Assembly (NCBI RefSeq): GCF_018603515.1
Contig: NZ_JACATN010000002.1
Coordinates: forward strand, 930,001 to 994,000
DNA: 64,000 bases
DNA from: Zobellia barbeyronii
GTDB taxonomy: Bacteria; Bacteroidota; Bacteroidia; Flavobacteriales; Flavobacteriaceae
Direction: 5' to 3'
In this document: one piece after another, positions 1 to 64,000 of the stretch
How the letters are laid out: every line of letters begins with the position of its first letter
How positions within the stretch are numbered: position 1 is the stretch's first letter
Position numbers and translations under genes: made by a program
Notes under the pieces: model-generated
Databases searched by the model: none
What the model was told of the DNA's origin: nothing
What the model saw: the letters and a program-made list of their open reading frames with translations, nothing else

Positions 1-846
1 TACAACTGCGATTATAGGTACGTTCTTTCCGTTCGCTAAAATCTTCACATACTCCTTGACCTCGTTGACTTTTACATCAGCAACATCTTTCAATCGAATC
101 AGGCGATTGGAGTTATTTATAATAACCAACTCTTCCAAGTCGTTCAGGTCGTCGACTGCATTGTCAGTCAGCGTCAGGTACATTCGGTTGTAATCGGTAA
201 TGTATCCGTTGGACTGTAATAAATTAGAATTAACCACTGCATTTTGGATAGCCGTAATCGAAATGCCCAAAGATTTAATAATATCGGGGCGTAACTCTAC
301 TTGATATTCCTTGTCCTTACCTCCGATTACAGCAATATCGGAAACACCTGGAGTAGCAGCTAAATATGGTTTTACGGTATATTTAGCGATTTTTTTCAAA
401 TCTACTTGCGAATAACCTTCACCTTCTAAAGAATAGCCCATTACAGGAAGTATGGATGGATTCATTTTCTCTACGGAAAAGACCGTATTGGGCAAAATAC
501 TTCCTTGTGATTGATTGATAAATGATTCGATTTGTGATTTGGCAGTATTTATGTCAGTGCTCCAATCCACAAAAACTGAAATCTCACAACTTCCCCTTGA
601 AGTGGTACTACGTATATATTGCAACCCTTCGGTACGGCGAATTATATTTTCTAACGGAATAGTTACTGTGGTCATCATCTTATCTACAGGTTGTTGCCCA
701 GCATCTGCGATAACCTTAATTTTTGGGAAGGTAATATCTGGAAAGAGACCTGTTTTGAGATTTTTATAGGTAAAAACACCACCAATTAAAATCAGAATAC
801 CAATGGCTAAAAGCGGAAACTTATATTTGGAGTGTATGTTGTTCAT
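1..846 (-). CDS. RND efflux pump inner-membrane subunit, N-terminal part
   Basis: The minus strand is open from an ATG at 846 to the window edge, giving the first 282 residues of a much longer protein (the family is usually about 1,000 residues). A hydrophobic first membrane segment lies at about residues 9-25. It is followed by a porter-domain start resembling RND pumps (GLFPDITFPKIKV, then PVDKMMTTVTIPLE). The family uses the proton gradient to drive substrates through a trans-envelope channel. Its start overlaps the stop of the upstream fusion-protein gene (ATGA), so the two are probably translated together. The substrate, drug or metal, cannot be told from this fragment. Confidence 0.88.
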   Translation of the reverse strand, partial: MNNIHSKYKFPLLAIGILILIGGVFTYKNLKTGLFPDITFPKIKVIADAGQQPVDKMMTTVTIPLENIIRRTEGLQYIRSTTSRGSCEISVFVDWSTDINTAKSQIESFINQSQGSILPNTVFSVEKMNPSILPVMGYSLEGEGYSQVDLKKIAKYTVKPYLAATPGVSDIAVIGGKDKEYQVELRPDIIKSLGISITAIQNAVVNSNLLQSNGYITDYNRMYLTLTDNAVDDLNDLEELVIINNSNRLIRLKDVADVKVNEVKEYVKILANGKNVPIIAVV

Positions 847-1763
847 TGCTTCTGTATGCTTACGATAGTAGAATCCTGCATTTGGTATCCACCTTTGGTA
901 ACAACCTTATCGCCGAGTTTCATCCCCTTCGATTCAATTTGTACCAGCGAATCATTCTTTAATTTTAGGGTTACGGAATGTTTTAAAGCCATTGAATCGT
1001 TAGTCAACTTTAGAACCCAATATTCGGTCAACAATTCATTGGTCTGCACGGCTTCTTTGGGTACCGCCATTGCCTTTGCATCTTCTCTATATATCATACG
1101 CACCTGTACATTCAGGTTTTCCGGTAAATCCTCGTTCGGAAGCGCAATCAAAAAAATCTGGGATTGGGCTATTGGGTCTATTGTAGGAAGTATGCCCGTA
1201 ATCTTCGCAGAAATCGCTTTTTCGTTCTGCAAAACGATTTCACAACTGGAGCCAATGGAAACATAATCCTCGTATTCATAGGGTACATTTACCTGTACGA
1301 CCAATGATTTCGGTTGTACGACAGTCGCCAGAATATCGCCTTCGGCCAAATAGTCGTTTGTGGTTACGTTGAGAGCTGTAATCACTCCCGTTGCATTGCT
1401 TTGAATACGCTGCGGCTGTATGAATTTTGACAAGGTGCTGTCAATCTTTAAAGCTTCTTTGAGGGCATCCTGTTCCTTTGTACGGACAGTTGCAAAAGTC
1501 TGTCCGGTTCGAATGGGGTCTCCTATTTTGTATTTCATCCAAGAGACATAACCTGTGACATTGGAGCGGATGTTCTCCTTTTGCTGAAATTGAGTAATAC
1601 CATTGAACGTCAGGTATTCCTTAATATCATGTTGCTGCACTTCGGCCACATCAACGCTGATGGGTGCTTTTTTTCCTTTTGGGTTATCCGTTTTACTTTT
1701 ACAGGACAACGCTAGTATAAAGACCAGGAAAATTGAAAGTTTTTTTATGTATTGATGTTCCAT
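843..1763 (-). CDS. RND efflux membrane-fusion lipoprotein (HlyD/AcrA-like)
   Basis: This 306-residue protein begins with a lipoprotein signal: a hydrophobic run followed by LALSC, Cys about residue 21. It is therefore probably anchored to the inner membrane and bridges the pump to the outer membrane channel. Biotinyl-lipoyl-like half motifs are visible (GYVSWMKYKIGDPIRTGQ and later GVITALNVTTNDYLAEGD). They flank a very short hairpin region, followed by beta-barrel and membrane-proximal domains. It lies between the outer membrane factor gene (3 bp gap) and the pump gene (4 bp overlap). The whole is an ordinary three-gene efflux operon on the minus strand. Confidence 0.9.
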   Translation of the reverse strand: MEHQYIKKLSIFLVFILALSCKSKTDNPKGKKAPISVDVAEVQQHDIKEYLTFNGITQFQQKENIRSNVTGYVSWMKYKIGDPIRTGQTFATVRTKEQDALKEALKIDSTLSKFIQPQRIQSNATGVITALNVTTNDYLAEGDILATVVQPKSLVVQVNVPYEYEDYVSIGSSCEIVLQNEKAISAKITGILPTIDPIAQSQIFLIALPNEDLPENLNVQVRMIYREDAKAMAVPKEAVQTNELLTEYWVLKLTNDSMALKHSVTLKLKNDSLVQIESKGMKLGDKVVTKGGYQMQDSTIVSIQKQ

Positions 1764-1766
1764 ATG

Positions 1767-3044
1767 TTACCAGTTTATAAAGTTGTATTGGCTCTGCAAC
1801 AGCAGGCGGTTGGTCTGCATTTGCAATTTGGTCTGAACATTCAACTTGTAGGTCTGGATGACGTTCAGGTAATCAACGATGGATACTTGCCCTTGTACCA
1901 ATTTACCTTTGTAAATCTCCAGTACATTTTGTTGTTTCTGTAGTTGTTCTTCGATGGCCTGCATATTTTCTTCCAAAGCGCTCAGTTGGGCTTCAATGCT
2001 CTTTAAATTGTTTTCCAATTGTATTGCGGCATTTTCCTTGTAAAATTCAAGGTTTTCCTTTTTAAGTTCGCTCAGCTGAGCATTGTACTTACGTTGTTTT
2101 CCGTCATAAATGGGTACTATCAAACGCAATCCGGCACTTAGCCCGACCCTTCTGTCGATATTGGTCAATTCGACGGCATTCAGCCCTGTATTACCATATA
2201 AACTAAGTTGTGGTTTATATTGGTTCTCAAAAACATTCCGGTCAGCTTGCACCTGCAAGCTGTCACTCTGAAATTTACGCTGATAAAAATTTGTTTCGGG
2301 CTCGGCTGCGGTTAAGATATTAGGAACGGAAAGACTATCAGTTTTGGCTAAGGGTATTCCACTCAAACTATACAATTGGTCAATAGCGGTTTTGAGATTG
2401 GTACCGATTTGCTGAAGTTCCAATTTTTTCGAGTCGATGTCTAATTGTAATAACAGGTAATCGCTCTCCATCAAGACCGCCCTTTTTACCAGAAGTTCAA
2501 CAACCTTCAATCGATTGTCAAGGTCCGTTAGGATCTCAATTGTAAAATTCTTCTGTAATTGCAACTGATATGCCATGATATAAGCATCAGTAATATTTTT
2601 GACCAAATTATGTTCAATGTCTTCAGCCGATAGGGAAAGTGTATTGTTTTGAACCTTGTTCTGGAACAGCAGATTATCGACCATCTTTTGATTGAACAGG
2701 TTTTTGTTAACGTTTAGTTGGGCGAAATAGAGTCCGCCATTGGTAATTCCTACATCGTACCCATAGGCCCTAGGGGAGGGAGTTGTAGTAACATCGATAA
2801 ACCTACCGTTGTTATTAAAATATGGGGCGACTTGAACCTCAGAGGTTGCATTAATTTGAAAAGCCTTATTCTGGGCAATGATGATGTTGTTTTGTATTTC
2901 TCCTATTTTTTGAAGATTGTAATTCTCTTTTAAAACAGGGAAATTCATCTTTGCCTCGGAGATAAAATACTCCAATTTAGTTTCTTGAGCTTTTGAAGAA
3001 AATATCATCATAAAAAACAGTAGCCAAAAACCCAAGTGCCTCAT
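1767..3044 (-). CDS. TolC-family outer membrane efflux factor
   Basis: This 425-residue protein has an N-terminal signal peptide ending near SSKAQ. Long heptad-rich helices follow, for example around ENNLKSIEAQLSALEENMQA, as expected for the periplasmic tunnel of TolC-like trimers. Two similar halves can be discerned, each with helical segments and a short beta region. It is the first gene of the minus-strand efflux operon, 3 bp upstream of the fusion lipoprotein, so the three products likely form one export complex. About 250 bp of non-coding DNA separates it from the divergent mobile-element genes. Confidence 0.9.
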   Translation of the reverse strand: MRHLGFWLLFFMMIFSSKAQETKLEYFISEAKMNFPVLKENYNLQKIGEIQNNIIIAQNKAFQINATSEVQVAPYFNNNGRFIDVTTTPSPRAYGYDVGITNGGLYFAQLNVNKNLFNQKMVDNLLFQNKVQNNTLSLSAEDIEHNLVKNITDAYIMAYQLQLQKNFTIEILTDLDNRLKVVELLVKRAVLMESDYLLLQLDIDSKKLELQQIGTNLKTAIDQLYSLSGIPLAKTDSLSVPNILTAAEPETNFYQRKFQSDSLQVQADRNVFENQYKPQLSLYGNTGLNAVELTNIDRRVGLSAGLRLIVPIYDGKQRKYNAQLSELKKENLEFYKENAAIQLENNLKSIEAQLSALEENMQAIEEQLQKQQNVLEIYKGKLVQGQVSIVDYLNVIQTYKLNVQTKLQMQTNRLLLQSQYNFINW

Positions 3045-3159
3045 TTGTAAAAGTTTGATTAGAAGATAGCGAAAATAGATATGAAATCTTAAGAAGTTCT
3101 AAAGTAGAGGATTAGCTAGTAAATTGTGTCGGACAAGGAAACTGCATGTTCATATTATC

Positions 3160-3185
3160 TTGACGGAAAACTAATTTTCGGTCAA
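3160..3185. repeat. Near-perfect inverted repeat before the mobile-element genes
   Basis: TTGACGGAAAA and TTTTCGGTCAA pair over 10 of 11 positions around the 4-base loop CTAA. It sits in the 247-bp gap between the efflux operon and the first mobilisation-element gene. It could be an operator, a hairpin in the leader, or part of an integrase arm/attachment region; the sequence does not decide. Confidence 0.55.
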
Positions 3186-3291
3186 ATCTCTCCCTATTCC
3201 ACTCTAGATTTGTTCCATCCTTGCAAGGAAGAAGATAGTTGGCCACTATCACATATATCATTTATCATCACCTAATAAAAGCAAGCAAAGT

Positions 3292-3567
3292 ATGGAGTTA
3301 TTTAATTCAAACGCACTGGTTGAGTGCATAAGAGACGCGATTAGAAGCGAACTTAAATCAATCTCGAAAGAGCAAAATAACACAAGTTATACCCCTCAAA
3401 AGGAAGAGAGTTTACTAACTAAAAAAGAAATGGCAGAGGAGTTAGATATCTCCTTGGTTACCCTAACAGATTGGATGAAAAAGGGGTTGCCCTACCAACG
3501 ACTTCATAGCCGTATATATTTTCGAAAAGAAGATGTATTCAGTAGTATGAAGAAATTTTCAAAATAA
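3292..3567 (+). CDS. Helix-turn-helix, excisionase-like protein
   Basis: This 91-residue protein has a variable N-terminus and a C-terminal winged-helix/MerR-like HTH (HTH_17 type) at about residues 42-88. The readable part is LTKKEMAEELDISLVTLTDW, followed by the wing residues HSRIYFRKEDV. Proteins of this type open mobilisable and conjugative elements of Bacteroidetes and act as excisionases or regulators. It stands first in a same-strand series of mobilisation genes, followed by a small hairpin terminator. No integrase gene accompanies it in the window. Confidence 0.8.
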   Translation: MELFNSNALVECIRDAIRSELKSISKEQNNTSYTPQKEESLLTKKEMAEELDISLVTLTDWMKKGLPYQRLHSRIYFRKEDVFSSMKKFSK

Positions 3568-3570
3568 AAA

Positions 3571-3597
3571 TGATGGCTCGAGACCATCACTTTTATT
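3571..3597 (+). terminator. Hairpin terminator after the HTH gene
   Basis: TGATGG, then CTCGAGA, then CCATCA, form a 6-bp stem, followed by C and TTTTATT. It starts 4 bases after the HTH stop codon, so it probably limits read-through into the next gene. Confidence 0.55.
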
Positions 3598-3636
3598 CAT
3601 TAATCCAGCTACTGATTGAATTGCTGAAACATTTAA

Positions 3637-5001
3637 ATGGTAGCTAGCAAGAATATATACATGCAAGATAATGAAAAAAAAGGACGAATCAGCAAAGCTG
3701 ATTTACACTTGGATTATTCAAGGAAAGTAGAAAATAATACAAACCCATTTCCCATTGATGTATTTCCAGAGCTTCTTCGTCAAATTGCCTTAGAAGCACA
3801 TGATAAATACCAGTTTCCAATAGATTACCTGGGCTCGGGCATACTAGCTGCTGCCTCAACGGCAATTGGATTGAAATATCGATTAGCTGTCAAAGATGGA
3901 TGGGAGCAAAAAGTCAACCTATTTACAGTAATAGTAGGTAGACCGGGAGATTCTAAAAGCCATGCACTCAAATTCTGCTTTAACCCAATTTTAGAAAGAG
4001 ATAGTTTCTATTTTAAGGAGTATTCTAAGCTAATTCAGGAGTATGAGGACATTAAGGAAAATAAAGGGAGTAATGAAAAACCTTTCCTTAAAAAAAGTTT
4101 GATAAGCGACTTTACACCGGAAGCACTAATAACGGTACATAACAATAATAAAAATGGGGTCTGTATTTATGTAGATGAGCTAAATGGGTGGCTGAAAAAC
4201 TTTAATAGATATAACAATTCAGGCGAAGCAGAAACGTATTTAAGTTTATGGAGTGGTACGCCTATTTCTATAGATCGCGCTTCAGGAAAGAGTTTTAGAA
4301 TTGACAATCCCTTCGTTGGTGTGATTGGAAGCACACAAATTTCTGTTTTAAAGCAATTTGCTATGGGAGGAAGAAGTTCTAATGGCTTTATGGATAGGCT
4401 CCTTTTTGTATACCCACACGACCTTAAAACCATTAAATGGAATATTAGAAATGTAGATCCAAATCTCATATCAAGTTATCGTTCAATAATCAATAGCTTA
4501 ATTCATGAAGATTATAAAGATGAATCACTGCCTATTGAAAAAACAGCGAAAGAGTTTCTTTTTGAATGGCAGAACAATCGTTTAGATGATTATTTATTTG
4601 ACTATGAACGTAGTATAGAAATAAAACTTCAAGAATATGTATTGCGTTTTGCATTAATACTTCAATTGCTGTTTTTCGCTACAAACGAAGCCGAAAAGAT
4701 TCAGGTTGAAATGAAAGCGATTAAAGGAGCTTTAAGATTATTTCATTACTTCAGAGTTAATGCCATAAAAGTTAGGACGCAAACAACTTCCCGAGAGTAT
4801 TTGGAATCTCTTACTGAATTGCAGCAAAAAATATACCGCGAACTACCAAAAAATTTCACTACCGCTCAAGGGATCAAAACAGCTTGTAAGCTTGATAAAG
4901 AAGGTAAACCTAGAGTAAGTGAAAGGCAATTCAAAACTTATCTAACTGATAGAAAACTTTTTAAAAAAGAGAAAAGAGGTAAGTATTCTAAAACTCTATA
5001 G
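3637..5001 (+). CDS. DUF3987 protein, mobile-element ATPase/primase-helicase-like
   Basis: This 454-residue protein resembles the DUF3987 family found in plasmids and integrative elements of Bacteroidetes. A P-loop-like segment VGRPGDSKSH lies near residue 110. A Walker-B-like CIYVDELNGW follows near residue 180, and a SAT-equivalent stretch GVIGSTQ near 230. Such proteins are thought to act in element replication, but no member activity is established from this sequence. An alternative start is the ATG at 3661. It lies between the HTH gene and the primase-like gene, all on the plus strand. Confidence 0.8.
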   Translation: MVASKNIYMQDNEKKGRISKADLHLDYSRKVENNTNPFPIDVFPELLRQIALEAHDKYQFPIDYLGSGILAAASTAIGLKYRLAVKDGWEQKVNLFTVIVGRPGDSKSHALKFCFNPILERDSFYFKEYSKLIQEYEDIKENKGSNEKPFLKKSLISDFTPEALITVHNNNKNGVCIYVDELNGWLKNFNRYNNSGEAETYLSLWSGTPISIDRASGKSFRIDNPFVGVIGSTQISVLKQFAMGGRSSNGFMDRLLFVYPHDLKTIKWNIRNVDPNLISSYRSIINSLIHEDYKDESLPIEKTAKEFLFEWQNNRLDDYLFDYERSIEIKLQEYVLRFALILQLLFFATNEAEKIQVEMKAIKGALRLFHYFRVNAIKVRTQTTSREYLESLTELQQKIYRELPKNFTTAQGIKTACKLDKEGKPRVSERQFKTYLTDRKLFKKEKRGKYSKTL

Positions 5002-5165
5002 AACTGCATTTACTTCATTTAGTTCACTTGAAGACCTAACTATCTACAAACCTGGTCGTTCTTGTCTTTTTTTTGTGAAACCCTAATGAAGTAAATGAAA
5101 TTTTACAAAGTGAAATAAATGCAATTATTGTGAAATTAAATTATAGCCAATAGACCACATACCCA

Positions 5166-6215
5166 TTGGCTTGTGAACTAAATGAAGTAAGCGCAGTGTA
5201 TAAATATTTGTTAGATAAAAGTAGCCGTAAGTATAAATGTCCAAAATGTAACAAAAAGAGATTTGTTGTTTATATGGACATGCAAGAAAATAAAATCATT
5301 TCTGAATTAGTAGGACGATGTGATAGAGAGGTTAATTGCGGTTATCATTATAGTCCAAAATTATTTTTTAAGAATAACAATTTTGAATATACCCCACTAA
5401 TAAACAACAGCTATAAACCTGAAAAAAAAGAAACTACCTTTCATAGTATATCACTTCTAAAGCAAAGCTTAATTGGTAATGTAAATAATAATTTCATCAA
5501 TTATTTAAAAACAGTGTTTGATACTGAGAAAGTAGAAAATATAACCAGACTTTATCGGATAGGAACAGCCACGTTCTGGAACAACGCAACAATTTTTTGG
5601 CAGATAGACAGTCAAGGAAAAATACGAAGTGGCAAAATGATAAATTATTCAAAGAATGGAAAACGTTCCAAATATGTGAATTGGGTTCACTCCTATCAAT
5701 TAAAAAACAACTTAACAAAAGAGTTCAATTTAAATCAATGTCTTTTTGGACTTCATTTAATAAATCAAAGCAAAAAAGCCATAGCCATTGTTGAATCTGA
5801 AAAAACTGCATGCATTATGAGCCAAGTTTTTGATAAATATATCTGGTTAGCATCGGGAAGTTTAAACAATTTGAATGAGAATAAATTACATCAAATAAAA
5901 GACAGAAAAATCATCCTTTATCCAGACCTAGGACCAAAAGAATCAGACAATAAACCATATAATCAATGGAAGAAAAAATCTGACTATCTATCCAGAAAGG
6001 GCTACGACATAGGCATATCGGATTTACTAGAAAACAAAGCAACTGAAGAGCAAAAAAGTCATGGTTATGATATTGCAGATTATTTTTTGGATGTACCTAA
6101 TAAAACATTAATCAAAAATGATATCACAACTGAAAACATCAATAAACTATTAGTCAAAAATGGTCAACTACAAAATCTAATTGAAGTATTTGATTTAGAA
6201 ATATTGAGTAATTAA
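5166..6215 (+). CDS. Primase-like protein with zinc finger and Toprim-like region
   Basis: This is a 349-residue protein. Near residue 20 is a zinc-binding region, CPKCNKKRFVVY followed by CDREVNCGYH, resembling CHC2/DnaG-type fingers. In the second half, AIVESEKTA (about residue 205) and IILYPDLG (about 250) look like Toprim catalytic strands. DUF6371-type proteins of mobilisable elements have this plan. The start chosen is a TTG at 5166, because any later ATG would cut off the zinc finger. It probably primes element DNA after transfer, which is inference from context. Confidence 0.72.
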   Translation: MACELNEVSAVYKYLLDKSSRKYKCPKCNKKRFVVYMDMQENKIISELVGRCDREVNCGYHYSPKLFFKNNNFEYTPLINNSYKPEKKETTFHSISLLKQSLIGNVNNNFINYLKTVFDTEKVENITRLYRIGTATFWNNATIFWQIDSQGKIRSGKMINYSKNGKRSKYVNWVHSYQLKNNLTKEFNLNQCLFGLHLINQSKKAIAIVESEKTACIMSQVFDKYIWLASGSLNNLNENKLHQIKDRKIILYPDLGPKESDNKPYNQWKKKSDYLSRKGYDIGISDLLENKATEEQKSHGYDIADYFLDVPNKTLIKNDITTENINKLLVKNGQLQNLIEVFDLEILSN

Positions 6216-6305
6216 ATATCAGTTTTGAGTAAGAGTTCAAGTTGTGTGTGCTGGGCCCACAATCTTGATTTTTCTCCCGATGGTCGCAAAATAAAAAAAG
6301 AACTA

Positions 6306-6611
6306 ATGAAGAAAAAAGAAAGAGTTGTCACCAAGTTCAGAAGTACGATTTACGAGAAAAAGCTATTGAAAATAAGAGCTAAAAAATCGGGGCTCTCCCT
6401 CAGTGAATTTTGTTTTAGGGCAGCGTTCAACAAAGACATTAATGCACGCCTTACAGATGAAGAAATTGAAGTTTATAAAATGCTTTCTACCTATAGCCGG
6501 AATTTCACTTTGATAGGTAATATGTACAGAAAACAAAATCCAAAATTGACTACCGAAGTCTATGCATTGGCTAAAGAAATTAAGGAACACTTAAACAATT
6601 TCAAAAAATGA
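6306..6611 (+). CDS. mobC: MobC-family mobilisation accessory protein
   Basis: This small basic protein of about 101 residues has an RHH-like beginning (VVTKFRSTIYEKKLLKIRAK) and the GLSLSEFCFRAAF helix typical of MobC/BfmC relaxosome proteins. Such proteins bind oriT and help the relaxase nick it. The ATG at 6306 is preferred. The frame is open up to a TTG at 6225, which would add 27 residues. Its end overlaps the relaxase start by 4 bases (ATGA), so the two are likely translationally coupled. Confidence 0.82.
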   Translation: MKKKERVVTKFRSTIYEKKLLKIRAKKSGLSLSEFCFRAAFNKDINARLTDEEIEVYKMLSTYSRNFTLIGNMYRKQNPKLTTEVYALAKEIKEHLNNFKK

Positions 6612-7459
6612 TTGGTAAGGGAAAATCTATCTCACATACTAGTGCTTCCATGGCCTATGGATGGAACCAAGAAAAAAGTGCTATCGTAGTTTTAAAAGAA
6701 TATTTAGCCGGCAATACCCCTGAAGAACTAACCAGGGAATTTCAAATCATTCAGGACATGAATGAAAATTGCAAAAAGAATACTATCAGCTTTGTTTTAA
6801 GTCCAACCATAGAAGATGGCAAAAAGTTGAAAAAAAAGGAACTCGGTGACATAGCAAAAAAGTTTCTAGCTCGAATGAATTTGAACAATCGTCAAGCAGT
6901 AGCTTTTGTTCACAAAGACAAAGCACACACCCATATTCATTTGTACGTAAATAGAATTGATTTTAAAGGTAAAGCCTATCCTGATGGATTTATAGGAAAA
7001 CGAAGCATCGAAGCAGCTAGACAGGTTGCATTAGAAATGAATTTAAAAACCGCTCAAGAAATTCAAGTGGAAAAGCTTAATTCTCTCAAACAAATAAGGA
7101 GAGAAATACACAATTTAAGCGAGCATGTACTAAGAAAAAACTCACCTAAAACCCTTGATGACTATATTAAAAATATGAAACTGAGAGGTATTGATGTAAT
7201 CCCAAGTATCAACAAGGGAAATAAGCTTCAAGGATTCAGATTTAAATACAAAAACATCAGCTTAAAAGGCAGTGAAATAGATCGGTCCATGTCCGGTGGA
7301 AAAATCACCAATGCTATAGCGGGGAATGGTCATATACTGCAGAATGGAAGCAAGACGATTCTAATTTCAAACAAAGTGGTTGAATTAGGTGCAAATTTCG
7401 TTGCAAATACTAAACAGCAATCGAATCAACAAATAGCTAACAAAGGACTAAGCAGATAA
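6608..7459 (+). CDS. Relaxase/mobilisation nuclease (MobA/VirD2-like)
   Basis: This 283-residue protein has the three-histidine metal motif of relaxases as HTHIHLYVNRID near residue 115. Motif-I-like residues including a tyrosine (SMAYGWNQ) lie near residue 16. The family nicks oriT and stays bound to the 5' end of the transferred strand. The C-terminal part, after about residue 170, is lysine-rich and may bind DNA. It follows mobC with a 4-base overlap. The protein is short, as usual for Bacteroidetes mobilisable elements that borrow a host conjugation apparatus. Confidence 0.88.
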   Translation: MIGKGKSISHTSASMAYGWNQEKSAIVVLKEYLAGNTPEELTREFQIIQDMNENCKKNTISFVLSPTIEDGKKLKKKELGDIAKKFLARMNLNNRQAVAFVHKDKAHTHIHLYVNRIDFKGKAYPDGFIGKRSIEAARQVALEMNLKTAQEIQVEKLNSLKQIRREIHNLSEHVLRKNSPKTLDDYIKNMKLRGIDVIPSINKGNKLQGFRFKYKNISLKGSEIDRSMSGGKITNAIAGNGHILQNGSKTILISNKVVELGANFVANTKQQSNQQIANKGLSR

Positions 7460-7461
7460 CC

Positions 7462-7911
7462 ATGGCAAAAATTGACGACATAGCAGAATTACTGGTAGAG
7501 GAATTGAGTGATTTCAAGGTGCAACTAGAAAAAATGAAGCATCTATCCGATGAACTTAAAACGACTCACCTATCACCAGATATGACCGAAATGAGTGCTG
7601 TTTTAGATTCATTTTTAAAAAGTCAAAACGTAGTTCTTAGAGAACAACATACTAAAATATCGCAATTAACTGAATATCTATCCAAGTCGAACCACTATCC
7701 AAGATGGCTATTAGCGCTACTGAGTTCGGTGCTACTTTTCACCTTTTGCTTAGTGAGCTATTCAATTTATGAGATAAAGGTAAGCTCTGACGCTAATCTT
7801 AATAATTATGCTAAAGGTCAAAAAGAAGCAATGCATCACTTTAATAAATTTTTTGAAGAGTATCCGGAAACCAAGGATAAATACTTAAAATGGAACACGA
7901 ATAGAAACTAG
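7462..7911 (+). CDS. Small membrane coiled-coil protein of the mobile element
   Basis: This 149-residue protein has an amphipathic, probably coiled-coil N-terminal 80 residues. One membrane segment follows at about residues 90-112 (WLLALLSSVLLFTFCLVSY), then a charged tail. Genes like this commonly sit directly after the relaxase in Bacteroidetes mobilisable elements; its function is not known. It begins 2 bases after the relaxase stop and ends 2 bases before parA, which places it within the same operon. Confidence 0.7.
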   Translation: MAKIDDIAELLVEELSDFKVQLEKMKHLSDELKTTHLSPDMTEMSAVLDSFLKSQNVVLREQHTKISQLTEYLSKSNHYPRWLLALLSSVLLFTFCLVSYSIYEIKVSSDANLNNYAKGQKEAMHHFNKFFEEYPETKDKYLKWNTNRN

Positions 7912-7913
7912 AT

Positions 7914-8498
7914 ATGGCAAAAATTATATTAATTACTCATCAAAAAGGTGGTGTAGGTAAAAGCACCTTGACTTTTAATTTGGCACAAAATCTTAGTGAA
8001 CATTCAAAAGTTGCTATTCTTGACATGGATGCTCAAGGCAGTCTATCACAGCTTTCAAAAATTGTCGATTCGTTTGAAATAACCACAGATGAAAATATTT
8101 TAACGACCAATGACAATTTGGATTTCATTTTCATTGATACGCCCCCTTACCTATCATCAAAGTTGAAAGGGCTTATCAAAATTGCAGATTTAATATTAGT
8201 ACCCACTAAAGCTGGTATTCTGGATTTGTTAGCGATTGACAACACAATTAGCATGATTAATAACGAACTAAAAGAGAACAATACCATGATCATCTTAAAC
8301 ATGGTGAAAGCTAATACAACCATTACTGAAGATATATTGAAAAACCTTGAATCACACAAAATAAGAGTAGCTCAAACCAAGATAAGCGATTTGGTAGCAT
8401 TCACTAGGTCTCCTTTACTAAAAGGTGTTATAACCGATAGAAATGCCCAAAATCAAATTGATAGCTTGACTAAAGAGGTCTTAACATCTCTTATATGA
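7914..8498 (+). CDS. ParA-family partition ATPase
   Basis: This 194-residue protein has the deviant Walker A motif THQKGGVGKST at its N-terminus. Walker A' ILDMDAQGSLS follows near residue 40 and Walker B DFIFIDTPPY near residue 70. ParA proteins move DNA cargo using a partner that binds a centromere-like site. The small RHH protein 49 bp downstream is the likely partner, giving a type Ib-like pair. No ParB of the KorB type is present. On an integrative element the pair may stabilise the excised circle. Confidence 0.9.
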   Translation: MAKIILITHQKGGVGKSTLTFNLAQNLSEHSKVAILDMDAQGSLSQLSKIVDSFEITTDENILTTNDNLDFIFIDTPPYLSSKLKGLIKIADLILVPTKAGILDLLAIDNTISMINNELKENNTMIILNMVKANTTITEDILKNLESHKIRVAQTKISDLVAFTRSPLLKGVITDRNAQNQIDSLTKEVLTSLI

Positions 8499-8504
8499 AT
8501 ACAC

Positions 8505-8541
8505 AATTGTATAAATCATGAAATATATAATTATATAAATC
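8505..8541 (+). promoter_or_regulatory. Two AT-rich direct repeats before the RHH gene
   Basis: AATTGTATAAATC (8505-8517) and AATTATATAAATC (8529-8541) differ at one base and have a 24-bp period. They fill the gap between parA and the RHH gene. In ParA-RHH systems such repeats serve as operator and centromere, so this is a candidate parS/operator; the role is inferred from position and pattern. Confidence 0.5.
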
Positions 8542-8547
8542 TACATT

Positions 8548-8772
8548 ATGTCGAAAACAGAATTCAATAATTTAATAGCCGAGGCACGAGCTTCAAAACC
8601 AGACAAGTCTATTCAGAAAGTAGTACCAGAATTACCTATTGACAAAAATGAAAAGCAATTTTCATTTTATATAGATAAAACAGTTTTGAGAAAATTGAAG
8701 ATAAAGGCTTTAGAAGAAGACCGAAGTTTAAAAGCTATAATAAATGAGAGTATTCTTAATTATCTTAAGTAA
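8548..8772 (+). CDS. Small RHH-type DNA-binding protein, likely ParA partner
   Basis: This 74-residue protein has a disordered first 30 residues, then a ribbon-helix-helix-like end. The ribbon strand is QFSFYIDKTVLRKLKIKA, followed by a second helix SLKAIINESILNYL. The plan matches ParG-like centromere-binding proteins that work with small ParA ATPases. Direct repeats immediately before its start support self-regulation or partition-site binding. It could also be a simple CopG-type repressor. Confidence 0.65.
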   Translation: MSKTEFNNLIAEARASKPDKSIQKVVPELPIDKNEKQFSFYIDKTVLRKLKIKALEEDRSLKAIINESILNYLK

Positions 8773-9405
8773 TAACTCGAAAAGACTGAAGTGTATAATT
8801 TAGCTTGTAATAAAAAAAATGGATCCCAATGAACTAATAAATATCTTAATTTTTAAAAGGATTGAAAAAAAGTGCGGTTGCAAAATTGGTGGCACCTACT
8901 ACAAGGAAATATATAAACCCCTTCCTAAAATGTGGCTGCGGGAATATTACCATGTTTAATATATCGGACGTTTATGTTCGTTTTGCGACCACGAAGGCTA
9001 CTAAGGAAGCTATTTTTACCCTTTTAATGAATGAAAGCAACTAGCGCTATCGGTATATGAGAATACTAATAATAAAATTGGAGATGAAAGAATAAAGAAT
9101 AAGGTCGAAAAAATTAGATTCCATATAACAAGAACAGTATACTTGAAAATTAACTGGTGGGAAGGTGAAATTAATCCGAAAATGGCTGCTATAAGAATTT
9201 CCAATAAAAGTGATGTGACGGGTATTGGTGGTGTATGAGGGTAATACTTTATATTTACCAACCCCCCTCTACTAATGAAGATAATCGTCATGCAAGTATA
9301 AAATACTCTTGTTAAGGCCATCCTACAAAACACCCACAATCATGTACTATCAAACGTCATTTTTGGTATTTAAAAAAGTAATATTCTACCTTTTAACGAA
9401 TTCTA
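8773..9405. other. Gap without a convincing gene
   Basis: Two short overlapping plus-strand reading frames exist. One runs from an ATG at 8819 to 8959 (46 residues, Cys-X-Cys, Tyr/Lys rich). The other runs from 8862 to 9044 (60 residues, ending close to the first). A hydrophobic 107-codon frame runs on the minus strand at 9016-9339. None has a recognisable domain or strong start context, so all are left uncalled. The stretch may mark the end of the mobilisable-element core. Confidence 0.5.
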
Positions 9406-9459
9406 TTGTCCCTTAGGAATTTATGCACTATTATTGAAAGCCAATCTCATATTCTACAC

Positions 9460-12400
9460 TTGAAGAAGTTTTTTACATTCCTGTTTATTATATTTTTCAA
9501 TATCCTATCATCACAGTGCCCTTTAGGTAGTGTTATTTTAATTACACAAAATGATGTCAATAATTTTGTTTCGAATTATCCTACCTGTACTACAATTGAT
9601 GGTAATCTAGAAATTCGAGGAAGCGATATCAATGACATTTCAGGACTGAGTTCACTAAGGGTCATCAATGGAGAACTTAAGATAATTGGAACTCAGGTAG
9701 TTGATTTTACAGGACTTTCATTTCTTACAGAAATCAGAAATGGGCATACTGAAATTCGCGAAAATCATAGTCTTATATCCGTGAATTTAGAAAACTTAAT
9801 GGTTCTTAACTCATACATGTCTATAAATGTTAATAATAACCTGCTTACTATTTCTGGTTTTACAAATTTTACAGAAATGCAGAGTATTGAAATCTCAAAT
9901 AATTACTCTCTCACTTCCATTCCCTTGTTTAATAATCTAAATAAAATAGAAACCTTAAGTATAACAGAAAATGAAAGTCTGGTAAATTTTGATGGATTTG
10001 ACAATTTAAGATGTGTTGGTTATTTTATAATTCATGGGAATGATATTTTAGAAACGATTCCAAAATTCAACAACTTAAAACGAGTCTCTGGCTTTAGTTT
10101 TCGAATCAGCTTTAACCCTTATTTAAAATCGGTCGAGGGTTTTCAATCCTTGGAATTTGTAAACAATCTTTTAATTATAGAATCCAATGGCTGGCGGAAT
10201 GACTCCATGCCTATCTCTAATTTTCCAGAGCTTAAAGAGATTACCGGTCCCTTAATGCTTGTTACAGGTATATCTGAAATAAATGGATTCAATAAGTTAG
10301 TAAAGGTTGGCAGCATTAAAATTGATGGAACAAAAGCCACAGAAATCGTGGGATTCGAAAGCTTAAGAGAAGTCACAAGTATTGATATAGATAACCATTT
10401 ATTCTATCTAGAACGAATTGACGCGTTCAAAAATGTTGTATTTATTCAAAATGATTTCCGATTCTATAATAATCGCGTCCTAAATCATATTAATGGTTTT
10501 CAGAAACTAAAGACAGTGGGTGGTGATTTTAATTTTAACAATCAGTATGAAATAACCAATCTAGACTTTCTCGAAAGTCTTACTTCGGTGGGATATGTGG
10601 GTTGCTGTTCTAGACTAACCCTCACTGGAAACACCTCACTTAATGATTGTAGAGCTATTGCCTTACTAATGAAATTTGGAGAACTTCCAGGAAGGATTGA
10701 TGTCTACGGAAATGGAGTAAATTGTAGTAGTCAGCCTGAAATTATTGACAATGCAGATCAAGATAGAGATGGAGTGTTAGATTCAGTCGATCAGGACGAC
10801 GACAATGACGGAATTTATGATTCCATTGAAAATGCCGGAGATAACGATATAGATGGTGATTTAATACCCAACTCACTTGATTTGAATAGTGACAATGATG
10901 GTTGTAACGATGTGATTGAAGCAGGTTTGGATGATGATAACAACGATGGAATTGTTGGAGGGGAGATAGTAACTGTAGACGACAATGGTTTGGTTACGAG
11001 TTCAACAATGGCCTATTCAGCACCAAATGACCTCAATGGTGATTCTGTTTTAGATTTTTTAGATTTTAATTCTAGTCCTGTTGTAAGTGAACAACCTATA
11101 CCTCAATCTGTAATTGCAGGAAATGATGTTACCTTTTCTACTGTAATTACAAATGCCGATACCTTTCAGTGGGAAATGAGTAATGACCTCGGAGTAACAT
11201 GGGAAGATTTACCAGAAAGTACTGTCTTTAGTGGTGTAAATATCAATTCTTTGACTATTAATTCAGCTTCCATCGCTTACAATGAAGCCCATTTCAGACT
11301 TCGATTTTACAATTCCACCTCTACATGTGTTCAACCTATATATTCAGCCATCGCGTCCTTAGAAGTGACCAATACATCGCTTAATCCAGGAATGGATTCC
11401 TCCACATTTTCTTGTCCAAACGACGCTCCTTTCAACTTGTTCAATGCCATTGACGGTAGCCCAGACCCAGGAGGTTATTGGGTTCCCGCATTAGGTAGTG
11501 GTGGTGATATTTTTGATCCGTCCACTGATTCACCAGGTGTCTATCGTTATTATTTAGAATCTGACAACTGCGTCTATGTTTTTTCAGAAATGACAGTAGA
11601 TGTTGAGAATAACAATGCCGGGACTGATAGCAAACTAAATATCTGCGTTACTTCTTCTGCCGTAGAACTGTTTTTATCCTTAGAAGGAAGCCCGGACACC
11701 CTGGGTACTTGGACTCCATCATTATCAAGCGGAACGGGAATGTTTGATCCTACCGTAGATAATGCTGGTATTTATACTTATACTGTAGGAAATACCACTT
11801 GTGGAAGTGTTAGTGCTCAGGTAGATGTTACAATTGTCGAGGAACCTAGCGCCGGAACAGATGGTTTTATTTCTTTATGCTCCAATGATTTACCCTTCGA
11901 CCTATTTAGTGGTTTGACCGGAAACCCGGATAGTGGTGGAACATGGAGTCCGACCCTATCGAGTGGAACGGGTATATTTAACCCGACCATTGATTCAGCA
12001 GGGATTTATACCTATACCGTTTCCAATGGAATTTGTCAGGATTCCAGTGCTATTTTAGAAGTGTTAATTAATACCCCTCCAGATGCAGGAGAGGACATAG
12101 AAATCAATGTATGTCTTACCGATAGCCCCTTCAATCTTTTGGAAAGTTTGGGAGGTACTCCTGAAAACGGAGGAGAATGGACTCCTTCTTTATCCAGTAA
12201 TGATGATATTTTTGACCCACTTTTAGACACCGCTGATGTTTATACATACTCAATAACCAGTAATACCTGTCCGGATAGTTCTGCAACTATTATTGTAAAT
12301 ATATTTGATGAAGCAAACCCCGGTATTGATAATGGCATTTCAATTTGTGAGAACGACCCACCTATTAATTTGTTTACATTACTTGGGGGCAACCCTGAAA

Positions 12401-13248
12401 CTGAAGGTGTTTGGTTCCCTGCGCTATCCAGTGGAACGGGGGTTTTCGATCCAAGATTAGACAGTGAAGGAATCTTTACCTATACCGTAAATAACCCAGG
12501 ATGTGGAAATCAATATGCAATTATAGAGGTTGATGTATTGGAAATCCCTAATGCTGGAGAGGATTCTTCGGTCAATATTTGTGTAAATGAGGGGCTGGTA
12601 GATTTATTTGATTTTATCCCAGGGAATCCGGACCCCAATGGCATATGGACTCCAAGCCTTGTCAGTGGAAATAGTACTTTTGACCCTGCGATTGATACTG
12701 AGGGCAGCTATATTTATACTGTAACAAATGCTGTTTGCGGAGAGGATAGTTCAAATTTGGAAGTTTCGATTTTAGAAGTCTATCCCATTTCAAATTATGA
12801 ATTGAAAACGACGGATTGGAATGGCAACAATGAGGTCTACATAGAAATTGAATCCGAAAGGACCTATGAATATTCTTTGGACGGAATTAACTATCAATCG
12901 AATAATACCTTTAGTGGCCTCCTTGGAGGATTTCATAAGATATTCGCTAGAGAAATTAATGGATGTGGGATATTGAAAGCTGAATTTTCAATCATTGATT
13001 ATCCGCGATTTTTTACCCCCAATAGTAATCTTGTAAATGATAAATGGCATTTAGTTGGTCTGGAAAACGAAGAATATACTTTGGACATTTATGACCGTTA
13101 TGGAAAACTTCTTAAACAACTTTCCAACGTTAATCATACATGGGATGGTCTTTATAATGGTCAACAATTACCGGCAACGGATTATTGGTTTAAAGTTAAA
13201 TTTACAAAGGGGCAAACGTTGACTGGTCATTTTAGTTTAAAATACTAG
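9460..13248 (+). CDS. Giant T9SS-exported surface protein with six tandem domains
   Basis: About 1,260 residues from a TTG at 9460 that gives a clean signal peptide (LKKFFTFLFIIFFNILSS). The frame also stays open back to a TTG at 9406. After the signal comes a leucine-rich receptor-L-like region of about 400 residues, with strand repeats such as GNLEIRGSDI. A calcium-binding thrombospondin-3-like acid stretch follows (DQDRDGVLDSVDQDDDNDG). Next is an Ig-like segment, then six repeats of about 75 residues with the signature GxWxPxLSSGTGxFDP. The end (FFTPNSNLVNDKW to GHFSLKY) is a type-B T9SS sorting domain. It is probably a cell-surface adhesin. No ATG start is available, which is unusual. 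Confidence 0.88.
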   Translation: MKKFFTFLFIIFFNILSSQCPLGSVILITQNDVNNFVSNYPTCTTIDGNLEIRGSDINDISGLSSLRVINGELKIIGTQVVDFTGLSFLTEIRNGHTEIRENHSLISVNLENLMVLNSYMSINVNNNLLTISGFTNFTEMQSIEISNNYSLTSIPLFNNLNKIETLSITENESLVNFDGFDNLRCVGYFIIHGNDILETIPKFNNLKRVSGFSFRISFNPYLKSVEGFQSLEFVNNLLIIESNGWRNDSMPISNFPELKEITGPLMLVTGISEINGFNKLVKVGSIKIDGTKATEIVGFESLREVTSIDIDNHLFYLERIDAFKNVVFIQNDFRFYNNRVLNHINGFQKLKTVGGDFNFNNQYEITNLDFLESLTSVGYVGCCSRLTLTGNTSLNDCRAIALLMKFGELPGRIDVYGNGVNCSSQPEIIDNADQDRDGVLDSVDQDDDNDGIYDSIENAGDNDIDGDLIPNSLDLNSDNDGCNDVIEAGLDDDNNDGIVGGEIVTVDDNGLVTSSTMAYSAPNDLNGDSVLDFLDFNSSPVVSEQPIPQSVIAGNDVTFSTVITNADTFQWEMSNDLGVTWEDLPESTVFSGVNINSLTINSASIAYNEAHFRLRFYNSTSTCVQPIYSAIASLEVTNTSLNPGMDSSTFSCPNDAPFNLFNAIDGSPDPGGYWVPALGSGGDIFDPSTDSPGVYRYYLESDNCVYVFSEMTVDVENNNAGTDSKLNICVTSSAVELFLSLEGSPDTLGTWTPSLSSGTGMFDPTVDNAGIYTYTVGNTTCGSVSAQVDVTIVEEPSAGTDGFISLCSNDLPFDLFSGLTGNPDSGGTWSPTLSSGTGIFNPTIDSAGIYTYTVSNGICQDSSAILEVLINTPPDAGEDIEINVCLTDSPFNLLESLGGTPENGGEWTPSLSSNDDIFDPLLDTADVYTYSITSNTCPDSSATIIVNIFDEANPGIDNGISICENDPPINLFTLLGGNPETEGVWFPALSSGTGVFDPRLDSEGIFTYTVNNPGCGNQYAIIEVDVLEIPNAGEDSSVNICVNEGLVDLFDFIPGNPDPNGIWTPSLVSGNSTFDPAIDTEGSYIYTVTNAVCGEDSSNLEVSILEVYPISNYELKTTDWNGNNEVYIEIESERTYEYSLDGINYQSNNTFSGLLGGFHKIFAREINGCGILKAEFSIIDYPRFFTPNSNLVNDKWHLVGLENEEYTLDIYDRYGKLLKQLSNVNHTWDGLYNGQQLPATDYWFKVKFTKGQTLTGHFSLKY
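11383..12777 (+). repeat. Six in-frame tandem domain repeats within the T9SS protein
   Basis: Six units of about 225-240 bp encode modules beginning NPG/NAG/SAG/DAG-x-D and ending in YTYTV plus a Cys-containing strand. The DNA between units is similar but not identical, so recombination could change repeat number while keeping frame. Confidence 0.8.
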
Positions 13249-13505
13249 GAATATTTTCTATATAGTATTAAACTCGGTTTAAAAATGCCTTTTAGCATAA
13301 TGAAAAAACCTTTATTTAAACTTTCCAAAGCTAAGTTTTCAGAAAACTAAACAGTTTTAATTAAGGTAGGCTTACATTTTTATGCGCGTCCCGTCATCAA
13401 AAAATAATCCATATTTTCAATTTAAACTGTATATTGAAAATGCAATAAATTTCCAATTCTAGAAATAAAATATTTATCTAGCAATGATGTATTTACTTTA
13501 CCTTC
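13249..13505. other. Non-coding gap with weak hairpins
   Basis: AT-rich DNA with no open frame of note. ATTTTCAAT (13413-13421) pairs with ATTGAAAAT (13433-13441) around an 11-base loop. A shorter GTTTTC-AGA-AAAC lies near 13338. Either may help end transcription of the T9SS protein gene; neither has a proper U-run. Confidence 0.45.
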
Positions 13506-13547
13506 AACTTTTCAAATTATGTCACGATTGATATAATTTGAAAAGTT
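13506..13547. repeat. Perfect 15-bp inverted repeat
   Basis: AACTTTTCAAATTAT (13506-13520) is exactly repeated in inverse at 13533-13547, with a 12-base spacer. No U-run follows on either side, so an operator or element boundary is as likely as a terminator. It stands just before the candidate promoter of the nested-hairpin element. Confidence 0.75.
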
Positions 13548-13566
13548 AAAGTCCTGTGATTTTAGC

Positions 13567-13574
13567 TAAATTTG
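13567..13574 (+). promoter_or_regulatory. Candidate Bacteroidetes -7 element TAAATTTG
   Basis: TAAATTTG matches the TAnnTTTG consensus of the Bacteroidetes housekeeping sigma factor. The nearest upstream TTTG (13537-13540) is 26 bases away, longer than the usual spacer, so the match is partial. It would start a transcript across the hairpin element and the following gene. Confidence 0.35.
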
Positions 13575-13623
13575 AAAAATGATTAATCAAAAAATATAAG
13601 GAACATCAAAGAATTATAAAATA

Positions 13624-13749
13624 CAAAAGCGTTTAGCTTTTGATTTGGTCAGGGAAAATCGCCAGTTTAATCCATACCACCAAAATCAAAGCCAGGACGC
13701 CCACCGTTTGCGTGGGCTGTTCTTGTTTGGTGGTTGGGTGTCTGGCGAT
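13624..13749 (+). ncRNA. Candidate structured RNA or dispersed hairpin element
   Basis: A first hairpin CAAAAGC/GCTTTTG lies at 13624-13642. Three nested stems follow, each perfect: ATCGCCAG 13658-13665 with CTGGCGAT 13742-13749, ACCACCAAA 13676-13684 with TTTGGTGGT 13726-13734, and GCCCAC 13699-13704 with GTGGGC 13712-13717. GGAC 13695-13698 can also pair with GTTC 13719-13722. The stretch is visibly richer in G+C than its flanks. The plus strand happens to be open in one frame, but without a good start. It may be a regulatory RNA, the leader of the following gene, or a REP-like dispersed repeat. I do not recognise a known RNA family. Confidence 0.5.
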
Positions 13750-13788
13750 ACCTCCCTTTCCGATAAGTTCAGTTCCACGCTTTTTTTT

Positions 13789-14670
13789 ATGGAAGAAAAA
13801 TACCAGATAGAGTTAGTGCTTAATGATAATTTAAGCCTACAAGAACTTGAAATAACGAATCGATATTGGTTTATAGAAGATGGAATATTTAAAGAAACAC
13901 CGTCTAATATAGGGAGGGAATTCGGTTTGAGGTCTTTTGAAATTTCAACTATAGCAAGAAACGGTTCCTATTTGAATATTACTCAATATTGTTCTGGTTG
14001 CAAATTAAAACAGGAATTAAAAGCTGATTCCATAACCCTAGCAAAGACTTATTTAAAACCTTCATGGACATGTACTACGTGTTTAAAACAAATTGAACAA
14101 GCTAAATTCGACAGACTAAAAGAAGAAAAGATACTTACCCAAAAAAGAAGGTTTAATAAGTTCGTTCAAGCGACAGAAGAGAAAGCTTGGTATAAATTCA
14201 CTAGAACCGAATTAAAGTTGCTAATTCAAATGCTACAAGCCCCATCTACCAAACATTTAATTGAAAAATTAATAGAATTAAAGGAGAAAAAATATTGGAG
14301 TATTTTGCATAGAGCCAATGAATATGGCCTTGTTGACCTAGTAAAAAATAGTAAAAATTACATAATTCAACATTACCCATTGTATAACCTTGAAGAACAT
14401 GTAAAACCCTATTTGGAAGTATTACAAAAACCTCCGAGTTCAACTAAAGAGAAACATTCAAGGATAAGTTTTAGAATGCTAAAAAACAAAAATCGTAACT
14501 CAGCAGATGACCCTTTAAATAATGGAGTTATTGTATTAGGAAATGATGTAGTATTTAAAGCTGGAGAACCTCTTTCATACGCTCTTTACGCTAGAGAAAA
14601 TGGAGATGTTCACCTGTCAATAACCCCTTCAGACAAGATTGTGAAATATAAGAATTTGACACGCACATGA
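13789..14670 (+). CDS. Uncharacterised zinc-ribbon protein
   Basis: About 293 residues from the ATG at 13789. The frame is open further upstream through the hairpin element, but only with a TTG at 13645, so the ATG is preferred. Two CxxC pairs, CSGC and CTTC, about 35 residues apart near residues 73-110, suggest a zinc ribbon. A lysine- and glutamate-rich helical middle and a C-terminal part with VIVLGNDVVFKAGEPLSYAL follow. I do not recognise the family. The gene starts right after a T8 run that follows the nested hairpins, so its expression may depend on that RNA structure. Confidence 0.6.
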   Translation: MEEKYQIELVLNDNLSLQELEITNRYWFIEDGIFKETPSNIGREFGLRSFEISTIARNGSYLNITQYCSGCKLKQELKADSITLAKTYLKPSWTCTTCLKQIEQAKFDRLKEEKILTQKRRFNKFVQATEEKAWYKFTRTELKLLIQMLQAPSTKHLIEKLIELKEKKYWSILHRANEYGLVDLVKNSKNYIIQHYPLYNLEEHVKPYLEVLQKPPSSTKEKHSRISFRMLKNKNRNSADDPLNNGVIVLGNDVVFKAGEPLSYALYARENGDVHLSITPSDKIVKYKNLTRT

Positions 14671-14977
14671 GTTCCGAAACCTATAGAAGATATCATTAAT
14701 TAGTGAATGTCTTAAATTTTGTAGATATCAAGCTAAGTCAATTAATCAAATCACATAATATATATTTTAAACAAAACGCTAGAACCTTATCTTTCTCAGC
14801 CGCACATCTAGTGCGATATTAAAATACTCAGGTCTACAACATGATTGAAAATTATAGAATATGAATGTTATTTTGTATTAAAAATACTTTTACATAAACC
14901 TTGAATGTTATAAAATAATATTATAGCAAAGTAATATTAATAAATATGTGATTGTTGATTTATAGTTATATTTAAAC
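14671..14977. other. AT-rich intergenic stretch
   Basis: No coding frame, strong hairpin or repeat was found here. TATATTTAAAC just before the SRAP start loosely resembles a -7 element but departs from TAnnTTTG at the last base. Confidence 0.5.
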
Positions 14978-15700
14978 ATGTGTTATTCAACCACATTAAG
15001 GAAAAAGGAAAAGGAAATTGAGAGGATGACTAGAAAAAGTTTTCAAGTCCCTTTTGAGTACAAGCCTTACTACCGTGCCAATGGCTTTACCCATCCAAAT
15101 TTATATATAATCAAAATGGATGAGCCAGAAAATATCTATCCTGCTATGTGGGGCTTAATTCCTGAATTTGGGATGAAGGATATACCAGAATTTCAAAAAA
15201 AATATAATACCCTCAATGCCAAATCTGAGACTATATTAACATCCAATACCTATAAGCATTCCACTGCGGATAAAAGATGTTTGATACTAGCAGATGGATT
15301 TCATGAGCCACATGAAGTAAATGGCAATTCATATCCTTACTTCTGCCACTACAAGGATGATTCTTTATTTTACTTTGCTGGACTGTATACAGAAATTGAT
15401 AACGAGTTTTTGAGCTGTACCATATTAACCATGCCGGCAAATGAACAGTTCGAGCAAATCCACAACAAAAAGAAGAGACAACCCCTAATTCTCGATACTG
15501 AATTCGAAACCGACTGGTTACGGCACAACCTTAATCCGAACGGAATAAAGGGATTGACCAAAGTAGGCTTTACAACGAAAGAGATAGAAGCTTACCCTGT
15601 GTCTAGAGACCTATATAAAAGAGATATAGACACGAACACCCCATTAGCCATAACAAAGGTTGACTACCAAGAACTAAACGAGCAAGGCAGCTTATTCTAG
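14978..15700 (+). CDS. SRAP-domain protein (YedK/HMCES-like abasic-site sensor)
   Basis: This 240-residue protein carries the family hallmarks. Cys2 directly follows the start methionine (MCYS) and forms the covalent link to abasic DNA after methionine removal. NAKSET near residue 85 is the conserved Asn-Ala-Arg/Lys-x-Glu-Thr motif. ADGFHEPH near 105 holds the active-site glutamate, and the HxxxxRQPLIL stretch near 165 the conserved histidine. The family shields abasic sites in single-stranded DNA. It lies alone on the plus strand in accessory DNA, as SRAP genes often do in mobile or phage regions. Confidence 0.9.
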   Translation: MCYSTTLRKKEKEIERMTRKSFQVPFEYKPYYRANGFTHPNLYIIKMDEPENIYPAMWGLIPEFGMKDIPEFQKKYNTLNAKSETILTSNTYKHSTADKRCLILADGFHEPHEVNGNSYPYFCHYKDDSLFYFAGLYTEIDNEFLSCTILTMPANEQFEQIHNKKKRQPLILDTEFETDWLRHNLNPNGIKGLTKVGFTTKEIEAYPVSRDLYKRDIDTNTPLAITKVDYQELNEQGSLF

Positions 15701-15747
15701 TAAATTTTCAATTTGTTAATAAAAAACGAACTCCTATATTCATAAAA

Positions 15748-15769
15748 ATGGAAATTTTCCATAATTTTG
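15748..15769 (+). promoter_or_regulatory. Palindrome overlapping a -7 promoter element
   Basis: ATGGAAATTTTCCAT (15748-15762) is a 7-bp palindrome around a central T. It abuts TAATTTTG (15762-15769), a full match to TAnnTTTG. The -7 element is only 4 bases before the ATG at 15774, so the transcript would be nearly leaderless. The palindrome sits where a repressor would block sigma binding. No -33 TTTG is evident. Confidence 0.4.
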
Positions 15770-15773
15770 GATT

Positions 15774-16043
15774 ATGTCCAAAGTTGTTTTTCATCATACC
15801 GATATAAAAGTAATTAAGCTGTTGCTAAAGGAGATTGGTAAGGATAGGTATGACTGCGCTTTACAGGATGCAGGGCTCTCTAACAGTAAACCTATTACGA
15901 TGCATGGATTTTTCATAGAATGGGATGAAGGCAATATTGATTTGCATTACACATATCCAAGTGGTATAAGTTTTAAGCTTACAACTGTTTTAGGTATGCA
16001 GCGAGTACCTTTTGAAGGTTGGGAATTGGTAAGAAAATTATAG
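15774..16043 (+). CDS. Small hypothetical protein
   Basis: This 89-residue protein has a mixed alpha/beta composition and no recognisable motif. It ends 4 bases before the start of the next small gene, so the two form a pair transcribed from the promoter-like site just upstream. Codon use looks normal for the region. The ATG is the first in frame and follows a near-leaderless promoter match. I do not recognise the family. Confidence 0.6.
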   Translation: MSKVVFHHTDIKVIKLLLKEIGKDRYDCALQDAGLSNSKPITMHGFFIEWDEGNIDLHYTYPSGISFKLTTVLGMQRVPFEGWELVRKL

Positions 16044-16047
16044 AAAT

Positions 16048-16296
16048 ATGAAGTTGCACAGACAAGAAAAATTAATGGAAAGATTATTAAAATTCAGGTT
16101 GAAAGATTACAATTTCAGTTTAATCAAAGTTGAATGCTATGATAGGTTTGAAGGCGATAATTACATGTGTCGTGTTGAAGTATTCAAGGGCGGTAATAGT
16201 ATAAAAAATCGTATCATGAAATATGAATCCGAATTGAACGGAACTTTTGTAGTGGAATTTGAAAATAAGCTAGAACTGCAACTTGCGATGAACTGA
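16048..16296 (+). CDS. Small hypothetical protein, second of a pair
   Basis: This 82-residue, rather basic protein has several aromatic residues and a C-terminal predicted strand-rich half (NGTFVVEFENKLELQL). It has no known motif. It lies 4 bases after the 89-residue protein gene on the same strand. The two might act together, but nothing in the sequence states how. Confidence 0.55.
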   Translation: MKLHRQEKLMERLLKFRLKDYNFSLIKVECYDRFEGDNYMCRVEVFKGGNSIKNRIMKYESELNGTFVVEFENKLELQLAMN

Positions 16297-16353
16297 AATC
16301 TCATTAGTTCACTAATATTAGAGATTCCAAACCAGAGATAAATTTTAATTTAT

Positions 16354-16680
16354 TCTAGCAAAACTTTGACCAATCGGAATCATATGAACCGTATTGACTG
16401 TTTAATAGAGGAAGCTCAGCAAATATATTTACATAATCTTCAATGTCATTTGTCTCTACTTGTTTAAGGTTCAGGTCGGGAAATAAGAAATAATACTTTT
16501 TGGAGTTTAGTGAAAACAGCTAAGTACTTAAGAGAAATTTATCTTTTAGAAAGTATTTAAGTTGAATACTATCGTGAACCGTTTTATGGTTCAAGATAAC
16601 TAAACCCTCGTTTTCATAGCCTCTTCTAAAGCACTGGTGATTTTACTTTTTATGACCGTTCATATGAACTAATAATTTTC
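16354..16680 (-). pseudogene. Decayed minus-strand coding sequence of unknown family
   Basis: One minus-strand frame reads like protein across about 110 codons but contains two in-frame stops: TAA near 16642-16644 and TAG near 16519-16521. Readable segments are GYENEGLVILNHKTVHDSIQ before the TAG, then KKYYFLFPDLNLKQVETNDI and EDYVNIFAELPLLNS after it, ending in a stop at 16354. The long stop-free runs in such AT-rich DNA argue for a former gene. I do not recognise the family. Confidence 0.4.
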
Positions 16681-16764
16681 TTCAAAAAAAAGTTAACCTG
16701 AATCACATTATAACATTAAGATAAAAGAATACTAATCTAAAAAAGATATTATGTTCAATCTTAA

Positions 16765-16983
16765 AATAATGAGATAGAAATTAAAAAGCGGCAAGAAGCA
16801 CTACAATTCGCTATAAACAATTTAATGTCAAATGATATTTTATTAGTAACTGGGAAAGGGCACGAAATGTATCAAGAAGTTAACGAAATTACATACGACA
16901 ATTCTGATAAGAACACGATTTTATTTTTTTTAAAAAACAATATTAACACACTAAAAAACTACTATAATGGCAACAGATATTAA
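16765..16983 (+). pseudogene. Mur-ligase C-terminal fragment (MurE-like)
   Basis: The frame from 16765 to the TAA at 16981-16983 reads KKRQEALQFAI, then DILLVTGKGHEMYQEV, then a loose tail. GKGHE followed by YQE is the signature of the C-terminal domain of MurE-type UDP-MurNAc-tripeptide ligases, which normally ends a protein of about 490 residues. Everything upstream is missing, and an in-frame TAA lies just before it. The fragment's tail runs into the start of the fibre gene in another frame. A 52-codon piece from the ATG at 16813 could still be translated, but it cannot be a ligase. Confidence 0.65.
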
Positions 16984-17860
16984 ATTAGAAGACAGCTCAA
17001 TCGAAATGTTCGGAGAAGTTCATATAACAAAACCTGGAAAATTGATTATAGGAAAAGATGATACCAAGACCTCGATAACTAATAATACTATTACAACAAA
17101 TAGTTTGTTTGTTAACAAAGTCTTATCAGCAAGAAAAATACTAAATGCGAAAAAACTAAATTGTCCAACTGCGACTATTGGAAATCTAAACATTGCGATT
17201 GAAGTACCTAAGGATGGCGGAAATGTAGAGGTTAAGCCGGGGAAAATAACTTTTGCTAAGGGTACAACAGCCTTGACCGAGGATAAAATAGAATCGAAAA
17301 CAATATCAGCAGGTAATTTTATTGGTATGAAAGCTAAACTTTCCGCTCTTGAAGTTAATGGTCTTATAGATGGTTCAGAAACATTTATAAGTGGTGGTAG
17401 TATTACTACTAAAAAAATTACGGTTAGCGGAGAAATTGATGCTAAAAAATTTAATGTGGTATCGGATGCTCGATACAAGAAAGATATCAAAGCGTTAACA
17501 AATAGTCTTGATAAAATTCTGAATCTTCAAGGTGTTAGTTTTAACTGGGAAGAAAATGACTTAACAGGTCTCAATCCTCCAAAGGAAAAACAACTTGGCT
17601 TTATAGCCCAAGATGTGGAAAAAATATTGCCCAATGCTGTTAGTAAAGATGATAGTGGGCATCTCTCAGTCGATTATATTTCCGTCATTCCTTTGCTTGT
17701 GGAGGGGGTAAAGACCCAACAAGAAAAAATTCAGTCGCAAAATGAGCAAGCTAAGTTGGTATCTGAAGAAAACAAACATCTTAATAAGAGAGTTTCTGAT
17801 ACTGAGCATAGAATGTCTGACCTCGAAAAGAAACTTGCGGCTTTTTTATCTCACAGATAG
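16967..17860 (+). CDS. Fibre protein with C-terminal peptidase-S74 chaperone domain
   Basis: This 297-residue protein has repetitive strand-rich first 160 residues typical of a beta-helical or fibre shaft (TNNTITTNSLFVNK, SGGSITTKKITVSGE). An S74 intramolecular chaperone domain follows: SDARYKKDI near residue 166 holds the autocleavage serine, and GFIAQDVEKILP lies near 205. The last 45 residues form a coiled coil. S74 domains help trimerise phage tail fibres and bacterial surface fibres and are then cut off. The neighbouring genes are not phage structural genes. The next gene, a nuclease, begins 37 bp downstream on the same strand. Confidence 0.85.
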   Translation: MATDIKLEDSSIEMFGEVHITKPGKLIIGKDDTKTSITNNTITTNSLFVNKVLSARKILNAKKLNCPTATIGNLNIAIEVPKDGGNVEVKPGKITFAKGTTALTEDKIESKTISAGNFIGMKAKLSALEVNGLIDGSETFISGGSITTKKITVSGEIDAKKFNVVSDARYKKDIKALTNSLDKILNLQGVSFNWEENDLTGLNPPKEKQLGFIAQDVEKILPNAVSKDDSGHLSVDYISVIPLLVEGVKTQQEKIQSQNEQAKLVSEENKHLNKRVSDTEHRMSDLEKKLAAFLSHR

Positions 17861-17897
17861 TTAACGTTCATCAATACTAATTACAATAAGGAAAGCT

Positions 17898-19181
17898 ATG
17901 AATAGTTTAAGGAATATATCAAAAAAAATGGACTCAGTGGAGTTACCGCCTGTGAGCTTGCGAGCTTTAATAGAAATGCATCGATGGGCACCTTCAGAAG
18001 TCAAAAGTTTTCGAGGTATTGTATCAAGGCATGCGAATAACAGGCGTGAAACACGTCGTTTTCTGTGTATGAATACTTATTTAATGAAAGCATTTATATT
18101 TGGAACGAAACCAGCGGTCGATGATCGAGCAGATAAAATTGGAGAAAAAATTGTAGAAAATCATGACATTGCACTTCTTCAAGAAATTTTCGAAGATAAT
18201 GTGAAAGACATTGTTTTAGGTGCATGGCGAAAAAAAGGGTTACCGAAACCATCTGTTGTCGAGGATGCACGATCAACTTCGAACGCTTCAAGTGGTTTAG
18301 TGATGATAGATCAAATAGGTACACTAGAAAACAAAAAATTTCATGAGTTTGACAATGAAGAAGGATTTTTTGGAGATTCACGCGCCGATAAGGGTGTGCT
18401 CTTTTCCACAGTAGATATTGGAATTGGGGCATCAAAATTAGAGCTTTATAATACGCATCTAAACTCAGATGGCCACAAGGCAAGGAGGCTCCAATTACTT
18501 GAGTTAGCAAGCTTTATTGAACGAACACACAAAAACAAAAATATCGCAATATTAGCTGGCGACTTTAATCTTTCACCCGATGATCCAATCGCCTTCTCAA
18601 ATGGCATAGTGCTAACTGGAGGTAGAGGTGGAGAAGGTAATTTGGATAATATAAATTCACGCTTCAACAAAATTATCCGAAGCAAATTAGCAAGTGGAGA
18701 GTATCCCGATGGTATGACTGAGTATCAAGCATTGCTTGAAATATTAGGTGCCTTGGGGTTTGTTGACATGTGGGCTGCGCGAAACGGAACACGTGGCTAT
18801 ACGAAGAATGTACATGAAAAAAGCAAACGCGATAAAATGTGTAAGCCGGCCAAAGATAATCCACAGCTTTGTGAAGATTCTGATTCTAAAGTCTTGAAAG
18901 GCAGCTCAAAGCGAATAGATTTTATGTTTATTAGTAATCCAAATGACTCTCATACATTTTCATTAGATTTCACACGACCTCGTCGTGTACGATATGAACG
19001 AAGACCAAATGCCCCCTACAGAGAAGATAGTATTGTTCAACAACCACGAACCGCTCAAGGTACTCAACCTCCTCCTATTCTAATAAAAGGGATTGATATG
19101 TTATCAGATCATATTGGTTTATCAACAACTTTATTATTTAGCAAAAAAAACACAATGATATATAATAGACCATCATGTTAA
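17898..19181 (+). CDS. Endonuclease/exonuclease/phosphatase (EEP) family protein
   Basis: This 427-residue protein shows the EEP-fold catalytic motifs. They are ALLQEIF near residue 92 (metal-binding Glu), YNTHLNSDGH near 183, GDFNLSPDD near 221 (Asp-Asn), and SDHIGL near 402 (the Asp-His pair). The family includes DNase I, exonuclease III, sphingomyelinases and CdtB-like toxins. The substrate cannot be chosen here. No signal peptide is seen. About 65 residues at the N-terminus precede the fold. It follows the S74 fibre gene and ends in a clear terminator, so the two probably share a transcript. Confidence 0.85.
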   Translation: MNSLRNISKKMDSVELPPVSLRALIEMHRWAPSEVKSFRGIVSRHANNRRETRRFLCMNTYLMKAFIFGTKPAVDDRADKIGEKIVENHDIALLQEIFEDNVKDIVLGAWRKKGLPKPSVVEDARSTSNASSGLVMIDQIGTLENKKFHEFDNEEGFFGDSRADKGVLFSTVDIGIGASKLELYNTHLNSDGHKARRLQLLELASFIERTHKNKNIAILAGDFNLSPDDPIAFSNGIVLTGGRGGEGNLDNINSRFNKIIRSKLASGEYPDGMTEYQALLEILGALGFVDMWAARNGTRGYTKNVHEKSKRDKMCKPAKDNPQLCEDSDSKVLKGSSKRIDFMFISNPNDSHTFSLDFTRPRRVRYERRPNAPYREDSIVQQPRTAQGTQPPPILIKGIDMLSDHIGLSTTLLFSKKNTMIYNRPSC

Positions 19182-19190
19182 GTATTAGAC

Positions 19191-19235
19191 AAGTGCAGCT
19201 ATAGGCTTGCCCATGTGGGAAGCCTACACTTTTTT
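19191..19235 (+). terminator. Terminator after the fibre-nuclease pair
   Basis: AAGTG/CACTT and the inner GGCTT-x-CCCA/TGGG-AAGCC stem fold into a long hairpin, followed by a T run. It starts 10 bases after the nuclease stop codon. Confidence 0.8.
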
Positions 19236-19293
19236 CATACTATTCTAGGTTATTTAGATTTATACAACCTAAGTTAATGGGATTATTTTATAA

Positions 19294-19541
19294 TTTAAAA
19301 AGAGCTTTTTTAAGCCTTTCTACGAAAAGCAAGTTGACTATTTTGAATTAGGAACCGAGCTATAATCTCATTTAGAGAATGTATCAGGGATAGAGTGTAA
19401 ATCAATTTCAATGGGTAATTTAGAGAGTTACGATCGAGGAAGCGACTTTAGAAGCTACAACAGATTAGTAATGTTTTTTTTTCAATTGATAATTATCAAA
19501 AAAAAAGCCTTTAGACACCATAAAAACAGGTTTAATCTTTA
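19294..19541 (+). pseudogene. Decayed plus-strand gene fragment
   Basis: One frame reads KSFFKPFYEKQVDYFELGTE up to a TAA at 19363-19365. It then continues in frame as SHLENVSGIECKSISMGNLE and YDRGSDFRSYNRLVM, ending at a TAA at 19539-19541. An ATG at 19277 in the neighbouring frame gives MGLFYNLK, which would join by a single-base shift. The pattern fits a small gene broken by one frameshift and one nonsense mutation. I do not recognise the family. Confidence 0.4.
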
Positions 19542-19729
19542 AATATTTTATTAAAATTCTTAACTTTTAATTTATTGGCCATTTCTAAGAAGTCAACTAA
19601 TTTAATAGCATAAACATCATGTTCATATTCATTAATGCGCTGCGGTTTCTTCCCTAATTTTACAGCCATTTCAGCTTGGGTCAAACCAGTTTCTTGACGC
19701 AATCTTTTAACATACTTCCCACCTTTCAT
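19532..19729 (-). CDS. XRE-type helix-turn-helix regulator
   Basis: This 65-residue protein is almost entirely a lambda-repressor-like HTH. GGKYVKRLRQETGLTQAEMA gives helices 1-2 and KPQRINEYEHDV the recognition helix. Its size and lone-domain plan suit an antitoxin or a small repressor. It lies 46 bp downstream of a 67-residue unknown on the same strand, so the pair might be a regulator with a partner, though no toxin motif is seen. Its 3' end overlaps a decayed gene on the other strand. Confidence 0.75.
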   Translation of the reverse strand: MKGGKYVKRLRQETGLTQAEMAVKLGKKPQRINEYEHDVYAIKLVDFLEMANKLKVKNFNKIFKD

Positions 19730-19775
19730 ACATCAATATTCTAAAACTAATTTATAGAAATCCTTATATAACTAA

Positions 19776-19979
19776 TTACATTTTCTGTGTACAATAAATA
19801 ATAAGTCCAAACCTTATTTCTGGCTTCAATTTGTTAATATCATAAGTTGGTTCAAGGAACCATAAACCCTCTTTATCAATTCCTTCAAAATATAAATCCT
19901 TTTGTAAAAGTAATATAGATAAATCTATTTCTTTTATCACGTAGATTTTCAATTGATTACTACATTTCTCCCCATTCAT
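19776..19979 (-). CDS. Small hypothetical protein upstream of the XRE regulator
   Basis: This 67-residue protein consists of alternating hydrophobic and charged residues (LKIYVIKEIDLSILLLQKDL, then GLWFLEPTYDI), suggesting a small alpha/beta fold. No family is recognised. It precedes the HTH gene on the minus strand, and the left copy of the 114-bp direct repeat starts 45 bp upstream of its ATG. It may be a partner of the HTH protein, which is a guess based on order only. Confidence 0.5.
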   Translation of the reverse strand: MNGEKCSNQLKIYVIKEIDLSILLLQKDLYFEGIDKEGLWFLEPTYDINKLKPEIRFGLIIYCTQKM

Positions 19980-20023
19980 TCTGACTTGAGTTAAATTTAC
20001 TACAGAGATTTTATCTTTCTCAT

Positions 20024-20137
20024 CTGCACAAAATTCTCGTTAAGTCATTTCATTCCTTATCTCAAACCTTTGTTTGTTTCAATTCAATAAGTTCTCCTTC
20101 CATTTAATAGTATTAATATTGGTAAGATTTGGGTTTT
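20024..20137. repeat. Left copy of a ~114-bp imperfect direct repeat
   Basis: It starts CTGCACAAAATTCTCGTTAA and ends GGTAAGATTTGGGTTT. The second copy, in the same orientation, is at 26487-26600. The first 32 bases and the last 16 or so are almost identical, and the middle has drifted. Together they enclose 6.35 kb. It lies downstream of the minus-strand exported-protein gene. Confidence 0.85.
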
Positions 20138-20258
20138 GATTCTAACTCGAAATGCGCTTTTTATATAAATGTTAATGTAAAAACTTTGAATAAATAAATG
20201 GCTCGCGTTAAATAGTTTCTTTAGTGGCGGAATCAATCTAAACGTAGGGTTAATTCAT

Positions 20259-21899
20259 TTATAATTCTGAACAACAATCTATCATAAAAAATAAATCAAC
20301 AGCATCCCAAATTGAACCAACCGCTAGCCTAAATTTGTAAACTTTATTTGGTCTCAACTGATATCCTTGGGGTAAAAAGTCCGTAATTTTAATATCACTT
20401 GGAGCTTGGCCATTTGGTGAAACCCAATTAGCGTATAACGGTGTACCTATATCAACCCAACTATCTAAATCAAATATAGATAGTCCTACAAAATAACCAG
20501 ATTCGCAACTACTAAGAGAACCATCTACTAGCAAATCACTAGATAGACATAATATAGCAACATCCCCAGGACCATATTTTGAATCCTTTTGAATTATTCT
20601 GATTGGATTTATGAAACTAGCAGCGGCCTTAGCGCCTGAATTCAATGTTGAATTATCAACTCGACCTATAAAAGTGCCAGCTCTTCTTAAAGCTGAAAAA
20701 GGTTGTGAAGTAGGCGAAATATTGCTGCCGCTTATAGTAATAGTACTAGAATGTGAGCCTAAAATATTAAATTTACCATCAGTATCAGATAATATTCCGA
20801 CTCCTTCTGAATTTCTTGAAGAACCGTTTGAACTCCAATGAATAATGGAACCGTTTGTATTTTTATCATAACTAGCACTATAAAACGAAGAACCTATTTG
20901 ATGCAATTTTCCTCCAGTAATGCCTACTAAACCACAATTATTGATAATCAACTGTTTAATGTACACATCAGAAGAGAAGTTTTTCGTTTGGATTAAAGCT
21001 CCTGTTGATGTAGCGTTATATTTTAAAACTAAGTTACCAGAACCCACATAAATAGAGGAATTATCAGGGTCACATTTTATATCTATATTATGAACATTGT
21101 AAGGATTAACTGGTAAGTTTTTTGTTCCCCATTGCACATCTATATTGCCAATTGCGTTTAATTTTTTAACCACTCGGTGCGTAGAAGGAGTGTCTGTAGC
21201 ATTAGCATAAGTTGCAAATATATCGCCGTTAGTAGCGACCACAATATCGGTCCTGTATTGAAAGTGTGAATCTCCTATTTTAGTCACAGATAAGCACGTT
21301 CCATTGATGTCGTATATGGCAACAAAGGCCTCATTAGTAACGGGTACAGCAGAGTAATTATTACCAAAGTTAACGGAAGCTATAACATTATTATCGTATA
21401 AATTTCCTGAAATGTATAATTTCCCATTACTAAAAAAAACACTGTTCAGAGATATCGAACCATTAGTTGTAGTAATATTTCTAATCAATGTTCTGGTTGT
21501 TAAGGTATGATCAATTCTGTAGATCTTACCTGAACCGACTAAATAAATATTGTTAGGCCCTGAAGTTATCGAATTACTGGGGTTACCATCCCCAGGAGTA
21601 AAATTTACTCCAAAATTGAATGGACTTGTTGTTACGAGAAGGCCATTACTGTATTTGCTTAATCTTCGAGTTATTGTGGCGGAAGAATATGTCAATAGAT
21701 TTTCGATGCAATAAATATTGTCATTCGCATCTATTGTTGCACCTAATATTTCGGGAACTGTATTGTTTGATTGCTGCTGAAAATTAATATAATCCCAACT
21801 TTGAGAATAACTAATAAAACAAAAAAGCGCAAAAAAAACAAATGTTACTTTTTTCAGAATGCTAACTACTTTAGGTGTTCTTTTTATTAAATTTTTCAT
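20259..21899 (-). CDS. Exported protein, probable beta-propeller-like repeats
   Basis: This 546-residue protein has a signal peptide (VTFVFFALFCFISYSQS). Many strand repeats of the form NxIYCI, NNIYLVGSGKIYRID and GDIFATYAN resemble a beta-propeller or SBBP-type repeat protein. The last 100 residues form a separate cysteine-containing domain ending MIDCCSEL. No T9SS sorting domain is evident. It stands alone at the left end of the direct-repeat cassette, transcribed on the minus strand, and is probably periplasmic or on the cell surface. Its function is unknown. Confidence 0.7.
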   Translation of the reverse strand: MKNLIKRTPKVVSILKKVTFVFFALFCFISYSQSWDYINFQQQSNNTVPEILGATIDANDNIYCIENLLTYSSATITRRLSKYSNGLLVTTSPFNFGVNFTPGDGNPSNSITSGPNNIYLVGSGKIYRIDHTLTTRTLIRNITTTNGSISLNSVFFSNGKLYISGNLYDNNVIASVNFGNNYSAVPVTNEAFVAIYDINGTCLSVTKIGDSHFQYRTDIVVATNGDIFATYANATDTPSTHRVVKKLNAIGNIDVQWGTKNLPVNPYNVHNIDIKCDPDNSSIYVGSGNLVLKYNATSTGALIQTKNFSSDVYIKQLIINNCGLVGITGGKLHQIGSSFYSASYDKNTNGSIIHWSSNGSSRNSEGVGILSDTDGKFNILGSHSSTITISGSNISPTSQPFSALRRAGTFIGRVDNSTLNSGAKAAASFINPIRIIQKDSKYGPGDVAILCLSSDLLVDGSLSSCESGYFVGLSIFDLDSWVDIGTPLYANWVSPNGQAPSDIKITDFLPQGYQLRPNKVYKFRLAVGSIWDAVDLFFMIDCCSEL

Positions 21900-22121
21900 G
21901 ATTTAAATTTTTATGTGATTCTTTAGATACAGGTAACTTTTTATTTTTATTATATCGAAATTGGATTTCCACTCAGGTTGTCCAAGTCAAATAGAAATAT
22001 GATGATTTCTGGTTTAATTTTAAAAGTTTAATCAAACTTTGGATAATGAGTTGGAATAAGTATAGTAGTGCTTTATAAGCATAAATCTGACTATTTTTAT
22101 CTAAATACAAATTTTTAAAAA

Positions 22122-22148
22122 GCGGCTTTAATTAAGTATCAAAGCCGC
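22122..22148 (-). terminator. Rho-independent terminator, minus strand
   Basis: GCGGCTTT (22122-22129) pairs perfectly with AAAGCCGC (22141-22148), and on the minus strand the stem is followed by a U run. It ends the transcript of the 367-residue protein gene and the tiny frame after it. Confidence 0.85.
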
Positions 22149-22173
22149 CATTGCTTTGCCTAGTTAAATTGTG

Positions 22174-22299
22174 TTACGAGTCGTCTTCATCATTTTCAAG
22201 AAATCTAAATTGATTTGCTTGCTGAAGTTTAGGCAATTGCACTAACTCAGCTGAATAATGTTGTTCCTGAATAGAGAAAGTTGTCGTCCTGTATTTCAC
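22174..22299 (-). CDS. Possible 41-residue peptide gene before the terminator
   Basis: From a GTG at 22299 the frame reads MKYRTTTFSIQEQHYSAE and goes on to FRFLENDEDDS with a stop at 22174. Composition is protein-like with an acidic end. It sits between the 367-residue gene and the terminator, so it would be co-transcribed. It could also be the tail of a lost gene. No ATG start is available in frame. Confidence 0.4.
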   Translation of the reverse strand: MKYRTTTFSIQEQHYSAELVQLPKLQQANQFRFLENDEDDS

Positions 22300-22362
22300 A
22301 ATCCATTTTATTTAATTAGTCCTGCTGTTATCCAGAAAACTTTTTATAACAAAACGAGGATT

Positions 22363-23466
22363 TTAATCTTTACAAATATTAAACTCAAAGCAATCTTTTT
22401 GATGATAATGTAATTCAACATTATAGCAAATACCTGAAACTTTAAATTTGTATTGACCAGATTTCGCCCCATTATTTATAATTATAAACTCTCTTGTAAC
22501 GCACGTACAGGCTTCGAGGTCTCCAAAACAATATGGTCCTTTTGGCACAATTTGTATGGAAGGATTTCCGTTTGGTAACACTTTTACTTTTCTTCCATTT
22601 TTATGAAAAACTTCAATCTCACCTATTGTATAGTTGGAAAACGTAATGTTTGAATATGGGTTACAGGCGGTTATGGTCATTATTTCATAATCGTTACTTT
22701 CAATACAATCACAATCACTTTCACCCCATTTAATATTTAAAGTTGGTTTAAATTCTGGGATTTCAGCCTCATAACACTGAGTAGCATTTTGAGCCAAAAA
22801 GCCTACAAAACCAGGTCCAGATTTAACATGTACAATAATTTCGTTAAGACAAGGTTGCCAGTCATTTTCTAATTTGATATCTACTTCTTGTCCTAAATCA
22901 AATCCTCTATTGCCGTATGGGGCTGTTCCCCCTTGGGGCAATATTGATGGCGAGTAAGCACTTTGTGCAATCCCATTAACATAAATTTCATGGACGGCAT
23001 TGTCTGAAAAAAACTTCATGTCCAAGAAAAAGCTATTGAAATCGAAATTGCTGTTTAAATTAAACTGAATTCTAAAATATGCTTCTATATTTCCACGACC
23101 CTGATTAGTGTCTTGAAAAAAAGAAACCCAGTTAGCATTAGAATAAATACTATCAACCCAAGCAGCATTTTTATTCACAAATGCTGGAATCCAATTGGTA
23201 ACACTGCTATAGTCGTTTGTAGTTCCTATACCAGCTTCCCAGTAAGAATCCGTGCCACTTCCATTAGGTATTAAACCTCCTTGTCCATCATGCCCCGTAT
23301 TTAAAAGAGGTGCATCAAATGGAGAATTGATTCTCAATATATTTGAATTAACTATTTCACAATCAGTACAATGATCTAATTGATTTAGTTTTTTTGCTGA
23401 TAATTTAGAATAATAGCTATTTATCTCTTCTCTATTTTTTTTGCATTCGGTTTGTGTGCTTTTCAT
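22363..23466 (-). CDS. Hypothetical protein with beta-sandwich-like composition
   Basis: This 367-residue protein has no signal peptide. The first 50 residues are helical and polar with a CTDC pair. The middle (residues 60-230) is rich in Trp, Asn and Gly (NWVSFFQDTNQGRGN, IYVNGIAQSAYS), like a carbohydrate-binding or jelly-roll sandwich. The C-terminal 130 residues hold about nine cysteines (CDCIES, CTCVTREF, CFEFNICKD). It is divergent from the lipoprotein operon. I do not recognise the family. Together with the 546-residue exported protein it makes the minus-strand half of the cassette. Confidence 0.65.
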   Translation of the reverse strand: MKSTQTECKKNREEINSYYSKLSAKKLNQLDHCTDCEIVNSNILRINSPFDAPLLNTGHDGQGGLIPNGSGTDSYWEAGIGTTNDYSSVTNWIPAFVNKNAAWVDSIYSNANWVSFFQDTNQGRGNIEAYFRIQFNLNSNFDFNSFFLDMKFFSDNAVHEIYVNGIAQSAYSPSILPQGGTAPYGNRGFDLGQEVDIKLENDWQPCLNEIIVHVKSGPGFVGFLAQNATQCYEAEIPEFKPTLNIKWGESDCDCIESNDYEIMTITACNPYSNITFSNYTIGEIEVFHKNGRKVKVLPNGNPSIQIVPKGPYCFGDLEACTCVTREFIIINNGAKSGQYKFKVSGICYNVELHYHQKDCFEFNICKD

Positions 23467-23580
23467 AATTTGTAATATTTAATACACCTACTCTAGTTAC
23501 AGTTTTCGGCTACCCTGTGTTATACGTCAAATTTCGTAACAATCTCATTTTCAAATGATGAGGAAAGAACCTTATTTCAT

Positions 23581-23622
23581 GTGCGTTTTTCGCACCTTTT
23601 AAAAGGGTTCTTTAACCCTTTT
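23581..23622. repeat. Two adjacent hairpins in the divergent promoter region
   Basis: GTGCG-TTTTT-CGCAC (23581-23595) is followed 5 bases later by AAAAGGGTT-CTTT-AACCCTTTT (23601-23622), a perfect 9-bp stem. They lie between the divergent genes at 23466 (minus) and 23717 (plus). No U run follows, so they may be operator or RNA leader structures rather than terminators. Confidence 0.6.
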
Positions 23623-23716
23623 AATTCACGTGGTTAAACTTGGAATTTTAAAAACACTTAACTATTTCTTTGTGAGCACCTTAAGTAGTATCTTAATAAT
23701 CTAAAAACTTTTAATT

Positions 23717-24382
23717 ATGAAAACTAAATTTTTGACAGGATTGCTAATTGCGTTTATTTTTTCGGGTATTACATCCTGTGGGAGTTTGCGTGGAATTTCA
23801 AATAATGGTGAAATTATTTGCTCAAATTATTCTAATGATGGTGTAAGTGAGTTAAGTGTTAATCTCGTACACAATATGCGAGAAGGGTATAAAGAGAATC
23901 AACATAAGGTAATAGCTAGTAGTCTTAACTTACAGGATGCTATTGGAACTCGTTTTGACCTAGAAACGCTAAAGAATTATATTTTTGATATTGAAAATGA
24001 GGCAAAAAAAAATAATAAAAATTTAAAAACCGATAGATTGGGAGTTACTATTTACTTCGCTCGTTACCCTGAACTAAAAACTTGGTATAGTATTTATGAG
24101 AAGGACTTAGGTGGGTTTTTAGGTAACCCAGATACTGAAGGGAATGAAAAAATGCACACTGTAGTTATGATCCCTTATATTGTTACGAAGGATAGTGTTG
24201 AAGTGGATTTTAATCCAACCGACTTTAATACTTTTGAAAATGGTATAAGCCCAGAAGGCAGGTACGCCCCATCTTCGACCGAAACATTAATGGGACTATC
24301 CGCAACTGGGCGCCAAGGTGTTTCGCGAACAGTTCAATCCGGCAATACAACTGCTCAAAATCATGGAGGTGTAATACGTTAA
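23717..24382 (+). CDS. Lipoprotein of unknown function
   Basis: This 221-residue protein has a lipoprotein signal (LLIAFIFSGITSCGS, Cys about residue 21). The mature part has no recognised domain. It is mixed alpha/beta, with strand-like LGVTIYFARYPE and VVMIPYIVTK, and a disordered Ser/Thr/Gly tail. It is the first gene of a plus-strand group followed by a membrane protein, a histidine kinase and a response regulator, so it may take part in sensing or be controlled by that system. Other functions are open. Confidence 0.7.
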   Translation: MKTKFLTGLLIAFIFSGITSCGSLRGISNNGEIICSNYSNDGVSELSVNLVHNMREGYKENQHKVIASSLNLQDAIGTRFDLETLKNYIFDIENEAKKNNKNLKTDRLGVTIYFARYPELKTWYSIYEKDLGGFLGNPDTEGNEKMHTVVMIPYIVTKDSVEVDFNPTDFNTFENGISPEGRYAPSSTETLMGLSATGRQGVSRTVQSGNTTAQNHGGVIR

Positions 24383-24411
24383 TTTAATACTCAGGTTCTT
24401 GTTAGCATAAT

Positions 24412-25062
24412 ATGGAAAATTATCATTCAATATTAAGGAGTTTACTACTTGCTGCAGAATTTTTGTCAGCTATAATAGCTTTGGTTTATGTATTCAAAAT
24501 GAATTGGAGCTATTGGAGTTGGTTTTGCATTTATTTGCTATTTATCTTTATTCAAGAATTGTATTGGTTTTTTAATGAGTCTTTATTTAATGTTACGGCT
24601 CAAACTTATTATGCCTTTATTGGAATTCCTGTTCAGTATCTATTTTTCTTTTGGTTGTTTGCATTAAAATCGTTGAAGAACAAAGCACTATTTTTTGGTT
24701 GTTTGATTATTTATTTATCAACTTATATTCCAGTCGAGGTTTATTATAAAAAAATCGACACGATTTACTCTTTGAACCTAACTACGGGAACTTTATTACT
24801 TTTAGTGCTCATAATTATGGAATTTATAAAGCAGATTAAATCAGATGATATTTTAAAATTTAGAGAAAATAGAATGTTCTATATAACTATAGGTGTTGTG
24901 TTATTTTTCATTGGAACTTACCCCTTCTTTGCATTTTATGATATACTTCATGGGAACACTTATCATAAAATCTGGGAAATGTATTATTTGTATTTTATTA
25001 TTTCAAATTGTTGTATGTATGTCTTATTTGGTGTTTCGTTGATATGGGGGAAAACTCGTTAA
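24412..25062 (+). CDS. Polytopic membrane protein before a histidine kinase
   Basis: This 216-residue, strongly hydrophobic protein has about six or seven membrane segments with aromatic residues (WFCIYLLFIFIQELYWFF; YLFFFWLFALKSL). It overlaps the kinase gene by about 19 bases when the kinase starts at 25044. This suggests translational coupling and a sensor role, with the membrane protein giving the input that the nearly sensor-less kinase lacks. No family motif is recognised. Confidence 0.75.
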   Translation: MENYHSILRSLLLAAEFLSAIIALVYVFKMNWSYWSWFCIYLLFIFIQELYWFFNESLFNVTAQTYYAFIGIPVQYLFFFWLFALKSLKNKALFFGCLIIYLSTYIPVEVYYKKIDTIYSLNLTTGTLLLLVLIIMEFIKQIKSDDILKFRENRMFYITIGVVLFFIGTYPFFAFYDILHGNTYHKIWEMYYLYFIISNCCMYVLFGVSLIWGKTR

Positions 25063-25823
25063 TAGCATTAATCGTTTTATTTAATTTGATTTTTATCATC
25101 TTCATTGGCGGTATAATCATATTTATCAGGGAATATCGCGTTAAAAAGAAGCTACATATCGAACAGGTTGAAACTATTAATACGCTCCATCAAAAAGAAT
25201 TGTTAGAAAATAAATTGGAGATCCAGGAACAAACTATGAGGTACATTGGTCAAGAAATACATGATAATATTGGACAGAAACTAACACTGGCAAGTATTTA
25301 TTTGCAACAACTTGAACATGCCAATAAAGCTCCTCAGATTAATGAAAACATTACCTCGATTAATAGTATAATAAGCCAATCTCTTACTGAGCTAAGGCAA
25401 TTATCAAAATCATTAACCGATGATACAATATTAGAACAATCTATTTCCGAACTTTTAACTAATGAATGTAAAAAAGTAAGAGATTTAAAAATATGTAAGG
25501 TCAAATTCGATGATGATATAAGTTGCGATATAAATTCTTATCAGGTTAAAAGCATTGTTCTTAGAATAACACAAGAGTTTTTTCAAAACAGTATCAAACA
25601 TGCTAATTGTAAAAACATCCAATTAAAACTATCTGCAAATACAGAATATGTCTACTTAAAATTGAAAGATGATGGTATCGGGTTTAGTATTAACGAAGTA
25701 GCAAACAATGGAATTGGCCTAAAAAACATGAAAAAAAGAACTCAAATTCTAAAAGGACACTTTAATCTTAAAAGCACCCTCAAACTTGGCACTGAACTTA
25801 ATGTCGAAATTCCTATAAAATGA
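25044..25823 (+). CDS. Sensor histidine kinase (HisKA_3/NarX-like)
   Basis: About 259 residues from the ATG at 25044 (the frame is open from 25008). One membrane segment comes first (residues 4-28), then a coiled coil. Next is the HisKA_3 box QEIHDNIGQKLTLAS with the phospho-accepting His near residue 73. HATPase motifs follow: EFFQNSIKHA (N box), DDGIGF (G1) and NNGIGLKNM (G2). It phosphorylates the NarL-type regulator encoded directly after it, overlapping by 4 bases. With almost no extracytoplasmic domain, it probably senses through the upstream membrane protein. Confidence 0.9.
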   Translation: MGENSLIALIVLFNLIFIIFIGGIIIFIREYRVKKKLHIEQVETINTLHQKELLENKLEIQEQTMRYIGQEIHDNIGQKLTLASIYLQQLEHANKAPQINENITSINSIISQSLTELRQLSKSLTDDTILEQSISELLTNECKKVRDLKICKVKFDDDISCDINSYQVKSIVLRITQEFFQNSIKHANCKNIQLKLSANTEYVYLKLKDDGIGFSINEVANNGIGLKNMKKRTQILKGHFNLKSTLKLGTELNVEIPIK

Positions 25824-26461
25824 AACATACTATAGCAATCGTAGATGATCACCTTTTAATTGCAAATGCCTTGAGCAATACAATTTCTAATTTTAATCAT
25901 TTTGAGGTAAAATATATCTGCGAAAACGGTTTAGATCTTCAAGAAAAAATTAAAGGAAATTCCATGCCAAAAATTGTTCTTTTGGATATTAGCATGCCTG
26001 TAATGGACGGTTTTGAAACTGCAAAATGGCTAAAAGAAAACCATCCAGATATTTTGATAATGGCACTCAGTATGCAAGATGACGATCAAAGCTTGATTAA
26101 AATGATCAAGAATGGTGCTAAAGGATACATGCTAAAGAATGTACATCCTAACGAACTTGAAATTGCATTGAACAATCTTGTTGAAAAAGGATACTTCTTT
26201 CCTGAATGGGCTGCAAGTAAAGTATTCACATCTCTAAGTGAAAATACCAATGAAACAGTTTCTAAAATAAACATATCAGATAGAGAAAAGGAGTTTCTAA
26301 AGTTTAGTACTTCTGAAATGAACTACAAACAAATTGCTGAAAAAATGTTCTGTAGCCCTAGAACTATAGAAAATTATAGAGATAGTTTATTTGAGAAATT
26401 AGAATTAAAAAGTAGAGTAGGTTTAGCTGTTTATGCACTTAAAAATGGATTTTCTGAGTAA
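25820..26461 (+). CDS. NarL/LuxR-type response regulator
   Basis: This 213-residue protein has a receiver domain with the acidic pocket VDDH, the phospho-accepting Asp in LLDISMPVMDG (about residue 55) and a Lys in AKGYMLK near 108. A LuxR-type HTH follows at about residues 150-210 (NYKQIAEKMFCSPRTIENYR). It overlaps the kinase gene by 4 bases, so the two are a cognate pair. Likely targets are the divergent genes of the same cassette, though no binding site can be named. Confidence 0.92.
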   Translation: MKHTIAIVDDHLLIANALSNTISNFNHFEVKYICENGLDLQEKIKGNSMPKIVLLDISMPVMDGFETAKWLKENHPDILIMALSMQDDDQSLIKMIKNGAKGYMLKNVHPNELEIALNNLVEKGYFFPEWAASKVFTSLSENTNETVSKINISDREKEFLKFSTSEMNYKQIAEKMFCSPRTIENYRDSLFEKLELKSRVGLAVYALKNGFSE

Positions 26462-26486
26462 GAATCCTCTAAGCTCATTTTTACAA

Positions 26487-26600
26487 CTGCACAAAATTCT
26501 CGTTAAGTCATTTCATTTCTTAACTCAAATCTTTGCTTACTTCAATGCGGTAAGCTTACCTCCCACTACATAGTATTAGTTTTGGTAAGATTTGGGTTTA
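26487..26600. repeat. Right copy of the ~114-bp imperfect direct repeat
   Basis: Same orientation as the copy at 20024-20137. Both begin CTGCACAAAATTCTCGTTAA, and both end with TTGGTAAGATTTGGGTTT. The copy begins 25 bases after the response-regulator stop codon. Confidence 0.85.
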
Positions 26601-26648
26601 AATCGTAATCCTGATTAATTATCCCGAATAATTACCTACTTCTATCTA

Positions 26649-26882
26649 TCAAAGAATTTTATTCTTTTTCTTCGCGGAGATAATATCGTTCATGGACTTA
26701 CTGCTATCCGGACCGTTCCATCCTTTATCAATTTCTTCCAATAAATCTTTTTTTGATTTTTCTCGGTATGATGCATGAATTTCAAGCGCATCCTTTACTA
26801 CATCACCACCATTTTTGTATAACCCTGCAAGAACTAAATTTTCTATATATTCCTCCTCTTCTTTTGCTAATTTAATTTTCAT
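26649..26882 (-). CDS. ParD-like antitoxin without a toxin gene
   Basis: This 77-residue protein resembles CC2985-family ParD antitoxins. It has an RHH strand and helix (IKLAKEEEEYIENLVLAG), then YKNGGDVVKDALEI, then a charged tail that would normally wrap a ParE toxin. The toxin gene would be expected just downstream on the minus strand (below 26649). That space holds only the right direct repeat and the end of the response-regulator gene, so the antitoxin is orphaned. It may have lost its partner when the cassette or repeat arrived. Confidence 0.75.
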   Translation of the reverse strand: MKIKLAKEEEEYIENLVLAGLYKNGGDVVKDALEIHASYREKSKKDLLEEIDKGWNGPDSSKSMNDIISAKKKNKIL

Positions 26883-27251
26883 TTTTTGAATTTAAATTAC
26901 GTTTATTTTTATACCTGCAGATGATAGTATAACGATACAAACCTTGAATTACTACAGATATCCGTAATTATACATTTATATAAATATATAACTTGTGAGA
27001 AATTCAAAATATCAGAAAATAGTCTCGTATTTCAAAGAAAAATATATAAATCTATAATTATAGAGTTATATATTTATAGTCCATTCAAAAAAACTATCTA
27101 TTCAAATCAATAATGAGCTTTTGTTTTTACCAAACCCTGCTAATACCTTTTCCTTTATAGGCAAACGTATTAGTATTGAAAAAACTCTGAGAATATAGAC
27201 AGTTGTCAAGTTAGACTTTGAATAAACCCAACCTAGAACCAAAAACTATAA
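26883..27251. other. AT-rich region between divergent parD and hsdR
   Basis: No coding frame. It contains very AT-rich partly palindromic DNA: CTATAATTATAG near 27053-27064, and several TATATAAATC/TATATTTATA stretches between about 26970 and 27080. These resemble the repeats before the RHH gene at 8505-8541. It must hold the promoters of the antitoxin gene and the defence operon, though no clean TAnnTTTG with a -33 TTTG was found. Confidence 0.5.
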
Positions 27252-30200
27252 ATGAAAATAAAAACCAATTTTAGTTTTTTAAAAGATAATTATGCCGGGC
27301 TTTATCAGTTAGCAATATTAGGCGAACGCAATTGTTTTTCTGACCCTAGTACTACGTTATCGAAGTTGAGAATTTTATCAGAAAAATTATCAAGTATTTT
27401 AATTGATTTTGAACAACTTGAAGAGCCTGTAGACAAAAGACAAATAAGTAGACTTACTATACTGCAAAACAATTCAGAAACACCTTCTGAAATTATATCT
27501 ATACTCCACACAATTAGAAAATCGGGTAATAAGGCATCTCACTCTGGCGAAGGTTCTCAACCAGAAGCCCGTTATATGCTTAGGCAAGCTTATTACTTAA
27601 CGAAATGGTTTATTGAAGTTTACGAAGATGAAGAAGTATTAGTTGATTATTATACACCAGAAGAATCTTGGTTTGCCTCCGATGATAATAGAACTGAAGA
27701 GCTAGAACAAGAATTAGAATCGCTTAAAGTTGAAGTAGAGAACTACAAACAGAAAATAAAAGAACAAACCCAAATATCTACTGAAGCTAAACAAGAACGT
27801 AAAGAACGTGCTTTTGAAAAAGCGAAAAAAACTGAGGAAAACGAAGCCGAAACTAGAGATAGAATAGATAAACAATTACGTGATGCTGGTTGGGAATGTG
27901 ATACCCAGACACTCAACTATAAGTCCAATAAAACCTTGCCTCAAAAGGGTAAGCAAATGGCAATCGCAGAATGGAAATGTGGAACTAAGTGGGCAGATTA
28001 TGCGCTATTCAATGGTTTAGAATTAATAGGTATTGTAGAAGCCAAAAAGCACATTAAAAATGTAATGAGCGATTTAGGCCAAGCTAAAACATACAGTAGC
28101 CTTGTTACCGGCGAAAATAACATATCATTTCCCAGTCATCAAAATAGCACAAACTACAAGGTTCCATTCCTCTTCGCCACAAATGGCAAACCGTATTTAG
28201 AGCAACATGAAACTGCTTCTGGAATTTGGTTTTGGGATGGTCGCAACCAAAAGAATATAGCAAGAGCACTATCTAATTGGTTTTCACCAAGAGATTTAGT
28301 AGAAAAATTAAACTACGATGAAAACGAGGGCGTAGAAAAGCTTCAAAAGACTGATTATGATTTATTGTCGGATTCAAGTGGTTTAAGCTTGCGAGAATAT
28401 CAGATAGATGCAATAAAAGCTGTAGAACATAAAATACTAACTAATACAGAAGATAGACGTGCTTTGCTAGCAATGGCTACCGGAACAGGAAAAACACGCA
28501 CCATGATAGGTATGTGTTATCGGTTAATTGCTTCTGGGAGGTTTAGGCGTATTTTGTTTTTAGTAGATAGGCGTATGTTGGGTAAGCAAGCGTCAGATGC
28601 TTTTAAAGAAGTTCATATTGAAGGGTTACAAACCTTTGCTCAAATATATGATCTACAAGATTTAGAAGATAAAGCTGCGCAGCTGGATACAAAAATACAT
28701 TTTGCAACGGTACAGGGTATGGTGCAACGTATTGCATACTCGGACGATTCACCAAGTGTTGGTGATTATGATTGTATCGTAGTAGATGAAGCACATAGGG
28801 GTTACACCTTAGATAGAGAAATGGACGAAGAAGAAGTTATACTTCGTGATCAAATCGATTTTCAGAGCAAATATCGTATGGTGTTAGATTATTTTGATGC
28901 CTATCGTATTGGTTTAACAGCTACACCTGCTATACATACCAAAGATATATTCGGTGACCCTGTTTATATGTATTCATATCGGCAAGCGGTTATAGAAGGT
29001 TATCTAATAGATTTTGAACCTCCCTATGTATTTCAAACAACCCTATCAAAAGACGGAATTGTTTGGGAGAAAGGTGACGAAGTTAAAATTTATGATCCTG
29101 AGGAAAATGAAATAAAAAATATTGGTGCTACTGAAGATGAGATTAAGGTTGAAATTACTGGCTTTAATCGTAAAGTAATTACTGAGAATTTTAATCGTGT
29201 CATTTTAAACGAGCTAATCTCTACTTATGGCATTCTTCCTGAAAAAAGAGCAAAAACTCTAATATTTGCAGCAACTAATGTACATGCTGATACCATCGTA
29301 AAATTGCTGTTTGAAGAGTATACAGAATTAGGTGAAGATGTAGACGCGGATGCTATTGTAAAAATTACAGGCGAGGTATATAACAGAGAAGATTTACTAC
29401 GTAAGTTTAAAAATGACCAATACCCAAGTATTGTAGTAACGGTAGATTTGTTAACTACAGGAATTGATGTGCCTAGTATATCTAATTTAGTATTCTTACG
29501 CCGGGTAAACTCTCGAATTCTTTACGATCAAATGGTTGGTAGAGCAACAAGACGCTGTGATGAAATTGGAAAAGAAGTTTTTAAAATATACGACTGTGTT
29601 GGTGTTACTGAAATAATGGCTAAAGAACAGGTTATGAAACCTGTTGCCCCATTAATAACTAAAACCTTTGGGCACTTAGTAGAAGAACTGGGTATTATTG
29701 AAGACAATTACTCCAAAGAGGCTAAAGTAGACCGTATTATAGCTAAGATACAGCGCAAAGTTTCGGGTTTTAATAATGAACAAAAAGAGCAGTTTTCATT
29801 ATTATCTGGTGAACCTACTGTAAGAGATTTTGCTAAAAAGCTAAAATCTATAGATATAGAGAATGTAAACCAGTCAATTCAAGACTTTGGTCATTTATGG
29901 GAGTTTTTAGACAGAGAAAAAGGTAAGGCTTTAAACTATGGCACACTGTACAGTAACCATGAAGACAAAGTAGAAGAAGTTACTCGTGCTTACGAGAAAA
30001 ACTTGAAACCTAAAGATTATTTAGAATCATTTGCAGAATACATTAATAACAATAGAAATGAAATCACGGCTTTAAACATAGTTTGTACGAAACCTAGTAG
30101 CTTAACTCGTAACGACTTAAAAGAATTACGTCTAATATTAGATACACAAGGCTTTAATAAAAACAACTTAAATACAGCCTATAAAGAAGTGACCAACACA

Positions 30201-30503
30201 GAAATAGTGGCTGATATCATTGCTCACATACGTACATCTGCACTAGGGGAAACATTAGTAGACCATCAAGAACGAATTACTAACGCAGTTGCTAAACTGA
30301 AAGCTTCTCATGATTGGAATCAAATTCAATTAAAGTGGCTTGATAAAATGGAAGCCCAGCTTCAAAAAGAATCAATTATCACCCTAGAAGATTTAAACAA
30401 ACCTCCTTTCAGCGTTGATGGTGGTCTTAAAAAATTGAATAAAGTCTTCAAAGATGAAACTGCTGAAATCATTAAAGAACTTAACGAATACCTGTACGCT
30501 TAA
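27252..30503 (+). CDS. hsdR: Type I restriction enzyme R subunit (HsdR) with DUF4145-like N-terminus
   Basis: This is a 1,083-residue protein. Residues 1-140 look like DUF4145, and 145-205 form a charged coiled coil. Residues 205-330 are the HsdR nuclease domain, with Asp about 249 and EAK at 263-265 of the PD-(D/E)XK site. A superfamily 2 helicase motor follows, with Walker A ATGTGKT about 409-415, DEAH about 512-515 and GLTATP about 554. The C-terminal region resembles EcoEI-type HsdR. The family cuts unmodified DNA after ATP-driven translocation, in a complex with HsdM and HsdS. It is the first gene of a nine-gene operon. In most systems hsdM and hsdS are nearer. Confidence 0.93.
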   Translation: MKIKTNFSFLKDNYAGLYQLAILGERNCFSDPSTTLSKLRILSEKLSSILIDFEQLEEPVDKRQISRLTILQNNSETPSEIISILHTIRKSGNKASHSGEGSQPEARYMLRQAYYLTKWFIEVYEDEEVLVDYYTPEESWFASDDNRTEELEQELESLKVEVENYKQKIKEQTQISTEAKQERKERAFEKAKKTEENEAETRDRIDKQLRDAGWECDTQTLNYKSNKTLPQKGKQMAIAEWKCGTKWADYALFNGLELIGIVEAKKHIKNVMSDLGQAKTYSSLVTGENNISFPSHQNSTNYKVPFLFATNGKPYLEQHETASGIWFWDGRNQKNIARALSNWFSPRDLVEKLNYDENEGVEKLQKTDYDLLSDSSGLSLREYQIDAIKAVEHKILTNTEDRRALLAMATGTGKTRTMIGMCYRLIASGRFRRILFLVDRRMLGKQASDAFKEVHIEGLQTFAQIYDLQDLEDKAAQLDTKIHFATVQGMVQRIAYSDDSPSVGDYDCIVVDEAHRGYTLDREMDEEEVILRDQIDFQSKYRMVLDYFDAYRIGLTATPAIHTKDIFGDPVYMYSYRQAVIEGYLIDFEPPYVFQTTLSKDGIVWEKGDEVKIYDPEENEIKNIGATEDEIKVEITGFNRKVITENFNRVILNELISTYGILPEKRAKTLIFAATNVHADTIVKLLFEEYTELGEDVDADAIVKITGEVYNREDLLRKFKNDQYPSIVVTVDLLTTGIDVPSISNLVFLRRVNSRILYDQMVGRATRRCDEIGKEVFKIYDCVGVTEIMAKEQVMKPVAPLITKTFGHLVEELGIIEDNYSKEAKVDRIIAKIQRKVSGFNNEQKEQFSLLSGEPTVRDFAKKLKSIDIENVNQSIQDFGHLWEFLDREKGKALNYGTLYSNHEDKVEEVTRAYEKNLKPKDYLESFAEYINNNRNEITALNIVCTKPSSLTRNDLKELRLILDTQGFNKNNLNTAYKEVTNTEIVADIIAHIRTSALGETLVDHQERITNAVAKLKASHDWNQIQLKWLDKMEAQLQKESIITLEDLNKPPFSVDGGLKKLNKVFKDETAEIIKELNEYLYA

Positions 30504-30528
30504 ATAGTTTAAGCAGATGTGCCATTAT

Positions 30529-31974
30529 ATGACTGATACCAAAAATCTAATTACAGATATTTTACCAATAAAGGACTTTCTATGCTTAGAAAATCTTAGC
30601 ATTCCAGAGTTTCAAAGACCATACAAATGGGAAACTAAGCATGTAAAACAATTGTTAGAAGATATTGTCTTACACAAAGATAAATCTGCTTACAGACTGG
30701 GTACTGCTGTTTTATTTGATAATAGAGATTCAAATGAACCGAGGACATGTTTGCAAGTAGTTGATGGGCAACAAAGATTGATTACGATGTCTCTTATTGC
30801 TCATGCATTGAAGTTGAATAAAGAAAAAGAACCGTATGTTTCTAAACTTTTAAATTATAAGGAGATAACTCTTTTAAATCAAACTTTCAATAGCGAAATA
30901 ACAAAGAATAATATCGTAATAAATTTTAATGAAATTAAAAGAGAGGTAGCAAATTTCTCTGAAGATGAAATTCGTTTTTTCCTTAATAAATGCGAATTAG
31001 TTTGTATTACTTTATTTGATGTTTCTGAAGCCTTTCAGTTTTTTGATTCTCAAAATGCTAGAGGAAAAGATTTAGATCCCCACGATCTATTAAAAGCTTT
31101 TCATCTAAGAGAAATGTTACAACTTTCAGAAAGCGAGAGAGAAAAATGTATAGAAGATTGGGAGAATAGAAATGATGATGAACTAGGAGAGCTTTTTAGT
31201 CAATACTTATTTAGAATTAGAAGATGGTCTAAGAGAAAAAATGGAAGGTATTTGAACAAATCGAATGCTTCCATTTTTAAGGGCATTTCATTAAGTAATA
31301 ACACTGATTTCCCTTTCACATATCCATTAAAAATCAATAATGTTTTTACAGATGAGTTCAATGACCATCTCCATAGAAAAATAGATAACAACTCAAAAAA
31401 CTACCCCTTTCAATTAGACCAGGTAATTATTAATGGAAAGCGATTTTTTGAAATGACAACCTTTTATCAGGAAAAGGTTGATTTGATCAAAAACATACAA
31501 AAAGGCATTTATATAAAAAATAGTGAAGGAGAATGGGTTTTTGATGATATTGATTATTTACAGAAATTAAAATTCCTAGGTGTACATTCAGTTAATGATA
31601 ACGTATTTCTAATATTCAAACAATTGGCGACTTATGGTGGAAAAAACCGGATTGGAGACCAATATATTAGAACACTTTTTGAATGTGCACTACTCTATTA
31701 TACAGATAAATTCGGAAATCAAGATTTAGAAAGAGTACTTGTAAAACTCTTTATATGGTCATACAGCTTACGCTTAGACCTGCAATCTGTTCAATTGGCT
31801 TCAGTAGATAATAGAGCATTAGAATGGAATAGTGTTTTTTCCATTATTAGAGAAGCAACAGAGCCAAAAGAAATTTATCAAATGTATTTGGAAAGAACCT
31901 CAGAAGTACGTTTTACAAACGCAGTAGATATAAAAGATTTATTTATAAAACTAGGGTATTACGATGGGGAATAA
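30529..31974 (+). CDS. DUF262 (GmrS-like) protein without HNH domain
   Basis: About 481 residues from the ATG at 30529; an ATG at 30517 would add four. It carries the DUF262 signatures IPEFQRPYKW near residue 25, VVDGQQRLIT near 80 and SQNARGKDLDPHDLLKAF near 180. DUF262 is a ParB/sulfiredoxin-fold NTPase domain of GmrSD-type modification-dependent restriction enzymes. The C-terminal DUF1524 HNH nuclease domain is not evident here. It lies between hsdR and a second DUF262 gene, overlapping the latter by 11 bases. A nucleotide-using regulator or effector role in the R-M operon is inferred. Confidence 0.85.
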   Translation: MTDTKNLITDILPIKDFLCLENLSIPEFQRPYKWETKHVKQLLEDIVLHKDKSAYRLGTAVLFDNRDSNEPRTCLQVVDGQQRLITMSLIAHALKLNKEKEPYVSKLLNYKEITLLNQTFNSEITKNNIVINFNEIKREVANFSEDEIRFFLNKCELVCITLFDVSEAFQFFDSQNARGKDLDPHDLLKAFHLREMLQLSESEREKCIEDWENRNDDELGELFSQYLFRIRRWSKRKNGRYLNKSNASIFKGISLSNNTDFPFTYPLKINNVFTDEFNDHLHRKIDNNSKNYPFQLDQVIINGKRFFEMTTFYQEKVDLIKNIQKGIYIKNSEGEWVFDDIDYLQKLKFLGVHSVNDNVFLIFKQLATYGGKNRIGDQYIRTLFECALLYYTDKFGNQDLERVLVKLFIWSYSLRLDLQSVQLASVDNRALEWNSVFSIIREATEPKEIYQMYLERTSEVRFTNAVDIKDLFIKLGYYDGE

Positions 31975-33913
31975 TTTAAAAGAACTTACAATCGGCACTA
32001 TTTTTCTTCCTAAGGTCCAAAGTGACATAGCCGACTACGTTATACCAAGGTACCAACGAAATTATGCGTGGAAACAACCTCAGGTTGTACAAATGATTCA
32101 AGATATTTATGATTTTGCAACAAGTGAAAACTCTAAAGACCAAAATTATTACATAGGTACACTAGTCGTATATGAAAGATCTAAAAATGGAAAATCTGTT
32201 TATGAAACAATAGACGGACAACAAAGATTAACAACATTGAACATCTTGTTTTCAGTACTAAAAAATGAATTCAAGGTTAGTTCTGAACACTTTAAAATAA
32301 ATTTGAGTTTTGACAGCAGACCATTATCCTCTTATACATTAGAGCATATTTTTGACCCACCATACACTGACATCCAAAAATCTGATAATAAACTAAATAC
32401 AAGAATTACAGATGCTTATGTAACTGTAAAAAATGAGCTTAATAAAATTCAACAATCAGGTGACTTAGATAAATTTATTAGCTATCTAAAAAATAAGGTA
32501 ATTTTATTACGTGCTCCTGTACCTTACGATACTAATCTGAATCATTATTTTGAAATAATGAATAATCGTGGCGAGCAATTAGAAAAACATGAAGTTTTAA
32601 AAGCTCAAATGCTTAAAGTTTTTCAGGATAATAAAAAGGCTACGAAAGTATTTTCTACTATTTGGGAAGCATGTGCAAATATGGAAAAATATGTACAATA
32701 TGGTTTTTCAACTAAAGACAGAACAAATCTTTTTGGTGAAGATTGGAACCAATTTAAATCTGAAACATTTGGCGAAATAATCAATTGCTTTAAAGAAGTT
32801 AATTCAGACAATGATGAAAGTGAATCTATTCTTTCTATTCTTGACAAGAATAAAATAACAGATAATAACTCTTCGCAAACGAATGAAGCTCCTGATCGTT
32901 TTAGCTCCATCATAAATTTTTCCAATTTCCTATTACATATTCTAAGAGTTTTAGTGAATACATCTAATAAATATACATCTGACGAATTTTTAAAAGATGT
33001 GCCTTTAGACGACAAAAGGTTATTGGACACTTTTAAAGTATTTCTAGATGACGAAAACAACAAGAAAGATTTTGTAGAAGAGTTTGCTCATTTGCTTTTG
33101 AAAGGAAAACATTACTTTGATAAATACATAATCAAAAGAAATTTAAGAGACGAGAAATGGAGTTTAAAATACTTAAAAGTTGAGTACTATAATAAAAATG
33201 CTTCTCATCAATATATTAATAGTCTAGATGTAAAAGGAAGTAATAAGCAGCTCTTAATGCTTTTATCCATGTTTCATTTTTCTACACCAACTTTAGTTTA
33301 TAAACATTGGTTAAATGCTGCATTAAATTATGTACTAAAACAAGATGAAGTGGATGAGCTAGATTATATTAATTATTTAGAAGATTTAAGCGATTCTTAT
33401 CTATATGATCGTTTTCTCTCTCATGAAGAGAGCAGCTACTTCCAAATTATATATAATAATGATGCTTACCCAAAAAATAGGAATACCGATTTAAATAAAT
33501 TGAAACTTCATCAAGGTACTGGAGTTGAAAACTTTATTTTCAACCGTTTAGATTATTTACTCTGGAAAAATGATTTAGAAAAAGATTCTAAAACTTTTTC
33601 TAATTTCTACTTTACTTTAAGAACATCTGTAGAACACTATTATCCACAAAACCCAAATCATACAGAAGACAAACTGGATGATTCATCAATTTTGAATAAT
33701 TTCGGAAACCTTTGTTTAATAAGTAATAGAAAAAACTCACAACTAAATAATGCCTTACCAGAAATTAAAAAAGGGTATTATAAAGATAATGATCGTGAAA
33801 TAGAAAGCTTAAAGCAAAGACATATGATGAATGATTATACTATTTGGAGAAAAGAACAGATACTTGATCATGGAGAAAAAATGAGAAAAATACTTTTAAC
33901 AACAAGAATATAA
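31964..33913 (+). CDS. DUF262-DUF1524 (GmrSD-like) protein
   Basis: This 649-residue protein has DUF262 motifs VIPRYQRNYAW near residue 27, TIDGQQRLTT near 83 and MNNRGEQLEKHEVLKA near 190. At the C-terminus, SVEHYYPQNP near 565 and NNFGNLCLISNRKNSQLNN near 590 match the His-Glu-His and Asn-rich signature of the DUF1524 HNH nuclease domain. Such single-chain GmrSD proteins cut glycosylated or otherwise modified phage DNA in a nucleotide-dependent way. Its stop is followed directly by the hsdM start, so it is built into the type I operon. Confidence 0.87.
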   Translation: MGNNLKELTIGTIFLPKVQSDIADYVIPRYQRNYAWKQPQVVQMIQDIYDFATSENSKDQNYYIGTLVVYERSKNGKSVYETIDGQQRLTTLNILFSVLKNEFKVSSEHFKINLSFDSRPLSSYTLEHIFDPPYTDIQKSDNKLNTRITDAYVTVKNELNKIQQSGDLDKFISYLKNKVILLRAPVPYDTNLNHYFEIMNNRGEQLEKHEVLKAQMLKVFQDNKKATKVFSTIWEACANMEKYVQYGFSTKDRTNLFGEDWNQFKSETFGEIINCFKEVNSDNDESESILSILDKNKITDNNSSQTNEAPDRFSSIINFSNFLLHILRVLVNTSNKYTSDEFLKDVPLDDKRLLDTFKVFLDDENNKKDFVEEFAHLLLKGKHYFDKYIIKRNLRDEKWSLKYLKVEYYNKNASHQYINSLDVKGSNKQLLMLLSMFHFSTPTLVYKHWLNAALNYVLKQDEVDELDYINYLEDLSDSYLYDRFLSHEESSYFQIIYNNDAYPKNRNTDLNKLKLHQGTGVENFIFNRLDYLLWKNDLEKDSKTFSNFYFTLRTSVEHYYPQNPNHTEDKLDDSSILNNFGNLCLISNRKNSQLNNALPEIKKGYYKDNDREIESLKQRHMMNDYTIWRKEQILDHGEKMRKILLTTRI

Positions 33914-35317
33914 ATGGCATTATCCACACAAGAAATAGTAAACAAGCTTTGGAATCTCTGTAACGTATTACGTGACGATGGTATCACCTATCACCAATAC
34001 TTAAACGAGTTAACTTTTATTCTGTTCCTTAAAATGGCAGAAGAAACTGACTATAATGATAAGCTACCGGAAGGTTACCGTTGGGAAGACTTAAAACAAA
34101 AAGAAGGAATAGAATTGGCAACATTTTATCGTCAACTTTTACTGCATTTAGGCACTGAAAGCACCGGTAAAATCCAAAAAATATACAATAACGCACAAAC
34201 CAGTATACAAGAACCTGCCAACCTGCGTAAAATTATAAAGCACATAGATGAGCTAGATTGGTTTGAAGCAAAAGATGAAGGCTTAGGCGAAATGTACGAA
34301 GGCTTACTAGAGAAAAATGCAAGTGAGAAAAAGTCTGGGGCTGGACAATATTTTACACCACGAGAATTAATTAATGTCATGGTGCGTTTAATGAAGCCAA
34401 AAGTTGGTGAACGCCTAAACGACCCTGCTTGTGGTACATATGGATTTATGATTGCTGCTCATCATTACATTTTAAAGCATAACGATATATACAACCTTAC
34501 TGAAGCTGAAAATAAACATCTGCAAACAGACCAATATAGTGGATGCGAGTTGGTAGGTGACACTCACCGATTAGCCATGATGAATGCTTTTCTACATGGT
34601 ATGGGCGGAAACATTGCTCTAGCGGATTCTTTAAGTAGTTATGGCGAAAGCGTAAAAAACATAGACTTAGTTCTGGCAAATCCACCTTTTGGGACTAAAA
34701 AAGGAGGAGACAGACCCACTAGAACAGATTTAGTTTACCCTACCAGTAACAAGCAATTAAATTTCTTACAGGGTATATACCGAAGCCTACATATACGTGG
34801 TGGTGCAAGAGCTGCTGTTGTATTGCCCGATAATGTATTGTTTGAAGATGGCGACGGACAACGAGTACGCCAAGACCTAATGGATAAATGCGACCTACAC
34901 ACCATTTTGCGTTTACCAACAGGTATTTTTTATGCCGCAGGTGTAAAAACAAATGTGTTGTTTTTTAAGCGTGGTAAAACAGATAAAGGGAATACCAAAG
35001 AAGTCTGGTTTTATGATATGCGTACCAACATGCCTAACTTTGGGAAACGCACACCATTTACCGAAAGCTATTTTACAGACTTTGAAAAAGCCTACGTAGC
35101 GAAAGACCGAACCAAAATTAAAGACGAGCGTTTCAACTGTTACTCGAGAGATTTTATTGCTAAGAAGAGTGACAATTTAGATTTAGGTTTAATTGCAGAC
35201 GATAGCATTACCAAAGCTAAAGACATAGGTGAACCTATAGAAATTGCCAAGGAAGCTCTAACCGAATTAACTAGCATTACCAAAGAGTTAAATGCCATAA
35301 TTAAAGCATTAAACTAA
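33914..35317 (+). CDS. hsdM: Type I DNA methyltransferase M subunit (HsdM)
   Basis: This is a 467-residue protein. The helical N-terminal HsdM_N domain (LWNLCNVLRDDGITYHQYLN) is followed by the N6-adenine methyltransferase core. SAM motif I is DPACGTYGF near residue 170, and the catalytic motif LVLANPPFGTKKGG lies near 252. Motif I has Cys and Tyr where DPAAGTGGF is common, which is still within the family range. It methylates adenine at the site chosen by HsdS, encoded directly after it with no gap. Confidence 0.93.
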   Translation: MALSTQEIVNKLWNLCNVLRDDGITYHQYLNELTFILFLKMAEETDYNDKLPEGYRWEDLKQKEGIELATFYRQLLLHLGTESTGKIQKIYNNAQTSIQEPANLRKIIKHIDELDWFEAKDEGLGEMYEGLLEKNASEKKSGAGQYFTPRELINVMVRLMKPKVGERLNDPACGTYGFMIAAHHYILKHNDIYNLTEAENKHLQTDQYSGCELVGDTHRLAMMNAFLHGMGGNIALADSLSSYGESVKNIDLVLANPPFGTKKGGDRPTRTDLVYPTSNKQLNFLQGIYRSLHIRGGARAAVVLPDNVLFEDGDGQRVRQDLMDKCDLHTILRLPTGIFYAAGVKTNVLFFKRGKTDKGNTKEVWFYDMRTNMPNFGKRTPFTESYFTDFEKAYVAKDRTKIKDERFNCYSRDFIAKKSDNLDLGLIADDSITKAKDIGEPIEIAKEALTELTSITKELNAIIKALN

Positions 35318-36727
35318 ATGGAAAAGACATTACCAAAAAATTGGGTTGAGACTAATGTTTCTGAATATTTGATTAATTATGATAATCAAAGAAAGCCTAT
35401 ATCTTCAAAGGAAAGAGAATCGAGAAAAGGTGATTTTCCATATTTTGGAGCTACCGGAAAAATTGATAATATAGACGGTTTTACTCATGATGGTGAATTC
35501 GTACTAATCGGTGAAGATGGAGCGAATTTATTAACTAGGGTTAAACCTTTGGCGTTTTTAGTTGAAGGAAAAATATGGGTAAATAATCATGCGCATGTAT
35601 TGAGTTATGGGAATACTATTCAGAATAAGTTATTTACTTTTTACTTCAATAGTCTAGATATTAGTGAGTTTGTTTCTGGTTCTGCACAACCAAAATTGAA
35701 TCAAAAAAACTTAGGGTTAATTCCTATAAAATTACCACCACTAGCAGAACAACATCGCATTGTTGCCAAGTTAGATGAGTTATTCGGGTATCTAGACACC
35801 CTTAAAATCCGTTTAAACAACATACCACAAATCCTTAAAAACTTTAGACAAGCGGTTTTAACCCAAGCGGTAACAGGTAAGCTTACTGAAGAGTGGCGTG
35901 TTGGGAAGGAGTTGAATACAAAAAAGGATTATGACCAAATACAAAAGTTAAAATCTGACTTGCTTAAAAAGGGTAAGTTAAAGAAGAACAAATTAGAGCC
36001 AATAAAGAATGAAGAATTAATTTACGATTTATGTCCTGAATTTTGGCATAAATGCATTTTTGATGACCTTTTTAGATTTATAGATTATCGAGGTAAAACA
36101 CCTCAAAAAACACCTAAAGGTTTAAGATTGATAACAGCTAAGAATATCAAGATGGGCTTTCTTTCTAATGAACCAATAGAATTTATGAGCGAAGAAGCTT
36201 ATGAAGATTGGATGACTAGGGGTTTTCCAATAAAGAGTGATATCTTTTTTGTAACCGAAGGATATACAATGGGTAATGTTGCATTAAATAATAGAGACGA
36301 TAAGTTTGCTTTAGCACAAAGAACTTTAACGTTACAGTCATTTTCAAATTTAAAAACTACATTCTTTTATTATTTAATGATGGAGTCTAGATTTCAACTT
36401 ATTGTAGATAACAATGCAACTGGGACGGCAGCAAAAGGTATAAAAGCAGCTAAGTTTAAAAATTTACCATTAATTTTTCCTTCATTAAAAGAGCAAACAG
36501 AAATCGTAAAACGAGTAGAACATTTATTTGCCAAAGCTGATGCTATAGAAGCCCAATACCAAAGCCTAAAAGTAAAAATAGACAGCTTACCACAAGCTAT
36601 TTTAGCCAAAGCCTTTAAAGGCGAGTTAGTAGAGCAGTTAGATACAGATGGTGATGCTAAGGTGTTGTTGGAGGAGATTAAGAAGTTGAAAGTAGAAATT
36701 GGTACTAAGAGGAAAACTAAAAAATGA
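35318..36727 (+). CDS. hsdS: Type I specificity subunit (HsdS)
   Basis: This 469-residue protein has two target-recognition domains, each followed by a conserved helical spacer. The spacers are LPPLAEQHRIVAKLDELFGY near residue 138 and FPSLKEQTEIVKRVEHLFAK near 389. The repeat structure gives a bipartite target that cannot be predicted here. Its stop overlaps the start of the 87-residue gene (ATGA). No inverted repeats or second partial hsdS indicating phase variation were seen nearby. Confidence 0.92.
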   Translation: MEKTLPKNWVETNVSEYLINYDNQRKPISSKERESRKGDFPYFGATGKIDNIDGFTHDGEFVLIGEDGANLLTRVKPLAFLVEGKIWVNNHAHVLSYGNTIQNKLFTFYFNSLDISEFVSGSAQPKLNQKNLGLIPIKLPPLAEQHRIVAKLDELFGYLDTLKIRLNNIPQILKNFRQAVLTQAVTGKLTEEWRVGKELNTKKDYDQIQKLKSDLLKKGKLKKNKLEPIKNEELIYDLCPEFWHKCIFDDLFRFIDYRGKTPQKTPKGLRLITAKNIKMGFLSNEPIEFMSEEAYEDWMTRGFPIKSDIFFVTEGYTMGNVALNNRDDKFALAQRTLTLQSFSNLKTTFFYYLMMESRFQLIVDNNATGTAAKGIKAAKFKNLPLIFPSLKEQTEIVKRVEHLFAKADAIEAQYQSLKVKIDSLPQAILAKAFKGELVEQLDTDGDAKVLLEEIKKLKVEIGTKRKTKK

Positions 36728-36987
36728 GTGTAATTATTAGAAATAGAACCATACGCCCAAGTACAAGAGATGTAAAGTCAAAGTATCGTATTCAAGTAAC
36801 TAATGCCATGCCAGAAGATGAAATAGTTGTTTTTATAGACCATGAATCTGCAGATTTTAGAGCCATTTATAAATGTACAGGTGCCTTTTTTCAAGAAAAA
36901 GATTCCATTTATTTTAAGGTAGAAGATGTAAATAATAAGCCAATAATTATTTGGAGTGGTGATAATGTGCCTGAATTGGTAAGGTAA
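36724..36987 (+). CDS. Small unknown protein inside the R-M operon
   Basis: This 87-residue protein is strand-rich (DEIVVFIDHESADFRAIY, KPIIIWSG) and has no known motif. It overlaps hsdS by 4 bases and lies 10 bases before the nuclease-like gene. It is therefore an integral operon member and may be an accessory or inhibitor subunit. I do not recognise the family. Confidence 0.65.
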   Translation: MSVIIRNRTIRPSTRDVKSKYRIQVTNAMPEDEIVVFIDHESADFRAIYKCTGAFFQEKDSIYFKVEDVNNKPIIIWSGDNVPELVR

Positions 36988-36997
36988 ATAATTAAAC

Positions 36998-37501
36998 ATG
37001 AATGATAAACGAAAGAAAATATGCTTAGCCTATTTAAAAGCCAGAAAAGAATTTTTAGATTTTGGTAATAGTGATGAAGTTCTACATGGTAATGATAATA
37101 TTGTAGGTAGAATAGGCGAGGCAATTGCACACTCATATTTAGAACAACAAGGTAGACAACCAAAAGTTCTAGTAAACCAAACAAATGCTGGTTATGATAT
37201 TATTTGTGGTACAGATGAATCAAAAATTTCAGTAAAAATGATAACTGCTGAGAACAAATATGGCAGTACTTCACAAATTAAGCATGAGTGGACAGAGCTT
37301 ATAGGTATAGAATTAGGTGAACACCAAAAAGTAATTAAGCTAGGGGTTATAACTAGAGAGAATTTTGAGAATGAGCAAAAGAAAAGAGGTCGTCGCTTAG
37401 AACCAAATTTCACAAGAGCAATGTTGAAAACTAATGGAATATTTACTACGGGTGGTAAAGTATATGAAGGCGAAGAATTAGAAGAGTTTAAATTATTATA
37501 A
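36998..37501 (+). CDS. PD-(D/E)XK-like nuclease-fold protein
   Basis: This 167-residue protein shows the order of elements of the restriction-endonuclease fold. GRIGEAIAHSYLEQQG comes near residue 37, a strand with NAGYDIICGT near 64, and ISVKMI near 76. The last takes the place of the ExK strand, with Ser instead of Glu. The Gly-Glu helix and Tyr-Asp strand are intact, so a metal site may still form. It lies between the 87-residue gene and the exonuclease-RecQ gene. A nuclease or DNA-end-binding role is inferred; a structural non-catalytic version is possible. Confidence 0.6.
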   Translation: MNDKRKKICLAYLKARKEFLDFGNSDEVLHGNDNIVGRIGEAIAHSYLEQQGRQPKVLVNQTNAGYDIICGTDESKISVKMITAENKYGSTSQIKHEWTELIGIELGEHQKVIKLGVITRENFENEQKKRGRRLEPNFTRAMLKTNGIFTTGGKVYEGEELEEFKLL

Positions 37502-37534
37502 TGTTTAGTTAAGTCAAAAAATAAAGTAGTAGAA

Positions 37535-40500
37535 ATGAACCTTCACGAATTAGAGAAAGCCTACAATATAGATTATATAACCATTTCTACTATACTTAAT
37601 AAACAAGGAATTAAAATAAGTTTAGAACATCTTAATGATATTCCTGAGCAATGGGTTTCTATAATTGAAGAATCTTTATCCCCTTCAGATACACAGAAAT
37701 CAGAAAAAAAACATCCCATATCAAAGCAGAAAAGACCAGTTCAAAGAGTTAGAAATAAATCTGTAGCGAATGACAAAAATTATTTCTATGCCTATGTTAA
37801 GTTTGTAGGTGATGATAAAAAGCATGCTTTCATTAAACGTATTGATGATATTAATGAAATAAATAATATTGATCTACGTAACAAAGATGAAAATGATTAT
37901 AAACTTCAAGAAGATTGCACTTTACTTGAAAGGGAGCAACTTATAGTTTGCGAAGAAAAATCAAAAAAATACAACCTAGCTAAAATTAAGTCGATTTACT
38001 TTGAAGGTACTATTCATGTAGAAAATAGAGTATCTAAATTTATTGATTGGTTATCATTTAAAAAGCCTTCAGTTATAAACGTTTCGGATCCTTTAGGTTT
38101 TAAAGAAGATGATAGTCTTGTGGTAGCTACACTGAATTACAGTAGAAGGTCAATTTATTGTAAAAAACATAACATTGCACCAAACGAGCCTAGCCTCGAA
38201 TCAAAAATTGAGAAGAAGGCACTTCAAATAGTTTCAGAAAATCAGATATCTCTTGACTCTTCTTATATGCTACAAGCATATAAGGCAATTGCTGATAATG
38301 ACTTATACAATGAACTTATAGTAAACCAATTTACCCACGAATTAGAAAATGAAGATTTTAGTACTAAAAGTAACTTAGAATCTTTTATAGAAAAATGGCA
38401 AGGTTTAGATAAGACACAGGTAACGTATGTTAATCTAAGACAAGAAAAATGGTTTAGTGAGTTGTTTGTTATGTGGTTGCATAACACTGTTCATATTAAT
38501 TTTTGGGAAGAACATTTAGTAGATGCTTGTATTCAATTTGAAATAGCCAGCAACGAATCTATAGGTGAAGATGATAAATTGTTATTTCAGCCACTACTAC
38601 AGAAACATCATTTAGATTGGCTTTCAAATGAATTAATTAGCTATCTAAAACAAGATATTATAATTGAAACTCGCTTAATTTATGAAGTTTTAATTAAGCT
38701 AATCAATCTTTCTAACATAACTAACAAGTCAGATTATGTTAAAAGCCTAGATAATGGTTTAAATGAAGATCTTCAATTTGAGTTTTGGGTTGCAGATAAA
38801 GCAAAAACATTTCCAAAAGAGAAAGCATTACTTAATTATAAAGAACAAGATAAGGTAATACAAGACAGAATAATTACAGAACTAGAAGACGATGAAATTT
38901 TAGCAGTTTTAGAAACAACTAAAGAACTATCAAATTCCAATAACCTAGATCGCTTTTTAAACCTTACCAAAAATCATCTGGTAGAAATTCTTAACCCTAT
39001 AAGTTTTGATATCGAGAGTGATACAGAATCAATATTTGAGCTCGCTTGGAATGTTAAAGATAAATGGACTTATCTATCGGATAAAACTCAGGTTGATGAG
39101 GATCTAGAATTGTTTGGCAACGAGGTAAATAATTTTGAAAACGTAATATTAGGTCATAACATTATTGATTTTGATTGTCCCCTTTTAGAAAAAAGAGGAT
39201 TAGAGTTTTACCAAGAAAAGATTTGGGATACTTTGTTGGTAGAAATTTTATTAAACCCGAATAGAAAAAGTCTAGCTCTACGTACTAAACATAATGCCAA
39301 AGATGATGCCTATTTAACTCTAGATTTTTTTATTAACCAGGTTCTTAGAATCTTAAAAACTCCAAAGGAAGAATTAAGTGAGCTTTGGGCTTATTTACCT
39401 GATGCCATTACAAATGCAATAGAGGCATTAAGGGAAAAAATTAATTTAAATTGGATATCAAAAGAAGAACTTCTAAAAAGAAGTAATATATATTTTAGAC
39501 CAGAACCCAAGTTAAATAGCTTGGTAATAGATTTAAAAGAAAAATTAACTAAATCTCACGCCAAAACAAATTTAATAATTGGCACCAATGATTTTAAAAG
39601 GGATGTGTTACATCTTAAAGATATTCGATACTCGGCAAAACACAATACTGATTTAGATTTTGCCATAATTGATGAGCAAAAAGTAAAAGAAAGTATAGGT
39701 CTTGATAAATGGTTGAAGTCGGTATTATTAGCATTTATTTACCATTGCAAGAAAACTAGTAAAATTACCTATTGGGGTAATTTACCACCAGTGGTTAAAA
39801 TTAAACTACAAGAACAAACTTTTGATATTTATAGCTTGTTTACAGAGCAGCCTTTAGATTTGTCTTTAGATGATTTAATCTTCCTATCAGTAGATGAATT
39901 ATATGAATACTCTTCAGAATTGAGACAAAATAAGAGTTTAGCAGTTTTTGTAGTGCAACCAGATTTAATCTCTGTAACCCAAAAACAGTTTCTCAAAAAT
40001 TTTGATTTAGACTTTTTTAAATCTGTTAATAATGATAATTATTTGTGGCTAAAATTTTCTGGCGGTCAAAGTTATGTTCCAATTTCTGAAAAACAATGTG
40101 AGAGCTTAAATATTACAATACCGAAACATCTTACTAATTTTTGGGTTGAAAAATACCTCTTTGGAAAATATCGAGTTTGGGGCTCTTATAATTGGGAAGC
40201 GCTTTTAGATTCAATTGATTATGACAGCAAAGAAATACTAAGTTTAGACAGTGGAAAATTTCAAAAAGACCAAACAAATTTTGCGCGCATAAATGTTACG
40301 AAGTCCAATAGTATGGGAGTTATTAGATTTAATCCCGAATCTGTTTACCGTTCTCGTTATTGGGTGTTTCAAAAAGAACTTATTCAACAGACTATAACAC
40401 CAGGTAAACTCACCGTTTTATTAATTCAACGATATGATGAAGTAGAGGTTCTAGAGACATATTTTAGAAGCTTAGGTTACTTTGTGCCCGATAAGGCGAG

Positions 40501-41650
40501 TTCTTTAGGAAGAAGATTAGAACTGTTGTACAGTTACCGTAAAACAAAGAAAATAGTTATTGCTACAATTCATGATATTAGTAAAGTAATAAAAGCTAAT
40601 TATTTAGGGGAATTAAATGTGGTAATTGACAGCTTTAGTCTAATCGAAAATTTTTATGTTTCAAAAGGGACTGATTTTTTCAAAACATTAACTACAGAAT
40701 CAAGCAATTTAAATTCCAGAAATTCGGAAGAAATATTAGGTGAAGAAATTATTGATAAAACGCCTTTAGTAAAAGATACTTTTCTTTTACTGAAATTACA
40801 TCTGCCACAAATTTCACAATATAGAAATCTACTTTTTCATGCAAACCCAAATCATAAATTGTGGATTTTAGATCCAAGGGTAAATGATTATCCAGATTTA
40901 AGCAAACTTTGGAATGCACGTAGTGTAAGTATGAATATCTGGCAAGAAAAAGATAATTACGAAGATGATGTGAAACTTGCGGATACACATATTACAGGAG
41001 TAAAGCCAATAACAGACCTACCTTTTGAACTTGAAGAAACAAAGCAAATTCTAAGTCAAGTGTTTTTGGGAAAAGGTGCTAAGTGGTATGATTATCAAGA
41101 ACCATATTTAGATGTAATTATTCCGGGAAAAACAGACCTTTTGGTAACTCTACCAACTGGCGGAGGTAAATCATTGCTTTTTCAGGCGCCAGCACTCTTC
41201 AAAAGCACATTTACCAATAGACTGACTATTGTTGTCACCCCTTTAAAAGCGCTTATGGAAGATCAAGTGGACGCTTTATGGAACAAAGGTTTCTATGGTA
41301 GTGTCGAATATTTAAACTCAGATAGAAGTACTGATACACAATTAATATATAGAGCGTTGGCAGGTGGTGAAATAGCCCTGTTATTTGTGACACCAGAACG
41401 CTTTAGAAGTCAGTCATTTAAAAATGCACTCAATGTACGACTGCAATCTGACGGCGGATTAGAATACATTGTTTTTGATGAAGCACATTGTGTATCGCAA
41501 TGGGGGCATGAATTTAGACCTGATTATTTTAACTGTGCCAAAGAGGTATTTAAGATTAAAACTGCCGCTAGTATTGATATTCCACTACTATTGTTTTCGG
41601 CAACTGTTTCTGAAAAAATATATAAGGATTTTAATCGCATATTTTCATGA
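37535..41650 (+). CDS. DEDDh exonuclease fused to RecQ helicase first motor lobe
   Basis: This is a 1,371-residue protein. An unrecognised N-terminal region of 480 residues comes first. A DnaQ-type 3'-5' exonuclease domain follows: FDIESD at 491-496, GHNIIDFD at 540-547, and HNAKDDA at 586-592, which fits the DEDDh pattern HxAxxDA. The middle region, 620-1180, is unassigned. RecQ RecA-like lobe 1 has Walker A LPTGGGKS near 1207 and FDEAHCVSQWGHEFRP near 1312, then LFSATVSEK. The reading frame stops just after that SAT motif. The second lobe is the start of the next gene, so the helicase is split between two chains or broken by a frameshift. Confidence 0.85.
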   Translation: MNLHELEKAYNIDYITISTILNKQGIKISLEHLNDIPEQWVSIIEESLSPSDTQKSEKKHPISKQKRPVQRVRNKSVANDKNYFYAYVKFVGDDKKHAFIKRIDDINEINNIDLRNKDENDYKLQEDCTLLEREQLIVCEEKSKKYNLAKIKSIYFEGTIHVENRVSKFIDWLSFKKPSVINVSDPLGFKEDDSLVVATLNYSRRSIYCKKHNIAPNEPSLESKIEKKALQIVSENQISLDSSYMLQAYKAIADNDLYNELIVNQFTHELENEDFSTKSNLESFIEKWQGLDKTQVTYVNLRQEKWFSELFVMWLHNTVHINFWEEHLVDACIQFEIASNESIGEDDKLLFQPLLQKHHLDWLSNELISYLKQDIIIETRLIYEVLIKLINLSNITNKSDYVKSLDNGLNEDLQFEFWVADKAKTFPKEKALLNYKEQDKVIQDRIITELEDDEILAVLETTKELSNSNNLDRFLNLTKNHLVEILNPISFDIESDTESIFELAWNVKDKWTYLSDKTQVDEDLELFGNEVNNFENVILGHNIIDFDCPLLEKRGLEFYQEKIWDTLLVEILLNPNRKSLALRTKHNAKDDAYLTLDFFINQVLRILKTPKEELSELWAYLPDAITNAIEALREKINLNWISKEELLKRSNIYFRPEPKLNSLVIDLKEKLTKSHAKTNLIIGTNDFKRDVLHLKDIRYSAKHNTDLDFAIIDEQKVKESIGLDKWLKSVLLAFIYHCKKTSKITYWGNLPPVVKIKLQEQTFDIYSLFTEQPLDLSLDDLIFLSVDELYEYSSELRQNKSLAVFVVQPDLISVTQKQFLKNFDLDFFKSVNNDNYLWLKFSGGQSYVPISEKQCESLNITIPKHLTNFWVEKYLFGKYRVWGSYNWEALLDSIDYDSKEILSLDSGKFQKDQTNFARINVTKSNSMGVIRFNPESVYRSRYWVFQKELIQQTITPGKLTVLLIQRYDEVEVLETYFRSLGYFVPDKASSLGRRLELLYSYRKTKKIVIATIHDISKVIKANYLGELNVVIDSFSLIENFYVSKGTDFFKTLTTESSNLNSRNSEEILGEEIIDKTPLVKDTFLLLKLHLPQISQYRNLLFHANPNHKLWILDPRVNDYPDLSKLWNARSVSMNIWQEKDNYEDDVKLADTHITGVKPITDLPFELEETKQILSQVFLGKGAKWYDYQEPYLDVIIPGKTDLLVTLPTGGGKSLLFQAPALFKSTFTNRLTIVVTPLKALMEDQVDALWNKGFYGSVEYLNSDRSTDTQLIYRALAGGEIALLFVTPERFRSQSFKNALNVRLQSDGGLEYIVFDEAHCVSQWGHEFRPDYFNCAKEVFKIKTAASIDIPLLLFSATVSEKIYKDFNRIFS

Positions 41651-44600
41651 TAGAGAGACTTAACGACAATGAGGTTTATAACCCAATTAGAAAACATATT
41701 CAACTGTCTTTTGATATTGTAGGGGATTCTGAGGAAATGGTTGAAGCAATAGCCAGTGACTTAAAAAACAAAGGTTTTGATGAAGAAAAAAGTAGGGTGC
41801 TGATATTTGTACAAACTCGAAAAGGAACTGAAGAAGCTACTACTAATTTAAAAAAAGCTTTAAGTGATATAGGGTTGAACTATGCTCATAAAGTTGAATA
41901 CTATCATGCAGGTTTAGATGGTATAGAAAGAGAAGAAACTTACGATAATTATAAAAATGGAAATACGGTTATACTAATAGCAACCAAAGCCTTTGGTATG
42001 GGTATGGATATAAAGAATATCCATTTTATTTATCATTTAGGTCCGTCTTCAACTTTTGAAGATTATCTGCAAGAAGTTGGTAGGGCTGGGAGGCATGAAG
42101 GAATGCTTCATGCAGCTGGTTATTCCAACGATAAACCTTTACAATCAAAATGCCTTGTAACTAGAGATGATTTTAAAAAACAAAAAGATAAGCTACACAA
42201 AAATCAAATTAGTTGGAATCAAATAAATCAGGTACGTGAAACCATTTTCAAATACCTTAAAAACTTTCGAAAACTAGAGCCTGATAGTGAAAATGCTTTT
42301 CCATTACCATTAGACCTTTTAGAAAATGACCCTGATTATGAAGATGTTTTTAATACCGATACTTTCTTTAGGGTAACATTATATTGGTTAGAAAAACTTG
42401 AAAGAATAAAATTAGGGGTTTTTACACCTACATATTTACCCATAGCACTTTTAGACGATGAGCCTGATTTTAGTTCAGTCAAGACAAAAGAAGTTCGTGA
42501 AGATATTGAAAGACTTTTAATTGTACTTAAATCATACAAATCAAAGTTTTATCCAACTGCCACTACAATGATGGTAGATATGGGCTATTTAAGGGAGCAT
42601 ACTAAAATAAAGGATACAACAAAATTATTTAAAATACTTTTCAAAGCCCAGAAAGTCAAGTTGATTTGCTTAGAGAGAGAAATAAAATTAACACCTACCA
42701 TTACACGAACAAATGAAATAAAAGAATATAATAATTATACATTTCTACCTACAATAGAAGCATTATTTGAATTATCAAAAGAACTGTTAGCTCTAACAAA
42801 ATCAAAGGATCAAGTTACTTTAGAAGGTGAAACTATTGATGAATTAATTAAGCAGGTAAGTGCAGAATGCTTTGCCCCACGAAATATATTCTGGGAAGCG
42901 CAAAAAAATAATAATGAAAACTTCACAACAGAAGAAATAGCTGAAAAGCAAAAAAATGATTTCGAAAACAAGAGAGCTAAATTTGCTTTTAAACTCCTAG
43001 GCTTTTTACCAAAAATAAAACATAAGTCCGTAATTGACATAGAAGATGGTTATAAAAAACCAAAGATTACCCAATTAATTTACAATGCGAATACATCAAA
43101 TAAAAAGATTTTAGCTGAATTAGATGCTTTTAAAGAAAACCTTCTTAAACTTATAAATTACGTATCTACAGAATACATAAAACACAATATTAATTCCTTT
43201 AATATTGTTGACCTTATATTAAAATTAGGTGTTGAAGACAAAGGAGAGGAATACTTCCAAAAACTAATATTTATCTCAAAGGGTTTAGCTTATCTAAAGG
43301 GAGGCGGTGACCTAGTGCCGATGGGGCTGGAAATGTTTGTAATTGACACTTCAGATTTAGAAGGTGATCAGCAAGGTTCTCCAGATTATAGTGTAAAGCA
43401 AGAGTTTATTGAAAGTTCTAAAATGAAAGAACTGAGATTAATATCTTTAGAATGCTTATCAGAAATACCCCAACATCATCATGATGGGTTTATAAAAAAG
43501 TACTTTCAATGTGGAGAATTAAGCGAATTAATAGGCTTACTTGAAGAGAATATAGGAGAAGATCACCCTAATTTAATTGCTTATCGAGAGGAGGCTCTTG
43601 AAGAGCGAAAAATGAAATTGAATGAAGAACAATTAGCGGTTTATGATTCGCCAATAAATACAAATTTACAAGTTATTGCTGGTCCTGGAAGTGGAAAAAC
43701 ACATACGTTAATACTTAGAATAGCAAGACTTATTCAAGAAGAAGGAGTAAATCCTGAAAATATTTTAATACTAGCTTATAATAGAGCAGTTGTTGTTGAA
43801 TTAAAAGAAAGACTTACTAGATTATTTAAAGAGCTTGGTTACTCCAAACTAATTAAAAGATTAAAGGTATTTACCTTTCATGGATTTGTTAAGTTTTGCG
43901 TTTCAGAACGTCTTGAAGAGGTCGATTTCAAGGATTGGACATCAACATTTTTACAAATAACTAAAGACACTCCTGGCTTAATAAGTCAGAAATTAGGTTC
44001 AATAAGATATGTGTTTGTTGATGAATTTCAAGATATAACCTCAGAACGCCTTGATTTACTGGAGAAAATAGCAAATCCTGATAACACAAAAGTTTGTGTC
44101 ATAGGAGATCCTAATCAAAGTATTTATGGGTATCAAAGAGCCGATGCAAGAGGAGAAATGGATCCAAAACCTTATTATGATAGGTTTAATGAAATCTACA
44201 AGCCAACTGTGTTAAACTTAAGTATTAATTACCGCTCTTACCCAGAGATTCTTATTCAAGCGGAAAAATTATTGTCCTTGAATAAATCAAAATTTCCAAT
44301 ACCAGAATTGGCAGCCAACTTAGATGATCAGGGTCATGAAGGCTACTGTGAAGTGATTAACTATCATGATAATAAGGTAGATTGGAAAGATAAATTAATG
44401 GAGATAATTAATTCTAAAGATGAGAATGGAGTAAAATATAAACAAATTGCAGTAATGTATCGTTCAAACGATCAGGTTTTTAGGGCTTATAATATTTTGC
44501 AAAATCTTTCAATCCCAGATGTTAGATTAAGAATTCAAGGAGCAAAGGGTAATTTATTCAAATGCCGTGAATTCTATTGCTTCATTTCAAAATTTTCTAA

Positions 44601-45513
44601 GAAAGATAATGAACTACTCCCAAAAAATTTCATTTTAGAAATTGAAACTTTTAAGAATCAAATCTTACAAGAATATCCAAATTGGGATTCTTATTTGTTA
44701 AATATCTTTCATTGTATCGTGTTAGAATTTGAAAAGGACAAAGAGGAAGATTCAAGATATAAAGATCTTATCGAGTTTATAAAAGAAATTTCCTCAAATG
44801 ATGATGGTCAATATGGTAAGATATATCAACAAAATATTAGTACTATAAAAAAGAACGTGCAAGACCAAGAAATTATAATTACTACAATGCACAAAGTAAA
44901 AGGTTTGGAGTTTGATGCTGTTATCATACCTCCCTCGTTTTCTAATTTACCTTTGGTTAATAGAGAATATATCCCAATTGAAGATTCCATTGAAGAAGAA
45001 AGACGACTTTATTATGTAGCATATACCCGAGCTAAGTACAAATTAGTTTCGATTAAATACGCCAGGGAATTAGCTATGGATAATAATCATGGATTTGAGT
45101 TTGAAGATAGAATAAGAAATAGTTTCGGAGTTTCTGTTGATGAGGGATTGGATAAATTCACCATGTATTGGAATGCAAGTACTTTTGGGAGTAATTCTTT
45201 TGGCTTTATAAGAGACCAAGTAAAAATTGGTGATGAGATAGTATTGGCTCCTACGCATAGAGCAGGGTATACATTCTGGCATGCTATTGTAAATAATAGA
45301 AATGTAGCCTCTTTATCAAGAAGTATGGTAGATAAAATTCAAAACATGCCAAAGGTAAATGGCTTTATAGTTTCTTCTATTTATGTCAGTACTTATGAAG
45401 ATACAAAGTACTCCGACGATAAAAATGGCACCAATTATGCTAGCAATTGGACACAAGAGGCTATCAATCGGGGTTATGTTTACCTAATTGATTTTTCCGG
45501 TTATGGGAATTGA
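41647..45513 (+). CDS. RecQ helicase second lobe fused to UvrD-like SF1 helicase
   Basis: This is a 1,288-residue protein. The first 150 residues are RecQ RecA-like lobe 2: RVLIFVQTRKGTEE near 57, then YYHAGLDGIEREE, ATKAFGMGMDIKNIHF and the arginine-finger segment EVGRAGRHEG. A region resembling RecQ C-terminal domains follows, to about 650. Then comes a superfamily 1 UvrD/PcrA motor: AGPGSGKT near 678, VDEFQD near 791, GDPNQSIYGYQ near 818, and YYVAYTRAK near 1121. The start ATG overlaps the previous stop (ATGA). The two genes together give a full RecQ motor plus a second helicase and an exonuclease. Confidence 0.87.
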   Translation: MIERLNDNEVYNPIRKHIQLSFDIVGDSEEMVEAIASDLKNKGFDEEKSRVLIFVQTRKGTEEATTNLKKALSDIGLNYAHKVEYYHAGLDGIEREETYDNYKNGNTVILIATKAFGMGMDIKNIHFIYHLGPSSTFEDYLQEVGRAGRHEGMLHAAGYSNDKPLQSKCLVTRDDFKKQKDKLHKNQISWNQINQVRETIFKYLKNFRKLEPDSENAFPLPLDLLENDPDYEDVFNTDTFFRVTLYWLEKLERIKLGVFTPTYLPIALLDDEPDFSSVKTKEVREDIERLLIVLKSYKSKFYPTATTMMVDMGYLREHTKIKDTTKLFKILFKAQKVKLICLEREIKLTPTITRTNEIKEYNNYTFLPTIEALFELSKELLALTKSKDQVTLEGETIDELIKQVSAECFAPRNIFWEAQKNNNENFTTEEIAEKQKNDFENKRAKFAFKLLGFLPKIKHKSVIDIEDGYKKPKITQLIYNANTSNKKILAELDAFKENLLKLINYVSTEYIKHNINSFNIVDLILKLGVEDKGEEYFQKLIFISKGLAYLKGGGDLVPMGLEMFVIDTSDLEGDQQGSPDYSVKQEFIESSKMKELRLISLECLSEIPQHHHDGFIKKYFQCGELSELIGLLEENIGEDHPNLIAYREEALEERKMKLNEEQLAVYDSPINTNLQVIAGPGSGKTHTLILRIARLIQEEGVNPENILILAYNRAVVVELKERLTRLFKELGYSKLIKRLKVFTFHGFVKFCVSERLEEVDFKDWTSTFLQITKDTPGLISQKLGSIRYVFVDEFQDITSERLDLLEKIANPDNTKVCVIGDPNQSIYGYQRADARGEMDPKPYYDRFNEIYKPTVLNLSINYRSYPEILIQAEKLLSLNKSKFPIPELAANLDDQGHEGYCEVINYHDNKVDWKDKLMEIINSKDENGVKYKQIAVMYRSNDQVFRAYNILQNLSIPDVRLRIQGAKGNLFKCREFYCFISKFSKKDNELLPKNFILEIETFKNQILQEYPNWDSYLLNIFHCIVLEFEKDKEEDSRYKDLIEFIKEISSNDDGQYGKIYQQNISTIKKNVQDQEIIITTMHKVKGLEFDAVIIPPSFSNLPLVNREYIPIEDSIEEERRLYYVAYTRAKYKLVSIKYARELAMDNNHGFEFEDRIRNSFGVSVDEGLDKFTMYWNASTFGSNSFGFIRDQVKIGDEIVLAPTHRAGYTFWHAIVNNRNVASLSRSMVDKIQNMPKVNGFIVSSIYVSTYEDTKYSDDKNGTNYASNWTQEAINRGYVYLIDFSGYGN

Positions 45514-45641
45514 GTTTCTTATGATGATGTTTATGTTGTCAATGTACACTTAAAGCAATCGTATAATTCTATTGAAGTCAAAGCATTTTAAAGGCACTAA
45601 TGTAAACCTTTTGGCAACGAAATTGGCAACAGTAAAAACAA

Positions 45642-45673
45642 AACCCCGTAAACATTATGTCTACGGGGTTTTT
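45642..45673. terminator. Bidirectional terminator at the right edge of the island
   Basis: AACCCCGTA (45642-45650) pairs perfectly with TACGGGGTT (45662-45670). A T run follows on the plus strand and, beyond the flanking A-rich tract, a T run on the minus strand too. It can end the defence operon and may once have ended the tRNA-Ser transcript on the other strand. Confidence 0.75.
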
Positions 45674-45675
45674 AT

Positions 45676-45710
45676 GCGGAGAAAGAGGTATTCGAACTCT
45701 CCATCCCGTC
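45676..45710 (-). pseudogene. tRNA-Ser 3'-end remnant
   Basis: Read on the minus strand, these 35 bases give the end of a variable arm (GACGGGATG), a T arm GAGAG-TTCGAAT-ACCTC with two mismatched pairs, and the acceptor strand TTTCTCCGC. That is the 3' third of a flavobacterial tRNA-Ser. Nothing of the 5' two thirds follows to the right. Such fragments mark integration sites of tyrosine-recombinase elements, so this is likely an old attachment site or deletion scar. Confidence 0.6.
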
Positions 45711-45850
45711 TAATTATATTAAAAAAAATGATTTAACTTTAGTCCTGACTCAAGGTTAGCTTAATCCAAGTTAACCTACTTTGCCATATCTTACCAAAAG
45801 GTCAATAAAAAGAGAAAAACTGTCCGCAATATGTCCGAAAAAAGTAAAAG

Positions 45851-45872
45851 CCACTGATTATCAGTGGCTTTT
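45851..45872. terminator. Hairpin terminator after tRNA-Pro
   Basis: GCCACTGA-TAA-TCAGTGGC with A/T tails on both sides, a near-perfect short hairpin directly after the tRNA 3' end on the minus strand. Confidence 0.7.
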
Positions 45873-45873
45873 G

Positions 45874-45947
45874 TCGGGATGACAGGATTTGAACCTGCGA
45901 CCCCACGCCCCCCAGGCGTGTACGCTACCGGACTGCGCTACATCCCG
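45874..45947 (-). tRNA. tRNA-Pro (anticodon GGG)
   Basis: On the minus strand, 74 bases fold as a cloverleaf. The acceptor is CGGGATG with CATCCCG, the D arm begins GCGC-AGTCCGGTA, and the anticodon stem CACGC/GCGTG carries the loop CTGGGGG (anticodon GGG). The T arm is GCAGG-TTCAAAT-CCTGT and the discriminator is A. CCA is not encoded. It looks intact and starts the less AT-rich chromosomal part. No second copy of its 3' end was found at the left side of the island. Confidence 0.93.
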
Positions 45948-46013
45948 AATTTGGATTGCAAAAATATAAAAGTCAGACAGATATTCTGTTATCTTTTTTG
46001 AAAAATGCTACAA

Positions 46014-46928
46014 CTACTTTAGACTCTCCATCCAACCAAACAAAAGCTCTGGCCAGGTTCTTAAATATGGGTCTTGTAGCCCCAAAGCAAAACCGTGACC
46101 TCCTGTTGGAAACACATGTAATGCAGCAGGAACATTATTTTCTACTAAAGCCTTATAAAATACCAAGCTGTTTTCTACTGGAACAGATGTATCATCAGTT
46201 GCATGCAGCAAAAAGGTAGGGGGCGTATTAGCCGATACTTGTTTCTCGTTACTAAAACGTTCAACCGCTCCTGGTTTTGGGTTATTACCAAGTAAATTAT
46301 TCTGAGAACCTTTGTGTGTAGATGATTGATTAAATGTAATTACCGGGTAACATAAGGTCAGAAAATCTGGTCTTGCACTCAGTTTATCTGCTTCATCAAT
46401 TGGCGTGTATACTTTTTCATCAAAATGAGTTCCTAACGTAGACGCTAAATGTCCTCCAGCTGAAAAGCCCATAGCGCCAATCTTATTGGGGTCTATATTA
46501 AACGCTTCTGCTTTGCTCCTAACTAAACGTAATGCACGTTGTGCATCAATTAACGGTACATCTTCTTGATTAGTCTGAGATACCACTGAAGGAAGACGAT
46601 ACTTCACTACAATGCCTGCTATGCCTTTACTGTTCAGGAATTTGGCTATATCAACACCTTCCCAATCATAAGCCAAAATACGATATCCGCCTCCAGGAAA
46701 AATTACCATTGCTTGGCCAGTAGCGTTCTTTTTTGAAGGCAAATACACTTCAATAGTTGGCTCTTGAACTTTACTAATACGTAAAATATCTTCTATTACA
46801 TGCTCTTCTTTTTCATCAGATACTACGTGGTTAGGTATCTTGTCTTTTGGCCATAAAGGGATTATGGTGTCTTGTGAAAATACGTTTACGCTCATTGCAA
46901 ATACGGTAAGGAATATTAGTTTTTTCAT
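46014..46928 (-). CDS. Secreted alpha/beta-hydrolase, carbohydrate-esterase-like
   Basis: About 304 residues from the ATG at 46928, which gives a clean signal peptide (MKKLIFLTVFAMSVNVFSQ). An ATG at 46943 overlapping the previous stop codon (TAATG) is also possible. The oxyanion-hole motif IFPGGGY lies near residue 73, the nucleophile elbow GFSAGG near 155, the acid in HATDDTSVPV near 245 and the base in GGHGF near 280. It resembles acetyl-xylan/BD-FAE-type esterases that remove acyl groups from plant or algal sugars. It follows the VanX-like gene and is probably co-transcribed with it. Confidence 0.85.
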   Translation of the reverse strand: MKKLIFLTVFAMSVNVFSQDTIIPLWPKDKIPNHVVSDEKEEHVIEDILRISKVQEPTIEVYLPSKKNATGQAMVIFPGGGYRILAYDWEGVDIAKFLNSKGIAGIVVKYRLPSVVSQTNQEDVPLIDAQRALRLVRSKAEAFNIDPNKIGAMGFSAGGHLASTLGTHFDEKVYTPIDEADKLSARPDFLTLCYPVITFNQSSTHKGSQNNLLGNNPKPGAVERFSNEKQVSANTPPTFLLHATDDTSVPVENSLVFYKALVENNVPAALHVFPTGGHGFALGLQDPYLRTWPELLFGWMESLK

Positions 46929-46942
46929 CTTAAATACTATCA

Positions 46943-47665
46943 TTAATTACAATCCCATTTAAAATTTGCTATTGGATACTTATGCGCGCCATCTAGATTA
47001 TAATGCCACCATTCTGTTCTGGTAGACCAAAACCCATGTTTCTCCATCGTTTCTTTCAAGAGCTTTCTGTTTTCCAATATCTCTTTTGGCAAATCAAAAT
47101 TATCATGGTAAGCCCGTTTTCCAAAAAAATCAAAATCGGTTCCCATATCCAGTTCTTCGCCATCTAAAGACTCCAAAGTAATATCTACGGCACCTCCTTT
47201 ATTATGAATAGAGCCTTTTTTAGGGTTGGCTACATATTGCGGATTGGGTACTATTTTCCACATCTTGTATTGTACAGAATTTGGACGGTAGCAATCAAAG
47301 AACTTTATGCGTACGCCGCTTTTTTTGAAATCTTCATTAGCTTTTAATAAAGCTTTTGCTGTTATAACCCGTGTGTAACATTCCGGGCAATCGTAAACTT
47401 TTTCTTTAAGAAAGTTATTTTTGGTAGCATATCGTAATTCATAACCAAAACCATCGCTAAAATCTGCTAAACGAACAAATGTAGTATCCGCCAACTTTTC
47501 AAAAGTCTTAAATATTTTCTTAGGAACTTCTTTTTCTTTAACTACCGTATCTACCTGCTTTGTAGATACATCTTCATTTTTCTCTACATTCTGGTCTGCT
47601 TTTGGATTGTCTCCACAAGACACTAAAAAAACAAATAAGATAAGGGTACTATAAAAATTCCTCAT
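46943..47665 (-). CDS. D-Ala-D-Ala dipeptidase (VanX/DdpX family) lipoprotein
   Basis: This 240-residue protein has a lipoprotein signal (LILFVFLVSCGDNP). The zinc-peptidase M15D motifs are present: SIHNKGGAVDITL gives the His and Asp ligands near residue 158, and TEWWHYN near 220 gives the catalytic Glu and third His. The family splits D-Ala-D-Ala. In bacteria without glycopeptide resistance it recycles peptidoglycan. It precedes the esterase gene with a one-base overlap on the minus strand. Confidence 0.87.
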   Translation of the reverse strand: MRNFYSTLILFVFLVSCGDNPKADQNVEKNEDVSTKQVDTVVKEKEVPKKIFKTFEKLADTTFVRLADFSDGFGYELRYATKNNFLKEKVYDCPECYTRVITAKALLKANEDFKKSGVRIKFFDCYRPNSVQYKMWKIVPNPQYVANPKKGSIHNKGGAVDITLESLDGEELDMGTDFDFFGKRAYHDNFDLPKEILENRKLLKETMEKHGFWSTRTEWWHYNLDGAHKYPIANFKWDCN

Positions 47666-47754
47666 AAAAATAAATTATCTACCTGACATGAGATGATCGT
47701 CAGTTTTTAGGGATATATTGATATAAAATCGATTTTCAATTTACATGCAAGATA

Positions 47755-49593
47755 TTACTTTCTTGCTATAACAATTACCCAATCCTTCTCTTTTTGCCCA
47801 TTGTAGGCTGATAATTCTACACTGTTGGGTTTAGTTATTTTCCAACCTTCGTTTTGCTTGTCAAACAACATTCCTCCTGCTTTAGGGTCATAAAAAGCAA
47901 TGGTAAAGGCACCATCACCTATAGCAAGATCGGTAGTCTCGTTCTTTGGCAAATACACTACGTAAATTTCATCCTTTTTAGCAAAACAGTAGGCTTTATC
48001 GTTACTCAACAATTCGTCATGATTTTGCATTGTTTCATACGGCAAGTGGTCTTCGAAAAACTTCCGGGCATTATTGCTGATATCCCACCAAGCATCACGC
48101 GCTCTAAAATCTTCTGCAGAGATATCATTATTAGGCACATCCTTACCGCCAAAATACCAGGAAGCACCGGCCGCACCAGACATTAGGCTTCCCCAAAGAC
48201 TGCTGTGCATTACCATATCATGGTTATTATTTGCGGCAGTATCCGTAGTTACGCCAATATCCCAATGACCAATTTCATCAAGGTAAACTACCCATGGTCT
48301 TTTTTTCTTTACAGACAAATCCAACCACTTCTTCACTTCCTTATGGACCTCTGTAGTATCATACATCTGTAAAGATGGTATCTCAAAATTACGATAGCCT
48401 AACATAGGCGTGAATGTTTCTTTTATAGGGTCTAAAGGCCTACCTTCTCTTCGTTCTCCCGTAACTCTAACATGATTATGAACCGCTATAGGATGATTGT
48501 AAGGGTCAATTTTGCGAATATAATCTGCATAACTTTTCAACTGCTCTGGGCTACGATTGGTTTCTTCCCCTAAATTCCAAACAACACCTAAATGATGGCC
48601 AAAACGAGCTACTAATTCTTTGTAAAATAGTTTCCGTTCAAGTCCTAATTCACCCTTGTTCAAAACCGTATCATTCTCCGTTTCTTGAGTAAAAACGTTC
48701 ATGGCCATTCCCAGTTTATCCATATGAGTGAAAACAGTTTCCCATTGATCTAATTTACTAACGTCGTAGCGTGTTTGCTCTTTTGGCGCAATCCATGGCC
48801 ATACATCATTTCCATCTCCATTTTCGTTCATAACAAGAAAATAAAGACTGTTCATTCCTTTATTAGACAAATAATTAAGGGCTCCTATAATTCCTTTTCC
48901 ATTATTAAAGCCCCATACTGGGTCTGAATCCTTCCAATCATCTACATGTGTAGGGTATTCATGAAGGCCGTCTTCTAATGTTGGCGTATCCGGTCCTCCA
49001 TTATCGTAAGTTCCATCAAATTCAGAATAAGCCAAAAAGTTCTCAGGACTACCTACTCCATTTTTTAAAAAAGGCTTTCCTGTTTCACTTTGCTTGAGGT
49101 AATGCGTGCCGTTATAAACAAGCATGCCTTTGCTATAAAATCCACTTTCGATTGAATCTATAGGTTGTACTTCAAAGTTTCCTTTTATATCCCAAATGCT
49201 TTTATTCTTTTTGGGCAGGGAGAATTGCTTGACGGCAATATTTTTTCCTTCCATCAAATAGGCTCTAAAATCCCATTCACCAGTTTTACCAGGAGAAAAT
49301 TTTACCTGCCATTTATTTCCTGCTTCAGCACTAGAGTTGGCCGCATCTCCATCTGCAGCAAAATAACCGTGAACTGTGTAGGTGGTATCTTTATTTGAGA
49401 AGTTAACCAATAATGAATAATCTAAAAACGGATTTATAGAGTCTGTTTCAGATACTTCTGGTCCGTTAAAAGTTAGGGTTACAGGCTGCCATTTCTTTAA
49501 ATTACCTTCAAGCAGATAATTCTTAGTACTTCCTTTTTTTGTACAAGAACCTAACACAAAAACAAGTGCACAAGTAAGTACAAAAAACTTCAT
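47755..49593 (-). CDS. DUF5060-domain lipoprotein, putative glycoside hydrolase
   Basis: About 612 residues from the ATG at 49593, which gives a lipoprotein signal (FFVLTCALVFVLGSC). An N-terminal sandwich resembling DUF5060 covers residues 25-125 (GEWDFRAYLMEGKNIAVK). A TIM-barrel-like part follows, with VVWNLGEETNRSPEQ near 370, where the Glu pair may be catalytic, and WVVYLDEIGHWDIG near 460. Proteins of this plan occur in marine flavobacterial polysaccharide-degradation clusters. The substrate cannot be read from the sequence. It stands just upstream of the VanX-like and esterase genes. Confidence 0.75.
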   Translation of the reverse strand: MKFFVLTCALVFVLGSCTKKGSTKNYLLEGNLKKWQPVTLTFNGPEVSETDSINPFLDYSLLVNFSNKDTTYTVHGYFAADGDAANSSAEAGNKWQVKFSPGKTGEWDFRAYLMEGKNIAVKQFSLPKKNKSIWDIKGNFEVQPIDSIESGFYSKGMLVYNGTHYLKQSETGKPFLKNGVGSPENFLAYSEFDGTYDNGGPDTPTLEDGLHEYPTHVDDWKDSDPVWGFNNGKGIIGALNYLSNKGMNSLYFLVMNENGDGNDVWPWIAPKEQTRYDVSKLDQWETVFTHMDKLGMAMNVFTQETENDTVLNKGELGLERKLFYKELVARFGHHLGVVWNLGEETNRSPEQLKSYADYIRKIDPYNHPIAVHNHVRVTGERREGRPLDPIKETFTPMLGYRNFEIPSLQMYDTTEVHKEVKKWLDLSVKKKRPWVVYLDEIGHWDIGVTTDTAANNNHDMVMHSSLWGSLMSGAAGASWYFGGKDVPNNDISAEDFRARDAWWDISNNARKFFEDHLPYETMQNHDELLSNDKAYCFAKKDEIYVVYLPKNETTDLAIGDGAFTIAFYDPKAGGMLFDKQNEGWKITKPNSVELSAYNGQKEKDWVIVIARK

Positions 49594-49794
49594 TGGTCTG
49601 TGGGAACACATAAGCAGTTATTTGGTTTTAAGCGACCATAAGGTAACAATATTTTTTATTACCAGGCTACAATTCTCAGTTCTATTAAGCAGAATAGAAC
49701 CAATATTTTTTTTCAATTTAACCACCTTACACCTTTAAGATCTGTAGTGCATACAATCTATTTTAAAGCACCAATAAAATGATTAAAAAACAAA

Positions 49795-49822
49795 GGCCTT
49801 TACCTCAAAAAAGATAAAGGCC
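49795..49822 (-). terminator. Terminator after the isomerase gene
   Basis: GGCCTTTA (49795-49802) pairs with TAAAGGCC (49815-49822). On the minus strand a T-rich tract follows, 25-50 bases after the stop codon of the sugar isomerase gene. Confidence 0.75.
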
Positions 49823-49846
49823 CCTGCCATTAAAAATTGTACTAGA

Positions 49847-50668
49847 TTACTTTTCTAAGCTCTTTAAATACTCTAAGCTTTGAGGTACTTGCTCAACTAC
49901 ACTAGATGATTCGTCTTCAATGAACATATACTCGATACCCAATTCCTTAGCTTCGGCAACAATACCAGCAATATCTACTTGACCTTGACCCAGAACTACG
50001 TTAGTTTCATGGTCTTCTTGTCCCGTATTATTCCCTTTAACACCTTTTTCCATATCCTTCAAGTGGAGTAAAGTGAATTTAGATTTGTACTTTTTCATCA
50101 ATACCAAAGGGTCTGCACCACCATGTTGCGCCCAAAACACATCTAATTCAAAAGTATAGTCTGTAGCGTTCTGAATCATATAGTCGAATAAGGTGCCATC
50201 TTCATAAGGGCGAAATTCATACCCATGTGGATGATATGCCAATGTAATACCGTTTTCTTTTAAAAGTTTACCGGCCTTGTTAAATACCTCGGAAGCATGT
50301 TTGGTTTCTTCCAAATCCCATTTGTTATCATCATGAGGTACCCAAGCACACATGACATACTTGGCGCCATATGCTTTTGCATCTTCCACTACTTGCTGTG
50401 CATTTTTCTCTAAATCGCCAAATTTAGCTCCTACACTTACCACATCCAGACTATTTGATTTCAATAATTTCTTGAATTCATCTAGCGGCAAACCGTAAGT
50501 TTCGCCTCCTTCAATTTTCGTGATTCCCCACCCCTGAATAGTTTCAAGTGTTCCGGGTACATCTGTCTTAAACTGATTTCGTAAACTATAAAGTTGCAAA
50601 CCTACTTCTTGTGCCGATAGTGATACCGTGAAAAGGGCGGTTGCAATAAAAATATTTATTTTTTTCAT
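49847..50668 (-). CDS. Exported sugar isomerase/epimerase-like TIM-barrel protein
   Basis: This 273-residue protein has a signal peptide (NIFIATALFTVSLSAQE). It then has the AP-endonuclease-2/xylose-isomerase-like barrel: EVGLQLYSLRNQF at the first strand, TLAYHPHGYEF near 140, and FELDVFWAQHGG near 165. FTLLHLKDM near 200 and EYMFIEDESS near 250 provide the usual metal-binding His/Asp/Glu residues. Periplasmic members act on oxidised sugars in 3-keto-glycoside pathways. It lies 49 bp downstream of the subunit-3-like gene on the same strand. Confidence 0.82.
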   Translation of the reverse strand: MKKINIFIATALFTVSLSAQEVGLQLYSLRNQFKTDVPGTLETIQGWGITKIEGGETYGLPLDEFKKLLKSNSLDVVSVGAKFGDLEKNAQQVVEDAKAYGAKYVMCAWVPHDDNKWDLEETKHASEVFNKAGKLLKENGITLAYHPHGYEFRPYEDGTLFDYMIQNATDYTFELDVFWAQHGGADPLVLMKKYKSKFTLLHLKDMEKGVKGNNTGQEDHETNVVLGQGQVDIAGIVAEAKELGIEYMFIEDESSSVVEQVPQSLEYLKSLEK

Positions 50669-50717
50669 TTTCTTGTATTTTGATTAAAAGCTGATGGTTG
50701 TTCTAAACCAGGTTTAT

Positions 50718-51440
50718 CTATGTTAGTAAATTTCCCTTTTCGTCCCATTCAGCAATATCGTTTCTCTTACTTTGATCCACACATTTTGCAATCCATTCTG
50801 GATCATATGCTACACCATGCTTTTTAAGAACCTCATCTGGAACACCGTCCCAAACATTGGGTGAATTACCCTTGTACCCCAAATCTGCAATTCCCACTTT
50901 AGACGTGTAGTAACCTGTAACCACAAGATTACGCATCAATGCGAAAAATTGAATTTCTAAGGGTTGTTCATCCAATGGTATATCCAAATCATGGTTACAG
51001 ATTGTATCCAAAATCTGTTTTTGTTGCTCCAAGGTAGCTTCTTTAAACTCTATTTCATTATCTGAATTAGATCTGTGGTCTAACCACATTAGACCTCCCA
51101 ATAACGTATTCTGCATATCGGGCATATCTTTACCAATAAATTCAATAAATGCTGGAACATCTGCTTCAATAGGACCACCGTGCGGTTCTTTTGGCGGAAG
51201 GATAACGGTGCTTAAAACAGCAATGGTTTCCATCTCATGTTCGTTGAACAATTGCTCCGCATTCAATTTTTCTACACGCTCAATTTCTTTAGGCGTCCTG
51301 CCATAATAATTGGTATCTGTAGTAACTGCTGTTTCTGGCAATACGGGCTCGTCTCCTTCGGTCTTACATCCGTGAAAGGCAAGCGCCGAAGCTCCTGCAC
51401 CAAGAATCATGGTCTGTATACTCTTTCTTCTGTCCATCAT
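50718..51440 (-). CDS. Gluconate 2-dehydrogenase subunit 3-like protein
   Basis: This 240-residue protein has an N-terminal export signal with a twin-Arg-like DRRKSIQTMILGAGASALA followed by a Cys (FHGC). It could thus be a Tat substrate, a lipoprotein, or both. The rest is helical and resembles the small subunit of GMC-type membrane dehydrogenases (VILPPKEPHGGPIEADVPAF). It overlaps the GMC oxidoreductase gene by one base and helps that subunit mature and cross the membrane, as known for the family. Confidence 0.82.
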   Translation of the reverse strand: MMDRRKSIQTMILGAGASALAFHGCKTEGDEPVLPETAVTTDTNYYGRTPKEIERVEKLNAEQLFNEHEMETIAVLSTVILPPKEPHGGPIEADVPAFIEFIGKDMPDMQNTLLGGLMWLDHRSNSDNEIEFKEATLEQQKQILDTICNHDLDIPLDEQPLEIQFFALMRNLVVTGYYTSKVGIADLGYKGNSPNVWDGVPDEVLKKHGVAYDPEWIAKCVDQSKRNDIAEWDEKGNLLT

Positions 51441-53158
51441 TACAGGTTTTGTTGTTTCAATTGTTCAATAATATAATCCGATGCTCTCCAAGACAAGGCC
51501 AAGATGGTCCAAGTACAATTTTTATCGGCTTGAGAAACGAATGGTCCTGCATCAACTATAAAAACATTGTCCACATCGTGCAATTGGTTGAACTTGTTGG
51601 TTACAGAAGTTTTGGGGTCATTACCCATTCGGGTAGTTCCTACCTCATGGATAATTTCTCCTGGAGCATGAAGACCATAGTCCTTATCCTTGCCTGGTTT
51701 ATTCAAATAGATTCCACCCATATTATGGGAAATCTCTTCAAAAGTATCCTGCATATGCTTCGCTTGGCGAACCTCAATATCTGACCATTTATAATTGAAT
51801 TTTAGTACAGGAATACCATAATCGTCTACAGTAGTCGGGTCTATCTCACAGTAATTTTCCTTTACCGCTAAACCTTCTCCTCTACCGCCAAAACCTACTA
51901 TTGCTCCATAATACCGCTTAACGTCATCACGCAGTTTATCTCCATAACCACCAGTGGGTTGTCCCACCAATTTATTAAAACTGTCCTGATCAAAACCGAA
52001 GCCGTAATTAGGTTGCCCCATACCGCCCCAAACTTCAATATGATATCCTCTAGGAAAACCTAATGCTTTATTGTCTCCCCACCAAGGTGAATAAACGTGC
52101 ATACCTCCTACACCATCTTCGTTATAAGAAACATCTCGATCCATTAAGTCTGGTACGAAAGCCATACCACTACTACCGGTAGAATCATGTAAATATTTAC
52201 CAACAAGGTCACTACTATTTCCTAGACCGTTTGGATGTTGCTTGCTCTTACTATTTAAAAGAATACGTGCCGAACTACAAGCCGATGCTGCCAGTACAAC
52301 TACTTTAGCTTTTAACTTATACTCTTTTCTATCTTCTTTATTGATGTACGAAACACCAGTTGCCTTACCTTCTGCATTGGTAGTTACCTCACGTACCATA
52401 GCATTCACGAAAATCTTTACTTGACCACCGTTCTTTTGAGCAGGAAAAATTAAACAACTACCAGCTGAGAAATCTGCATATACAGAACATGACCTTGAAC
52501 ATTGTCCGCAATAAAAACAGACTCCACGCTCATTATTAATTCGTTTCGTAAGCATTGAAAGCCGACCAGGAATTACAGGAATACCAGATTTTTTAGCTCC
52601 TTTTATATAAAAAAGTTCATGTAACCTTGGTTTTGGTGGAGGGAGAAAAAAACCGTCTGGGTCATTTTCTAAACCTTCGTTGGTACCAAAAACCCCAATT
52701 AATTTATCAACTTTATCGTAGTATGGTTTTACATCATCATAACCTATTGGCCAATCCTCACCATGACCATCACGTGTCTTTCCTTTAAAATCTTTTGGTC
52801 CAAATCTTAATGAGATTCTTCCCCAGTGGTTCGTTCGCCCACCTAGCATTCTAGAACGCCACCATCTAAAATTAGTGCCCTCTGCCTGAGTATACGGTTC
52901 ACCGTCAACCTCCCAATCACCATAGGACATATCCCACTCACCAAAGGCACGTGTGGTACCTGCACCACGACGTGGAGAATCATAAGGGTTCTTTAATTGA
53001 GTCATTGTTTTGGGATCTGCAGGATCGAAGAAAGGACCTGCTTCTACAACGGCTACTTTTAAACCGGCATCTGCCAGTTGTTTTGTAGCCATACCTCCAC
53101 CTGCCCCGGAGCCTACGATAATAACGTCGTACTCCTCAGGGTTTTCCTTTATTTGCAT
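51440..53158 (-). CDS. GMC-type FAD oxidoreductase, glucoside 3-dehydrogenase-like
   Basis: About 572 residues from the ATG at 53158 (an ATG at 53185 adds nine). The FAD-binding GSGAGGGMATKQLADAG lies at the N-terminus, and RSRMLGGRTNHWGR near 110 is the GMC signature. A Cys-rich YCGQCSRSCS near 225 and a C-terminal VGTTRMGNDP with VFIVDAGPF near 540 follow. Such proteins paired with a subunit-3 partner oxidise sugars at C3 or C2 and pass electrons to the membrane. A glycoside 3-dehydrogenase role is inferred from the isomerase and Gfo/Idh genes nearby. Confidence 0.87.
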   Translation of the reverse strand: MQIKENPEEYDVIIVGSGAGGGMATKQLADAGLKVAVVEAGPFFDPADPKTMTQLKNPYDSPRRGAGTTRAFGEWDMSYGDWEVDGEPYTQAEGTNFRWWRSRMLGGRTNHWGRISLRFGPKDFKGKTRDGHGEDWPIGYDDVKPYYDKVDKLIGVFGTNEGLENDPDGFFLPPPKPRLHELFYIKGAKKSGIPVIPGRLSMLTKRINNERGVCFYCGQCSRSCSVYADFSAGSCLIFPAQKNGGQVKIFVNAMVREVTTNAEGKATGVSYINKEDRKEYKLKAKVVVLAASACSSARILLNSKSKQHPNGLGNSSDLVGKYLHDSTGSSGMAFVPDLMDRDVSYNEDGVGGMHVYSPWWGDNKALGFPRGYHIEVWGGMGQPNYGFGFDQDSFNKLVGQPTGGYGDKLRDDVKRYYGAIVGFGGRGEGLAVKENYCEIDPTTVDDYGIPVLKFNYKWSDIEVRQAKHMQDTFEEISHNMGGIYLNKPGKDKDYGLHAPGEIIHEVGTTRMGNDPKTSVTNKFNQLHDVDNVFIVDAGPFVSQADKNCTWTILALSWRASDYIIEQLKQQNL

Positions 53159-53248
53159 ATGTTGTTTGTTAGTTTGTTTGCACAATTTAAAATAAAAAGT
53201 GTATCCCTACCACTTTTTTAACACTGGGTTTCACGTCTACTTTTACAA

Positions 53249-55360
53249 CTAGAAGTTTTTTAATTGCCTAAGAGCTTCATCTATAGTTTTTACAGGAAGT
53301 TTACATGTTGTATTCTGACATACATAGATAAATGTATTATCTACCACATAACGATCTTTAAAAAGAGGCGCTTCACTCTTTGCTTTGCTTCCCACTATCA
53401 AAGAATTTGATAATTGAATTTCGTTTAAAGCCTTCACCAAAATATCTGCGTCTTTACCCACTACTGCAATCTCAAAATAAGGATACGTATTATTTAATAG
53501 AAGCGAATTCCATTTTGAATAACTTGGTGCACTTTCTTTAATCGCTGGCACCATTGCAGATAACATTAGTTTTGACTTTGCAGTGTAGTCCGTATTATAC
53601 TCCAAATGCCCCAATTGAAAAAGATTATTTGCCATGACTGCATTGGGAGAAGGGATTACACCATCATCGGTCTTAATTATTTTAGCGATGAGATTATTGC
53701 CTTCATTATAATGGTACATACCGGATGCTTCATCTGCAAAATCTTGTTCTACCGTCTTATTCAACTCCTTGGCAAAATTGAGGTATTCCGTATTTAAAGT
53801 AACTCCATAAAGTTGAAGCGAAGCATCTATCATGAAAGCATAATCCTCAATAAAACCTTCTTTACGCTGACTTCCTTTTTTATACGTATGTACTAGATTT
53901 CCGTTTTGATAGGAATTCGATTTTATGAAAGAAAAAACACTTTCGGCTTTTTCTAAAAATTCATTCTGACCAAAAGCCTTGTAAGCATCTACCAATCCAT
54001 TAATTAAAAGAGCATTCCAAGATGTTATAATCTTATCATCGCTTCGTGGGCGTACTCTTTTACTTCTTGCTTCTAACAGTTTTTTATTCCATTCGGATTT
54101 TATAAAATTTAGCTTACTCTGCTCTATACCGTGCTCCTTTACGAACGTAACATCATCTACCTTTCTGTGTAAAACATAATTTTCATGCTCCCAAACAGCT
54201 TCTTTGTTTATAGTGTAATAGTCCGAAAAAAGTGCAAAACCATCTCCCAAAACCGACTTTAATTCTTCTTCTTTCCAAACATAGAATTTACCTTCTTCCC
54301 CTTCACTATCTGCATCCAAAGCGGCATGGTAGCCTCCATTCTCATCTTTCATTTCCCTGTCTAGAAAGTCTATAGTTTCCCAAACCACATCTTTGTACGC
54401 ATCATCTTTAAAAATAGTATATGCTTTGGAATACAGACTTAATACCTGAGCATTATCGTAAAGCATTTTTTCAAAGTGTGGCACTTTCCAAAAGGCATCT
54501 GTGCTATATCTATAAAATCCACCACCTATCTGGTCGTAAACACCACCCAAGGCCATTTTATCTAACGTATTTCTAACATGATTCTTGGCTTTTTCGTCTT
54601 TTACTAAATCAGCATAATTTAATAGAAAATCTAGATTTGTGGGAATCATAAATTTCTGAACGCCCTTTTCTCCACCTTCTTCTAAATCCCAGTTCTGACT
54701 CCAATTTTCAACACTGGTTTTTACAGCTTCTTTGGTTATAGCTTCAAAATCCTTTGCAGGCTCTACTAAATTAGCTTCGGCAATACCAGCTGCCACCATA
54801 TCCGAATATTCTTCGGCCTTTTTAGGATCATTTTTATATAGCTCGCTTATTTTGGTCAGTACTTTTGTCCACTGGTCTTTAGTATGATAAGTTCCCCCGT
54901 AAAGAGGTTTTCCGTTGGGTAATGTAATGACATTTAAAGGCCACCCACCATTTCCTGAAATCAATTGCAATGCAGTCATATACACTTGATCAACATCTGG
55001 GCGTTCTTCACGATCTACTTTAATATTGATGAAGTTATCGTTCATGATTTTTGCGACCTCCTCGTTCTCAAAAGTCTCGTCTTCCATTACGTGGCACCAA
55101 TGACATGAAGAATAGCCAATACTAACCAATACCAATTTGTTTTCTTTTTTGGCTTCCTCTAATGCTTCTTGGCTCCAAGCTCTCCAATTTACAGGGTTAT
55201 GGGCATGCTGCAGCAAGTAAGGACTTGTTTCCTCAGCAAGGGCATTTGTGTATTTATGTGTTTTCACTTCCTGCTCGGTTTTATTCTCTTTGCATGAAAC
55301 ATTAAAAAACATGACTAGCATTATAAAACCGGTCAAAAATCTAGAAAATATTAAGGTCAT
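53249..55360 (-). CDS. DUF255 thioredoxin-like protein (YyaL/spermatogenesis-associated type)
   Basis: This 703-residue protein has a lipoprotein-like signal ([15 protein letters not shown]). An N-terminal thioredoxin-like DUF255 domain follows, with [14 protein letters not shown] near residue 46 and [15 protein letters not shown] near 83, where CHWC is the active-site pair. The rest is a long (alpha/alpha)6-barrel-like part resembling sugar epimerases ([20 protein letters not shown]). The family is widespread but without a settled function. It is the next gene upstream of the GMC gene on the minus strand, with its own gap of about 60 bp. Confidence 0.9.
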
Positions 55361-55428
55361 AGTACGCTTCTTATTCCACGAAATTATATGAATACCGTGC
55401 GTTGAATTAAAAATTAGTTACTTACCAA

Positions 55429-56817
55429 TTACTCACTTTTAAAGGACGAAGCCGGCAAACCTGCTGCATTGAAAAGATTTGGTTCTGCAATATTGTCCCA
55501 TGCAAAACGCACATTTAAAGGTTCCTTAACTTCTTTTGAAGACAAAATAACCTTATCATTTTTAATTATCGCCTTCGCGGGATGGTATGTTCCATCAGCG
55601 CCAGCTACTTCAAAATGAGTGACTTTTTTCCCTTTAGACATAAGTCCGGCTGAATGGTCAAAAATCACCTCTATCTTTTTTCCTTGCGGATGCACCTCTT
55701 TAAAAAGCGGGCCGTAAACTTCTCCTTCAAAACTATTATAGGTTTCCTTTAAAGCTAAATTCGCAAGACGTAAACCTACGTCTTGTTTGTTGGTTGGATG
55801 AATATTATCTATTGTAGCTATATCACTTACGACTACCATACCAGAATTTGGTATCGTTTTCAGAACACGCCTCTGTGCATCTCTAATCAGTACCCCTTGT
55901 TCTGGTTCTTTATAGTTAAATGGCGCAATTTGCACGTAATAAAATGGAAATTCAGAATCCCACGCGTCTCGCCATGAGCCTACCATTTCAGAAAAAAGTT
56001 TACCATAAACATCAGACCTACCTCTATTAGACTCCCCTTGGTACCAGATAGTTCCGGCAATTTTAAAAGGAGTAATAGCATGTACCATTCCGTTATATAA
56101 ATGTGATGGAGAAACAGGGCTCCATTGCGTTTCTTCCACACTTTCGGCAGAAGTTTTTAAATCTTCATTTTCATCAAAAACCGATTTAGGCGTCCAAACT
56201 TCGGCAGGAGTACCTCCCCAAGCATTATCAATAAGTCCAATTGGAACATTTAATTCCCCTTGTAACCTTCTTGCAAAAAAATAAGCAACTGCACTAAAAT
56301 CTTTCATAGTCTCAGGAGCACAAACTTCCCAAGTACCCGGTATATTATCTTGAGGATAGTCTGAAGTACGTCTAGCAATTGTAAAAAATCTAATGTTAGG
56401 GTAATTAGCGTTTTTTATCTCCTCTTCTGCATTGTCAATACCCTTGTCAGTAGTTGCGCTCCACTGCATATTAGATTGGCCGGAAGCTAACCAAACCTCG
56501 CCAATCATAATATTTTTCAATACTATCTCAGTATCATTGCCTTTAAAGTTAATTTCATAAGGACCGCCAGCTTCAGGGGTATTTATTTCAAGATTCCATT
56601 TTGCATTTATGGTTGTTTTTACTTTGTATTCCTTGTTGTCCCAACTTGTAAGAACGGTAACTTCTTCCCCTGTATCTGCCCATCCCCAGAGCAAAACTTT
56701 ATCATTTCGCTGTATCACCATATTATCTGAAAATATATTGGGCAATTCAATTTTAGCCCATATGGGTTGACAAGCGAGTGCTAATAAAAAAGTAACAATA
56801 AAAAATTTAGGTTTCAT
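55429..56817 (-). CDS. Sialate O-acetylesterase-type (SASA) secreted esterase
   Basis: About 462 residues from the ATG at 56817, which gives a signal peptide (FFIVTFLLALACQPIWA). The SGNH/SASA signature WLASGQSNMQWS lies near residue 110 with the nucleophilic Ser. IWYQGESNRGRSDVYG lies near 258 and the acid-base pair IDNIHPTNKQD near 338. Family members remove acetyl groups from sialic acid or other sugars, and in marine Bacteroidetes often from plant or algal polymers. It diverges from the Gfo/Idh gene at 56937. Confidence 0.9.
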   Translation of the reverse strand: MKPKFFIVTFLLALACQPIWAKIELPNIFSDNMVIQRNDKVLLWGWADTGEEVTVLTSWDNKEYKVKTTINAKWNLEINTPEAGGPYEINFKGNDTEIVLKNIMIGEVWLASGQSNMQWSATTDKGIDNAEEEIKNANYPNIRFFTIARRTSDYPQDNIPGTWEVCAPETMKDFSAVAYFFARRLQGELNVPIGLIDNAWGGTPAEVWTPKSVFDENEDLKTSAESVEETQWSPVSPSHLYNGMVHAITPFKIAGTIWYQGESNRGRSDVYGKLFSEMVGSWRDAWDSEFPFYYVQIAPFNYKEPEQGVLIRDAQRRVLKTIPNSGMVVVSDIATIDNIHPTNKQDVGLRLANLALKETYNSFEGEVYGPLFKEVHPQGKKIEVIFDHSAGLMSKGKKVTHFEVAGADGTYHPAKAIIKNDKVILSSKEVKEPLNVRFAWDNIAEPNLFNAAGLPASSFKSE

Positions 56818-56936
56818 ATAAATAGATATTAGTTTGATCAAGATTTAAATATACCAAATTATTAAAGTACCCCAATACTATAGTGATAATTGTAATGATT
56901 TAAATATCTTTAGAAAGCGAACCGAACACAAAACCA

Positions 56937-58313
56937 ATGCACAAAAAAATCAGTTCTTTAAGCCGAAGGAATTTTATTAAAGGCACCTCTAGTCTCATGG
57001 CATTATCCACCTTTGGAGCTTATGGACTAGACTTTGCAAACAGAGAGAAACCATTACGAGTTGCACTGATAGGAACAGGTTGGTACGGAAAAAGTGATCT
57101 TTTCAGGCTTATACAAGTAGCTAATGTAGAAGTGGTATCATTATGTGATGTGGATCAGCACATGCTTGCTGAAGCAGGGAAATTAGTTGCCCTTCGCCAG
57201 AAATCCAAAAAGACCCCTCGCCTCTACGCCAACTATAAAGACATGCTTGCGGAGAAAGATTTAGATATCGTTCTTGTGGGAAGTCCTGACCACTGGCATG
57301 CGCTCCAAGGTATAGATGTATTAAAATCAGGAGCTCACCTCTACCTTCAAAAACCCATAAGTGTAGACGTAATGGAGGGCGAAGCTTTAATTGCAGCTGC
57401 AAATAAGTACGGAAAAGTTATTCAAGTGGGCACCCAACGGAAAAGCACACCTCATTTAGTAGAGGCAAAAAAGAATATAGTAGATGCCGGTTTATTGGGT
57501 AAAATCTCTCATGTAGAAATTTGTTGCTATTACCATATGCGGTCCAACAAAAACCCGCCTGTTCAAGAAGTACCCGATTTTTTTAATTATGATATGTGGA
57601 CAGGTCCTGCCCCATTAAGACCTTTTGATGGATTACCTCATAGAGGGTGGTGGCGTGCTTTCATGGAATATGGAAACGGGATAATGGGTGACATGTGCGT
57701 TCATATGTTAGATACGGTACGATGGATGCTTGATTTGGGATGGCCAAAAAGAATAAGCTCTACAGGTGGTATTTATGTACAAAAGAATGGGAAGTCCAAT
57801 ATTGCCGATACCCAAACTGCCATTTTTGAATTTGATGAGCTAGATTGTGTTTGGAACCATAGGTCTTGGGGAACATCCTCCGACCCTGAATATCCATGGT
57901 CCTTTAAACTCTATGGAGAAAAAGGAACACTTTCTGGAGATGTTATGAAATATGATTTTGTTCCAACAGGCAAAGATCAAAAAATTCACGGTGACGTAAT
58001 CTATGAAAGAGAACAATACCCCGAAGACTTAACAGAAAAGGGAATTGAACTACATGCCGCACCTGCTACAAGAGCTCACATGTTAGATTTTTTAGCGGCA
58101 ATAGAAAATGGAACGCAACCAATAGCTAACATTCAACAAGCGCATATTTCCACTGCCAGTTGTATCCTTGCCAATATGGCCATGAAACTTGAGAGGCCTT
58201 TGATTTACGATCAAAAACAGATGATTGTAATGAATGACCCTGAAGCCACCAAATTGCTACAACGCAGTTACAGAAAAGGTTGGGAGCATCCTCTTCCGGA
58301 GATGTTTAGGTAA
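56937..58313 (+). CDS. Tat-exported Gfo/Idh/MocA oxidoreductase
   Basis: This 458-residue protein has a twin-arginine signal (SRRNFIKGTSSLMALSTFG). The NAD(P)-binding ALIGTGWYGKSDLFRL lies near residue 43, and LVGSPDHWHALQGI near 118 and YLQKPISVD near 140 hold the EKP-like catalytic Lys. A substrate-binding domain with GDMCVHMLDTVRWML near 250 follows. Exported members use a tightly bound cofactor and act on sugars or keto-sugars. It fits the neighbouring GMC and isomerase genes. An 8-bp hairpin after its stop probably ends the transcript. Confidence 0.88.
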   Translation: MHKKISSLSRRNFIKGTSSLMALSTFGAYGLDFANREKPLRVALIGTGWYGKSDLFRLIQVANVEVVSLCDVDQHMLAEAGKLVALRQKSKKTPRLYANYKDMLAEKDLDIVLVGSPDHWHALQGIDVLKSGAHLYLQKPISVDVMEGEALIAAANKYGKVIQVGTQRKSTPHLVEAKKNIVDAGLLGKISHVEICCYYHMRSNKNPPVQEVPDFFNYDMWTGPAPLRPFDGLPHRGWWRAFMEYGNGIMGDMCVHMLDTVRWMLDLGWPKRISSTGGIYVQKNGKSNIADTQTAIFEFDELDCVWNHRSWGTSSDPEYPWSFKLYGEKGTLSGDVMKYDFVPTGKDQKIHGDVIYEREQYPEDLTEKGIELHAAPATRAHMLDFLAAIENGTQPIANIQQAHISTASCILANMAMKLERPLIYDQKQMIVMNDPEATKLLQRSYRKGWEHPLPEMFR

Positions 58314-58332
58314 ATATTATACACTGTTATCC

Positions 58333-58353
58333 GAATTGATAAAAAATCAATTC
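58333..58353 (+). terminator. Weak hairpin terminator
   Basis: GAATTGAT-AAAAA-ATCAATTC is a perfect 8-bp stem, followed after AA by CTTTT. It lies 20 bases after the Gfo/Idh stop codon. Confidence 0.5.
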
Positions 58354-58456
58354 AACTTTTGACATAAAGCGAAGATCTTAATAGAGCTTTCTCAAAGTAT
58401 GTACCTTACAACGATAATATCCTCATTTTTAAATAATTTTAAAGCCGATGTTACTC

Positions 58457-58483
58457 TTGTAAGAATATAAATCGACATCTTTG
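58457..58483 (+). promoter_or_regulatory. Possible promoter of gmd-fcl
   Basis: TTG at 58457-58459 and CATCTTTG at 58476-58483 lie 16 bases apart (20 bases from the TTG to the TTTG). The second partly matches TAnnTTTG (TTTG kept, TA replaced by CA). It lies about 40 bases before the gmd ATG. Confidence 0.3.
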
Positions 58484-58520
58484 CGCAAGTAAATAAAAAA
58501 AACCATTAGAACTCGGCATT

Positions 58521-59633
58521 ATGAAAAAATGTTTGATTACAGGAATTACAGGACAAGATGGAGCATACTTGGCTGAATTTTTATTAAAAAAAGGATACCA
58601 AGTTCACGGACTTAAAAGAAGATCCTCTCTTTTTAATACTGATCGAATTGACCACTTATATCAAGATCCTCATGTTGAAGGTAGAAACCTTCATCTTCAC
58701 TACGGTGACATGACAGATAGTACAAACCTTATTCGCCTTATAAAGGAAATAGAACCAGACGAAATTTACAACTTAGCGGCAATGAGCCACGTTGCGGTTT
58801 CTTTTGAGACTCCTGAATATACTGCAAACGCAGATGGTATAGGTACTTTGCGTATTTTAGATGCTGTGCGTCTTTTAGGTCTGGAGAAAAAAACCAGAAT
58901 CTATCAGGCTTCAACTTCTGAGCTATACGGAAAGGTACAAGAAGTACCTCAGTCAGAAACTACTCCGTTTTACCCTCGTAGCCCTTATGCTGTTGCAAAA
59001 ATGTACGCATATTGGATTACGGTAAACTATCGTGAGGCTTACGGCATGTATGCTTGTAACGGTATACTTTTTAACCATGAATCTCCTATTCGTGGGGAAA
59101 CTTTTGTAACTCGTAAAATTACAAGAGCTGCTTCTAGAATTGCATTAGGTCTTCAAGACAAGATATACTTAGGTAACCTTGATGCTAAAAGAGATTGGGG
59201 TCATGCAAAAGATTACGTAAGAATGATGTGGATGATTCTTCAGGCCGATGAGCCAGAAGATTGGGTAATTGCTACCGGTAAAACCACCACTGTTCGTGAT
59301 TTCGTGAAAATGAGTTTTGCGCAAGCAGGAATAGAAGTTGAATTCAAAGGAGAAGGTATTGATGAAAAAGGAACAATTGTTTCTTGTAGCAATCCTGATT
59401 ACCAAGTTGAAATAGGAAAAGAAATCGTTTCTGTAGACCCAAGGTACTTTAGACCTACAGAGGTTGATTTACTTATTGGTGACCCAAGCAAGGCTAACAA
59501 TAAATTAGGATGGATTCCTAAATATGATTTGAAAGACTTGGTTGAAGATATGATGCAAAGCGATTTAAAATTGATGAAGAAAGACACTTACTTAAAAGAA
59601 GGTGGCTACAGAATCATGAACTATTTCGAATAG
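58521..59633 (+). CDS. gmd: GDP-mannose 4,6-dehydratase
   Basis: This 370-residue extended SDR protein has the Rossmann motif [15 protein letters not shown] at the N-terminus and the specific [18 protein letters not shown]. The catalytic [12 protein letters not shown] holds the YxxxK pair near residue 155, and [17 protein letters not shown] lies near 185. It converts GDP-mannose to GDP-4-keto-6-deoxymannose in the cytoplasm. The next gene, one base apart, encodes the GDP-L-fucose synthase, so the two form the GDP-fucose pathway for cell-surface sugars. Confidence 0.97.
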
Positions 59634-59634
59634 C

Positions 59635-60720
59635 ATGAACAAGGACGCAAAAATTTATATTGCAGGACATAGGGGTCTTGTTGGTAGCGCCATTCTTAAA
59701 AAGTTGAAAGCAGAGGGTTTTTCTAATTTTGTATTGAAAACTCATGCTGAGCTTGATTTGATTGATGCTAACGCTGTCGCTTCATTTTTTGCCGAAGAAA
59801 AACCTGAATACGTTTTTCTTGCAGCGGCTAAAGTGGGTGGTATTGTTGCCAATAATACCTATAGGGCAGATTTTATTTACGCTAACCTTATGATTCAGAA
59901 TAACATTGTTCACCAGAGTTATGTGAATAATGTGAAAAAACTTCTGTTTTTAGGTAGTACATGTATTTACCCAAAAGAGTGTCCGCAACCAATGAAAGAG
60001 GATTATCTTCTTACTGACACTTTAGAATATACTAACGAGCCATACGCCATTGCAAAGATTGCAGGTATTAAATTGTGCGAGAGCTACAATTTACAATACG
60101 GAACAAATTTTATTTCCGTAATGCCTACTAACCTTTACGGCCCTAATGATAATTTCGATTTAGAGAAGTCGCATGTATTGCCTGCTCTAATTAGAAAGAT
60201 GCATTTAGGTAGAGCATTAGAAGCTCAAGATTGGGACAATGTTCGAAAAGATTTGAACGAACGTCCAATTGAAGGTGTAGATGGTAAATCTAGTGAATCT
60301 GATATCTATACAATTCTTGAGAAATACGGTGTAAAAAAGACCGGTGACAAGATGAGTGTGGAGATTTGGGGAAGCGGGAAGCCTATGCGTGAGTTTCTGT
60401 GGTCAGAAGATATGGCCGATGCATGTATTTTCATAATGAAAAGTAGAGATTTTAAAGACACCTACGATTCTGGTGAGAAAGAGATTCGTAATACCCATAT
60501 CAATATAGGTACAGGTAAAGATCTTTCAATTCGAGAATTAGCCGAATCAATTAAGAATATGGTTGGTTTTGAAGGTTCTTTAAATTTTAATGCTGACAAA
60601 CCTGACGGCACAATGAAAAAATTGACGGATGTCTCTAAACTTCATGGTCTAGGTTGGAAACATAGCATTGACCTTAAAGAAGGTATAGAAAAAATGTACA
60701 GCTGGTATCGTTCAGCCTAG
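59635..60720 (+). CDS. fcl: GDP-L-fucose synthase
   Basis: This 361-residue SDR protein has [14 protein letters not shown] at the N-terminus and [14 protein letters not shown] near residue 65. [17 protein letters not shown] follows near 105, the catalytic [11 protein letters not shown] near 140, and [13 protein letters not shown] near 165. It epimerises and reduces the product of Gmd to GDP-L-fucose. There is an insert-like charged stretch near residues 205-240 ([18 protein letters not shown]), common in Bacteroidetes homologues. It is transcribed with gmd and followed by a strong terminator. Confidence 0.96.
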
Positions 60721-60743
60721 TCATTAAAAATAGTAGATAAATA

Positions 60744-60780
60744 GAAATCCCGCTAAGCAATAAAGTTTAGCGGGATTTTA
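60744..60780. terminator. Bidirectional terminator between fcl and the Gfo/Idh gene
   Basis: AAATCCCGCTAA (from 60745) pairs with TTAGCGGGATTT (60767-60778), with T-rich ends on both strands. It lies between the convergent genes. Confidence 0.9.
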
Positions 60781-60808
60781 TTTTGATAAAGAATTTGAAA
60801 CTATCTTT

Positions 60809-61960
60809 CTAAACTAATCCGGTATCTTTCCAGCTTTTAGAATTGGCCGAGTTAATGACTGCTTCGCAAACCTTTTGTGTCATTAAAGCGTTTTCAAAAC
60901 TAGGCTCGCAAGGTTCACCTGTTTCCAAGCTCTTTAGAAAATCGGCCACTTGGTGTACAAATGAATGCTCATACCCGATAGACGTACCTGGTATCCACCA
61001 CTTATCCATATAAGGTTGGTCACTATCTGTAATTAGTATTCTTTTCCATCCTCTTACTATTGCATCATCTGCATGGTCATACATTTCAAGATAGTTCATA
61101 TCATGCAAATCCCATCTCAGCGAAGCATGTTCTCCGTTTATCTCAAGGGTATTCAAAGCTTTGTGACCACGAGCATAACGAGTAGCCTCAAACACCCCTA
61201 AAGCTCCATTCTCAAAGTGACAATGAAAAATACATGCGTCATCTATAGTCACTTTTTGAACTTCCCCAGTTCCTTGGTGTACGCGTTCTTTGATAAAAGT
61301 CTCGGTAACTGCAGATACATCTTTTATTACACCATTCAACCACATGGCACTATCAATACAGTGTGCCAAAAGATCTCCCGTTACCCCAGAACCAGCTGCT
61401 TCTGCATCCAAACGCCATAAAGCTTCACCTCCTTGTGGTAATTCCGGACTAATAGTCCAATCTTGTAAAAAGTTAGCCCTATAATGGAATATCTTACCCA
61501 ACTTACCGGAATCTACAATTTGCTTAATCAAGGTTACTGCGGGTATACGACGGTAATTATAAAATACGGTGTTTGCTACACCCGCTTTTTTAATTGCATC
61601 CACCATAGGTTGCGCTTCTGCTACAGAGCGTGCCAATGGTTTTTCACATAGAACCATTTTACCTGCTTCTGCAGCTGCAATTGCAATATCAGCATGCATG
61701 TCATTGGGAGTACAGATATCCACAGCATCAATATCATCTCTAGCGATAACTGCTTTCCAATCTGTTTCATAAGATTCAAAACCCCATTGCTCAGCAAAAG
61801 CTTTCACCTTTTCCTCTGTCCTGGCACACACCGTTTTTAAGACCGGGCGATATTCAAGTTCAGGGAAAAAATCACCACTACGCTTGTAGCCATTTGTGTG
61901 CGTCCTTGCCATTAAACCGGTCCCTATCAATCCTATACGGAGTTCTTTTTTGTGTGCCAT
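60809..61960 (-). CDS. Cytoplasmic Gfo/Idh/MocA oxidoreductase
   Basis: This 383-residue protein has the NAD(P)-binding [17 protein letters not shown] at the N-terminus. [12 protein letters not shown] lies near residue 80 and LCEKPLARS near 103, the latter holding the catalytic Lys. A dimerisation and substrate domain follows with [16 protein letters not shown] near 198. It has no signal peptide, unlike the other Gfo/Idh protein in this region. It is downstream of the isomerase and hydrolase genes on the minus strand and probably belongs to one sugar-catabolic operon with them. Confidence 0.9.
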
Positions 61961-61999
61961 TCTACTATAATTTTAAGTTTAAAAAATGTTCATATTCGT

Positions 62000-62812
62000 T
62001 TATATCAAAGGTCTAAGAACCTCTTCTATGTAAATACCATCTTTTAAAGTAACCCCATCTGGATCCGTAATTGCAGCATCACATTCGTCCTCTACAATAA
62101 TCCATCCTTCAAAATCGGTTTCTTTTAGATAAGATGTTATTCCCTTAAAGTCAATTATACCATCACCCATTGCAGCCCATTTACCGTTGTCATACATATC
62201 CTTATAATGGACACAGTTAACCAGTTCACGGTACTGTTTAATAATAGGTAATGGGTCCATACCACCTTTGGCCATGTGTCCAACATCTGGTGTGTATTTA
62301 ATCACGTTACTATCCAGACCGTTCAACAAAATTTTATAATCCTCTTCTGTTCTATATATTGAACCCATTGGAGAATTTGGATGATACGAGCATATTACAC
62401 CTTCTCCGGCCGCTCTGGTCGCCACCTCATTTACACAAGTCAACAAATTCTGTTGGCGCTCTTGTAGATGCTCACGATCTTGTCCCGGCATTTGTACTAA
62501 CAGCAATACAGCTTCTGGAAAATACTTCATGAACTCGATCCACTGATCTGAATTTCTTTTTTCCGCATCAGTTTCCCTTGGATTTCTCCAGTCTTCCACA
62601 TGACACAAGACAGATAATTCAATATTATTTTTATCTAAAGTTTCTTTAAAAACTTTTGGATTTGTAAACCCGTTCATAAAACCTGTATCAGGCTCAATAC
62701 CTTTGAATCCTGCTTTTGAGGTTACCTCTATAATATGGTTTAAATTATTTTTATATTTTTCCCCGGACATTGCCCAAGTATAGGTCTCGCAACCAATTTT
62801 TATTTTTGACAT
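62000..62812 (-). CDS. Sugar phosphate isomerase/epimerase-like TIM-barrel protein
   Basis: About 270 residues from the ATG at 62812 (IKIGCETYTWAMSG); the frame is open to an ATG at 62875. The AP-endonuclease-2 barrel strands are visible: GFKGIEPDTGF near 38, VICSYHPNSPMGS near 140, KYTPDVGHMAKGG near 175, and NCVHYKDMYDNG near 200. WIIVEDECDAA near 240 supplies the last metal ligands. The family includes inosose and keto-sugar isomerases. It lies 39 bp from the Gfo/Idh gene, a usual pairing in inositol-like or keto-sugar pathways. Confidence 0.85.
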   Translation of the reverse strand: MSKIKIGCETYTWAMSGEKYKNNLNHIIEVTSKAGFKGIEPDTGFMNGFTNPKVFKETLDKNNIELSVLCHVEDWRNPRETDAEKRNSDQWIEFMKYFPEAVLLLVQMPGQDREHLQERQQNLLTCVNEVATRAAGEGVICSYHPNSPMGSIYRTEEDYKILLNGLDSNVIKYTPDVGHMAKGGMDPLPIIKQYRELVNCVHYKDMYDNGKWAAMGDGIIDFKGITSYLKETDFEGWIIVEDECDAAITDPDGVTLKDGIYIEEVLRPLI

Positions 62813-62898
62813 CGTTGTGTTATTTTTAGTTAGGATTGGATAGTCATTTACATCAAAACGATATGAGTTATTCACAAACGTTCTGAAAGTAGTCTGAC

Positions 62899-63711
62899 TT
62901 AATAGTTGGCTTTTAACCAGTTCAACACTCTCGGATTGAAATCATCCAATTTTTCCCAATGGAAAGCATGACCTGCATTATCGTAAAGATGGAGTTCACT
63001 ATTTGGAATTCCCTCAGATACCTCACGCACCATCCATTCTGGCACGAACATATCCTGCTTACCTCCTATTACAAGTGTAGGCGATTTAATTTGAGGCAAT
63101 TGTGCTACCACATTGTGGTTGATACAGGCTTCTGCCTGAGCTTCCAATCCATGTAACGGTTGCTGTATAGCTTCTAAAGCTGCCCCTTTTTGCCCGCTTA
63201 CCAATCCTTCATACTCTGCATCATCATCAAATGTAGGCTTGTCAAAAATTAGCAATTGCATAAAATGCGCAAACTGCTCTGGCCTTAAATGTGCTTTTAT
63301 ATGTGTTATATGTCTAAAAATAGCTTCCCCTTTTCTATCGCAACTTGCCCAAGGGCACATTGCCACCATAGCCGAGACTTTTTCAGGATGTCTAATGGAC
63401 ATCTCTAAAGCTATTGCTCCACCCATAGAAACGCCAACAACGGCTGCATTAGGTATGTTCAAGGCTTCTAAAAGTGCTGCACTGTCATCGGCCATTTGAG
63501 CCGTAGTATAGGGTCCTTCTGGCTTATCGGACATTCCTACTCCGCGATTATCAAAAATAATACAGCGGTATTCCTTCTCCCAATACGAAACGTGTTTTTC
63601 CCAAACCGAACACGCAGCGGTAATCCCCATAATTAGCAATAATGGTTTAGCTTCAACCGGACCTCTAGTTTCGTAGTATAATTGTATTCCGTTAACTGTA
63701 ACAAATGACAT
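62899..63711 (-). CDS. Alpha/beta-fold hydrolase
   Basis: This 270-residue protein has the classic fold. HGxP-region equivalents are PLLLIMGITAACSVW near residue 24 and IIFDNRGVGMSDKPEG near 52. The nucleophile elbow VVGVSMGGAIAL lies near 92, the acid in GGKQDMFVPE near 217 and the base in NAGHAFHWE near 245. It resembles 3-oxoadipate-enol-lactonase-like or carboxyl-ester hydrolases. The neighbours suggest a lactone or ester step in sugar degradation, which is an inference only. Confidence 0.87.
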   Translation of the reverse strand: MSFVTVNGIQLYYETRGPVEAKPLLLIMGITAACSVWEKHVSYWEKEYRCIIFDNRGVGMSDKPEGPYTTAQMADDSAALLEALNIPNAAVVGVSMGGAIALEMSIRHPEKVSAMVAMCPWASCDRKGEAIFRHITHIKAHLRPEQFAHFMQLLIFDKPTFDDDAEYEGLVSGQKGAALEAIQQPLHGLEAQAEACINHNVVAQLPQIKSPTLVIGGKQDMFVPEWMVREVSEGIPNSELHLYDNAGHAFHWEKLDDFNPRVLNWLKANY

Positions 63712-63735
63712 AGTATATATATTTTCGTTTGTTAG

Positions 63736-64000
63736 TTAACTCCATCCATGTAATTCACGAACCTTGATAAGGGTTGCCAAAATATCATTCCATGTCTGTT
63801 GTTTCAGCATCACATCATTATCAAACATGCAACCATCCCAACAAATATGCTTAACAGCTTTTGTCAATTCTCCATTCCCATCTCTTAACCAAAATCCGGC
63901 ATCGTTGGCAACATCTAATTTACCATTAGGATCAGTGGCCAAACAATGACGTCCTGTTTTATCATGCGATCCAGTTCCATGAGCTGTACCATCATTTTGA
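63736..64000 (-). CDS. C-terminal part of a gene cut by the window edge
   Basis: The minus strand is open from the edge to a stop at 63736, giving the last 87 residues. Readable parts include [36 protein letters not shown] and [18 protein letters not shown]. It is probably the first or an earlier member of the sugar-catabolic minus-strand genes, 24 bp upstream of the hydrolase. I cannot name the family from this end. Confidence 0.7.

Follow-up and report, generated by a model that had tools for sequence, protein, structure and literature searches.

A composite restriction operon, carried on a mobile island, probably occupies positions 27252-45513 of the window, by which we mean the whole 64,000-nucleotide stretch of Zobellia barbeyronii DNA that was analyzed. 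It appears to combine a type I restriction–modification (R-M) system, a TgvAB-like pair of DUF262 proteins, and a two-protein helicase–nuclease with DEDD exonuclease, RecQ, and UvrD domains. While the first two blocks are known in kind, the new part lies in the last two genes, A and B, which divide a RecQ motor between them: motifs I–III (RecA1) are in gene A, motifs IV–VI (RecA2) are in gene B, and neither protein carries both RecA domains. An earlier note on this DNA had listed a RecQ gene and missed the split; the operon contains no intact RecQ.

All nine ORFs lie on the + strand with successive spacings of 13, −11, 0, 0, −4, 10, 33, and −4 nt, a range of −11 to +33 nt that includes overlaps and confirms the tight arrangement claimed in that note. 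A tight one-strand operon is therefore upheld, whereas the notion of one nine-gene system is too strong. Since A and B also occur with type III-like and ARMADA-like gene sets, and once without a methyltransferase being found, a stack of modules describes the operon better. Seven of the nine ORFs matched known families in Pfam. The best Pfam match of the 167-aa ORF was to DUF6998 below threshold (E = 0.015), and a PDB search gave no match; as a guess, its sequence might encode a nuclease-like fold.

Table 1 Features of the operon and the adjacent attachment site in window coordinates
Feature	Position	Strand	Evidence or remarks
HsdR, 1083 aa	27252..30503	+	DEAH motor, ResIII, EcoEI_R_C (Pfam, PADLOC)
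DUF262-DUF7834 protein, 485 aa, TgvA-like	30517..31974	+	DGQQR motif; GmrSD_C domain absent (Pfam)
DUF262-GmrSD_C (DUF1524) protein, 649 aa, TgvB-like predicted nuclease	31964..33913	+	DGQQR, EHYYP; Pfam
HsdM, N6 methyltransferase	33914..35317	+	NPPF motif; Pfam, PADLOC
HsdS, specificity subunit	35318..36727	+	Methylase_S, two matched stretches
87-aa ORF	36724..36987	+	no family over cut-off
167-aa ORF	36998..37501	+	no family over cut-off
Gene A, 1371 aa: N-terminal region, DEDD exonuclease, 600-1178, RecQ RecA1	37535..41650	+	
Gene B, 1288 aa: RecQ RecA2, middle region of ~460 aa, UvrD helicase, C-terminal tail	41647..45513	+	
ATGA shared by the gene A stop and the gene B start; lies between the two RecA domains	41647..41650	+	
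Right att copy, 24 bp, 3' end of tRNA-Pro	45873..45896		

The HsdR motor subunit, HsdM, and HsdS are all present in one operon, and the type I set proposed earlier was borne out by Pfam and PADLOC. HSDR_N was not among the Pfam matches of HsdR, which carries an EAKK motif at 263 that may be its nuclease motif. Both DUF262 proteins contain DGQQR and one contains DUF1524, the combination that marks TgvAB/GmrSD type IV systems as defined from the available text of PMC11411939. The earlier note counted two DUF262 proteins and spoke of DUF262-DUF1524 proteins; DUF262 was indeed found in both, but the DUF1524/GmrSD_C nuclease domain only in the second. Relatives at another A/B locus, G813, share 46% identity with the first protein over 412 aa (a partial ORF; 449 aa when complete) and 45% with the second. 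In the accessible part of PMC11411939, TgvAB is a type IV system, supported by plaque assays, whose DUF262 pair is embedded in a type I R-M operon that Vibrio cholerae carries in VPI-2. The window shows the same arrangement: both of its DUF262 proteins are encoded within a type I operon and contain DGQQR, and one of them has DUF1524. Compared by domains and motifs, the two differ in that the V. cholerae operon, as described there, has five genes and no A/B, and in that the first protein here has DUF7834. The idea that the operon may cut hypermodified as well as unmodified DNA agrees with its two restriction blocks and with this published arrangement; the earlier interpretation as a whole is partly supported.

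The DEDD exonuclease of gene A lies at about residues 488–600, with D492, E494, D547, H586, and D591. Besides these DxE, D, and H-x4-D residues, the region has a DnaQ-like profile: the DEDD profile of seven A/B loci aligned with four DnaQ-like proteins from the genome of the window at an hhalign probability of 94.0% (E = 1.4e-7), whereas two control regions from elsewhere in A and B reached 0.1% each. The DEDDh exonuclease named in the earlier note is thus supported by residues and profile, whereas the PADLOC DEDDh model matched gene A weakly (4.2e-5), Pfam gave no match for the exonuclease, and a PF00929 search of its own genome did not list gene A. Against the PDB, the DEDD profile matched designed helical proteins only. 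The C terminus, a DEAD domain in Pfam, is the RecQ RecA1, with Walker A at 1209–1213, DEAH at 1315, and SAT at 1355, and the protein ends 14 residues past SAT. Residues 600–1178 (605–1178 in the profile) had no convincing solved-structure match in a PDB profile search. A DinG-like origin of this region was unsupported (a DinG-like protein of Hymenobacter, the one compared, gave an hhalign probability of 0.1%), and no better DinG comparison was available because Helicase_C_2 (PF13307) occurred in 0 of 16 relatives. Residues 1–480 had no Pfam match in the window, and those of the Hymenobacter gene A gave a sub-threshold cold-shock match (Pfam, E = 0.011). PADLOC 2.0.0, NCBIfam, and Pfam together matched the RecQ half of gene A and, elsewhere, gave only the weak DEDDh match and a meaningless-looking sub-threshold Pfam match.

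In gene B, Pfam placed Helicase_C before UvrD. Motif V of RecA2 lies at about 112–122 and motif VI at 142–149; the UvrD helicase, predicted earlier and recovered here, has GPGSGKT at 679 and DEFQD at 792. RecQ models matched both halves with scores below the whole-protein cut-offs, gene A covering positions 2–179 and gene B positions 223–352 of the 591 in TIGR01389. The middle of gene B had no convincing solved-structure match in a PDB profile search and no match in a phage search; a plasmid search returned two Hymenobacter records, as did the search with gene A. Among viral contigs, gene A was not found, and gene B aligned at eight loci, only one of which (L066) spans RecQ and UvrD together. 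RecB/AddA homology was not detected (recB, 59.1 bits against a cut-off of 696; addA, 54.6 against 861), and no RecB-type nuclease was among the operon's Pfam matches.

Seven A/B loci were collected. Six of them (the window, G813, OCE, HYM, G879, and G1322) are split at this hinge with overlaps of 4–38 nt and differing frames, and the seventh (G1302) encodes a single chain of 2712 aa. The searches found A/B in 1/395, 3/397, 3/395, 1/247, and 1/64 genomes, with the center genome counted each time and the draws overlapping. Left out before counting were an H. cellulosilyticus copy, whose gene is interrupted by stops, and a 1546-aa protein from G120, whose observed similarity was RecQ only; the latter was the outgroup of one tree and was omitted from a second. 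A single clade of the six split rows was not rejected (p-AU 0.408). Identity among the split loci is as low as 24% for A and 32% for B. RecQ-type motifs, including the DEAHCVSQWGHEFRPDY stretch, are present at the seven loci, and the DEDD residues, the RecQ Walker A GK S, DEAH, SAT, and motifs V and VI, and the UvrD Walker A and DEFQD are invariant in all seven. A broader search gave RecQ-like matches in 239 of 296 genomes, which represent generic RecQ; outside the RecQ part, the window's own gene alone matched among the matches listed. The recurrence of the split in related bacteria suggests that the two proteins join into a motor. Judged by titles and abstract openings, no paper among the matches listed dealt with a RecQ motor in two parts or with a defense protein combining DEDD, RecQ, and UvrD; the phrase "split RecQ" occurs in none of eight papers screened for it, one of which (PMC4824171) uses "split helicase".

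DNA methyltransferase genes lie near A/B at six of the seven loci; in HYM the distance is about 9 kb and the gene is encoded on the other strand. At G1322, none was found by tblastn of the other loci's methyltransferases against the whole 39-kb contig or by Pfam on four ORFs. One stretch of G813 holds two HsdM genes, HsdS, HsdR, A/B, and the DUF262 pair; the extra genes are therefore found beside hsd genes outside this genome as well, and the confinement to a single genome that the earlier note had named as counting against its reading is not seen. The DUF262 pair accompanies A/B at two loci, the window and G813; at G879, A/B is joined by type I-like genes and a single DUF262 gene. Beside A/B, the Oceanihabitans locus carries DruE-like, DpdE/DrmD/BrxH-like, and DrmMI-like genes (PADLOC) in the order given for ARMADA type I in the accessible part of PMC12458937, from which we infer that it is ARMADA-like. 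"RecQ" and "DEDD" occur 0 times in the main text of that paper. The window operon lacks the ARMADA/DISARM core, as no YprA-like helicase, BrxHII-like helicase, or PglX-like methylase was among its best matches. According to the same part of PMC12458937, the DISARM YprA-type helicase also has its helicase and further domains on separate genes, but the break in DISARM lies between the helicase and an OB-CON-DUF1998 array, whereas here it falls between two RecA domains. The operon is cargo at the right end of a 69.6-kb element in tRNA-Pro, which has relaxase and integrase genes and whose empty site is seen in G1460.

The exonuclease, RecQ, and UvrD order of A/B recurs in four proteins that are each one chain of about 1600 aa (G018, G098, G188, and viral contig L066). 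Their DEDD-like N termini matched the gene A profile at an hhalign probability of 91.6% and DnaQ directly more weakly, at 67.2%. Unlike A/B, they are one polypeptide, about 1000 residues shorter, with a dissimilar middle (hhalign 0.8%). Such relatives are present in further genomes from the same family and order as the window, in some cases on large contigs (G018, 1.14 Mb; G188, 0.74 Mb).

It is very improbable that the split reflects an erroneous frameshift or gene decay, or that programmed frameshifting turns the two ORFs into one chain. The few-base overlap of the ORFs, the single chain of G1302, and the stops in the H. cellulosilyticus copy would fit such an origin, yet the hinge is identical in six genomes. 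Moreover, gene B is in frame +2 relative to gene A in the window and G813 and +1 in OCE, HYM, G879, and G1322, so there is no shared slip direction. Between the window and G813, nonsynonymous differences are far rarer than synonymous ones on both sides of the split (RecA1, pN 0.048 and pS 0.728; RecA2, pN 0.139 and pS 0.674, with dS near saturation). Error, decay, and programmed slippage were rejected on the differing frames and the few nonsynonymous changes. We also consider it quite improbable that A and B are separate enzymes, the first an exonuclease with a non-motor RecA-like domain and the second a UvrD helicase whose RecA2 is vestigial. Each does have another recognized domain, but the key RecQ residues of both halves are invariant at every locus, and conservation within gene A is highest in RecA1 (82–91% between the window and OCE in 100-residue windows from 1200 on).

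The most serious alternative, which we rate as possible but distinctly less likely than joint action, is that A/B and the DUF262 pair each hitchhike in a defense island as a cassette of their own and do not work with the type I enzyme; an A+B motor could exist even then. This would suit the mobile element and the varied partners of A/B (type I systems of differing make-up, type III-like, ARMADA-like, or none found), as well as the report that the TgvAB effect in V. cholerae is independent of HsdR restriction activity (accessible part of PMC11411939). The tight operon spacing argues against it, as do the methyltransferase genes near most A/B loci and the position of A/B between HsdS and HsdR in G813 and G879 (the G879 HsdS-like gene being assigned by eye). 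It is unlikely that A/B repairs or replicates DNA, whether for the host or for the mobile element, instead of serving defense. The relaxase and integrase genes would agree with it, as would G1322, where no restriction gene was found beside A/B, and the single-chain relatives, some on large contigs and with neighbors of no established defense identity. However, R-M or defense-type genes lie near six of the seven A/B loci.

In the composite operon that we favor, the type I block would methylate self and cut unmodified DNA, and the TgvAB-like pair would sense and cut modified DNA. The RecQ ATPase would exist only when gene A (RecA1) associates with gene B (RecA2), and the predicted 2659-residue heterodimer would couple two motors, RecQ of SF2 and UvrD of SF1, to a 3'-5' exonuclease. 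Loaded on ends left by the restriction enzymes, A/B would have ATPase and nuclease activity, unwind and degrade the foreign DNA, and act against phages; end degradation after cutting is plausible from the DEDD, RecQ, and UvrD domains. Such action would resemble RecBCD/AddAB, a machine that pairs helicase motors with a nuclease, while A/B stands outside that family: the RecBCD/AddAB motors are SF1, each whole in one chain, with a RecB-type nuclease, whereas here the RecQ motor is split over two chains and the nuclease is DEDD. More tentatively, and with somewhat less than even confidence, A/B may be a portable two-gene module forming an obligate two-subunit RecQ motor, its ATPase site at the interface, so that a potent helicase-exonuclease would stay inactive until both proteins assemble; this fail-safe would allow it to be combined with modification systems that are type I, type III-like, or ARMADA-like.

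Should A and B together form one motor, a helicase cut between its RecA domains would have been kept in bacteria as distant as Oceanihabitans and Hymenobacter. It would be a split enzyme of natural origin whose assembly could act as a switch, and end-processing machines would travel as modules between restriction systems. The poor coverage of gene A in PADLOC 2.0.0, NCBIfam, and Pfam would then point to a model that defense catalogs lack.

The two large helicase genes of the operon, gene A (DEDD exonuclease and RecQ RecA1) and gene B (RecQ RecA2 and UvrD), divide a RecQ motor between two proteins. Gene A ends just past RecQ motif III and gene B starts before motif IV; along the 591 positions of TIGR01389, gene A matches 2-179 and gene B 223-352, and the stop of the former overlaps the start of the latter in ATGA. 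The same hinge is split in six of the seven A/B loci (window, Oceanihabitans, Hymenobacter, and genomes G813, G879, and G1322), with overlaps of 4, 8, 17, 4, 26, and 38 nt (for G1322, 11 nt should an inner ATG be the start) and gene B frame offsets of 2, 1, 1, 2, 1, and 1, respectively. In genome G1302, A/B is a single ORF of 2712 aa. Identity to the window across relatives is 24-63% for gene A and 32-69% for gene B. Among the papers listed in literature searches, judged by titles and abstract openings, none dealt with a split RecQ motor or an A/B-like protein pair. A split between RecA1 and RecA2 is not known elsewhere.

A scan of genome contigs returned one relative with the same split, Oceanihabitans sediminis; the Hymenobacter swuensis locus came from a plasmid collection and the four G-numbered loci from genome searches. 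The gene A profile was positive in 1 of 395 genomes, the centre genome included, and the middle of gene B in 3/397, 3/395, 1/247, and 1/64 (overlapping draws, the centre genome counted each time). The H. swuensis copy is intact, and a copy on a Hymenobacter cellulosilyticus plasmid (stretch L034, 15065-22692) is broken into several ORFs.

Exonuclease residues D492, E494, D547, H586, and D591, the RecQ G1211-K1212-S1213, DEAH, and SAT of gene A, and motifs V and VI, the UvrD Walker A, and DEFQD of gene B are invariant in all seven loci; glycine 1210 of the RecQ Walker A and histidine 541 of GHN vary. In the comparison of the window with G813, both sides of the split show few non-synonymous differences and nearly saturated synonymous ones. 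No Pfam model matches the gene A exonuclease, gene A was not among the matches listed in a PF00929 search of its own genome, and the PADLOC DEDDh model matched it weakly (4.2e-5). A seven-locus exonuclease profile aligned to four DnaQ-like proteins encoded in the window's genome (probability 94.0%, E 1.4e-7), and the catalytic residues line up in this alignment; two control regions gave 0.1% each.

Single-chain proteins of about 1600 aa that carry both RecQ and UvrD are encoded in genomes from the window's family and order and on a viral contig. The aligned N-termini of the four examined (L074, L076, L077, and the viral L066) gave 91.6% against the gene A exonuclease profile and 67.2% against the DnaQ alignment; exonuclease-RecQ-UvrD thus exists as one chain. 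On sequence evidence, A/B is a split, enlarged relative of this single-chain protein. The seven loci form one clade (support 100/99 with the longest outgroup, 100/100 without it) whose base is unresolved, and a clade of the six split rows was not rejected (p-AU 0.408).

The earlier note had described nine closely packed genes on a single strand, and nine + strand ORFs were indeed found at 27252-45513, spaced by 13, -11, 0, 0, -4, 10, 33, and -4 nt. Seven match known families by Pfam and PADLOC (HsdR, HsdM, HsdS, two DUF262 proteins, and the two large helicase proteins); the two small ORFs matched no family in either. Both of the note's DUF262 proteins are present, but by Pfam only the second carries GmrSD_C (DUF1524). 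A 77-aa - strand ORF at 26649-26882, with no Pfam match, resembles a ParD-type antitoxin.

According to PMC11411939, TgvAB is a DUF262 and DUF262-DUF1524 pair embedded in a type I operon, both proteins are needed, and phages with hypermodified genomes are restricted. The window pair is alike in domain make-up and placement, and the DUF262 block is thus known in kind, since an embedded pair of this type is already published.

Partners of A/B differ by locus, and a DNA methyltransferase lies nearby in six of seven. None was found in G1322 by tblastn with the other loci's methyltransferases on its 39-kb contig or by Pfam on 4 ORFs. The G813 DUF262 proteins share 46% and 45% identity with those of the window, the G1302 methyltransferases resemble the Hymenobacter one, and the Oceanihabitans gene order is that of ARMADA type I in PMC12458937. 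In G813, two GIY-YIG-type genes separate HsdS from gene A (stretch L054, 13423-16280), with counterparts in G879 by eye.

Mobile element features and partner genes of A/B
Feature or locus	Coordinates	Content
Integrative element (69.6 kb) inserted in tRNA-Pro	G000:C22:906270-975896 (window up to 45896)	genes for integrase and relaxase between 24-bp att repeats
Relaxase gene	window 6608-7456	
Window locus		type I R-M
G813		order: HsdM x2, HsdS, A, B, HsdR, then DUF262 pair
G879		two HsdM-like (one Pfam, one blastp), DUF262 protein without GmrSD_C, HsdS-like (by eye), A, B, HsdR
G1302		two N6_N4 methyltransferases, Res-like protein, DndB-like protein, SNF2-like helicase
Oceanihabitans		DruE-like, DpdE/DrmD/BrxH-like, DrmMI-like genes
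Hymenobacter		type III-like methyltransferase and DrmD-like helicase, opposite strand

The operon lies in an integrative element with a tyrosine integrase gene at its left end; 24-bp direct repeats, copies of the tRNA end, flank 69,603 bp. The comparison covered six of the eight other-species stretches, in which similarity to the window breaks off at the tRNA-Pro 3' end. The gene adjoining the tRNA is present in 9/9 genomes of the genus examined. In genome G1460 the site is empty, with flanks matching C22:906293 and 975870 of the window's genome adjacent. The element also holds genes for an HlyD-type fusion protein and an outer membrane efflux protein (window 846-3044) and, in stretch L096 (6845-17784), sulfatase-like, TonB-type receptor, histidine kinase, beta-lactamase-family, and EptA-like phosphoethanolamine transferase genes (Pfam names only).

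We infer that A and B assemble, are active, and depend on the other operon blocks. The type I enzyme would cut unmodified DNA and the DUF262 pair modified DNA, and A with B would form a double-motor nuclease acting on DNA ends.
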